From Spirogloea muscicola (Eukaryota > Streptophyta > Zygnematophyceae > Spirogloeales > Spirogloeaceae): DNA of 59,578 nucleotides. Shown here in pieces: positions 1 to 59,578 of this stretch. Each line of letters begins with the position of its first letter. The first letter of the stretch is position 1. The translations under genes and the position numbers were made by a program. The stretch spans positions 64,918 to 124,495 of the forward strand of contig WELB01000316.1 in the NCBI GenBank assembly GCA_009602725.1, written 5' to 3'. Below the pieces are notes generated by a model. That model worked only from the letters and a program-made list of their open reading frames with translations. It searched no databases and was not told the DNA's origin.

Positions 1-300
1 CATGCGCTTGGCCGTCTCGCTGCAGAGGTCCATGGCCCGTGCGCTGCACCTTCGTGCCGGGAGAGCCCTCGCTGCTGCCTCTGGCTCTGTCCAGGGGACC
101 CACTTCCAGGACCCTAGCCTCTCTGATTTGCGGCTGCTTAGCAGGGGTTACTGAGTGATTTGTAGCTGCTTTCTTTCTTTGTCTGCTTTGATTTCTTAGC
201 GCTTCCTCTGGCTTCCTCTGGCCCCCTTCTCGTTCTTTGTTCATTCTCTTTTGGGCTGGCTTGTCCAGCCCCTATCCTCAATAGGCGAGCCCTTTCTTTA
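1..300 (+). mobile_element. LINE (non-LTR retrotransposon) 3' end
   Basis: The first 154 bases encode the tail of a LINE ORF2. It reads MRLAVSLQRS, then an RAGRALAAA stretch, and ends SDLRLLSRGY with a TGA stop at 152-154. The same ending recurs at 18.88, 38.97, 42.0, 42.3, 43.03 and 48.75 kb. A 3' UTR follows, with the hairpin GGGCTGG-CTTGT-CCAGCCC at 253-271 and then the shared terminal module with ATAGGCGAG and CTTTCTTT, fading near 300. The 5' part of the element lies outside the window. There is no poly-A tail. The identification rests on matching the larger copy at 17520-18990. Confidence 0.8.
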
Positions 301-1352
301 CCGCTGAGCCTCCTTGTGCTATTGCTGCTCATGCGGATCAGTCCAAATCTCTAGTGTCCCTTAACTCACCATCGCCCTTGCGTGCTCTAATCCGCAGTCA
401 CCTTTCCTCCTGTGGCACGTCGTGCCAGCTACTGCATGTTCTTGCTGGGCAGGCTCCAGCTCCCCACAGACACTGCTTCAAGTCGGCAGCAGTCTGGCGC
501 GTAGATAGATATTCCCAAAATATCTCATGTGACTATTTGATATATTTTATATTTGCTCGGCAATTCTGCACATTGATGTGGGCTTTGACCTAGACCACGT
601 CAACTCTTTTTGCGTCCACTCGCAGAATTCAAAAAAGAGTAATCCCATTTCTAATGCATATAGTTCCAGCCCTTTCAGACCTTTGTTCATTCCCTTGGGG
701 CTGCCCTCTCACATCCATTGGCTTTCAACAATTGAACTGTTTCTTCATCCTATTGAACTGGCCTGCGCCATTGCCTTACATGGGCTGTTTGCTCGATTTG
801 CGAAGAGCTTTTCTCTTTGAGGCGTGAAAAGACTTCCGGAGGTGGCAATCAAGTTGTCCCCCATGTGGCATCCACGTCGGCTTCTTGGTCGTTAGCCAAC
901 CCGGCAATGCCGTGCGGCCGGGGCAGTCGCTATCACCGGCCTGTCGGTGTTAACCGGCAGTCCGGCAGCCAGTACGTAGTATCACAAAGTTCTTACCGTC
1001 TCTCCACTAGGCCGGCCAGCCGAGATGAGCACGAGTTTGAAGTAACAGCCAGGTGGAGCATTGGCCTTATCTATGAAAATCTAAATATATAAATGGTGCT
1101 GACAAACCCATCCCCTGCGGAGCAGCGGTGAAGCGCAGGGTGCAGCAGCCGCCGTCGCCGCCGCCAGCGCCAGCGCCGGCGCTGCCGCAGCCGCCCGCTG
1201 GACAGACCTTGGCTGCGCAAGCCCTGACCTGCCATTGGCTGCTCGCCGGTCGGCTCGGAGACTGTGGCGCGTCGTCTGCTTCTCGCTGCAACTTTGGACG
1301 CCCTTGTCTCCAGCGAGTACTGGCCGCCTCTGAGACGCTCGAAGCCCTGGAT
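301..1352. other. Non-coding stretch upstream of the GPDH gene
   Basis: I see no supported gene here. A short LINE-tail-like piece (about 680-730, a TTCATTCCCTTGGGGCTGCC-type string) suggests another decayed element end. From about 1100 the DNA becomes GC-rich with CCG runs. That fits the promoter and 5' leader of the GPDH gene starting at 1353, but no TATA box or other motif can be assigned with confidence. Confidence 0.5.
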
Positions 1353-4300
1353 ATGAATGGCGCTGGCCCGGCGCCGCCTCACGACGAGGCGGCCGACGGT
1401 GCCCCTTACGTGGACGGCGCGCCCGTTGCCAATGGCGTCAAGGCCGTGAGGGTGAGCGGGCTCTCTGCACAACACAGTGCAGCCTTAAGCACAGATGGCA
1501 TCTGCTCAGACTGCCCTCACGAGCTTAGCTGGCCAGTCCGTCTCAAGTTCCGCTTGTGTAATGCGCCGCTGTCGTGTGCCAGAGCAGAGTGGAGACGCGT
1601 CCGATAGGCTGGATGAGCTCCGGGAGCTTTTTGGCAAAGCCCCTGGCGACCCCCTCAGGGTCGTTGGAGTGGGTGCGGGTGCCTGGGGCTGCGTCTTCAT
1701 TGGAATGATTCAGGTAACATTATAGACAGTGTATCCGCCCCCATAATTCTTGTCTAAGCAGCAGAGCATAACACATGTAGGCTGCAGGGGGCAACGATGA
1801 TAGGGGTACAATACGGTGCAATGCAGCAGCTGGGCAAGCCCACAGATGGCGCCCCAGCTTTGACTTTTGATATGTTACTGCGCAGTTTGCTAGCTTGTGA
1901 GCTGGCTGATGGCTACCATCTAGCTCGGCGCCGTCTTCTGAGCAGGCTGGCTGTGCTTTGCAGGAAACATACGGTCACTTGGATGACAGAATCAGCGTCC
2001 GGATATGGCGCAGGCAAGCTTGCCTCTGCTCATACTGTCAACTACATCATTTAAACATAAGATTCAAACTGGGTTATTCTTGCTTAAGATATAATACGCT
2101 AAATATCACTGTGCTCAGCAGAGGACAGAACGGGGGATAACACTGCAGCCAAGTCTGAAGTCTTTGCATTTTACTTCTCGTTTTCAAAGAGGGGTTACTT
2201 GCTTGTGCCAGGCCTGGGCGGCAGATGGATAGGGAATTTTCAGAGCACCTCTTCACAGTGATCAACAGCAAGGCTGAGGTTCTAAGGAGGCTGCTTGAGA
2301 ACTGCGCATACTTGAAGTATGTCGAAGCCCGGCTAGGGGATCGTGCCCTGTATGCGGACGAGATACTCAGGTGCTTTCCATTGGCCGTTCAAAGGATGCA
2401 GCTTGTGATCTCTGAGTGCAGCTTGTGTTGATGGAGCTATTTTTCATTTTAGCGAGCACGTCTGGCCTCCACCTGAGCTTCAGTTGGGTTCTTCACCCTG
2501 CTGAGAACACAGGGACGGGTTCTGTGTCAACATGGTGGATTCGCCAATCTGCCCACTCCACGTCGTCACAAACCTCCAGGAGGCTGTCTGGGATGCAGAC
2601 CTTGTTGTCAATGGGCTCCCGTCCACTGAGACACGGGGTGTCTTTGAGCAAATCGGAAAGTATTGGAAGGAGCGGAGGAAGTCGCCAGCTGTGATTATCA
2701 GCCTAGCCAAGGGCGTGGAAGCAGCTCTGGAGCCGGAGCCACACATTGTCACACCTACCCTAATCATACACCAGACGAGTATGCAGCAGCATCCTCTAGA
2801 CAGATGTGGATGACTTGTGGGCATCTTTGAGATTGTTTGGCTCGTGCAGATGTGTCTGTTTTGATTCTCTAATTTACTATTAGTCTAGAGTGTTTGTGCT
2901 AGTGCAGACATGTCATCTATCACCAGTGGTCAAACTTCTCAATCTAGCACCTTAATGAAGACCTCTGTCATGAGCACAACTACACGTCAGCCAGCTCATC
3001 ATGCTACTGTCACTTGAGCAGTGATACATTGATGGCCTGATTAATGTGGCCTATTTGTGAGGGCTGATCATCAGCAGTCTCGGTCTTGCAGCTGGCGTTC
3101 CTCTTGACAACATCCTTTATCTTGGCGGCCCAAACATTGCAGCAGAGGTGTGGAACAAAGAATATGCTAATGCTCGGCTTTGTGGAACAGACCGGTGGCG
3201 CAAGCCCCTTGCCAGCTTCCTGAGGCAACCACACTTCATTGTTTGGGACAATCCTGACCTTGTTACGCACGAGGTCATGGGAGGTCTCAAGAACGTCTAT
3301 GCCATTGGCGCTGGTGAGGCCCTTAGTTGGCTGGCCTTGGAAGGCGAAGCTTGCACGTGCTCCTTTCTGCTCTAAGACTGGGGACGTCATATTGGAGGCC
3401 TTATATTGTGCAGAACAGAACATTTAGTCAATACTGAATGCTTTGGGTATTCACAGCAGCTGCTGACAGCTAATGTGCAGATATGACTTGACCACTTCCA
3501 TATACTTGGCAATCTGCAAGGGCAGGCCTGGTAGCGAGCCTAACAAAGGAGAGCGCGACAAGCAAAGCCGTGTACTTTGCTCATAGCACGTCGGAGATGA
3601 TCTTTATCACCCACCTGCTGGCTGAGGAGCCGGAGAAGCTTGCCGGTCCGCTCTTGGCGGACACATTTGTCACGCTGCTCAAAGGGAGGAACTCCTGGTA
3701 TGGCCAGCAGCTGGGGACTCGGGCCCTGACGCCCGACATGGGCGACAATGTCAAGGGCAAGGGCGTCATTCAGGTACTTGTCAATGGGTATCTTGCACCC
3801 GTGAACTACAAATTTACTCTCTAATACGTATTTTCACAAGCATTCTCACAAACACATCATGTTCCTCTTTTCTCAACAGCAACAGTCTGATGTTCTGTCC
3901 CATCACTGATGTGTACTTCATATTCTGCACGCAGGGAGTTTCTGCTGTTGCAGCATTCTACTGTCTCCTTAGCCAGCCAAGCTTCGGCGTGCAGCACCCC
4001 TCCCGGGATGAGCTTGTACCGCCTGTGGAGTTATGCCCCATCCTTCAGACACTCAATCGCATTCTGATCTCAAGGTTTGCTGCCCTTTCACACATTGTAG
4101 GCCGAGCCACACACTGGTTGCATTTTGAAGCTGTTGGATAGAGATGTCATCCTCCAGCATTGCAGAGCAGGCCCAGTAGGTCCTTGCTTCTTCCTTACTT
4201 GCTGTCCTGTAGGTCTGACAATGAGAAGCTGAACAGAGGCATTGACTTCAATAGGCATAGTCATTGCAGACAGGAGCCTCATTCAATATGTGGTGTGTGC

Positions 4301-4515
4301 ACAATCAAAGTGCAGGCAGTGTGCTCAATTGCTAGCCTTTTGACCTGCTCATCCTTCCACTCCTTGTTGACAGGGTTGCGGAGCCTGAGGCTATTCTGAA
4401 AACTCTGCGGGACGAGAATACATATGATCCTCGCCAGCGTATTGAGATGGCACAAGGCCAGGCAATCTATAAGTCCAAAATTCTTGGTCGGCATCCCTCT
4501 ATGAAAGGACGCTAG
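1353..4515 (+). CDS. GPDHC1: NAD-dependent glycerol-3-phosphate dehydrogenase, cytosolic plant type
   Basis: This enzyme reduces dihydroxyacetone phosphate to glycerol-3-phosphate with NADH (EC 1.1.1.8) for glycerolipid synthesis, glycerol and redox balance. Nine exons are seen: 1353-1451, about 1588-1713, 1964-2013, 2212-2370, 2513-2778, 3092-3313, 3526-3773, 3935-4074 and 4374-4515. All phases agree and give about 483 residues, the usual plant length. The NAD-binding loop is [13 protein letters not shown]. Other family landmarks are [57 protein letters not shown] (containing the catalytic Lys region) and [14 protein letters not shown]. No transit peptide is evident, so a cytosolic site is likely. 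The start at ATG 1353 is the first in-frame ATG of an open exon. Intron 3 has a GC donor (AG|GCAAGC at 2014) instead of GT. The exact acceptor of exon 2 (1585 or 1588) is uncertain by one codon. Confidence 0.95.
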
Positions 4516-5086
4516 TGCAGACCTTGGCAAAAGTGTAGACTTTGTCTGGATAGTGCAACTCATGCATACAGCTCCTTGGTCCTTCATTCCTGGCGCATGG
4601 GCGGGCAACTTTTTGGAGGCTCCAGATGCAAGCAAGATGCACAGTGGCTGTATCCTAGGTGACACAGCTTTATATTTGCCTGTAGCTGATGTCCACTCTC
4701 TGACACCCTCGGAAAGGACTTGGAACGAACTTAGGCAACTTCAGCTCTTCCAACAAAACTTAGGCAACTCGTCAGCAGGCTTCTGCAGTAGCCTTTGCTT
4801 TTAATGGATTCAAGCTCATTAGCCTTGGATATTCACTCCAACAACCTTAGTAGTCACATGACAACACTGGCTACTTTTTGAAGGAGACTGAATTTGAAGA
4901 TAAGAAGCACTGCAAAGTAACAGAGGCTGAGAGATATTTTATAAGCAGTAAATGCCATGAGTGTGGGCATCTCATTGGAATGTAAATGAGAAATTGCTGC
5001 CTACTCACTGGGCTGCTTGTAGCTGGGTGGCCAATATTGTGGGCCAAGCGCAATCCACTCACAGCCATCTGCTAATTCTTCATTGT
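4516..5086. other. Intergenic region between convergent genes
   Basis: This stretch lies between the stop codons of the GPDH gene (+) and the NCBP3-like gene (-), so it should hold both 3' UTRs and poly(A) sites. I saw no ORF, repeat or RNA gene that I can support. Confidence 0.5.
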
Positions 5087-6926
5087 CTACGAGCGATCGT
5101 TTTTCTTCCTCTCTCTCTTCCCGCCTCGATGTCTCCTCCTACCAGTACCTGTGCCAGTGCCTACCTCCTCAACAGCCGTCACCATCGTCTTCGCTCCCAG
5201 CCTGTCCTTCACGCGTCGCAGTTGATCCCCATATCCTGTGCTGAGGACTTCCTCTCTAGAATTGCCTCCCAGCCTGTCCCTGACGCGAGGCCGTCTTTCT
5301 GACAAACTCGGTGTAGCTTCCTCCGGCTCCCATCGCTCAACAGCCTCATTGTTGACCTTACTGCTTGGGCTCATCAACACCTGTGGTGAGACAGCCGACT
5401 CTTCAACCTCCACCTCCCTGTTCTCCACCTTGTTTGCTGGCTCGCACGATGCCTGGGCCTGCTTAGCGGCCTCTGGAGACCCCAGAGGCATGAACGTCCC
5501 GCGCTTGTACGTAGCCGTGCCCCTGCCCTTCACAACGACCGGCGGTATATGCCCATCCTCAGCGACCTTGGCCTTCAAGTATGCCCGGAGGTCTGGGACG
5601 TCAACACGCTGCAGCTTCCTGGCAGTGCCCGTGTCGACGCCCTGCTCCACCTCGTCGGGCGTCGGCGGCAGCTTCGCACCAAGGCGGCTGAAGACCTTTC
5701 CCTGGTCTTGCAGCAGGATGCTACGCATGTCAAGGTTGAGCGCAACCTCCCCGTCAAGGTCGCGGTGCGCCGACTGCCGCCACGGGCTGCCAGTCTGCAG
5801 GCCCCGGGGCCTCTTGCCCAAGGCAAGCTTGTCCGCCACCCCGTTGCTGCCCAGGCTCACGGCAACCGCCGCAAGCCCATCCTTCCCAGGGACCGGCGGG
5901 TTGGGTGGTGCGTCCAGGATGGAAGCCACTCGGAGGCTGATGGGAAATGTCCAGTCGTGCAGCACGAGCGGCTTGCCCTCGTGCCAGGGAGCAGCTGCGA
6001 CATGCAAGCCCACGCAAGCTCTCACCCGGTGGCTCTGACACGAACTTGGGTATTGTGACAAAGTATGGTCTCAGATACGGCGCTGACAGTGGCGAGGCTC
6101 TGGCTCCTCAGCATTGGCAAGCAGCAGGCCTCCAGCTCACCCGAGTCGGGGTCGGCCATCGGCTCGAGCGTGCCCTTGCGGAGCAGTGCCCGCTTTGCGC
6201 TGAACGGGTCCCCAAAGGCCACGTTGCCTGGGCAACGAAGCACAGCGGCGGAGGCTCGTCAGCCCGAAGCGCGCTCCCTTTGTAGCTTCACGTCTGCGCA
6301 AGCTTGGAGTGCGGCGGCAGTGGCAATGGCGGAGGCGCTCACAGGAGCTGGGCGAGACCCACTCCACCGCCACGGGGCTGAAGCCCGTGAAGTAGCCAAG
6401 CACGTCGGCGGTGCGCAGGTGGGGCGAGGCGTGGAGGTGCAGCGCCTCTGCCCGCAGCGGCGTGCCGTCAGCCACGTCCTCGCGCTCGTCGGCGGGCCCG
6501 AGATCGGCGGCGGTGGGCGCGGCGGGCTCTGCGGCGGAGGCGGCGGCCGGGAAGACGGGAAGCGCTGCGCTGAGGCGGCGCCCCGCAGCCACCGCGANGG
6601 CTGCGGCGTTGGCGGCGGCGCTGTTGGCGGCGGCGGTGCAGCTCACGTTCTCGGAGCGGCAGCGGCAGCGGAAGGCCAACCCCGACGACGGCGTCGCGAA
6701 CAGCGGGCTTGGCGGCGGCGACGACGCGGCGCTGGGCCACCGCACTAAGGACTGGGTGACCTTCGCCGAGCGCCAACGGCGGCGCAAGAAGGGGGTCTCT
6801 CTCGGCGACGGCAGCGGCGGCGGTGGCGGTGGCGGCGGTGATGGCGGCGGCGGCGGCGCCGGGCCTCCGCCTGCGGATCTTCGTCGCTGAGGCTCTTCGG
6901 CGTCGCCGCTCGACCGGGGTGCCGGC

Positions 6927-6928
<2 letters not shown>
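5087..6928 (-). CDS. NCBP3: Nuclear cap-binding protein subunit 3 (NCBP3/C17orf85-like)
   Basis: In animals NCBP3 joins NCBP1 (CBP80) in an alternative cap-binding complex for mRNA export. Three exons on the minus strand, 6928-6343, 6227-6141 and 5994-5087, keep one frame and give about 526 residues. Exon 1 ends and exon 2 begins inside the RRM-like signature: ADVLGYFTGFSPVAVEWV, then SPSSC-NVAF. The human protein has the equivalent DVFSYFKEYPPAHIEWL with DDTSCNVVW. Exon 3 has the WHEGKPLVL and LRVASIL segment seen in plant homologues. The tail has repeated [KR]V[KRF][DS]RLG boxes (KVFSRLG, RVRDRLG, RVKDRLG), as human NCBP3 does, and ends basic (RRRHRGGKRERKK). The N-terminal 150 residues are Pro/Ala-rich and weakly supported. 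The start could be ATG 6928 or ATG 6997, or an upstream exon could be missed. One base near 6598 is N. Confidence 0.72.
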
Positions 6929-8551
<1,623 letters not shown>

Positions 8552-9130
8552 AGTGGCCATTGCCGCGCCACTCGTGGCTTGCAGCACGAGTGCTAGCATA
8601 GCACTAGAGCTACTTGTGGTGGATATATGAGAGGTGACACAAAGGAGACGTAGAACTGCATGAGGTTCAGCAAGGCAAAGCTCAAGCAGGCCATTCTGAC
8701 TGTCTGAAACACTGGGACAGGGCTTCTGTGCATATGCCCTGCCCTTATTTGTCGAAGTCGCCAGCACTGCAAGAGAAGCACTGGATTTGTAGGCACATGC
8801 GTAAGAGCCTCCATGGCTTACTTGGTGGCTGTGCCTAATGATGCTTTTAAGGCAGTCATTGCAATCGGTCCTCAATTTCTCCAATATATGATAGCTAGGG
8901 TATCTGATGAGCTCCCCTTTGAAGCAAGAATCATAGCGATGCGGAACATCCCTGTCAAGCTGTATTAGTCAGATCTCGTCGTGCATCCTGAATACAAGCC
9001 AGGAGGATGTTGCTTATCTCAGCATGCTTTTCATATAGATAGTGATGCGATTAAGCCGGACAGACGTCTTGCACCTGCCAAAAGTCGCCAGGCCGTCAGC
9101 TTTGTAACGCGCAGACCGTTCTGTGCCGGC
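8552..9130. other. Non-coding stretch after DDAH
   Basis: This is presumably the DDAH 3' UTR followed by spacer. No ORF or RNA gene is supported. Confidence 0.4.
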
Positions 9131-9790
9131 CCGGCACTTGTACCGAGCTGGATTCGCTTCCGGTGGCCCTTCGCTTGCCCTTGGTGGGCTGTGAATTGCC
9201 CTCGGCTGACCCCTGGGCGGCCCCTCAGGTGGCCCTTCGCAAGCCCGTCCTTCACGAGGTGAGTGGCTCTCCGAAAGAAGAAAGCGCGGCCAGATTGACT
9301 GGTGGCTGGGAAAGAAGGTGCTCGCCCATTGAGAAGAGGGGCTGGCAAAGCCAACCCAAAAAGAATGGACAATGTTCAAAGCCAAAGAAAGAGGTGCTGG
9401 GAAAGGCCAGCCCAAAGGAATGGACAAGGTCTGAAGGAGCCGAAGTGCGAAGGACTAGGACTAAGACATCAGCCAGGGAACGCTCAGTAACCTCTAGGAG
9501 ACAGTTCTTCCAAAATGACAGCAGTGGCTGTGAGAGGCCAGCCCAAAGGAATGGACAAGGTCTGAATAGCAGGATGCTAGTCTTTGAGACGTCAGCAAGT
9601 GGCTTTCAGCCCTTGAGTTAACATGGCCGCCTTTGGTTTTAGGGTTTAGGCTTCTCCTTCTCAATCGGGGGCAATGGCTGTGAACAGCCAGCCCGAAAAG
9701 AATTGACAGAGTCCGAAGCGCTGGAAGCGCAAGGGGGGAGGCAATGAAGGCATGAAGAAAGCGCAATGGAAGTAATGGACGGGAGTAAAT
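9131..9790 (-). mobile_element. Cluster of LINE 3' tails, minus strand
   Basis: Several truncated LINE 3' ends are stacked head to tail on the minus strand. One type-A hairpin lies at 9339-9357 (CCAACCC instead of CCAGCCC, which still pairs as G-U in the RNA). Type-B hairpins, with GGCTG/CAGCC arms, lie at 9526-9543 and about 9676-9689. The stretch 9405-9505 is nearly identical to 42185-42295. It contains the end of an ORF (RGY-stop) and the following UTR. The short module CACCAGTCAATCTGGCCGCG is present in reverse near 9283-9303. No intact coding region is left. Confidence 0.7.
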
Positions 9791-10023
9791 GGTATGATTG
9801 GATGAAGGGAACGGAGGAGAGGCTGGGTCTTGGGGCGCATCCCAGTGCTGCCGTCTCGCCGCGCCGTTTCGCGACGTCGGGAGCAGCTGCGCAACGGGCC
9901 AGCAGCGGCGCGGCGTTGCCCGCTTGCAGGGCGGCCACACCAGCAGGCCCCCCACTTTCGCAGCCTCCCGGCCCCCGGCGCCGCCCGCGGTGCGCAGCGG
10001 CGGCCATGGCGGCGGCCGCCGCC

Positions 10024-10968
<945 letters not shown>

Positions 10969-11241
10969 TACAAGCACGAGAGCTGCGGCCAGTGCACGCC
11001 CTGCCGTGAGGGCACGACCTGGATGTGGCAGATCCTGGAGCGCATGAAGGCCGGTGACGCGCGCCTCGAGGAGATTGACATGCTGCAGGAGATCACCAAA
11101 CAGATAGAGGGTCACACCATTTGTGCGCTTGGGGATGCAGCTGCATGGCCCATCCAGGGTCTCATCCGCCACTTCCGGCCAGAGTTGGAGAAGCGCATCC
11201 AGGGCCTTGCAGAGCAGAAACTGGAGGAGATGGCGGCCTGA
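10969..11241 (+). CDS. NDUFV1: NADH dehydrogenase [ubiquinone] flavoprotein 1, C-terminal exon (partial)
   Basis: This is the end of the 51-kDa subunit of mitochondrial complex I, which binds NADH, FMN and iron-sulfur cluster N3. About 90 codons are open from the gap to the TGA at 11239-11241. They contain three of the N3 ligands in [12 protein letters not shown] and the fourth in [14 protein letters not shown]. The run [13 protein letters not shown] then leads to the C terminus. The match to plant NDUFV1 is nearly residue by residue. The first ~390 codons fall in or beyond the gap, whose stated 822 nt is too short to hold them, even without introns. No donor or acceptor can be checked because the gap begins inside the exon. 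Confidence 0.95.
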
Positions 11242-12160
11242 GTGCTGGAGCTGGCGAGCTAAAGTCAGATATCTTATATCACCAGGGGGCTAGTGTTGGC
11301 AGCAGCAATTGTCTATCATAACTTGTCGCCTAGGGTATATCTATTGGCGGGTTGTGAACATCTTCAGGACTTGCTTCTATAGTGTCGTCATGAGGTGGTG
11401 CACAATCGGAGGGGTACGTGTAAGAGTGCGTTGTGAGAAAGGCTCGATACCAGAAAAGACCACGTCAATGTTGTCCATCGTTTGCTCGGCTGGCGTTCGG
11501 AGAGTTTGCTATATATGTCCTGTCTACATTCGCGTCTATTAGCCTTTAAGAACCAGCTAATACGAAATTTGCAATGACAGTGCAGCTTTGCGCCTACAAG
11601 ATTGTGCAGCGGTCAGTCAGGCAAGGTTGCTTGGAAACATACTTCAAGAGAGCGTCTTAGATTGCACTGATATAGAACTTGCAGAGAAGAGAGCCGCTTT
11701 GTGTTGGCCTGCTCCTTGATCCTCATAGTTTAAGAATGATTGTGATAATTGTACAATTTGGGAAGAGCAAAGGACACAAGCATATTGCACTCAGCGACAT
11801 GACTGATGGTGGTGAAATGGAGCACAGCGACATAACTGATGCTGGTGAAGCATAGCATATCACTAAACATGTGGCAATGAGGAGGCTTTATTCTCCATCA
11901 CATTCTGAACCTTGGAACATTGTCCTTGGAAAATCTACATTCTGTAATGATAAAAGCTTGAGACTAGAAGCTGAGATGGCTTTACTGTACTGCATCACTT
12001 GATTGTCTGTGTAAAGGAGAGGTCTTCATCAGCAACCTTACTGTAAGTGAAGGTCCTGAGTCATGATTTTGCCTATATGGGGCATCTTTGTGATAAAATA
12101 GCATAGCAAATCAAACAGGAGGATTTAGGGATGCCTGTGCCCTCTTCACAGAGGAAGCAC
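11242..12160. other. Non-coding stretch with one short tandem duplication
   Basis: This lies between convergent NDUFV1 (+) and Hsp20 (-), so 3' UTRs are expected. A roughly 30-nt unit is duplicated at 11790-11818 and 11824-11851 (ACTGATGGTGGTGAA versus ACTGATGCTGGTGAA). No gene is supported. Confidence 0.5.
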
Positions 12161-13447
12161 TCAATCATGGCCTGCCATGTCCTCTGCAGCAGCAGGTTCA
12201 GGCTGAACTGGTGGTGCAGCCGGTGGCTGTAGGAGCTCGCCGCTGCGGACCTCGACCACAGTCAGCGCGGCCCTGGAGCCGATGGCACCATCGGGCCCCT
12301 TGGGGATGGTGATGGTCAGGACACCAAGCTTGTGGTCTGCGAGCGCCGCTTCAGCACTGGCGTCTGCAGGCAAGCGGAAGCGGCGCTTGAATGCGCCGAA
12401 GCCCCGCTCCTCAAGGTGCAGACTCCCGGGCTCCTCCCAGGTGTCCAACTCGCGGTGGCCGGCAATGGAGAGTACAACGCTGCCGCCTGCGGCAGCGTCA
12501 GCCTGCAGCTGCACCTCCACCTGCTCGGGCGGCACTCCCGGCAGGTCAGCGACGACGGTGTACACGTCCACGGTCTCCTTGATGTCTATCTTCAAGACCA
12601 TCCCACTCACAGGACCCTCCATGTTGTCCTCGTTGGTGTCACTGCCAAAGTACGGCGGCGGCGGAGGGAACCCGGGCGGCGGAGGGAAGCCGCCAGACCA
12701 GCCGCCAAGGTGCGGTGGCAGGGGCGGCGGATGCGGCGGCCTGCCTGCGCCCGGCCGGTGGGGATGGCCAAAGAGGTGATGATGATGCGGCGGCGGCGGC
12801 CCTGGCGGCGGCGGCGGCGGCGGTCCTGGCGGCGGAAAGGGTGGCTGAGGATTAGACGGCAGCGTGCTCCAGGGGCCGAAGCCGCCGCTGCGCGCGGCGG
12901 CCAGCCACGACGCGTGGCCGCCGCCCAGGCCGCGGCAGTGCTGCTTCCAGGCCTTGCGCCAGGCCCTGAGGTGCTCTGCACGGCGAGGCACACGGACTGG
13001 CTCCGGGCTGTCAAGGACGCCCAGCTGCTGCATGCGGGAGACGTCGAGAAGCACGCCTGGCGGTGGCGGCAGCGGCAGCTCCTCAGAAGGACGAGCCAAC
13101 GACGTCGGGGCGCCGGAGACGGCTGGCGACAAGGACGAGACATTGTAGAAGCAGAGTGGCCCGCGAAGCCGCACTTGCTGGAAGCCGAGAGCCGCCGGCG
13201 CTGCCAGCGGGGTCCGCAGGTCCTCACCTTGAGGCGGGACGGCGCCGTGGCGGCCGCCGTGGTGGTGGTGGTGGTGGTGGTTATGGTGGCGGTGGTGGTG
13301 GCGGCCCGGCGGGTGGTGGCCCGGAGGCGGCGGGGCCATGTCGTCCGACCCGGAGCTCGAGTCCAGCTCCGCGACGCCGCGGAACAGCGCAGGCCTCATG
13401 CCGCCGCGGCGGCTCCGGCCGCCGGCTGAGCGACTCTGCTGCGCGGC

Positions 13448-13478
<31 letters not shown>

Positions 13479-13750
13479 GCAGCGGCGGCGGACGCGGGTT
13501 GGCAATGGGAATGGCGAGTCAGGAGGGGGGAAGGGAGGGAGCGGCGCGGGATGGGCAGGCGGGCTCGCGTGGCAGGCACGGCTGGCGCTCGCGAAGCTGC
13601 CATGCACGCGGCAGAGCAGCCGCGCAGAGGAATGCCGCACTCTTGGACTCCACGTATGGCCGTGGCTCGCATCGGACGGGCACGATCGATACACTCTGGC
13701 GCCAGGACGTGTCGTTCGAGAAGTAGACATGCCGCGAACAGGAAGCGCAT
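12161..13750 (-). CDS. Alpha-crystallin/Hsp20-domain protein with low-complexity N-terminal half
   Basis: The single open frame encodes up to 529 residues. The C-terminal ~130 residues form an alpha-crystallin domain: VVADLPGVPPEQVEVQLQ, then LSIAGHRE, ERGFGAFKRRFRLP and the closing GVLTITIPK strand. Small heat-shock proteins bind unfolding proteins and hold them for refolding. Most are 15-25 kDa, so this one is unusually long. In front of the domain are an Ala run, a His-rich tract (about residues 140-170), and long Pro- and Gly-Pro-rich stretches, some ending in His runs. ATG 13750 opens the frame, but downstream ATGs at 13672, 13603 and 13399 are equally possible, and the first 110 residues may not be translated. 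The C terminus lacks the common I-x-I/V tail motif. The low-complexity part may affect assembly or location; that is inference. Confidence 0.8.
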
Positions 13751-13824
13751 GCCGTGGATAACACGTCACCATCCGATCGTTGCACTTACTTTCCGAGAGT
13801 AGTGATTCCAGATTGCCCCTTCGA

Positions 13825-13990
13825 GTTTTGTTCATCCATTTTCTGGGCTGGCCAATCACAGCCATGGCCCTGTCTTGCAGGAGTCCTCAATGTGCGCACG
13901 GCTTTAAAGGAAAGAATTAAAAGAAATAGCTTCTTCAGAAATATGGCGACGGCTGTGAGAGGCCAGCCCAAAAACTGATGAACAAGGTCC
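13825..13990. mobile_element. Two facing LINE 3' tails (inverted pair)
   Basis: The plus strand carries a type-B tail hairpin (GGCTG 13846-13850, CAGCC 13859-13863) preceded by TTCATCCATTTT. The minus strand carries another, with arms at 13951-13955 and 13964-13968, followed by the reverse of the TTCAT lead. Two truncated element ends thus face each other across about 80 bp. Confidence 0.55.
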
Positions 13991-15131
13991 GAAAGGGCCG
14001 GAATGCAAAGGGAGGCCAAGCCGAATGGGTACACGGCGGAATCGAGTTCAACAGATAGAGCTACACGATCCCTATCCGTGTACACCTTGGCACGAAAGCC
14101 TTCCGCAAACAGGGGCCAATGTAACACAGAAGAAGCTTTTTCTTTGGAAGAAGAAGAAGAAGCTCTTTTATAGCCCTATCAAAAGAGCTGCACATGACAC
14201 CGAGCGAAAAATGTGGCGGCAGAGGCTAGCCAGCTGCCTCAGGCAGTGTGCCTATGCTCGCCAGGCTGCTGACACAAAGCTCAGCAGATAAGCGATATTG
14301 TTAAAATAAAACTCTTCCACAATGAGGGTTTGATGATTATGAAGGCTAATTTGATTGGTAATATGGACAATTTCAAGGAGGAAGCCCCAACACGAAAGCG
14401 CAACACATTCAGCAGACAAGTGGCTAAGTCGGATGGCCACTCGTTAACCACTGATAAACAGCGGCACGTCGATAAAGTAGCAGCTAAGAATGAAGTGCTC
14501 TGCCGATTATCTGAGGCGGCAGCCACGACGGCCAGCATGCAATGGAAGGCAGGTACATCAATATTGATGAAGCAATGTGGTTGACGCATGCAACAAAGCA
14601 GAGATAGAAAAAGACGCTGCATATAGATCTGGCTGCTACTTGCACCCTCACCCTGCTGCCCATGCTGTCGGGGGACTATTTGAAGCTCAAGCTGCTGGAG
14701 GAGGTCAAGCCTGTTAGCCCCACACTGTTGTCTACATCACGAGTGGACAGATTCATCACAATGCGATGGTTGGCGTGTTTAAGCTCCTGGACCTGTGCAG
14801 CTGTTGCCGGCAGCGCGCACTACTTTCATGACTAAGGGGGCCGGCTTGCTTTGGTTGTAAGCTTCCATTATGAGCAGCTATGATGCTGTAGCAAGTGCAA
14901 TTCCATGAGAGGCAGTGGCTGTGGAGCCATCTGCTGTTAGGAGGCAAGCAGAACAAGAAGCATCGGAGGGAGTGGTGGTCGTGAGCAGAGCGGCTGTAGA
15001 TAGCCAGACCACACGTGCATGGCCCATGCAATGTAGCCCTGTTTGTTCCAAAAGCTCACAGTGCTTCAAAGGATTTAATTGCACAGGCAATATCAGTAAG
15101 ACAACAGTATTCTGTACTGTTACTTCTTGAG
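13991..15131. other. Mostly non-coding; one coding-like island
   Basis: 14120-14170 is GAA-rich. At 14638-14832 a plus-strand frame reads TLTLLPMLSGDYLKLKLLEE and goes on to VKPVSPTL. It looks like an old exon, but I do not recognise it, and its flanks show no clear splice pair. The rest, up to the lipoyl synthase stop, shows nothing I can support. Confidence 0.35.
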
Positions 15132-17195
15132 TTAGGCAGCAGCCGGCTCAGCAGATTGAGCATTGCGCTCAAGTAGCGACTTGATGTAGAACTCGCCAGC
15201 CTTGTAGGACGACCTCACCATTGGCCCAGAAGCAATGTAGAGAAAGCCCTGCAAAAACAACGCCCATGCGGTGGTCCTCTTCAGGTAGGAGTCTTGTTGC
15301 CGTGCAAACACAAGAGGTCAAATACATAAGAAAGGCAACCGTTGCTAAGCCCCGCATGTCCCAGGCGTGATCACTTCACAAAATGAAAACATGGTGAATC
15401 AAGGATCAAGAGAATACCATGTCTTCGCCGACCTGCCTCCACCTCTCAAATGCTTCGGGCGTGACAAAGTCAGAGACTGGCATATGCTTGCGGCTTGGTC
15501 GCATATACTGGCCAAAGGTCATCACGTCTACCCCGGCTGCGCGCACCTTCTCCATCGACCTGCCACATTAAATCAAGCACTTCACCTTTCATGCTACTAC
15601 TAGCTTGATGATCAGGCTTGACGATTACACTCAGCCTGGAAATGTTGCTCAGTGCTCCAAGCAGTCCAGCTTCACAGCAGATGCACACAATGGCTACAGC
15701 CCCTTTGACATCACGCACCTGAAGACTTGGTCAGGAGTTTCCCCACAGCCAAGCATGATCGATGTCTTTGTTAATACTCGAGATGGCCCTAGTTCCTTGG
15801 CCATGCGAAGGACACTTAGGGACTGCTCAAAGTTGGCCCTTCTATCTCGCACATATGGCTGGAGCTCTTCTACAGTCTCAATATTGTGAGCTAGTACATC
15901 CAGTCCCGAGTTGACAACAAGGTCCACACAAGAGCGGTCTCCTCGAAAGTCCGGTACTGCAGGTAGCCGCAGCGAGGTGATTAAGTGCTCAGAAACCACA
16001 TTGAGGAAGAACTGCGTCATTGCCGCCTGGCAAATCGTGCGGACTGCAACTATGCTTGGTGGGATTGACCATTTCATAGGCAACATTCGCTGCTCTAATC
16101 ATCGTGCAGTAACCGCCATCAACATATGCCTCATCTCCACAATGGTGCTGCGTGTATGGAAAGTATAAACTAGATCTTACCCAAAGCCTCTACAAGCATG
16201 CTAGGCTTTCTCGTCTTGATGCGTTCAATGGTCTCTGCAAAGTGCCCGCTGCCCTGATCTGGCAGGTCGTCTCTGTCAACGCTGGTCAACACCACATAAT
16301 CAAGCCCCCATTCTCCAAGTGCCTCAGCCACCTTCCTGGGTTCATCGACGTCGGGTGCTGGGGGAGCACGAGATGTCTTGACAGCACAGAACCTGATCCA
16401 CCATCTCAGAACGTCAGGAGTTAGAAGGAAAAGCTCTTCCAATATAAGGCAGGGGCTGTGGAAGAAGCCCTGCCCAAGCACTATCCGGCTGGTAGAGACA
16501 TGTCATCCTCTCTGGTCTAACAGTGTGCCTATGTCTACTAGCTGTTAGAGGCAACCTGCCCGGCTCCTTATCGTCATGTGGTTCTTCAGAAGCACTGGAA
16601 AGCATATACACAGTGTACACAAGCAAGCTGAGACAGACCCTTCTCTGATGCTTGCCAGCGTTGACTGGCTGAAGCTTGATCACCTGCAGCCACGAGTACA
16701 GGTGTCGCCGAGGATCATGATAGTGGCGGTCGCCGTCTCAGTCTCGCCGCCACTCCAGCACTCGCCAATGTTAGGGCACCTGGCCTCTTCGCACACAGTA
16801 TGCAGCTTCAGCTCTCTGAGCTTCGCCTTGATCTCGGTGTACTTGTCCCCTCCCGGGATGACGCGCTTCATCCAGTCGGGCTTGCGCTTCCTATCCCTTG
16901 GCTGCACGGCCTCAACAGCATATGGGGACGCCGTAGTGGCCCCGGCAAAGTCCATCAGCGTGGTGCCATCGGCAGCCAGGCGCTCCCTCAGAGCCGCGAG
17001 GGCGAGCTTCTTCGCCGCCTCGCTCCCATTGGCACCGGGAGCCCTCTCGAGAGTCGCGCCCGCCACGGAGGACAGGAAAGCCAGAGGCGATGGCGGTGTC
17101 GCCAAGGCAGCGCCGAGACGAGGGCTCTGCCGGCTGCGGCCGGCGGCCCGTTGCAGCTGCTGCTGCAGGAGGGCGACGAGGCGCGGCCCCGCCAT
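15132..17195 (-). CDS. LIP1: Lipoyl synthase, mitochondrial type
   Basis: This radical-SAM enzyme inserts two sulfurs into octanoyl groups on lipoate-dependent proteins such as pyruvate dehydrogenase E2 and glycine cleavage H protein. Five exons (17195-16684, 16392-16181, 15956-15719, 15559-15418, 15248-15132) give 406 residues in a consistent frame. The auxiliary cluster Cys residues lie in [12 protein letters not shown]. The radical-SAM CxxxCxxC is CTRGCRFC, and its codons are split by intron 1. Further matches are [79 protein letters not shown] and [15 protein letters not shown]. The N terminus from ATG 17195 ([20 protein letters not shown]) is Arg-rich, without acids, and suits a mitochondrial presequence. 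The sequence resembles plant mitochondrial LIP1; I did not test it against the plastid paralogue. Confidence 0.95.
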
Positions 17196-17519
17196 CGCCG
17201 CGATGGTCCGACTAGAGGCTGGAGCAGCCACTCCGGAGAGATTGCTAGACGGCTTGCGAGGAGCAGTAGGGCTTCCGCTCCACGAGCAAGGCCCCCCTCA
17301 GTGAAGCCTCGGCTTGCAGGATGTCTCCGGAGCTCTCGGCGCAGCAGTGACAGTGTTGCGATGCCAAGCGGGCGCGCGACTGCCGCTGCTGCCCGCCGCG
17401 CTGCGCTCGGGCGCTGCGCGAGGGCGCCTTGGGTGCGCGCTAGGGCGGTCGGAGCAGAAGGCCAGGCAATACGCTGCCACTCGATCACTTTCTTACGACT
17501 GGCACTGGCGCTCGAACGG

Positions 17520-18990
17520 CTACGAGGCAGGCGGCGTGGACGAATTGGTGGGTCAAGAATTGGTGGGCGACGGGGAGTGCTGGTGGCCTCCACTTGGTAC
17601 CAGGCTCCAACGATGCCTAGCTGACATGATTGCTCACCCACTTCTAGAGCAGTCCCCAGCAGCACTGGTGCAATGTACGCTGCCCATCCGTCTCGGTGGG
17701 CTTGGTTGTCGCCCCTTGGTCCGCTTGTGCAGACCAGCGTACCTTGGCTGCTGGGCCCAGGTGGCTTCGTCCATATCTGGACGATTCCTCCTTGGGCAAC
17801 AACGTGTGTTGGCGCCTCACATCAGTACCGTGGTTCAGGGGAGTCTGCCTTTCCAAGTGACTCTCAAAGCATGCCAACAGGACCTCTTTGCCGCATACCC
17901 GCCTCTGGTAAATGAGCCTGTTAGTTTTGCTGCCCGGGCTGACGTTTCTGATGTCAAGGCTCAATCGCGGTTTACCCGTGCTGCAGACGAGCAACCACTG
18001 GAGCATCTCCGGAGTCTCCTCCAAGGAGATGCTCGAGGCCAGGCTCGGCTCCTATCTGTTTCGTCTCTGGGAGCGTGAGTGGCTCCGCGCTTTGCCTTTG
18101 CATGCGGGCTTGCGGATGGAGAATGCTTTGTTTTGCGATGCTATGCGCCGCCGTCTTGGCTTGCCATCCCTGTGCTTGGCAGGGGTGACCCAATGTGAAT
18201 GTGGGCTTATTGAGCATGATGCATTGCTCATGGGTGACCACATGCTCAGGTGTGCCAAAGGCAGAGAGCGCACGGGCTCCCACAACCTCCTACGTGACGC
18301 CATGTATGGCATCGTCAAGGAGGCGGGATATCAAGTGGCGTTGGAGAGCACTGGGGTGATGCCCATCCTCCTCCGCAATGGGGTCCCTCGGACGAGGCGT
18401 GTCGATCTGGTCGGCGTCCCCCTGGGAGGTGGCAAGCGGCTCCTCATGGACGTTGTCCTCACCGACAGCTTCCGGACGAAGGGCCCCATTACTTCTGAGA
18501 CCGGCTACGCTGTGAAGGTAGCCGAACGGAAGAAGCTGCACAAGTACAAGGACCACCCGGCGGGTGATACCTTTTACCCCCTGGCCATGGACATCCATGG
18601 GTGTTACGGGGGTCGGTGGTCCTCGTTACTTTCGCTGCTGGCCTCTCAAGCTGACCAGCGGCGCCGGGAGCAGGGTGCTGCCCTTCCCGGTGGCTCGGTG
18701 CCTTTGGGTCTGGTGTCCTGCTACCGTATGCGACTGTCCATGTCCCTGCAGCGCTCCCAAGCGCTTGCTTTGCACCGCCGCGCTGGTCGCGCCCTTGCAG
18801 CAGCCTCTTGCTTGCGCAGCGGGGTTGCTCTTCCTCCCCTCAGCTCATCTGACTTCCTACTGCTGACACGGGGGTATTGAGGGCGCCCTGTCTGCCTAGC
18901 CTTTGGCTCCGTCATGAACACCTGTATGCATCTGGCTGGCATTTCACAGCCGATTCTTTCATATCAGCAGCCGCTTTCTTCTTACTTGGT
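17520..18990 (+). mobile_element. LINE ORF2 C-terminal half plus 3' UTR, 5'-truncated
   Basis: This is the largest LINE piece here. The upstream frame has a post-RT segment (LPIRLGGLGCRPLVRL, then AYLGCWAQV). Near 18010 the frame shifts by one step, and the second frame runs to a TGA at 18878-18880. It holds a Cys/His knuckle (CECGLIEHDALLMGDHMLRC). A likely PD-(D/E)XK-type nuclease core follows (RTRRVDLVGVP, then LLMDVVLTDSF). The family C terminus is SSDFLLLTRGY. About 100 nt of 3' UTR match 41800-41950 in reverse at high identity, but the terminal hairpin is missing here. The 5' truncation point is close to 17520, between lipoyl synthase and VIH. No poly-A tail or target-site duplication was identified. 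Confidence 0.82.
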
Positions 18991-19459
18991 ACGTTACCAC
19001 TTAGAGTGACTAACGAGCGTGCGTCTGCGGCCGACGTCAAGTGCGCTCCCCGATCAGGCGCCGTCGGCACACAGCCCCGGCCCGGCGCGGCGCCCGCGCC
19101 GCTGCCGGGCCCCCGTTGTCCAGCAAGGCCTGCGGCGACTGCTGAAGCTGTGGACTTATGCGTACAAGCGGCCGATGGCGCTTGCGGCGACGGCTTCTCC
19201 TTGCAGCAGCAGCTGACATAAAGAGCCGCTGCCTTTGACAGTATCTTACTGCTGCGCCTCAGCCGGGAATCAGTTGGTTTCAAACTGAGTGGCGCATTCC
19301 CGGTCTTCACAAGATCAAGGTGCATGCAATTGCTTGAGCTCTTGCAAGTTCTCCCTCCTGGGCCAGCTTAGGGTGGCCAACTCTCGACACTTGAGCCAGC
19401 CAGTCCAATTTACTGGTGTTGCATACTGTGCTTCTGTACACAGCCTCCCTACTTTGAAG
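18991..19459. other. Upstream region of the VIH gene
   Basis: A GC-rich patch (19015-19120) is followed by mixed sequence up to the VIH start at 19460. It probably holds the VIH promoter and 5' leader. No motif can be assigned, and an additional 5' exon cannot be excluded. Confidence 0.4.
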
Positions 19460-22400
19460 ATGGCGACCTCAAGTCCTCGCAAAGCGGACCACTTAAAGCC
19501 GACCGGCTTGGCTGGCTTAGCTGGAGAGCGAGCACCACCTGGACAAGGCAAGAGCAAGGTTGTGCTGGGAATTTGCGTCCTTGACAAGAAGGTACGTTGC
19601 ACGCCACTGTTTGGCAACAATGTACTGCCGTGGTCCCAATTGACTGACTGACTGTCACTTAAGCCACGAGTTAAGAGGAGTAAAAAGCACGCCGCTCACT
19701 TACCCTGATGTAAGATATGCATGCAATGATGCATTTTGAGATGAACATATTGCATGGTACATTTGAATAGCCGCTCTGCACTTTGTAATGCTGACCTTCT
19801 TTGTCACAGGCAAAATCGCCACCAATGACGCAAATTCTTGACCGGCTGCGAGTTTTTGGAGAATTTGACGTACAGTCAGCCCCAAATTTGCGAAACTGTC
19901 CATCTGAAGTGTGTCTGATGTGTCGATAGCCCTGAGCCCTTCAGCTGATGACAGACTGTAAATTGCCTTCATTGTTTGTGTGCTTGGTACCAGGCACTTC
20001 ATTCCTCTTTCATTCCTCTTTTGCAGGTTATCCTTTTTGGAGACAATGCCATTCTTAATCAGCCCATCGAACAGTGAGTGCTTCTACGACAATAAATTGT
20101 GATGTACACCCACACTGTTGCACTGCAGGAGGAGACGAAGTACTTAGCTGCAGTCTGGAAAATCACTGGAACACTTGTAATTTGGAGACTTCAGTTGCCC
20201 TACTCATATCCCCAATTATCTTCCTACCCTACTTATCGACATTGCACTCGTTTGACATTGTACTTGCAGATGGCCTATCTGTGACGCGTTGGTAGCCTTC
20301 TATTCATCAGGCTATCCCCTGGAAAAGGCAGAAGCTTATGCAGCTCTTCGCAGGTTGATATCAGTCTCAACCACCTTCACAGTGATGCACTTGTGCACTG
20401 GTCCAGCAAACACTTTCCGTCAAGATGCAAGCTGATTGAGCTTCTGGCCCTGGTGCCTGGCAGGCCGTACCTTGTGAATGAGCTACAGCCTCAGCGCCTC
20501 CTTCATGATCGTCGCAAAGTATATCAAGTGAGAAGCAGATCCGTCAATCTCATCTGAAGCGTTTTAGCTTGCACTCTCATACTTGTTATTCATGAGCTGG
20601 AGGAGTTGCTGCGGGGGGTGTGGCCAATTGACCTAAATGTCAATTGCAGCGTTTAGAGCAATTTGGACTTCCTACACCAGTCCACGTAATTGTGAACCGA
20701 GACCAGCAAGGCAAAGATGACGATGTTTTCACTGAGGATGAGGACTATGTTGAGATACATGGAAAGCGTATACAAAAGCCTTTTGTCGAGAAGCCTGTGG
20801 ACGGTATATATCTCCATAGTTCCACTTGATCGTGGCTGTTTATGCACACTATGCCTTCTTTGTTGACAGGTCACAATAGAGAGGCTACTCACTTTCTCAA
20901 AGTTGCTGCCTTCTGCAGGCGATGACCACAAGGTCAACATCTATTACCCAAGCTCAGCTGGAGGGGGCATGAAGGAGCTCTTTCGCAAGGTCGTGCCCTG
21001 CAAGACATGACTGCCCTTGAGAGTCGCCCTTATAGGTTTCATGTCCAAACCAGCATGTCTTAGGAGGGTCTGTGCCACCTTCTCCTCTGCTTTCATATTA
21101 GATGTTAAGTTAATTTGATTGACTGTACATAGCACTGCAACTCGTTCCTGACACGACAAGACTATTGTTGGATACAGGTTGGCAATCGGTCTAGTGAGTT
21201 TCATCCTGACATTCGAAGAGTACGAAGAGATGGTTCCTACATTTATGAAGAATTCATGGCAACAGGTGGTACAGATGTCAAGGTGTACACAGTGGGCCCT
21301 GATTACGCTCATGCAGAGGCCCGTAAATCTCCAGTGGTTGATGGTGTGGTTATGAGAAGCGCAGATGGCAAAGAGGTAAGCTGCAGACGCGCCCTAGTTC
21401 ATTCTAATCTGCACATATTGCCTCCCACAATGGTGTGCGTGCCCGTGGTGTGGGCTTTTGAGCTTGCAAGTTGATCTGCAGATAAGGTACCCCGTGCTTC
21501 TCACTCCAACTGAGAAAGAGATGGCAAGGGAGGTTTGTGTGGCTTTTGGACAAGCAGTAAGTACCGATGAGTGCCTGTGCACACTCTTTTGTCTGTATAC
21601 AAGGCACAACCAGATGCATCACAACAGACATATGGAAGACCTGACCTGCTCAGCTTTCCTAATCTCTTGCTAAGCCCCTTACTCAAGGGTTGTATGGACA
21701 TTATATATGTGCATCGGATTATACTGACAGTGCCATAAGTATCTGATTGCTTCAAAACAGGTCTGTGGATTTGATCTTCTAAGATGTCAGGGTCGCTCCT
21801 ATGTCTGTGACGTGAATGGCTGGAGCTTTGTGAAGGGAGCTCATAAGTAGGACCTTTTATGGTGCTCAGTCCAAGTATACTCACTGCAAGGCTGGTTTCA
21901 TTGTGCATGGGACTAGCCCTAGATTTACTCCAGAGGGCTTGATATGACTCTGCTTTGACCCCCTGCAGGTACTATGATGATGCCGCATGTGTCCTTCGAG
22001 AGATGATCCTCAGAGCTGTGGCTCCCCATCTCAATTCACCTCCTCCTTCCCAGCTACCTTGGTGCAGTGGCCTAGATCATTCATCGAGTGCCATCCAACG
22101 ACAAGGCAGCTTAGCGTTGTCCACTTTTGGCCTAGGGGAGGAGCTTCGATGTGTGATTGCTGTCATTCGCCAGTATGTCTTCAACGTCACTGCTTATACT
22201 GTTGGCCTTCAACTCAGAGCAAAATCATATCGTACATGCCAACGCTAGGCTGATTGAAGCAAGATAAGCAGTTGTGCATGTGACCAGCCTTATAAGGCAT
22301 GATGCAATCAAGTTGCAATTCACAGTGGTTGGCTCTGATTGATCTTAAGCTACCTTTGAGATTACCCGCTTGCAGTCTGAGTCAAGTTTTTTACTGTCCG

Positions 22401-25400
22401 CGCCTGTATTCTTGTGCAGTGGTGATCGTACGCCCAAGCAGAAAGTCAATGTACATCACGCAGGATCGACTACTGAATCTGATGCTGAAATACAATGGGG
22501 GCAAACCTCGGGCTGAGGTCATTTTCATACCAGGGCTGTTTGTCATTCCAAAAATTGGGTACTCTCGGCAGTTGCACCTGTTGCAGCTCTGATAAATACT
22601 TGTACATGTCACTCTGCAGGCCAAGTTAAAAAGTGCAATCCAATTGCAAGACTTGCTCGATGCTCTACGTCTACTTGTACCTTCGACAAGGTACATAGTG
22701 CACCTTGAGAGTCACCACGGACACTGCTCAGACTTGCATCCGTAGTATCTTGTGCGTTCATATTGATGGAACAAGCTTCTTGCTCAGGCCTGGTCGAGAT
22801 AGTGACAGTGAAGCAGAGGACTTTGAGAGGACCGAGAAGCTGCGCCATGTGAAGGCAGTTCTTGAAGAGGTACAATTGCACACCTGCTGAGCTAAGCTCA
22901 GTCCCAAGGATATGCATGAAATCCATGGCAAAAATTTCAGCTAAGCAGGCTCGCCTTTAGCGACTGCCTCGCATGCTATGCATTCTTGCAGGAGGTTTCT
23001 GAAGCATGTCATGTGTTCATTGCCTTGGAGCAGGGAGGCCATTTTTCAGGCATTTACAGGAAGGCTCAGTTGAAACCAGTACGATGGGCTACTGTACACC
23101 TGGAAGACAGTGAGGAAAGCAAGGAGATTGAAAGACCCATTGAGGCCTTGCTTGTGCTCAAATATGGTGGTGTACTCTCACTCATGCAGGACGAAAGCAG
23201 GTATACCTCCTCTGGTAGTGATTCTGCTCCCCTCTTTGCTACCCCTGAAACCCGTATTTCTTGTATGTCACTGCCACTGTCACTGCACAGAGGTTCTAAG
23301 TTGTAAGTTCTCAATCACAAGGCTGAGATGTCCCAAAGGGTGGGCTGAAGTTGTGATCACTGTACTTCATACTCTCAAGTAGTTCTGGGCGTGATTATGG
23401 ATACCATTATCCATACGTGCTCTCTCTTGAGGAGGACCTGCTATTAGAGCTGTCTCTTCTGCGTATCTATGTCAGGCGGAGGAGCTTGGGCGTACATTCA
23501 GGAATACAATGTATCCAGGTAAGGAAGAGATTGAAAAAGTTTCCTGACATACGGATATCTGTTGACAATGACCCTGACTGCTAAGACTGACTATCAGAGA
23601 AGGTTACGATTATCAATCTGAATGCAGAGGACCTGCTCATAAAGCAGGTGGTACTAGTTGCTTGCTCGTGAAGTTGATACTCATGTCATGTGTTCCAGGG
23701 GAAGGCACAGGTCTCATACGATTACATTCAACTTATCGTCATGACCTGAAAATGTATAGCTCGGATGAAGGTCGGGTGCAGGTAAATTATATGTTCTGCA
23801 CATGTTTTGCATAAGTCTTGCACCCGCAAGTACAGTAGCATAGCTTTCCTGCGCATGCTTCCGATGACTTTGTATACCATCATCATTTTGGAAGTTGTGT
23901 GATAGGATGCCATGAAGCTCCATAGGTCGCTCCTTTCAATTGAAGAGGGCACCAAAGCCAGTTACCTCGTTCTCTCAACAGATGTCAGCCGCTGCATTTG
24001 CCAAGGGACTGCTGGACTTGGAAGGACAGTTGACGCCAATACTGGTGAGTTCACGGGTTCAGGTCATTCACCGCTCAGCTCTGGAGCATTCAAGGGCTTT
24101 CAGTCAAGTGCTTCTAGCTATATCAAGATCCCCTAATTACTTGCAAGTATACTGTCCAATCAAAATTACGTGAACTTCTCTGCTGCAGGTGAGCTTAGTG
24201 AGCAAGGATGCATCAATGCTTGACGGTCTTGATACAGCAACAATAGAGATGGAGTATGCAAAGGTGAGGCCACATTATATTCTTGCTGGGCATGTTCTCG
24301 TCATCCCTCCAATTGACACCTCTTCTCTAGTCATTGCCAATCCATGGTGTAGGCTATCCTACTTACGTCTTGCCCTTATTGACTGACCGCACTAATTGGT
24401 ACAACGTGCTACTTAGCTTCTTAATTTTTAAGAATCTGAAACCTTGCATTAGAGGAAATTCAATATTGTTGTTATTGGCTGTGCTAAATACTCGCAAGGA
24501 TTTGTCGGTTGTCTCTCTTGTTCAGCAACGGCTGCATGAAATCATGACGGCCGACGTAAGCACGCCCAGGTCAACTGCAAGTGCAGAGGCGCCTTGGATG
24601 GTTGATGGAGGTGGCCTTCCAAGCGATGCACTGATCAAGTTGAAGAAACTGGTAATATGCTTCTGATGCCCTGACGCTGCCCAACCATGTACATGTGCTG
24701 GTGTAGATCTATAGAACCAGGACAACTGCATGGTCTAGGCAGCATATCACAATCTTCTATGTCAATGTAGCCTCTTTTCTCGAGACCCCTCTTTTCTCAA
24801 GACTCCACTTACACCACCACCAATAGACTCCACTTCAGGAATGCTTTTTGAATCTCAATATGAGTTGGCCCCTAGTGAGACTGCAGTTGTGCCCGACCAC
24901 TCTAGGTCCAGTTACACTTGTGTCCTTGAACACAATAAAAAACTTGATCACGGCTGACATGCAAGAAACTCGTCATAAATGAACCTACCTGGATGCATTG
25001 GAGAATGAGCACTGACTACTTCTAGTTATTTGCCAAAATTAGCTGGCAATTGCTGCAATTGTACCCGTCCTTCACAGCCAATTTTATCTTGTCTGATTGG
25101 TGGAGTCAGGTGGAACTCACTGCTGCAATGACAGCGCAAGTCAAAGATCGGTGTAAGGATGAGGAGGACCGCATGGATGACACGGAGGCACAAGTGGAAA
25201 TTCCTCCTTATGACACAGCCAGGGCTTTAGGGAAGACCAGTTTGGACATTGATCGTATTGCTGCTGGTCTCCCTTGTGGCACTGAAGGGTTTTTGCTCAT
25301 GTTCGCACGCTGGAAGAAGCTGGCCCGCGACATCTACAACGAGCGCAAAGAGTGCGTGACACTTATGATGAGCCCAGTTTTGTCATAAAGGACTCTCGGA

Positions 25401-28018
25401 GTCTCACAGACACACTGAGTGCAGCCAGTGGCTCACTACTTGTCATCATGCTTGGCTCAGTCAGGTTTGCTGTATTACGTAAGTGGCAGCACAGGGGATT
25501 GTGTGTTGGCAACGCTACTGTGCCTGAGGCCCTACTGAATATGACACAATTGCTTTACAATGTATGATATTGCAGCCGATATGACATCAGTAAGATACCA
25601 GACATATATGACTCGGCAAAGTAAGCATTCAAAAACCTCGTTGCCTGCAATCTCTGAACGAGCTCATAGGTTGACCTGGTACCCCTTGGTTTGAGGGATG
25701 TCCTCCTCATCATGCATCAGTGTATCCTGCAGGTATGACTTGGTTCACAATCAGCACCTCAATCTCAAGGGAGGTGACAAGCTGTACACCGTAGCCAAGG
25801 TACTTGACAGTGAGTGAAGGATTGACCTTGTATTGTTGGACCAGACACGCCTGCATCCCCTGCCTGACAAATGGTTCATTGCCTGACAGACTCTAGCAGA
25901 TGGGGTTATTCCCAACGAGTATGGTATCAATCCAAGACACAAGCTGGTGATTGGCGCAAAGGTGTGCACCAACTGGTCCCATTGTTAAAACATGAGAATG
26001 CTTTGAAGAGCATGTTTGACAGATACGAATTGTGTACTTGAGCTTCCAGCTGTGTCCTTGTCGCACAAGTACATACGTTACGTACTAAATTGCTCAAAAA
26101 GCTGTGGCTGGCTGTACTAAGCTAGTAGAGGAGCTAGGCGATGAGAAAGCTGCACTTGCTAGATGCTATATGCTTCCATTCCTTGATGGTGTTGACATCA
26201 ACGTATACCATGCCCTTGTAGTTAACTACATAGCCTCTTAGTCACGCCTGACATGGTTGCGCCTTGTGAAATAGGTCGCTAGAAAGCTTTTGGGGAAGAT
26301 TCTCATTGATATGCGCAATACCCAGGATGAGGCAGTAAATGTGGGTCGGGCAGTTAGAGAGCACAGTAGGCTGGTATCCGATTTCCATAGACGGGATCCT
26401 TTCAATAGACCCGAGCATGAGAAAAAAGCGAGGGAAGCGAAGCTGCCAGGTACACCTGTACGACCTCCTAGGAAGTCTGCTGAGCACAAGAAAGTTGGCA
26501 ATGGAGAGGGCCAAGTCAGAGATTTCAGGCGATCTGAGTCTCGAACGAGCAGTGATAAAGACACAGACGATGATGATGACAACATGGAGACACAATATCG
26601 GCTTGATCCAAAGTACTCTCCCAGCTTGATCAACATTGCAGCTGATTGTCACTTTGCATTTGCAGCATGAGCGTCCACTAGATTGTTTCTCAAGCTTTGT
26701 CGATTTCATGACATTGCCTGCCTGACTGACAATCTCAGGTATGCAAATGTGCGGACTCCTCAGCGTCATGTGCGCACTCGATTATACTTCACGTCAGTAA
26801 GCTCCGAGTTTTTGTCTCATGGATGGGTCAGGTGCTGCTTGTGAGCTGTATCAGAAGGGCCTCTTTGTTGGGTTTTCACCTCCTTCACCTTTTTAATATG
26901 GGCATTTTCCAAGTTATACTGACACTGATATCAACCAGCAGCAGCTGTCATCAATCTCAGAAAGAACAATGGATAAGAGTTAGCTTTCAATTGCATGCCC
27001 GCATTAACATGCAAGTACTTGGTGTTTCTAGGAGTCGCACATCCACTCGCTCATCAACGTCTTACGGTACTGCTACCTGGATGAAAGCTTGCAAGGCGAA
27101 CAGCCGCTTGTGTCAAGTGATGGATTGCGGAAGTTATTCGAGACGAAGGAGTTAGACTACCTGACACACATTGTTTTTCGGATGTACGAAAATACGGATG
27201 TAAGGTTCGCAATTGCATGATACGTCATACATGATACATGGTGCATGATACCTCATGGCTAGCCACAGATATGATACTTATAATTTGGCTTCTGTGCATG
27301 TTATGAAAATTTGCCTATGCCCTTGTCATGCAGGTGGACCTTTCGGATCCTCGCCGATTTCGTATTGAACTCATGTACAGCCCTGGTGCAGCATTCAGCC
27401 CTCTTGAGGTGAATTCACCTTTGTTGTTCTCCTCCTGAATATCCTATCTTGTGTGCATTCGTGCCTGGTTCACAATGCAGTTGCGAAGTGAGCCCTTGTA
27501 TCCAGGACATTCAGGCCATCCAGGACATCCAGGCCATCCAGGCTCATGTAGTCTTTGGAAGAAAGGAACCTCAGGCAGGCCTGCAGATACGCAAGTGACT
27601 TGATACGTTGTACAATAGTGGCAGCTCACATAAGCAGTAACGAGCTATTTGCGGTCTCTAGAGCACAGTGGCTGCTGCCCTTGTCTTGCAGTTTTCACCC
27701 AAGGACAATGACCACACACTGCCAGTTCAGCCAGTGGAGCCACTACAGGAGTTGGGGTCCTTCACGTCCTTGGCGAAGCTGGAGAGGCTGCTACAGCCCT
27801 TTGCGATGCCAGCCGAGGACTTCCCGCCGGCGGCGCCGCCGCAGGGCTTCTCTGGCCTCTTCATTAAAGGTGGTACCAGCATGATTGACCGCCTTGTCCA
27901 TTTCTGGCCGTTCAGGCACCACAAGCCGCATCTTACTGCCGCTAGCTCCCAGCAACATCCACATCCGCACGCCCCCAGCCACCAGCCTCACAAGCCTCAC
28001 AAAAGTGAATCAGGATAG
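19460..28018 (+). CDS. VIH: Inositol hexakisphosphate/diphosphoinositol-pentakisphosphate kinase (VIH/VIP1/PPIP5K)
   Basis: This bifunctional enzyme makes and removes inositol pyrophosphates (InsP8) that report phosphate status. It has an N-terminal ATP-grasp kinase and a C-terminal histidine acid phosphatase domain. I traced 29 exons, for example 19460-19591, 20650-20803, 21178-21375, 21969-22172, 25110-25351, 26275-26612 and 27692-28018. Together they encode about 1124 residues. Kinase landmarks are [91 protein letters not shown] and [12 protein letters not shown]. The phosphatase signature is [23 protein letters not shown] and [20 protein letters not shown] follow. The C terminus is His/Pro-rich. 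Two frame breaks need noting: about one base seems missing near 22450 (after KQKV) and two extra bases (TC) sit near 23176. Both are inside strongly conserved blocks, while all 29 exon phases otherwise agree. Sequencing error is more likely than decay. Confidence 0.93.
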
Positions 28019-28098
28019 TGTCCTTCATATTGACCTGCGTCTCAACGGTGTTGACTGATACATTTTTCTACTCCTGCTAAAGTATGTTGTCGTACTAG

Positions 28099-28322
28099 GG
28101 GAGATAGCAGCCCCTGCAGAAGCGTCGTGGCAAATGACACCTGACAGGCTGTGGGACTCTAATGCGCACACATCAATGTTGGGAGCAGGCGTGAAACAAT
28201 TGCGAAGCTTTCTGCTCTGTGACACCAAGGTCGATGCTGCTGCTCCACCACTTGAGGGGCTGGGCAGCTCAGAGGGCAACAGCCCCGCCAGCCGCAGGCC
28301 GTCCAAGAAACTGCACCACTAG
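28099..28322 (+). CDS. Possible alternative last exon of VIH
   Basis: An open stretch after a CTAG acceptor (28097-28098) reads EIAAPAEASWQMTPDRLWDS and ends RRPSKKLHH-stop at 28320-28322. A donor-like A|GTGAAT lies at 28004/28005 in the final VIH exon, and its phase matches this acceptor. Splicing there would replace the last five VIH codons with about 75 residues. I know of no conserved counterpart, so this stays tentative; it could equally be a chance frame in the 3' UTR. Confidence 0.3.
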
Positions 28323-29407
28323 CAGTTGCCGCCACTATCTCGCGCTCATGTGCCGCTCAGCATGCTTGGCATGATCCGTTTTGCAGCCGTACTTCCTAGT
28401 CCTAATGTGTCTCCACCTTCATACTGGTCTCACCGGTGGTCGGTACACACCCAAAGTGCTGCTTAGTATGCTCAAGCTGACCGCTCATAGATTGAGCAGT
28501 AGTAAAACAGGTCGACCTGCTCATAATTTGAGCACGAAGTCGTCATCCTACCGCACCTCGCAGGAGACCCCCATCCTCTGCTCGTAGATTGGATGCGAGG
28601 ATGTGGTGATACAGGTGCTCGCTCTTAGCTAGAACTAGCATCAATTTTAGGGGCTCAGAGGTGGGGTACGCGAACATCACATTGACAGGTTGTCATTATG
28701 AATGTGGTCATCAGAACTGTGGTGTCCATTAGGTGTAGGCCCTTGCCCTCCTCCGATGCTTGCATCATATGTGCTTTCAACCTGGCATGCTCCTCGGAAT
28801 TGGCATCGAGGTCACATGCTTACAGGCAGACTAATGACGACCTGCTTGGACAGATCTGGCTACATCAGGCCGCACAATGCAGTCTGTGTCCCCACTTTCT
28901 AGTAGCTGCAGTATGAGTGCTTGTCTGCTTTTGTGAAGCGCTAACCTGCCTTCTGTTCCTTCTCATTAAGACGCCACAATTATATGCGGCTTTCCAATGA
29001 GTGTACCTATTAATCATGGGCCTCTTGTAGCTCAACGAACCCCCGGGACAGCCCTGTCAGCCTGACCTGACTGCCAAGTCTTTGCAAGAGGGAGAAAGCT
29101 AAAACTAAGCAGCCCCAGAGGTTGTGTCACGCAGTCTCGAGCAGAGGAGTTTGAAGACCGGTATCATCATGAGAAAGTATAAACAAGGGCACCACACAAA
29201 TTAAAGGATAACGGCCATATATTTGATTGACTGCAAGTGAGAGCACCTGGTAATTGCTTCTTTTGCCTACGATGGTAGATTCAACATACTCAATGTGCTC
29301 TAAAAGCACTTTGGCCATCAGCAGATCTGGCACAAACGTAGTCAAGCAACCAGTATTGAAGTCAAGAAGCTTCTTGATCGACTTGAGGACTCTCCCACCT
29401 GGTCTTT
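28323..29407. other. Intergenic region between convergent genes
   Basis: This stretch lies between VIH (+) and D-lactate dehydrogenase (-). Small inverted repeats occur, for example TGCTCA-TAATT-TGAGCA near 28517-28533, and CCTCGCA (about 28555) with TGCGAGG (about 28593). I see no ORF or RNA gene worth calling. Confidence 0.4.
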
Positions 29408-32167
29408 CTAGACACAAAAACGGTTTGGTAAGACCTTCCCAGGGTTCATGATGTGAAACGGATCTAGTGCTTGCTTTAGCTTTGCCATGGTAGCCACGGC
29501 ATTGAGGCCCAGCTCTTCCTCCAAGTACTCTATCTTCCCCATGCCAATGCCATGCTCCCCTGTACAAGTGCCTGCACCACAGCCGCACAGTCAGCCTCAG
29601 AATCTTATCTTGCACTAGCAATGCCTGCCCCGCCTTGAATCTTGTGGCCAGATGGGAGGGCATTAATCTCACTATCTGTCAGCAAAGTGCTGAGGGCTGT
29701 GCCATCTGCCAGCAGAACTCCAAAGGCTCAAAGAGCAGATTCAGCTCATTATGTATCCAACACGTGATGTACCGTACCATCCATGGCAATGGCCCTGTGC
29801 ACCATGTTGGACGCCAGGTCAGTGGCTTCTCGAAGTTCCTCGGGCTTCTTTGGGTCCAGAAGGATGAGGACATGGAAGTTGCCATCCCCAACGTGAGCAA
29901 CAATTGGACATGGCAGCGTGCTCCTCTCAAGCTCAAGCTTTGTTTCGCTGATCAAGTCGGCTAATCGTGACAAGGGCACGCAAACGTCCTGTCGAGCACT
30001 TTCTGAGGTAATTCAGCATCGCAGAATCGGGTCCGCAAAGCATCACTTCAGGTAGATATCGAGGGTGGAGAATGTATCCTCTTGCTCCAATCTGGTTTTG
30101 GGGCTCTAGAGAGCCTCATAGTGACACTACCTAAGAATCCTCGTGAGGACAATTTGTGAAAGGTGACAGTAAGGATTTAATTGCCTGACGATACATTGCT
30201 ATGCAGTGGATGAAATCTCGGTACTGCATCTCACCGTGACCATGGCTTCGCAATCGGGCTTGAGCACATATGCCGCCCAGAGGGCCTCCTTTCGGGCCCG
30301 CCAGAGCTCCTCCTTTTCCCTTGGCGTGTTTGCAAAGACAAATTCTGAACCCCCATGCGCTTCAACAATGTGCTGAACGCGCTCCGTCTGCTCGCCCACT
30401 GAGGCCTCCGAACCAATAAGCTCAAACATCAGCGTAGGCTGCTCGGCATACGAGTACCCATTGGCAACATTCAGGGCGCCCATCATCACCTCGTCCAGCA
30501 GCTCTACTCTTGATACCTGGCATCCACGGCATCCAAGTTCGACTCAGTAGCCTGTCTGTGGAGCTTTGCAACTCTTCTGCTGCTCGTCAAAGTGGCATGG
30601 TAAAATTGTCCTAGTGCTCCTTTGCTACATTCTGTGGTCTTCTACTTTGGGTTGTCTGATAGACCTGGATGCCAGAGTGCATGGTGGCAATGGCGACATT
30701 GGCTGCGTCCTTGATGGTGGGAAAGCTGCACATGGCGACTGCAGAAGCCTCAGGGAGGCGCTGTAGGCGCAGCGTGACCTCCGTGATGACACCCAGTGTG
30801 CCCTCACTGCCGATGAGGAGCCGCGTGAGGTCGTAGCCAGCAGCGCTCTTGCGCGCACGCGCCGCAGTCTTCACAATGTCACCATTCGGCAGCACCGCCT
30901 GCAAGCCTACACAAGCTTCAACTGAGCGTCATGAGTGCCGCTCTGTGGACATCAGCAACCCCTCAATCTCAACTGCAATCTACGCGGAGCAGCAACCACC
31001 AACAGAATCTAGAGTCCAACTTCAAGGGCTCAGCAGTACAGGGTTCAGGGTGACTCTGAGAAGTGGCAGGTTTTACGCAGGACCACCTGGAGCGCAATGA
31101 CATTGTCGCGCATCGTGCCGTAGCGCACGGCCAGCGAGCCCGAGCAGCGCGTCGCGCACATGCCACCAATGGTTGCGCCAGGGCCGGGGTCCAGCGGGAA
31201 GAAGAGGCCGTGGGGCCGCAGCAGCTCATTGAGCTCTATCCATCCAATGCCCGGCTGCACCGTGACGTCCATGTCCTCCACGTGAAGCCGCTTGACATCC
31301 TGCAAGAGTGGCACCCAGCGCCAGAGTTTCAGTAGCAACTTTCCTGGGTCCCGCTGAGGCTCCTGCTGGAGCCTGATCGGAGTCCCTGGCTCACATATCG
31401 TGTGAGTTCAGCAGCCGTATGTTGATCCAGCGGTCGGCTGCACAACTGCTGGTTCAGCCGGCTCACCTTCATCAGGCTCATGTCGATGCTGACGCCGGCA
31501 CACGGCGTCATGGTGTGGCCCTCGAGCGAGGTGCCGCCTGCAAAGGGCGTGAGCGGCACACGATGCAGCGCGCACGCCTTCACCACCGCCACGACGTCCT
31601 CCGTCGACCTGGGAGGCGCAAACCCAGCATTGCCAAGCGGTCAGGGCCGAGGGCTCAGCAGGCAGGACCCCAGGTTTGAATTCAACCTGCCCCATCAAAC
31701 ATGACCGTCCAGAAGACCCAGCCCACAATTACTGCCACTTACTTACTGTACACCTTGACTTAAATTCGAGTCGAAGTGATTAGAAGGCATGTGAAGCCTT
31801 CTTGGGTTCAGATGCAAGGCGGCGCATGTTGTGCGAGCTTCCGGGGAGCTCTCAGCGCCTGCGCTGCCGGCAGAGGGGAGGAACGCACAGAGGGTAGACG
31901 ACGGCGTCAGGGGCGGCCAGGATGGTGTGGTACGTGTTCCACGGCTTGGCGTGCGCCTGGCGCTCGCCGTCGTCCAGCACGACGCGCTCCGGCCCCAGCG
32001 CGCGCCGCAGGTCGTCCAGCAGCGTCGACGGCAGCTCCGCGGGGCCCACGACGGACGCGGCCGCCGCCACGTGGTCGGGCTCCGCCACTGTCAGGCTCTC
32101 GGGCGTCGCCTCCGCGTGCGCGACGCTGCTCAGCGAGCCTTGCACCGCCGCCGCCGCTGCCGCCGCC

Positions 32168-32169
<2 letters not shown>
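29408..32169 (-). CDS. DLD: D-lactate dehydrogenase (cytochrome), FAD-linked, 5' end missing
   Basis: This enzyme oxidises D-lactate (for example from methylglyoxal detoxification) to pyruvate, passing electrons to cytochrome c; plant forms are mitochondrial. Seven exons are visible on the minus strand: 32169-31889, 31608-31467, 31299-31087, 30898-30665, 30516-30235, 29988-29778 and 29571-29408. Phases agree. The FAD-binding domain shows [13 protein letters not shown], then [19 protein letters not shown]. Next come [20 protein letters not shown] and [13 protein letters not shown]. The C-terminal oxidase domain has [28 protein letters not shown] and [11 protein letters not shown], and ends [12 protein letters not shown], close to Arabidopsis D-LDH. 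The start codon and any presequence lie in the poly-A/gap region, just upstream of an Ala-rich stretch. The gene is divergent from the ZRSR gene across that gap. Confidence 0.94.
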
Positions 32170-35607
<3,438 letters not shown>

Positions 35608-35885
35608 CTTAAATGTGCCTTAGGGAATATAATGAGTTCAATGATGTCACACCTGACTTCCTGCAAAATTATCCCACCTGACCTTGTGTTTGCTCAAAGT
35701 CCATGAAAGACCATCTTGCTATTGACATTGAGCCATATATGTGCCGCAATTGCATGCTAAAGAGACACGCACTGATGATGACGTTTACATTCCAAGGTGA
35801 CTGTCCTGATTTAATGGCCATGTCATCGAAATTGCTGACCCAGCTTGCGGGTCAATACCTGCTCAGTCCATGATGCATAGCACGA

Positions 35886-38388
35886 CTACATTCTGTGTCC
35901 CTTCTTGTATTTTCTTTGAACGACTCTGCTGTAAACACCGCCAGGGTTTAGAGTTGGCTCCCTCAGCAGCAGAGCTAGGAACATGTCCACCCATATGTCA
36001 GGGACGCCAGGGGTGCAGTAGTGCAAGCAGTCTGACGCATTGGTGTAGCTTGCACCTCCAACTACAGACCAGATGCCGGGATGACCATCTGGCCTGTATG
36101 CGCTCTGATATGCAGTGTCCAATATCCTGAAGGAAGAGTCCTCAAAGACACTGCTTTCAACAGGGAGGTAGTCTTGCAGGGCCTGCGTCTGACTTCCCAG
36201 CAGTCTCACCTGCCACAAATGTGAACCATCGCTTTAATATATCAGAGCTTGTGTGGTCAACATTCTCAGATCAGTGTTAAGAAGATTTTAAAACTTGGGG
36301 CAGCTTAACCCCACGGAATGAGAGGTGGCAACCCGCTTTTGTAAGCATTGGACATTGACTTGGCTGATCTCTGTCTCTTCATAGGTGAGCGGGACACTGC
36401 TTACCTTCTTGTCATTGATGGGGCCTAGTGCCCCACAAGTAGATCCAGGGGGTGCCCTAAATGGGCTGAACGGATGGTCAGCCGGAACTGTCATTAAAAA
36501 TGGGATTCCTGACCACTTGCTCTCCTCCTGAATGTAATCCCTTACGGTCTTCAAGGCAGTCCTGCACCTTGCAAATTATGTCAGATTTCAGGACTTGAGA
36601 GTAGGGAAGCTTGTCATTGTCAGCTGAGAAGTTATGACCTGTATATGCAGGATGACAAAGTCACCACGATTTAAAGCCTGGATTGTACCTGGGCTCTCTA
36701 CTTGGGCCTCTTAGGCCCACCACCAGGTGATAGCAAGTAACCACTAAGACTTGTTTTAGAAGGCGACACTGATGCCTTATCTGATGAATATGCACCTAGA
36801 CTCTAGACCTAAACCTCTTCTCGTATGCCTAAACTTGAGCAGTCAGCTAGTGCTACTTATAAGAATCAAAGGCCACGAGGTCACAAAAATGCGATATGTG
36901 TTGCAATAGCAGATCCATGAGCAGGATAGGACTACCTGTATGCCGACCGGTACGTGGCGCCTGGGATGAGTGTTGAGCCGGAGTCAACGAAGACTCGCTC
37001 CCCCTGCCACCACCAGCCGGATTCTAATACCAGGATGTCAAAATTGTCCAAGTACTTGGACCATGTTGAGCTGGGCTTCTTTACATCCACGATGAATTTC
37101 TGCGAAGAAGCAACTCCCTCTGGTCAGATGATTGTGGCAGGAGTCAAAGACTCATGCAATGGGTGGCATCAATCACTCTCCAGATATCCGACAAAGGCTG
37201 TGGTAAATGGTAACCCCCAAATATGCATCTGCAACCCTTTTCAAGGACCTTCTGGTTTGTAAGATCCAGTCCTATTTAGTCACATCTTAAAAACAATCAT
37301 ATGGATATCTTCTGCACAATTTGCACGCACTGTCCTTCCTCTGCTCTAGCCAGATCATACTGAGTATATATGCAGGAAATGCTTGTGCAGTGTGTCATGC
37401 TCGCGTTGTCAATGTGCTTGGTACCTGCTCCGTAGGATATAAGTCTCCTAAATTCGTGTACACTTTGGTGTCGGAGGTGGCAGCTGACACCAAGAATTGT
37501 GCAAAAATACATATTACACGGACTCCATACGCTGGCACTGTATAGTCCTTGACCTTGCTGATGGGAAGCTTGTTCTTCGTTTTGACTGTTGTCGCGACCT
37601 GATGAATCTGCTCGTAAGAGAAAATGGCAAGATAACGCACGGGTCATAGGTGACACACGGCATTTCGTTGTGATCAGGCTAAGATGCTCAGGACTAGCCA
37701 GTGATGCTTATTCAACTGTTGCAGTCGTACCTCGGCTGCTCTGAAATACTTAGCTACAGAGTAGGTCCAGACCAATATACAGATTCGTCACTGCCATAGG
37801 GTCGTACCTGGAATGACATATACAGCTGAAGCTAGCCTCGTACACAGACTATATTAATCTTATCTAAAGAGCACTTTTCCAGCGCACCTGGCACATGATG
37901 GAGGTGTACAGGTTCCACTTGGCAATGGAGTCGCCGACGATTGCGATAGTCTTATTGCGCGCCAGCTGCAGAAAAGCGAGCGGGTCGAAGCGGGGCAAGG
38001 TGCAGCCGTGGGGGCGCCACGAGTAGCGCTCAAAGCCGCGGTCGGGCCGGCCATTGGCGACGCAGTTGAGGCTGGGGTCAATGAATGGGCACGACGAGTT
38101 ATACACCGGCCTGGCGGGGTCTACTACCCACTTGCCAGTCAGGAGGTCGCAGGTACTGGCGTCCGAAGGCGGCCGAGGAGGGATGCCGCCACTGCTGCGG
38201 CTAGCAGAGGGAGGAGGTGGTGATGCCGGCGGCGGTAGCGGCGGCGAGCCGAGGGACGCGCGGTGATGGAGCTGCTGCTGTTTGGCTAAGGACGGTGGGG
38301 TGGCGGCTGCCACGATGGCGACGACGAAGAGGATGGTAGGGAGGCCGGGTCTCCTCCTCCAAGCCATCCGCGGCCACCGCGGAACCAT
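35886..38388 (-). CDS. Trichome birefringence-like (TBL) PC-esterase family protein, putative wall polysaccharide O-acetyltransferase
   Basis: TBL proteins are Golgi type II membrane proteins that acetylate wall polysaccharides in plants. Five exons (38388-37888, 37598-37425, 37099-36936, 36561-36405, 36209-35886) give 439 residues in frame. ATG 38388 begins a basic stretch and a signal anchor (LPTILFVVAIVAAA), then a Pro/Ser-rich stem. The PMR5N domain reads CDLLTGKWVVDPARPVYNSS, then CPFIDPSLNC and RYSWRPHGCTLPRFDPLAFL. The GDS motif is IAIVGDSIAKWNLYTSIMCQ. The PC-esterase part has NFDILVLESGWWW, and the DxxH block is SDCLHYCTPGVPDIW, preceded by YRPDGHPG. Catalytic Ser, Asp and His are all present. 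The acceptor substrate in this alga is unknown. Confidence 0.9.
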
Positions 38389-38789
38389 GGAGCTGGCATC
38401 GGCGGCCGTCACCGCCTCCGACCCAGGCTGCAGCGGCGAGGACGTGGGGAAGCTGCGGGGCACTGGGGGGCTGCCGGCTGCTGCATGCCACGGGGCCGGT
38501 GAGCGAGGCTCCTCCCTCCGCAGCCGACACCGAGCATGAGAGGGGAGGGCAGCGGGGAGAAGGAGAGGTTGGCCCGCCGGAGCTCAGCACCGCCGATGGC
38601 CTCAGCAGGTCCGGCACGGCGAACGGCGAGCTGGGCGGTTGAGTGGGCTAAGGAGGTGGGAGCTGAGAGATGTCTGCAGGGAGAGAGGGAGAGGAGCCGC
38701 AGCGGCTGTGGCGGTCACGGGAGCTCGGCTGCCGCCTGCTGCTGCAGCTCGGGCACAGGCAGTCGGCGCTCGTTTCCTGGCCAGGAGGC

Positions 38790-39470
38790 CCGGCCCCTTG
38801 CGGCCCATTCAGACGTCGTTCGTGCCATTGGGCTGCCCTCTCACGGCCATTGCTTCACGTTGGCAGACGGAAAGAAGGAAGAGCTAGCTGCTCTCCCTCT
38901 CTTCATTTTTGCGCTCCAGCTCCCCAAGTTTAGCTTGTCGGATTTGTTTGTGCTCACCCGTGGGTACTGATGTCACCTTGGGCACCTTGGTTTCGGTTTC
39001 CGTGTTATGCAGCCCTGTTCAGGTTGCCCCAGACTCTGCCTGAACAATCGTCGGCCTCCATTTCATTTCATGCGCCCCGCACGCCTTCTCTCGCGTCGCG
39101 CCCCCCCGCCCGCCGCGCAAGATCTTTGCCCCCGCCCGCCCCCCCCCCCCCTCCTCGCGTTGACCGGCGGCCCGGCGACCGGGCGACCGGCGGGACCAGC
39201 CCAAGCTCGTCGGCGCCTGCGGCCAAACGCCCGTCGGCTGACACTGACGCAGTGCAACGCCATCCCCCCCCCCCCCAGCCCGCCCTCATTAAATTGCGTG
39301 TGAATTCACAGGCTACTGCCTTACACAGGAAGAGCTATTTCTTCTCGGGAGCAGGCGCGCGGGGCGCGTGTAACACTGGGCCAGTTCCCCTGTGGAATAG
39401 CAAATGGCACTGGCCCCTTTGTCCATTCCTTTGGGCTGGCCTCTCACAGCCACCAGTCAATCTGGCCGCG
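38790..39470 (+). mobile_element. Nested LINE 3' ends, plus strand
   Basis: A type-B hairpin at 38831-38848 (GGCTG / CGGCC, with one G-U pair in RNA) belongs to one truncated element. Directly after it an ORF end from another copy reads FSLSDLFVLTRGY with TGA at 38968-38970. Downstream, 39120-39280 has long C-runs. A further type-B tail lies at 39422-39470, with arms 39434-39438 and 39447-39451 followed by CACCAGTCAATCTGGCCGCG. Two or three truncated insertions are stacked. Confidence 0.65.
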
Positions 39471-40751
39471 CTTTCCTCTGGAGTAGTGCCTCGCTACTCT
39501 TCCACAGGGGCAGAAAGTGAGATACACACAGCTTTGCGCATAGCATGCTTGACGCGTCCAAGTGAAGTTTCTTGCATTCACAAATGTGAAGTAGTGGTCC
39601 TAATAGTCCTCGAGGGCAGCAGGGGCTGCTGACTTGTCGCTCAAGGAATTCCGCACAAAACAGGAGACTTGCTACATGCCTTCCAGCAATTTCTGACATG
39701 AAGACAATCACAGAAGTGGTTGTCGAAATACAGAAAGCATTGACAGTGTCAAACTGGTAGTGAATAAGCAGAGCCAGCTTGCTGATTGGTGACTAGTCTT
39801 CAGTCACTTCGCATCAGACGAAAGCTTCGCTTGGCACCATGGCATGGACCTTCTTTGACAGTCTGTTGGCGCCAACAACTGCTACAACCACGCTAGCTAT
39901 TTCTACTCAATTTGTATATTACCACATAACAAGCAAGGTACTCTTTTGTGCATGCACATGCATGCCAAACTAGCTCTCTAGTGGCATGATGCCATCCAAT
40001 GGCCAAAATGACGTAACCGAGAAACATAGCAATCTAAACACACGCTTCCTGTCGTCATTTTTCAGCTTAGAGCAATAGATGATGCTCACTGCCCGAACCT
40101 ATCACTTACTAGGAAGCTCTAGGTGAACGCCTGTGTGAACCTGTGTACAAATACGCTTTGTATGATTTATGCTGGAAGGTGTCTGGCCCTGTTGAGGGGC
40201 ATTGCACTTTGTAAGCCTGATGAACCCATGATCTGTTCTGTAGGCGTCTGTAGGTGGTGTTGACCAATATGGGTTGGTGAAGCCCATCGTTTCTTGTGAG
40301 AGGCAGCCTGTGCTCCTTTCAATCAAGATGGGCTTGCAGTCCTCAGCTGGTGCTTTGTATTTGTCCTTGTGCACAAGTTGGAGGAACCTGCTGACAAATC
40401 AAATTGCCAGCTATTGTCGGTTGCAGTTCGTAATTGAAAATTGCTACTCGATATTGTCATCTGAGGAGTAGCAGTGCGGCATACACAGGAACATCACCTT
40501 CGAGCTTCTGGACACGCCATCCTTGCAGCCGAAACAGCTTCGACTGACTGACTCCACAAGATGATGTTAATCAAGCACTTTCAAGAAGCAATGATGCACA
40601 AAAATGTGAAGAAGATGCAGGTCGCACAGCTTGTCCATGCCAGATATGTATGTAGCGAATCGAAACTCACAAGAGGTGGTACCAGCGGTTGTTTCCAGGT
40701 GACTCGAAGGCAACGGACTGGAGTGCAGGTAGACCATAACGCAGGGCCAAA
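39471..40751. other. Intergenic stretch with no supported gene
   Basis: The stretch is more AT-rich. Short open frames exist on both strands, but none shows family motifs or convincing splice structure. It probably includes the 3' UTR of the small coiled-coil gene that ends at 40752. Confidence 0.4.
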
Positions 40752-41205
40752 CTACGACCTCAACTTCAGTTCCTCAACTTCGTCTTGCAGCCTCGCTACT
40801 TTCTCCTCCATCTCCTTGATGACCACCACATTTTCCTGTCAGACGCCGCTCCCCGACAACCAGATTAAATATTCATACTCAGAGCAAGCACAATCAGCAG
40901 ATTCTCATGCAGTCAGGCATGAAGGGGTGCTGGATTACTGCACAAGCATGCTGAACGGCCCATGGCTGGAGACTGCCACTAGCAAGCTTCTCCTGCGCTA
41001 GCTCCAGCTACATTCCAGCTACCACATGTTCGTTGCTGACAAGCCGCACCTTGATGGCCTGCTCGAAGTCAGCGTCAGGCCCCGTTTGGAGGGCCTCGGC
41101 GAGCTGAGCATTGGACTGGCGCAGGTGCGCCAGGGCGTTCTCGAGACGCGCCTTCTCGAGCTCCAGGAGCGTCAGCACCTGCGGCTCCGCCATGGCCTCC
41201 GCCAT
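40752..41205 (-). CDS. Small coiled-coil protein of unknown function
   Basis: Two exons (41205-41050 and 40835-40752) join in phase and encode 79 residues. The protein is one long amphipathic helix: TLLELEKARLENALAHLRQS, then NAQLAEALQTGPDADFEQAI, then ENVVVIKEMEEKVARLQDEV and a short end with TAG. The pattern S-N-x-x-L-x-x-A-L ... D-x-D-F-x-x-A-I-x-E-N looks like a conserved small-protein family, but I cannot name it. ATG 41205 or the in-frame ATG 41193 could be the start. The clean splice pair and heptad pattern argue that it is real. A role as an adaptor subunit is only a guess. Confidence 0.65.
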
Positions 41206-41689
41206 CCCAAGGCTCAATCGGCAGCGACCGGCGCCGCCGTCTGCGGGCAGCGGCAGCAGCCTCGACTCCGCTCCAGACGGTCCTCTGACTCCACACCGGC
41301 CGCGGGCGCCTCGGCACGAGCCACGGCGGGCGCCTGGAAGGCTTTCCGGACGGCAATAACTGCCCTGGCGCAGCGGCGAGCGGCCGTCGGTGGCTCAGCG
41401 GCGTGGACCTGGTCTGCCGCCTGGACACGGCAGCGGCGGAACCACGTCAGGGCGGAAGCTGCTGTGGCTTCGGTGGGACAGAACCGGCTGCCTTCTGCCC
41501 GCCGGACGAGGCGACCGGATTCGTGCTAGCATTGCGTGCTTCATGAACCGCTCCAACAGTACACTGCGCCCCTCTCAGCTCCCTTGGCATACAAGAGAGA
41601 CGCTTCCATGAGACGCTTCCATTCTGGCCTTCGATTGGCATTCGATTGTTTTAAATACACGATATCTTTGCATGAGAGGGGCCAGTGGC

Positions 41690-42675
41690 TGGGAGAAGAG
41701 AGTGCTCGCCCGTAGAGAAGAGGGGCTGGCAAAGCCAGCCCAGAAAGAATGGACAATTACCAAAGCCAAGAAAAGAAAAGGATGCCGAGCGGCTGCTGAT
41801 ATTAAAGAATCGGCTGTAAACTGCCAGCCAGATGCATACAGGTCTTCATGACGGAGCCAAAGGCTAGGCAGACAGGGCGCCCTTAATACCCCCGTGTCAG
41901 CAGTAGGAAGTCAGATGAGCTGAGGGGAGGAAGACCAACCCCGCTGCGCAAACCAGAATCACTCAGTAACCTCTGCTAAGCAGCCGCAGGTCGGAGATGC
42001 TAGGCTCGTGAAAGTAAACTAGAGGCTGCTGCAAGGCCAGCCCGGCTAGGCAAAGCAATCGCCTGGGACCGCTGTAGGCACATAGACAAACGCATTCGGT
42101 AGCAGGACACAAGACCCAAAGGCACCGAGCCACCGGGAAGAAGAATGAGCTCGCCCATAGAAAGGATGCGCGGCCAGATTGACTGGTGGCTAAGAAAGGC
42201 CAGCCCAAAAGAATGGACAAAGTCTGAGGGAGCCTGAGTGCGAACGACTAGGACTAAGACATCAGCCAGGGAACGCTCAGTAACCTCTAGACAGGAGATG
42301 CAGGTCCGAGAAGCTAGCTGGCGGAAAGACGTCGCCCTGACGGAAGCCGGAGGCCGCCGCCAAAGAAGAAAGTGCTCGCCCATTGAGAATAGGGGCTGGA
42401 AAAGCCAGCCCAAAAAAGAATGAACAGAGTACGAGAAGGGGGCCAGGGGAATGGAGCTTCGACTTCGCCGCCAAAGCTCGGCCTGCGCGTAAGTGAACCG
42501 CGAAGGCGAGGGACCGCTGCATCGCGACGGCATAGAAGAGAAGGGGCTGGCAGAAGCCAGGGAAGGGCTGCACCCTGTTCCCGGCGCCGCTGGTCAGCTT
42601 GAGAGGCCAGCAGCGAAAGTCACGAGGACCACCGACCCAAAGCTGGGGCTCCGTTTTGGGCTCCGTTTCTGGCAT
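41690..42675 (-). mobile_element. Stack of LINE 3' ends, minus strand
   Basis: Reading on the minus strand, there are three ORF-end remnants. Near 42280 one reads FSDLHLLSRGY, near 41965 one reads EPSISDLRLLSRGY, and 41800-41950 is a close copy of 18820-18985. Type-A hairpins lie at 42393-42411 (loop AAAAG on plus) and 41723-41741. A type-B tail lies at about 42150-42210. The segment 42185-42295 is repeated at 9405-9505. In the copy near 41.7-41.95 kb the order ORF end, UTR, hairpin and terminal module is complete, so it shows the family's true 3' end. Order and truncation imply several separate insertions at the same locus. Confidence 0.75.
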
Positions 42676-42689
42676 CTAGTATTCATGCA

Positions 42690-43425
42690 TCGATCAGTTG
42701 ACCATTATGTTTCGACCCGTGGTTATTGAGCGGGTCAATCTGCTGTAGGTTATGTAGATCTTTAGATGTGTTTGCCTTTGTACTTCTTTTGTTTTGTTTG
42801 TACTTTGCCATTTGGCCTACAGTAGTTAGTTTCTAACACACGGAATTTTCGACCCAAAGCTGGGAGAGGACCAGCCCAGGATAAATAATGAACAAAGTCC
42901 CTTGACACAGGGCTTCGCTCTGTGTAGCCCCCATTCTTGGCACGAGCGCTGAACAGTGCCTGGACAGTGACTTGGCTTGGCTTCCAGGAGCCCAGCATCT
43001 CTGATCTGCGGCTGCTTAGCAGGGGTTACTGAGTGTCTCGTAGCAGCTTTGTTTCTGTTACTTAGCGCTTCCCCTGGCCCCCTTCTCGTACTCTGTTCAT
43101 TCTTTTTCGGGCTGGTTGTTCCAGCCCCTATTCTCAATGGGCGAGCACTTTCTTCTTGAGCATGCCTCCCTTACGTTCCATGAAGAAATTGCTAGCCCAT
43201 GAGCACCGCAGGCCTTTCCTCTGGCTCTGGCCAGGGGACCTACTTCCAGGAGCCTAGCATCTCTCATCTGCGGCTGCTTAGCAGGGGTTACGGAGTGGTT
43301 TGTAGCTGCTTTGTTTCTTTGTGTGCTTGTTTTCCTTAGCGCTTCCCCTGGCCCCCTTCTCGTACTCTGTTCATTCTTTTTTGGGCTGGCTTTTCCAGCC
43401 CCTATCCTCAATGAGCGAGTACTTT
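42690..43425 (+). mobile_element. Three LINE 3' ends in tandem, plus strand
   Basis: The first piece ends DHYVSTRGY-stop near 42727, with a GAGCGGGTCA start of UTR as at 48750. The second (about 42960-43150) ends EPSISDLRLLSRGY-stop near 43030 and carries the type-A hairpin at 43109-43127 (loop TTGTT). The third (about 43195-43425) has the same ORF end with the stop codon changed to CGG, and a hairpin at 43383-43401 (loop CTTTT). The second and third are near-duplicates of each other and of 60-300. They lie directly beside the minus-strand stack at 41.7-42.7 kb. Confidence 0.78.
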
Positions 43426-43439
43426 CTTCTACTTTCTCT

Positions 43440-45169
<1,730 letters not shown>

Positions 45170-46758
45170 TGGGAGCAAGTTTCGTTTTCTAGTCATTACT
45201 TTGTACCTAATATTGTTTTTGGGCATGCACCATGGCTTTCATTTTCAAGCCTTACTTGTGTTCACTTGCCTTGTTCACTTGAAGCTCCTTAGTAGTGAGC
45301 AGTACATGGCAATGCCAATGTTCAAGATGGCAAAGTCAGCCCATCTTCACAGCCAGTGATGTGGATGTTGGAGTGTTGACTGTGTATTGCAATCCTGCTT
45401 TGTGACCTTACAGTTGTGAGCGCATGAGATTTATGCAGCTGCCGGTACTCAGCCAGTTGCATATCAGTGCTTCATTTTCTTTCACAAGGCCAAGGATGCT
45501 TCTGAGGACAACAGAGAAGAGGAAGGGGGGGTGTTTTTTATACTACAAATATGCAGGCAACTGTATACATATACGTATACTGCATACATATATATGCATA
45601 GCTAACACAGATGCATGTATCTACTGATATACACATATCACGTGTATGACTGGTATAGTATGATCATTTGAATGTAAAGCATTGCATGTTCGTATACGTA
45701 TATATGCATGTAGAGTGTACATTTGTATATGCCTGAAAATCCATATTTACTTTTTTGAATACATATCTGTGATTATATGTGTATTTATGATGCTTGTATA
45801 GTTCTAACCTGTGTTCAAACGTCTGTAGTGCTATGCATGTAAGTATTGATATATGTGTAAATGTTTACATGTGTGTTATGTATTTGTCTTTATTCGTCCG
45901 ACATAGCGTAAAGTAAATAAGTGGACCAGCGCTTAAGGATACTCAAGCCTTTAAAAAGCATGATTCATTATTTTTTAAAAAATGGTTTGTTAAAGGCAAA
46001 CACTCACTGAATCATAAGAAAGATCGCAAGCAAAAATCTTGTACTTAAGTTGGCTATATGTTGAATAAGCGATCACTCTCTCTGAGTCATTTTAGGGTAT
46101 CCCAAATGCAAATGTTCATGTCTATAAATATATATGTCTACGTGTTTGTGTGTATACGCGTAAACATGTTAATGTGTGGCACGCGAATGTGTATGTACGT
46201 ATATGTGCATATTATGTATATCTGTATGTGTGTGTGTATGTGTACACATGTTAATAAATAGATTTTTTATGCATGCACATGCACATACATATATATAGTT
46301 GCCTGCGGGCTCTTCCACTGTGGGCTGTGATAGGGTTGGAGTCAGTCTGAGGCGCATGGACACATTGGTCCACAATTCAGCAAGGAGCCAGTGTCTGGTG
46401 TACGAAATCTACTTCTGTCAGTAAGAATTGGCATCGAGTGCCAACATGTTAAATTTGTTATGTACACAAACTGAAAGCTCCTACAATCCACAAAGAATGC
46501 GTCTTTTTCTGGTGTCCTTCTCTATGACATCTCTATTTGCCACCAGATTGTGGCAGTACTTCTTGCAATCGCATCAACTTAAACGGATGCCTTGCAATGA
46601 AGCTGTACAATTTGTACAGTCTAAAAGCTCTCACAGTGTCATCTGGTGAAAAGTACTACCTACTGAATAAAAGAGCAATCAGCAGCTATGGTGCAAATAA
46701 CACCATGTCATCAGCAGTTCACTCGACTGTTGTGACCTGCCATGTGCGGTAGCTATTG
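45170..46758. repeat. AT-rich island with TA/TG dinucleotide runs
   Basis: Between two convergent genes, 45540-46300 is very rich in TATA, TATG, TGTG and CATA strings, for example GTATGTGTGTGTGTATGTGT at about 46223-46242. This base make-up is unlike the rest of the window. It reads as degenerate microsatellite. No gene is supported, and the many short frames are chance. Confidence 0.6.
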
Positions 46759-48018
46759 TCAGGACCTATGCTGATTTGCATCTGTTGCCGGAACAGGCCA
46801 CAAAACCTCTGCAGTCGGCCAGGGCGCATCCAACAAGGTGGATGCCCCGATCTTCGAGGCCATGGCCAGCGGACCCCAGCATTCATGCTTGTTATACTCT
46901 GGCAAGTTGCTGTGGAAGTGCACATAAACCGGGGCTTCCTCCAGATCTGCATGAGCAGAATTAGCATGAGGCAAGGATGGCAACCATCACAGAATTACAA
47001 AATATCACGTCCACTGCAAAAGCTACCGTGCACGAGGTCTCTGCCACTTGTGCTCATCCATTGCAATCACTCACCAGGGTGCTTTTCAAAAAGAGCACGA
47101 TCACCATGTAGGAAAGCCTCCAGGACCTGAAATTCAGCCAATATGGAGAAAACATCAAATCAAGTGCAATCCTTGAAGATGCTCAACATACCTGGCTGTG
47201 CACACCTGCCTGATACCGCTGCATGCAGTGGCCATGCAGTGGCAGCCTCAGCAGCTCTGGCCGAATCGCACCACGGGAAGCTCCTTGCGGAAGATGGCGT
47301 AGCGGAGCTGTGCGATGGTGTTGAGCAGCCAGTGGCCGCCACTAATATGGCAGTGGACGTGCAGCGCGAGCTGTCCAGTGATGTTCTGCCATACTGCCAG
47401 CACCTCGTCCCGCTGCAACTTCGAGTACCAGTTGGTGAACTGCATGCAGGGCAACGAGCGTGAGGCAGGCGAGAGTCAAGATCGCCAGCCAGTATCCTCC
47501 CCCAACACCCTGCGCTGTACGACAGCCCCAAGGACCTGGAGAGCCCATGCAGGGGACCAACGGGCGGGTGCCGGCGCCATAGCAGGAGCGCCCACCTGGG
47601 CCTTGTTGAACTCGCGGGAGACGGCGAGCGTCAGCTTGGCGGTCAGGTCCGAGTGCGTCAGCGTGTACGTGCGAGGGTGCTTGTCCACGGCCGGGTGCTT
47701 CTTCTCGTCCACGCCCAGGAACAGCACCCGCAGCTTGTGCGCCTCGAAGATGGCCGGCCCAAACAGCCGCGCCTGCGGGGAACGCGCCACCCACGCCAGC
47801 ACGGCCCTCGGTGCCGGCAGTCAGAGCGACCAGCGCGCTGATCCCGGCGGGCCGCACGGAGCGGAGGCGGCGCCGCCGCCGTCGGCTCGTACCGAGACTG
47901 GCGGCGGTCTCCGCTGCAGCGCCGGCGAGCCCCTCCCGGATCGGCCCGCCACGGGCGCGCCCCTGCCCCACAGGCCGGAGCGGCGGAGGGACACCCTGCC
48001 GGGCGCCGACCTCCGGCC
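46759..48018 (-). CDS. SGR: STAY-GREEN protein (magnesium dechelatase), 5' end in gap
   Basis: SGR removes magnesium from chlorophyll a in the plastid and starts chlorophyll breakdown. Exons on the minus strand are >48018-47893 (partial), 47772-47596, 47439-47272, 47126-47075 and 46946-46759, with matching phases. The first visible part is Arg/Ser/Gly-rich (RRSAPGRVSLRRSGLWGRG), like a chloroplast transit peptide. The core reads ARLFGPAIFEAHKLRVLFLG, HPRTYTLTHSDLTAKLTLAV, WYSKLQRDEVLAVW, LHVHCHISGGHWLLNTIAQL and YAIFRKELPV. It closes with AFLHGDRALFEKHP and PVYVHFHSNLPEYNKHECWG. This is close to land-plant SGR over the catalytic domain. The short C-terminal extension lacks the Cys-rich motif typical of land-plant SGR. 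The start codon lies in the gap at 48019-48644. Confidence 0.95.
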
Positions 48019-48644
48019 NNNNNNNNNNNNNNNNNNNNNNNNNNNNNNNNNNNNNNNNNNNNNNNNNNNNNNNNNNNNNNNNNNNNNNNNNNNNNNNNNN
48101 NNNNNNNNNNNNNNNNNNNNNNNNNNNNNNNNNNNNNNNNNNNNNNNNNNNNNNNNNNNNNNNNNNNNNNNNNNNNNNNNNNNNNNNNNNNNNNNNNNNN
48201 NNNNNNNNNNNNNNNNNNNNNNNNNNNNNNNNNNNNNNNNNNNNNNNNNNNNNNNNNNNNNNNNNNNNNNNNNNNNNNNNNNNNNNNNNNNNNNNNNNNN
48301 NNNNNNNNNNNNNNNNNNNNNNNNNNNNNNNNNNNNNNNNNNNNNNNNNNNNNNNNNNNNNNNNNNNNNNNNNNNNNNNNNNNNNNNNNNNNNNNNNNNN
48401 NNNNNNNNNNNNNNNNNNNNNNNNNNNNNNNNNNNNNNNNNNNNNNNNNNNNNNNNNNNNNNNNNNNNNNNNNNNNNNNNNNNNNNNNNNNNNNNNNNNN
48501 NNNNNNNNNNNNNNNNNNNNNNNNNNNNNNNNNNNNNNNNNNNNNNNNNNNNNNNNNNNNNNNNNNNNNNNNNNNNNNNNNNNNNNNNNNNNNNNNNNNN
48601 NNNNNNNNNNNNNNNNNNNNNNNNNNNNNNNNNNNNNNNNNNNN
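48019..48644. other. Assembly gap (626 N)
   Basis: An undefined sequence run separates the SGR 5' end (left) from a LINE 3' end (right). It should hold the SGR start codon, its promoter, and more of the LINE ORF2. Confidence 0.95.
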
Positions 48645-48945
48645 CATCAGAAAGCTGGTCGAGCCTTAGCTGCTGGCACAAGAGCTAGTCAATTGCCGTC
48701 CGGTATTCGAGCGTCAGCTAGCGACCTCTATGTGCTGACTCGTGGTTACTGAGCGGGTCAGCTTAGCAGCAGGTGACGTACATTTGTCCAATGTGCTTGC
48801 CTTTGTACTTGGCCACACATGGCCTCCCCATCTCTTAATATACACGCATTTTCTTTCCTCGCCTCTCCTTCTCGTCCTCTCCTCACACTTTTTTGGGCTG
48901 GCTTTTCCAGCCCCCATCCTCAACGGGCGAGCTTTCTTCTCCTCC
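48645..48945 (+). mobile_element. LINE 3' end, plus strand
   Basis: Directly after the gap a frame reads KAGRALAAGTRAS and ends SASDLYVLTRGY with TGA at 48750-48752. A UTR beginning GAGCGGGTCA follows, then the hairpin GGGCTGG-CTTTT-CCAGCCC at 48895-48913 and the terminal module CATCCTCAACGGGCGAG. The 5' part is in the gap. Confidence 0.78.
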
Positions 48946-50119
48946 TCGTTCGGATTGCTGTGCTTGGCGCCTCCTCTCGGCCCTCTGTGTGCTGGCAATT
49001 CCTCTTTTGGACCTCCTCGAGGCTGGTTGCGACCGCCACCTCTGGCGCTGCAGCGACTCGGAGCAAGCCCCGACGGGCTGGCTTTTGATCTGCTGCTGCT
49101 TGCTTAGCGTCCCTCATGCTTCGTACTTACTGCGCCCCTTCTCTCTCCTTGCTCGACGCGTACCTCTTCGCCGCGCTCCAGTGTCAGCAGGGGCTACTCG
49201 CTCCGAATGACTTCCTACAAAGACCTCCAGCTCCTGGACCTGGCCTAGGCGACCTCGCAGGAACCTAAGCCTCAGTGTGCCGGCCCTTTAGCAGCGCTCC
49301 ATTTGCTCCCCCAAGTGCTCATAAAGTGACCATATAGTGAATAGAAAAGGTGATTGTTGCAGCACTGGGGCCATGGTACGTACACCAGTGTACGGAGGGC
49401 TTGCACAACTGGGGCTGAAAGAGATGAGTCTGGAGTCAAGAGCTCCGAAGATAAATGTGACTGCCTCAGTGACTGGTCACGCGGACATCAACAGGTTCTT
49501 CCGTTGAGATTGCTTGTCAGCCAGCTGCACGATACCCCTGAACGATTGACAAATTTTGCACAAGTAGCAACATATGTTTCGAAGATGACTGTATCACCAC
49601 GGCTAGTGCGAAGGCGTGGATGGCAAGCCCGAGAAGGACGACAGGACTACCATCAAAAGGCTTTGAGCATTTCTCAAGAGGACGAGCTATAGCTAGGCTG
49701 CAAAACGACGTGAAGGCATCAGTCGTGTTCCCTCCTCCGCGGAGTCGTTCTGCAGTCGACTTAGCTTGAAGGGCCAAATTTGCCAAGTACTCCGACTGCC
49801 TTTTGCGATTGGCCAGCCACAGTGATTGGCCCTCTGGACGACCTTTATATCTGATGGAGGGATTTTAATAATGGCAGCGAAAACTTAGAAACCTGCACAC
49901 GGGACGTGCTGACTGACCAGCTTGACGACCTATATGATGATTGTCTCTGCTGTAGGACACTGTGAGGATCAACAGCACATACATTGCTGATAGAGTTATT
50001 GGTGGCCGCGACATTTCCGATCTGCCTTGCTGCATATCCTACTCCGAGTAGAACAAATGTCCTGTATCACATAGCTAAGCCACGATCCATAGCCTATCCA
50101 CGAATTCAGGTATGCTGCA
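48946..50119. other. Intergenic stretch, no supported gene
   Basis: 48950-49240 is GC-rich with pieces that echo LINE-like text, but no clear ORF end is present. From 49300 to the ARC5 stop I see only short frames without motifs. Part must be the ARC5 3' UTR. Confidence 0.4.
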
Positions 50120-53100
50120 TTAGTGTCTGCTAGCTCGATGTAGGAGGATCTGATACTGTGCCGTAGCTGGCAGCATGTCAGGGTCGTAAGGGTCTGCCCT
50201 GCTATGCCCGCCCACCTCATTAGCCAAGTCCTTCTGCCGAGGAACTGCTGCCTGCGTGCTGAGATGATGGTGAATGCCGGCAAACTTTTCCTGCAGCTTC
50301 TCGACCTGCATGAAGAAAGATGGGATGCGGTTCTCAGTGTCAAACGTAGTCAGCCAAAGGCTTGGACATTCTCTGAAATGGTAAAGATTGACCAGATGCA
50401 CACACCACTTTCTGCACGTTATGGGATGTCAGATTGCTCAATACGTGCACGCGGACTGCCCTTAGTACGCAAGAGCTCGGGAGTTCGTAGCTGCTGAAGG
50501 GCATACCCTTCGCAGCTCAAGCTCCAGTTCAGTCTTCCCTTGCTTGAGAGCCTGACGTACTTGAGTGATGTCAAAAATGCCGTCCACATCATCCTCGTAT
50601 GCTGCCTCCAAGTCTCTTCGAAGCTGAGTTGGGAACTTGTCGATAAAGGGCATAAGGAAGAAACAGTTGAACTGCAGAGATGGCAACTTGTCAAGGCAGC
50701 CCAATGCTGTTGAGTGAATGTCTCAGATCTAGTGCAAACAAGACAACGATGCCATTGTAAAAGCTCAATGAAGGCAATCCTTTGGCATATGAGGTAGGGA
50801 TCACCTTTAGCTCAGCGGCCGCGACGAAGTGCTCACGAATGCCTCCGAAGATCTGCTGTACGAGGGCGTTGACGATATCCTCAGATGTAGGTGCCAATCT
50901 TCTGTTCCAGAGGGTGCTGTCCAAGAGATTGACAAGGCGTGCTTGAGGGGTCTGAGAATGCTCAAAACCACCTGCTAAGGCTATGGCAGCTTCAACCAAA
51001 TTGCAGTTGGGATGGGGTCTTCCTTCCGAAGGTAATCCAGACATTGCCACTGACGTGCTTTCTTCACTGGTCGCAGTAGCCTTTGCTGGGTCTTTCGCAA
51101 ATGATTCCAAGAATGATATCAGGGCCGACCGATTCTGGCACCACATTCGTGACGGAGGTCAGCATGACTCTGCACAGCAATGCTCAAGGGGCACTCTGAA
51201 GCATTATTTCCTTGAAGATCACAAGTCTTTGACATTGATTGTTGACCAAGAAGCTCGCTTAGAGACCTTGTTATGTATGGACCATGTCACGTAGCGGGTT
51301 GTGCTCATCAAGTCCTCCATGCACCTGTTGAGCATATACATGCATCAAAGCTCGCAAAATGCTTGCAGCAGACTATTGATGCTCGTTTTGGACGACTGTG
51401 CCGACTGTATGCTCGAGCAGAACACAAGCATCGAAGGTCACCTTTCCCGACAACTCCTCTCTGATACGTCTACGAAACTCTGGAAGGATGCAGACACCTT
51501 TTTCATGAACATGTCATGACCATTCAAGTATTCTCCATCTCTCTGCAAGCATTATACCAGACATCTTAGATAATTGCCCACAGCCTTTGACTTTGGGTTC
51601 AATCCACAGGGAGACAAGATGCGCACTGATATGTTCCAACTGGAGCTTAGCAGTGTGTACGACTTGCTGTGAGTTACATGACTACTATTGTGACCTGCAG
51701 TAGGTACACGGCAATAGGTAGAAGGCGCTTCAGAAGATGTGACAGCCGATGTCCTAGCTGCCAAACGGAAGCCAATGTGGAATATGAAGCACTGAGTGTC
51801 ACATGCAAGTGCTGGCGCAGCTGCTTAGGCAACTGCACGTTGATACATCATGTCCTAAATCTCGTTTTTCGAAATGTCCAATGTGAGACAAGCTCATGAA
51901 CTCTGCTAAAGAACCTGGTGTAAGAAGGGCTCGAAGACGTCACGAGCCTTGGCAACTGCAATCACACAAGCTGTTCTGCAGTGTCGCGTGTAACCACTAC
52001 CCGTATTAGTCCTCAGATCTGAAGCGCATGATACATGACCAACACTTGGCGTCAAGCTGGGAGCATCCACAACTCGTTTGCAGCATCCAACCAGGAAATT
52101 TAGGCCCTCAAAAGAAAACAGTTTCGTTTCTTAGTGACACCTGAAATAGTTTGTGCCATCGTGTATGTCCTCCACACCACAAGCATTTACGATCTCCTCA
52201 CGACTGATGGCTGGGCATTTGATGGCTCCAACAAGGAAACGAAATTCTGCCATCGCCCTATGGTATTGAGCACCTCCATACAAGCGCATGCTGGCATTCT
52301 GCAAAGACCACCATAACCAATTTGACCGCAAGTGCTGGAGCTTATATACAGCAAGCAAGCTTTCTGACAAGTTTGAGAGGCGTATATGCAATTTATGGCA
52401 CATTGATGCCGGGTCTAAATGGTGGTTGAATGGTGGTGTGTGGACAGCCATGCAGTCTAAACTGGATAGAAGGCCTAACATCCAAGCAGATCTAGGCGCA
52501 TTGGAAGGCAGACTGTGCACATTATTGAACAAGCTGACATTCAGCGCACCGGCATGTATTTCTGGTTTACTTGCAATCCATCACTTCCCACGAAGGCACC
52601 ACCATGGACTCGCTCATCCTGCAATGTCTCCCCTGAGGACGTGACCATCAACAGAAATGCATACCTGTTACTGTGAGAACACGAAAGAGGTAAGGGAACT
52701 CACGGGTTTCTTTCGTAAAAGCATGCATAGTCAAGCATTAGTCGGGATGGTTCATAGGATAGCTAAGTTACTCATACCATATTCCTTTGTGGGGGCTGCA
52801 ATCGTTCCTTTCAACAGCTGAGATAGCTGGATATCACAGAAATGGTAATTTGGTCACAGCAGAGGCCTTTCTCTGGTGATGGGTTGTCGTTCAAGAGCGT
52901 CGTGATACATCAAACACATCATTAAGCTTCGAAAATTTCCACTTCTCATCCTACTAAGTGATCTGTACTTGAACGAAGAGACTGGAGGTGACACATTCTG
53001 CAAGAAAGCGTCTCGGAAGTTGCTGCCTCGATCCTTCAGCTTCATGCTATCCAGATTGCTGCACTTGACACGCATGCTGTTAGTAAATTGCTGACCTCGC

Positions 53101-55376
53101 AGTTGATGATCCATTGCCCAGCATCTGGCTGAGTCGTTGTTAGAAGAGTCTGAGGTCTTCAAGGACTGACTGCACAAGGAGTACCTGACTTCCTCATTGG
53201 TACTGTTGAGCTTCAGAGCTACAGTGCGATACTCCTTATCCAGTAGCGGAACAATGGAAGGGACGCTCTCCATGTACCTGCTTCAGTCAAAGTACTGTCA
53301 TCCATGACATCCAGCAAAGCACTTTCTACTAGAAAGCAGTAATCTCGACAGTTTCGAGCCACCAGCAAAGCACGCTTGTCCAGGCTTGTTCATGCAGAAC
53401 AAGCAATGCTTGTCAAGACCTGCGCTGGAGTAGCTGCTCCAAGAACCAACGCAAACGGCTGACTCCAACATGTGCACGCTCCTCTACTGCAAGCTGCCGA
53501 TCCAACTTATCCTCCAATGCTGCAACATCCTGAGCCTCACGAGAGGCCACGGCCTGAACCAACATAGCAACACTGCACATAAGCAAGCCTGCCTTTGAGC
53601 GTCTTGCATTCTTAGCATAGCCATGACAGTATCTGCATTGGAATGTGAAGAGTATGTACATCAATAATGTATATGCCAACAACTTCACCTAACCCTGGAA
53701 CTGGGTCGGCTCTCTAAGGCATGGCAGCGGCAAGTCTTAGTCTGGTCATCCGGCTTGCTCTATTGAGAATGCATCCAACCACTTGAGTGATATCGGATTC
53801 GCTTCCTCATTGTCAAGTATGGGGTTGATGTAAGTGGTAGGGTACTTCAAGAAAGGTTCTGGTACAGTATGACAGTTGGGAGGAAGAAGTCATAACCAAT
53901 CTCTTGCACGCACCTCACGAAAATGCTCGTTTGACGAATAAGTGCAGTCTTTGCTAGTGCCAACTCTGCCAGATGGTACTGAGGTAAAGAATGGTCCATC
54001 ATCAAGTACTTGCTGATGAAACAATTGTAAAGGCGGGCGCAAGAATAGCTCAACGTCAGCTGCCCTAGCAAATTGTGGAATCCTTGTGTCCAGCTTGCTT
54101 GATACTATAACTGTTCGAGACAACTCAGGATCCATCTGTATCAGGACCACGACACTGTGCAAGCGGTCAAATCCCGACATGTCTGTGCAGAAGACGTCAA
54201 GCAGACGAGAGCCTGGCATACACCAGAGGTGGCGCAATGAGAGGCGGCATGGACTGCAGTTCGTTGCGCAGTCCTTGCAATCATACCATCATAACAATTT
54301 TCCTCGTTGTGGCATTGCTCCAGTCGCTGCAGTCTTCGAGGCATAAGATGATAACTTCTCGCTGCTGCATCTTGCTTCGGACAAGAACCTCAATTGCCTT
54401 CGCTTGAGCCTGTTCTAGCGAGTATTATTTGACCAGGACAGGTATTTGTTAGTGAGTCAACTTTCCGTCTATGAAGATGCATGGCAGCATAATGAGCATT
54501 CGTCTTCTTAGAGTCAAGCCATTGACGCATACAGACAGCGCGACTCTGACCTGCAGGGACGAGTTCCTTCTTCCAGGTGCTGCAGCAATCAATCCTGGTG
54601 TGTCAATGATAGTTAGATTTGGGCAGAACCTGTAGTCGATCTTCACAATGATCTCCTTTGCCCAGAGCTGACATGCTTCTTTTTCCAGGCGCAAGTTTTC
54701 ACCCTCAATGTACGCCTGCACCATTATGTAGCACACGTAAGTAGCCTTCAGGGAGGCAGCATGGGTTTCATCGACTACTCAGATATGAACGTAGTATTCA
54801 CTGTCATGTCCTCGGCACATATATATGTACCTGAAGTTCCTCAAGAGTCTGCTCTACTTCCTTTGGTGGCCGATCATCGGTGATGAGAAAGCACCGGGGC
54901 TCTGCGCAAGCAGCGTCGTACTTCATTTGAAGCTCAATTGGTCTCCGTGTCTTCGTCCCTCCTCCAACGTGATTGAATTGGAACCCCATGAGAGCCTCAA
55001 TCAAAGCGCTCTTGCCATCCGTCTGGTGACCGATTACGAGGATAGCCGGGGTATCGAAGGGCTTCCGGAAGTCCTGAGCTAGGTTGTGCAAGTCCCTGTA
55101 TGCCTCGTACAGTTTCTCGTTGCTGCATGCTGGATAGTAGCACTCAGGAAGCAGAAGGGAGGGCTGATAAGCGACCGAGCGGCCACGTGCCCTGGCGGCT
55201 GCGAGCGCCTCCGCCATGAGCCGCCTGCTACGAGAGTGGGAGAGTGCAGGTGACGAGTCCGTGGGCGCCACCGTGAGCTCGTTCACGCCTGCAGGTCCAT
55301 TAGCATGCGGTGCTGTCGCCTGCGCCGCCAGCCACCGCTCGGCCCGGGCGCCCGGAGCCGCCGGCGGAGCGGGCAT
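50120..55376 (-). CDS. ARC5: Dynamin-related plastid division GTPase ARC5/DRP5B
   Basis: This large GTPase forms a ring on the outside of the plastid (and peroxisomes in plants) and drives fission. I traced 17 exons, for example 55376-54831, 54715-54551, 54409-54287, 54135-53914, 52298-52141, 51134-50805, 50671-50507 and 50305-50120. They give about 859 residues, and all phases agree. GTPase motifs are GHQTDGKSALIEALMGFQFN (P-loop), GGGTKTRRPI, DTPGLIAAAPG and SSKLDTRIP (SKLD in place of TKxD). Further ARC5 blocks are FFTSVPSGRVG, RLRWFLEQLLQRRY, PLLDKEYRTV, SMRLYGGAQYHRAMAEFRFL, REEIVNACGVEDIHDGTNYF, LLDSTLWNRRLAPTSE, ALVQQIFGGIREHF and FNCFFLMPFIDKFPTQLRRD. A short block found in plants after DGLQ (FSHKLIP) is absent or on a micro-exon I did not find. 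The start could be ATG 55376 or a later ATG (MAEALAAARARG). Confidence 0.95.
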
Positions 55377-56201
55377 CACTGCAGCAGAGATACGTTACGG
55401 TGTCCTTGGCCAGATATTGCGCGCGCGCACGGCGACGGCGGGCTCGCGGCAGCGGCGGCTGGCGGAGCCCGCCGAGGCTGCAGTGCTGCAGCCTGCTCGC
55501 CATTGGCCGCTGAAAGGCAACCGGGTTCCACCTCCCATGCATCCACGGATCTGCAGATGCTTTCGGCCAGCGGCCGCTGACATGCTTTGAACCTGCGAAT
55601 TCACACTTCCAACGACCGTAGGTGCCGCAAACAGCCCACCCCACGTTAGGAGCCGCTTCTTTCGGTCGACTTCTCGCTCATTCCCCACTGACCCCTGCGC
55701 TACGCAGCCACGGGGACGCGTCAACGGGGCTTGCGGGTTCAATCGTCTCCCTCTCGCTCTGACGTGCCTGCCCGGCCAGTCCCCGCTCCCACCTCCACTT
55801 ACCGTGCCCCTGTCGCCCAAGAGCAGAAAGACCTCCGCTGGCTCCACAACCTCTTCCTTTGAGAGCGACGCTCAAGTACTCCACAGAGCAGATTCTGCGC
55901 GGCTTGTCTGGCCGCAGCTTAGAGATTGATTCAAGTGCTGCGTCATGAGGATTCGTGCTAAATTGGTATCTCTAGACAGGCGACACATTGATAGGGGTTC
56001 CTAGGCGTGTGATCATTGGCGAGGCAATCTTCGTCCTCTCCGCTTCCAAAATTTTAGCGGCACGCTGAACGTGACCAGTAATGAGCTATTCACAGGGGAA
56101 GCTGACTACTTGGACTACAATCAATGTGGCGGCTGACAGGAGCTCGGGCGAATTGGTCCCTGCTCTGGGCCTAAGTGCTGTCAGCCAGTCTTTGTGATGA
56201 C
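55377..56201. other. Intergenic between ARC5 and importin beta
   Basis: Both neighbours are on the minus strand, so this holds the ARC5 promoter and 5' leader and the importin 3' UTR. It is GC-rich near ARC5. No motif or ORF is supported. Confidence 0.4.
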
Positions 56202-59200
56202 TCAGCTGCTGACTAGTCGGGAGATGGCTCCTTGTGCCCACTCTGCCGTGTCTTTCAATTGAGGGTCATCAAACTGCAAGCACTCCTCAATGAACTCCCT
56301 ATAGAATGGGTGTTGCGCAAATAATTGGGCTGCAGAACTTCCCAGTGTGTCGGCCAAGTCGCCCATAACACCAATTGCTGCCTTGGTGACCAATTCATCC
56401 CTGCATGGATATGACACTCGGCAACTTGTAAGAAGGATAGCCCGCTCTCTGGATAAATCTCGGCCGACATGTCTCAGCCATCTGCAAAGAGCACAACGGT
56501 AGATGTCGTTGTCTGTGTGGACGTGGAGGTGCTTACCTATCCTTATCGTTAAAGACATTCTCTATGAAGAAAAGGATATGCTCAGCGAACGGGCTCATAA
56601 TCTCTGGCTTCGTGCTTTTGAAGCCCTGGAAAATTCCAGAGTACGCCTCAAAGATGCCGGCTCGCAATTGATTATTGTACTCAATCAGCTCATCATCTCC
56701 AGCTGTATGGTGCGAGGCCGAAAGTTCTGCAGCGCTCTGAAGCATGGGCATAGCGTAGGACAGATACTTCTCAAAATGCTCTCCAATCGCCAGCGCAATA
56801 TCTCCAAAGCAGGAGAAGATTGGAGGCTTCACGCTGCGGTGCAGTTGGTTACTGGATAAATCCTGGAGCAACTGTGTCATGATGCCATCACAGTATGGCA
56901 GCACCTTGTCATCCAGTGCTCGGCATATGTCACCTACAACACCCACTGTCACTGCGCAAACCTGTAGAGCAGCATACACACACATAGCAATGAGGACCTT
57001 CAGAGGGCAAGATCAGGTTGTCCAAGACGGGAAAGTAGGATACAGCTGCTTACAGAAGTTCTGCTCGTTGATGGTGATTAACTGGCCAACATTACCGCGA
57101 ATCAATTTGTGCGCACAATAAGGAGACTTGACTGCAAGCTGAGCAGTTCCTGATCATGACAAGCACCGTACATATAGATCAAAGACAAACTAGAAGCCAG
57201 CTTTCTCAAGTCTGGAAAGGGCACCTGATACTCCTCAAAATTCTGCAAGCCCATCTCCAAGTATTTGTAGAACTCCTGCAAGAACAGCCGAAATGCAAAA
57301 ATCAGAACGCAAAACTGACGAATATTCCAACAGAGGTTGCAGCCTGGAAGAGCTGCTTTGAGCAGAGGGACAATTGACGCACACAGATCCCCACGATAGA
57401 TGCTGGAGGTGCAAGCTCTTGCATTGTAATCTAGTGTAAGCGAATGCAGGCAGCCACAAGCAAACATCCGAGGAGCTACTTCAAAGCACATCGGAGTTGC
57501 TTGATTGTGCTTTTGTACAGCAAATAGCTACGCACCGCCATATACTTCCCAAAATCTGCACCAGTTGCGTAAGCAAGGGCTCCAATTGCTAGCATCGCTT
57601 CCTCATGCACCGTGGCGCTTCGGCAGGCGAAAACTCGTAGGAACAAGCTCATCATCTGGTCTGCAAACTGCACTATCCCGTACTTTGTTGCATCACTTGA
57701 ACCCAGCTTCTGTATGCTAACCTGCAGAACCCCACAGAGAAGAGCTTGCAGCTCGCTCTGTTTCTCCCTATCATCTGTTGAGACGATCTGCATCTGCAGG
57801 GTCTGATCCAGTTTCTGCATGACTACAGGGACCAGCTGCACGACAATGTTGGACGTGTCTTCCGTCGAGCACCGGACAACCTCATTGAGAGTCTCATACG
57901 CAGAGGAGCGCAACTGGGACTCTCCAGCATCTTCCCTGTCTGTGGTAGCAAGGAGCGCGAGAACAATGCCTTGGAAGTATGGCGACAAGGGAGAGCTCGC
58001 TCCCCCGGTCTCCTCGTAGCCCTGAGCAAGGAAGTAGAGGGCTCCACACACTTTCTCTGCCACATTTGCTGCGTCCTTTATGCTTTCGATGAGGACCCCA
58101 AGAATGGTTGGGAGATTGGTAGGGGTGATGACGGGAGTGTCAATGGAGGGGCCATGCAGGAACTCGAATATTCGCCCCAGCGTCCACGCCGTCGTGTCTT
58201 TCACGTGGTTGTTCTCGTCCTTCATCGCGTTGAGCATGAAGTTGAGAGCCATGTTGACCAGGGGCATGAGCTTCTCCAGAGACGGGCCTTCCAAGATGGA
58301 CCCAAATGCATAGGTGGCAGCCTCTCTGCAGCGCCAGTCGGGCTTCGTGATGTTCTCCTGGACGAAGGGCATCACCAGCGGGACAATGTCGTCCCCCACA
58401 GTGCGCGCCACGAGCCCCAAGCAGGTGCCGCCGGCCATGGAGAGGTTCCACGCTCCCTCCTCTGTGTCCTGGTCCTCCTGCTGCTTGGTGAGCGTCTCGA
58501 GCAGCATGGGAACCAGCGCAGGGAGGGCCTGCTTGATGAAGTTGAAGTTCGTCACCTCCGAGTCGCCCGTATACTCCTCCTGAATTTCAATCTCCTCGTC
58601 GCAGATGGTCGACCAGAGCTCTATGGCCTGCAGCGCCACCGGCTCATCGTCCTCCCTCGCCGCTTTTGACGTGATGACGAAGATGTCCTGCACAGCACGA
58701 GGCTGGCCCTCTCAATGTCTACCCACGACGCTGAGATTTAATGGAGGAGCAATGCAGTACCATGATGCGAGCCCAATGGGGCCCGTCCACCACATCGTAC
58801 TAGACCACATGTGGGTCGTCGTGCAGGTCGCAGGTGTGGGAAGTTGCAGGGTGGACCAGACCTGCATGTAGGTCGAGAGCTTCTCGTAGTACGTGGACGC
58901 GATGGAGACGAGGCACTCGAATGCCGCCTGGCGCACGCGGATGTCGGTGCTCAGGGTCGCCTCGCAGATGACCTGCATGATGTAGTTGCGCTCCATGTCG
59001 TTCTCGAAGTTGGTCTGCGCGAAGTCGAGGGCGTTGTAGAGCGCCCGGGTGGCCGCCAGCCGCACGTCCACGTTTGGCTCGTTCTTGTTCATGCCCTGGA
59101 CGACGGCGGTGAGCACGCTGTTGACCTGCTCCTGCTGCAGCACGTCCGACGAGATCTCCTCGCATACGTAGCCCAGCGTCTCCAGCGTGCTCTCCTTGAC

Positions 59201-59578
59201 GTGCGCCGGCTGCTCCCGCCCCGGGCCGCCCATGTTGGCCAGCAGGCTGGCCACGAGCTCCATCCACTCGCCGCGCGGCAGCTCGATGGCGGCCACCTTG
59301 GCGATCACTTGCGCCGCCGTGTGCCGCGCGTCGTGCACGGCGGACGGCAGCGTGCGCAGCAGCGCGGCCTTGACCTGCGCCTTCACGGCGGGCTCCACGC
59401 CCACCCAGCGCTGCGCGTAGTCGGCCTTGCGCGCCGCCTCCTTGGCGTCCAGCGAGTTCTTGAGGATGAGCCCCGCCAGGCGCCGCGAGTCCACCGGCTT
59501 CTCCTCCGCGCCCAGCTCCAGCGCCAGCGCCGCCAGGAACGCCGCGTGGCTCCGCTCCTGGAACGCCTTGAGGCTCTC
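56202..59578 (-). CDS. KPNB1: Importin subunit beta-1 (karyopherin beta-1), N terminus outside window
   Basis: Importin beta carries cargo, directly or with importin alpha, through nuclear pores and releases it on Ran-GTP. Five exons on the minus strand (>59578-58862, 58687-57536, 57275-57225, 56961-56537, 56400-56202) give 847 residues in one frame, so about 25 N-terminal codons are missing. HEAT-repeat blocks match the family throughout: SRRLAGLILK, YVCEEISSDVL, ETLGYVCEEI, EGAWNLSMAGGTCLGLVART, REAATYAFGSILEGP, DTTAWTLGRIFE, EFYKYLEMGLQNFEEYQ, LHRSVKPPIFSCFGDIALAI and AAIGVMGDLADTLGS. The acidic loop (CDEEIEIQEEY) is present. The 1152-nt second exon is by far the longest coding exon of the gene. 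No frame breaks are seen. Confidence 0.96.

Follow-up and report, generated by a model that had tools for sequence, protein, structure and literature searches.

The 3' tails of an R2-like group of LINEs in the alga Spirogloea muscicola carry a short hairpin. We read it, with a probability of about 0.6, as a conserved RNA hairpin that serves 3' recognition and is under selection in part for its sequence. Located 25-28 nt before the 3' end, it is found in elements that retain the whole reverse transcriptase (RT)-to-endonuclease frame, and recurs in sister families. By analogy with known elements, it is probably the handle by which the copying enzyme of the element takes up its RNA, structured tail recognition in LINEs being an already known kind of device. 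An earlier note on this DNA had proposed a 3' RNA structure read by the element's own RT, an interpretation that our analysis supports in part.

The window, that is, the whole stretch of 59,578 nt analysed, contains exactly seven matches to GGGCTGG-N5-CCAGCCC with up to two mismatches, whereas 100 dinucleotide shuffles gave 0.46 matches on average and never more than 3. A pattern search thus recovered all seven stem-loops located by the earlier note (Table 1), three of them antisense, on the minus strand (9339, 41723 and 42393). The G-U variant described at 9339 is genuine: the sense strand reads GGGTTGG..CCAGCCC, so that a C-G pair has turned into U.G. All seven had been assigned to type-A tails, which is right for five copies, whereas 9339 and 41723 have the tail of a sister family, D, with ..CTCTTCTCWATGGGCGAGCAC. 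A position near the element end also holds, with the distance corrected from about 30 nt to 25-28 nt (CTATYCTCAATGGGCGAGCACTTTC, optionally followed by TTC). 'At least seven copies' turns out to be a very low bound: the 153-Mb genome holds the exact motif 7,321 times, against 0 for the reversed control; as the motif pattern is palindromic, equal forward and reverse counts designate identical places. The genome also gave 68 LHC-family matches, which mark its owner as photosynthetic. An Rfam search of the window gave zero matches, and hence no rRNA in the window.

Table 1. Hairpins and coding pieces of LINE families in the window (loops as read on the sense strand)
Feature	Position	Strand	Basis or remark
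Type-A LINE ORF, C-terminal end (..LRLLSRGY)	1..151, stop 152-154	+	sequence; L044/L050 (longer ORF) end alike
Type-A hairpin, loop CTTGT	253..271	+	pattern match
Type-D hairpin, G.U variant GGGTTGG..CCAGCCC, loop CTTTG	9339..9357	-	D copy within type-B tail
Type-B tail piece with related hairpin	9396..9435	-	interrupted by D insertion
Type-E hairpin GGGCTG..CAGCC	9676..9694	-	tail-family comparison
Family-P LINE (related), C-terminal ORF piece, 322 aa	17912..18880	+	restriction-like endonuclease motifs
Family-P hairpin GGCTG-GCATTTCA-CAGCC	18934..18951	+	
Type-B hairpin GGGCTG-GCCTCTCA-CAGCC	39433..39451	+	
Type-D hairpin, loop CTTTG	41723..41741	-	insertion behind family-P tail
Family-P hairpin	41812..41829	-	
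Type-A hairpin, loop CTTTT	42393..42411	-	
Type-A hairpin, loop TTGTT	43109..43127	+	
Type-A hairpin, loop CTTTT	43383..43401	+	predicted fold: lead also pairs with tail
Family-C1 hairpin GGCCA-CACA-TGGCC	48811..48824	+	
Type-A hairpin, loop CTTTT	48895..48913	+	inserted immediately behind family-C1 tail

The elements are indeed LINEs, with an ORF that encodes RT and endonuclease. Three copies (L060-L062) hold single open frames of 1,328, 1,271 and 1,338 codons (range about 1,270-1,340), all with an RVT_1 domain (PF00078; E 7.6e-16 to 8.5e-16). Compared with solved proteins, the RT profile has R2 as its best match (8.7e-13), L1 ORF2 being among the next (2.5e-8). A domain search of the three ORFs returned no endonuclease family at E<=1 and one C2H2-like stretch far below curated cut-offs (E 0.08-0.39), and a Pfam search of C-terminal ORF pieces gave no match. 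Residues of a restriction-like endonuclease (RLE), RVDLV..LLLDVV..KX2KY, are present in families A and P of alignment A2, where KX2KY takes the forms KELKY (A), KLHKY (P) and KLRHY (C); these D..D..KX2KY motifs were matched by eye to the description excerpted from PMC5678591. An AlphaFold model of the RT-to-C-terminus part (842 aa, 12 sequences) is weak, with a mean pLDDT of 41.4; in its RLE part, where 10-residue means are mostly 60-80, the predicted order helix-strands-helix-strand gives a hint of agreement with a restriction-like endonuclease. Putative zinc-finger-like motifs may lie near the N terminus. A zinc-knuckle-like motif stands ahead of the RLE: it is spaced CX1CX11-12HX3C in families A, P and C (alignment A2), and a CCHC knuckle spaced CX2-3CX7-8HX4C is absent before the RLE in the same alignment. 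The best reading is an R2-like LINE superfamily with thousands of copies in the algal genome.

In ORF-anchored tails picked regardless of the hairpin, it is present in 37 of 40 tails of family A and in 18 of 20 each for families P and C, with the qualification that the hairpin of L073 sits in another, antisense insertion and that of L104 is D-type. The reported absence of poly-A was borne out in family A: among its ORF-anchored tails, the 26 whose end could be read have a 3' flank that is rich in TC over some six bases and mixed thereafter. The copies bear the marks of target-primed reverse transcription: variable 5' ends, i.e. 5' truncation, common 3' ends, and an excess of short junction repeats (at least 10 nt in 3/58 copies, control mean 0.16; at least 6 nt in 13/58, control 4.07). 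We rejected a Helitron or foldback reading of the hairpin copies because RT/RLE elements carry the hairpin and the copies are variably 5'-truncated. In place of a single insertion site in the 28S rRNA gene we found 7,321 dispersed places with diverse flanks, mostly with TTC directly after the element. In the small sample of 56 upstream flanks, no SINE with the same tail was recognised, and the recurrent sequences were, by eye, other tails, LINE UTR and LINE ORF ends. A more speculative scenario, which we hold to be unlikely, is that the co-resident R2-like tail classes (A/D/B/E/G, P, C1/C2) each reflect co-evolution of a protein with a stem-constant hairpin, in a self-targeting LINE with a stem-read handle whose new same-orientation copies would settle preferentially right behind the TTC-rich ends of older tails and build head-to-tail arrays.

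In a comparison of single copies from A, D, E, B and P, the lead and hairpin are 60-80% identical (shuffled 45-50%) and the UTR upstream of the lead 43-61% (shuffled 41-50%), near background. The hairpin is not the sole conserved part, since the 25 nt behind it also exceed background (50-88% versus 43-48%) and within A/D the lead (and tail) is conserved to much the same degree as the stem. Columns variable at the source level make up 2/14 of the stem, counted over all 75 distinct tails, as against 4/5 of the loop (p 0.017), 30/47 of other columns (p 0.0017) and 19/35 of direct neighbours (p 0.013), whereas rare letters are equally frequent in the stem and elsewhere (0.026 versus 0.021, p 0.41); the figures 30/47 and 0.021 for other columns are taken from the count with four misaligned D-family rows given below. 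The stem is therefore constrained among source lineages, with equal decay after insertion, and it is at this source level that the greater preservation of the stem over loop and flanks, as suggested in the earlier note, is seen. The contrast depends on the alignment, four misaligned D-family rows giving 4/14 (p 0.11 versus loop, 0.031 versus other), and on the threshold (p versus other 0.22 or 0.086 at higher thresholds).

Such data bear on the idea that the hairpin has no function, a recent family split or 3'-end exchange having made the tails alike and chance having conserved the stem. Families A and D are close, neither columns nor families are independent samples, and the stem contrast weakens under another alignment. 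However, between A and B the ORF ends are at background (52%, control 52%) while lead and hairpin reach 73% versus 50%, and the stem varies less at the source level than its direct neighbours, with post-insertion decay being equal; we hold absence of function to be highly improbable.

No excess of pair-keeping changes was found, which is one of the two results that the earlier note had set as a refutation of its idea. In an alignment of 56 of the 75 distinct tails (A1, which leaves out 19 near-duplicate or partial tails, including the copies at 253, 9339 and 48895), we tested the inner hairpin and a two-helix model: 0/7 hairpin pairs changed on both sides, and the whole structure gave 2 such pairs versus 3.0 in shuffled alignments (score 0.092 versus 0.098). 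RNAalifold on the tail alignment likewise gave no covariation excess, and at pair 4, the one pair examined genome-wide, U-A double mutants number 4 versus 766 U.G or C.A single mutants. At the fourth pair, an apparent compensatory change between P and C (T-A to C-G), present in a hand alignment only, is not claimed because MAFFT leaves the arms unaligned. The outer pair is broken at the source level in family D', and in family H the hairpin is not significant (p 0.455). A generally shared outer helix between lead and tail was rejected (p 0.024 for family A, 0.148 for D and 0.22-0.78 for the seven other tail families), and the full 3' UTR of a type-A copy (L042) adopts a different fold (z -0.56); lead-tail pairing is kept just as a family-A possibility, and the single-hairpin picture may be incomplete.

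A stem without compensatory changes would also be expected if the 3' signal were read as primary sequence, protein or target annealing requiring a conserved string of 70 nt (lead, GGGCTGG, CAGCC, GGGCGAG) whose folding is itself unselected. Families A, B, D, E, G and P have the same stem core, GGCTG/CAGCC, in their consensus tails, and the stem-like conservation of lead and tail in A/D fits as well. Yet the loop, in the middle of this block, varies freely at the source level, and its length differs between family consensuses (4-8 nt, paired by hand) while both arms stay; the stem shows two changes at the source level, one of which, C to U facing G, preserves pairing; and in family C an inverted repeat with other letters, GGCC/GGCC, is retained about equally far from the end. 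We regard a purely sequence-read signal as rather unlikely.

In our preferred reading, that of a recognition hairpin, the element protein would bind the hairpin as well as the conserved lead (TGTYCATTCTTTTT) and tail, and would thereby position the 3' end of its own RNA at the nick, where copying would begin. The protein would contact stem bases besides shape, which would explain why the stem hardly changes even in pair-keeping ways. The hairpin might instead serve RNA 3'-end formation or stability, as a terminator or protective end stem: it is GC-rich, near the RNA end, and its copies lack a poly-A tail. However, what follows it is a conserved stretch of about 25 nt and no terminal U-run, and it is retained alongside tails specific to each family and a lead that they share, as would be expected of a protein-RNA pair, all of which makes such a role improbable.

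R2 proteins are in use for transgene insertion (excerpts of PMC11331408), so that template choice by R2-like LINE proteins is of practical interest; a short hairpin that has numerous natural relatives within a single genome would offer a small, easily tested template signal. If our reading is true, structured 3' recognition extends to RLE LINEs of an alga, a stem can be recognisable with almost no freedom to covary, and covariation should not be the only test applied to LINE tails.

Among known systems, the R2-group/RLE LINEs (R2, NeSL, R4, CRE, HERO, Utopia) resemble the algal elements in their single ORF, zinc-knuckle-like motif and RLE with KX2KY, R2 being closest by RT among solved proteins. 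R2 requires its own 3' UTR (PMC4176376, in the part consulted). It is an rDNA insertion, whereas the algal elements are dispersed and mostly followed by TTC; they further differ from RLE LINEs in knuckle spacing (CX1CX11-12HX3C instead of CX2-3CX7-8HX4C) and in their short 3' hairpin.

UnaL2 and ZfL2-1/2 encode an APE-type endonuclease, and RandI/Dualen also has an APE domain, which was not seen in the algal elements. The stringent-type fish LINEs UnaL2 and ZfL2-1/2 have a family-specific stem-loop near the 3' end and no poly-A (sections of PMC4176376), three traits shared by the algal elements. In ZfL2-2 the loop carries protein specificity (same sections), whereas in the algal tails it is the loop that varies while the stem stays constant. 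Chlamydomonas LINEs and SINEs share tails (L1-1_CR and RandI with SINEX), and the RandI families tabulated end in simple repeats (excerpts of PMC3747384). The monocot L1/ZmSINE2 hairpin, conserved at the 3' end of LINEs and SINEs, has stem bases that vary with compensatory changes and a conserved loop and 3' flank (same excerpts); the algal hairpin shows the reverse pattern, a constant stem and a variable loop.

Each of the seven GGGCTGG-N5-CCAGCCC stem-loops that an earlier note had placed in LINE tails of the window was confirmed (see the table), and a search allowing up to two mismatches returned exactly these seven, against a mean of 0.46 and a maximum of 3 in 100 shuffles of the window. 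The genome (153 Mb, 471 contigs, window included) has 68 matches to light-harvesting proteins (PF00504), which mark its owner as a photosynthetic eukaryote. Throughout this genome, the exact motif occurs at 7,321 places and its reversed control at 0. With up to three mismatches, the hairpin and the tail following it were found at 8,096 places, and the hairpin with its preceding conserved lead at 6,127.

The ORF 5' of the tail ends in ..SDLRLLSRGY, after which the 3' UTR begins. Three loci (L060, L061 and L062) hold a single open frame of 1,328, 1,271 and 1,338 codons, counted stop to stop, which terminates at the hairpin-bearing 3' UTR. In Pfam searches all three ORFs contained RVT_1 (E 7.6e-16 to 8.5e-16), and none had an endonuclease match with E of 1 or less. 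A profile of 12 of the elements' own proteins found R2 proteins as best matches (8.7e-13), then one other reverse transcriptase (1.3e-8) and LINE-1 ORF2 (2.5e-8). The C terminus carries a knuckle-like CX1CX11-12HX3C followed by RVDLV..LLLDVV..KX2KY; relative to the account of restriction-like endonuclease (RLE) LINEs in PMC5678591, the latter motif agrees with the endonuclease, whereas the spacing of the knuckle differs. A weak predicted model of the region (mean pLDDT 41.4) gives the order helix, strands, helix, strand, in which the lysine motif closes the second helix. By their reverse transcriptase and endonuclease motif, the hairpin-bearing elements are classed as RLE LINEs. The best RVT_1 matches in the genome, about 160 aa long and several near-identical with open frames above 1,200 codons, are probably, from match length only, recent LTR-type elements separate from this group.

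Families P and C have related ORFs (48-53% for A-P and 35-46% for A-C, over aligned parts) and tails of their own. Each of nine tail queries (A, D, B, E, G, P, C1, C2, H) recovered 10 to 99 copies by BLAST in the sequence searched, badly altered copies being missed. The consensus ends of all tail families except H form a hairpin better than shuffles (p 0.003-0.07), and that of H does not (p 0.455). Fisher's combined p is 1.5e-6, although tests across related families are not independent. The H tail of the window closes in GCGC-rich repeats, which read TGCGCCCCGCGCGCC in further copies. When copies were picked by protein match, disregarding the hairpin, it was present in 37/40 A, 18/20 P and 18/20 C copies; the one found at L073 sits in another, antisense insertion, and that at L104 is D-type. 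The seven misses comprise two with N-runs (L100, L113), four with other sequence, judged by eye, where the hairpin was expected (L067, L072, L123, L143) and one with an altered arm (L142).

Constraint was assessed on 75 distinct tails of families A and D, left when five family-E tails were removed from a set of 80 distinct full ones; they come from one genome and partly from loci chosen as hairpin- or LINE-rich. A letter common to at least three copies was taken as a change in the source lineage and a rarer one as post-insertion decay. At source level 2 of 14 stem columns vary, compared with 4 of 5 in the loop (68 tails with 5-nt loops; p 0.017), 30 of 47 outside the hairpin (p 0.0017) and 19 of 35 in neighbouring columns only (p 0.013). 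In a 56-tail alignment 24 of 47 other columns vary (p 0.017 against the loop, 0.016 against the others). When four D-family rows were misaligned by a single base, 4 of 14 stem columns varied (p 0.11 in comparison with the loop, 0.031 with the rest), and other thresholds made the p values weaker or mixed; for the count of 2 of 14, arms were located in each sequence individually. One of the two stem changes, C to U at pair 4, retains pairing, and the other, G to U at pair 1, the outermost, in family D', loses it. Rare letters accumulate at similar rates in the stem (0.026) and elsewhere (0.021; p 0.41), and given the constancy of the stem at source level, sources are therefore protected and dead copies are not.

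With one copy per family compared, the identity of lead plus hairpin between A, D, E, B and P is 60-80% (shuffled 45-50%), and that of the UTR from stop codon to lead 43-61% (shuffled 41-50%; highest A-B). The 25 nt 3' of the hairpin are also partly conserved between families (50-88% vs 43-48%), and the block of the single family C copy is near background (41-58% vs 41-45%). CGAG occurs in this part of A/D tails, and a conserved CGAG is reported 3' of the monocot L1 hairpin (PMC3747384); with four bases, the likeness may be due to chance.

An excess of pair-keeping changes in genome-wide copies, whose lack the earlier note had named as one of two outcomes that would refute its reading of the hairpin as a 3' RNA structure, is absent. 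Among 56 aligned tails of the 75 the hairpin is paired in 95.4% of cells, and two-sided changes occur at none of its pairs; RNAalifold found no covarying pairs in the tails. At pair 4, U.G or C.A occurs at 766 places genome-wide and U-A at 4; among 100 listed of the 766, 87 are of the U.G kind by loop orientation, and 83 of these carry CTTTG, the D loop. Of 7,548 tails with up to one mismatch, 100 listed ones, free of mismatches, were inspected by eye: 76 have an intact stem, 12 an altered one (0 compensatory, 4 saved by G.U), and 12 begin inside or at the hairpin base (one doubtful). The covariation test has little power, because the stem hardly varies among sources.

A second helix, of lead with tail, is unproven. 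When ten 3' regions were folded one at a time, lead paired with tail around the hairpin in two A tails (z -3.85, -4.19) and one D tail (z -2.35); a third A tail (L042) folds differently (z -0.56), and the remaining six range from -0.10 to -1.14. The consensus duplex exceeds shuffles in A (p 0.024), and not in D (p 0.148) or seven other families. Hairpin and second helix together gave 2 two-sided pairs vs 3.0 in shuffles (score 0.092 vs 0.098).

Copies have a common 3' end but differ in 5' truncation, the longest retaining several kb and the shortest 29 nt. Junctions carry direct repeats of at least 6 nt in 13/58 copies and at least 10 nt in 3/58, where re-paired flanks give 4.07 and 0.16 (a cruder rule, used without a control, gave 9/61). 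By eye, one D copy lies inside a B-tail hairpin with a TTTCCCAGC duplication. These features fit the target-primed reverse transcription known from LINEs. TTC lies directly 3' of 35/58 copies. Tails also form head-to-tail clusters, in the window and at other genomic loci: another tail lies within 100 nt upstream in 22/56 copies (19 in the same orientation, 3 opposite; p 0.00086) and downstream in 19/58 (8 same, 11 opposite), counts in which copies come partly from overlapping loci and may not all be independent. This suggests that new copies land behind the TTC-rich ends of older tails.

Features of the window
Feature	Position	Strand	Remark
Hairpins, family A	253, 42393, 43109, 43383, 48895		start positions
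Hairpins, family D	9339, 41723		start positions
CGAG-bearing tail part	43128-43150		example
Family P	17912-18975		related ORF, own tail
Family C	48645-48860		related ORF, own tail
LINE tail, C2	42658-42850
LINE tail, H	38953-39092
Tail cluster	9312-9435		D copy in B-tail hairpin
Tail cluster	41697-41841
Tail cluster	43069-43430
Tail cluster	48750-48940
Pure A run	10025-10146		122 nt; adjoins N gap 10147-10968
Pure A run	32675-32796		122 nt; adjoins N gap 32207-32674
Pure A run	43954-44062		109 nt
Hsp20 domain	12161-13747	-	host-like gene; 2.7e-12
Importin-beta/HEAT pieces	57476-59491	-	host-like gene; 8.4e-45

The three pure A runs, set in GC-rich sequence, look like assembly artefacts.

The titles and abstract openings surveyed, with most subscription journals outside the coverage, include no description of a 3' hairpin for an algal RLE LINE. 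R2 proper is an ill match, since the elements described here insert dispersed; target habits of RLE LINEs are treated in PMC4640811. PMC3747384 describes a covarying hairpin in monocot L1s and SINEs, and LINE and SINE tails in common in Chlamydomonas. Stringent LINEs of fish require a 3' stem-loop, whose loop carries specificity in one case (PMC4176376), and by analogy the LINE protein may recognise the hairpin during target-primed copying.
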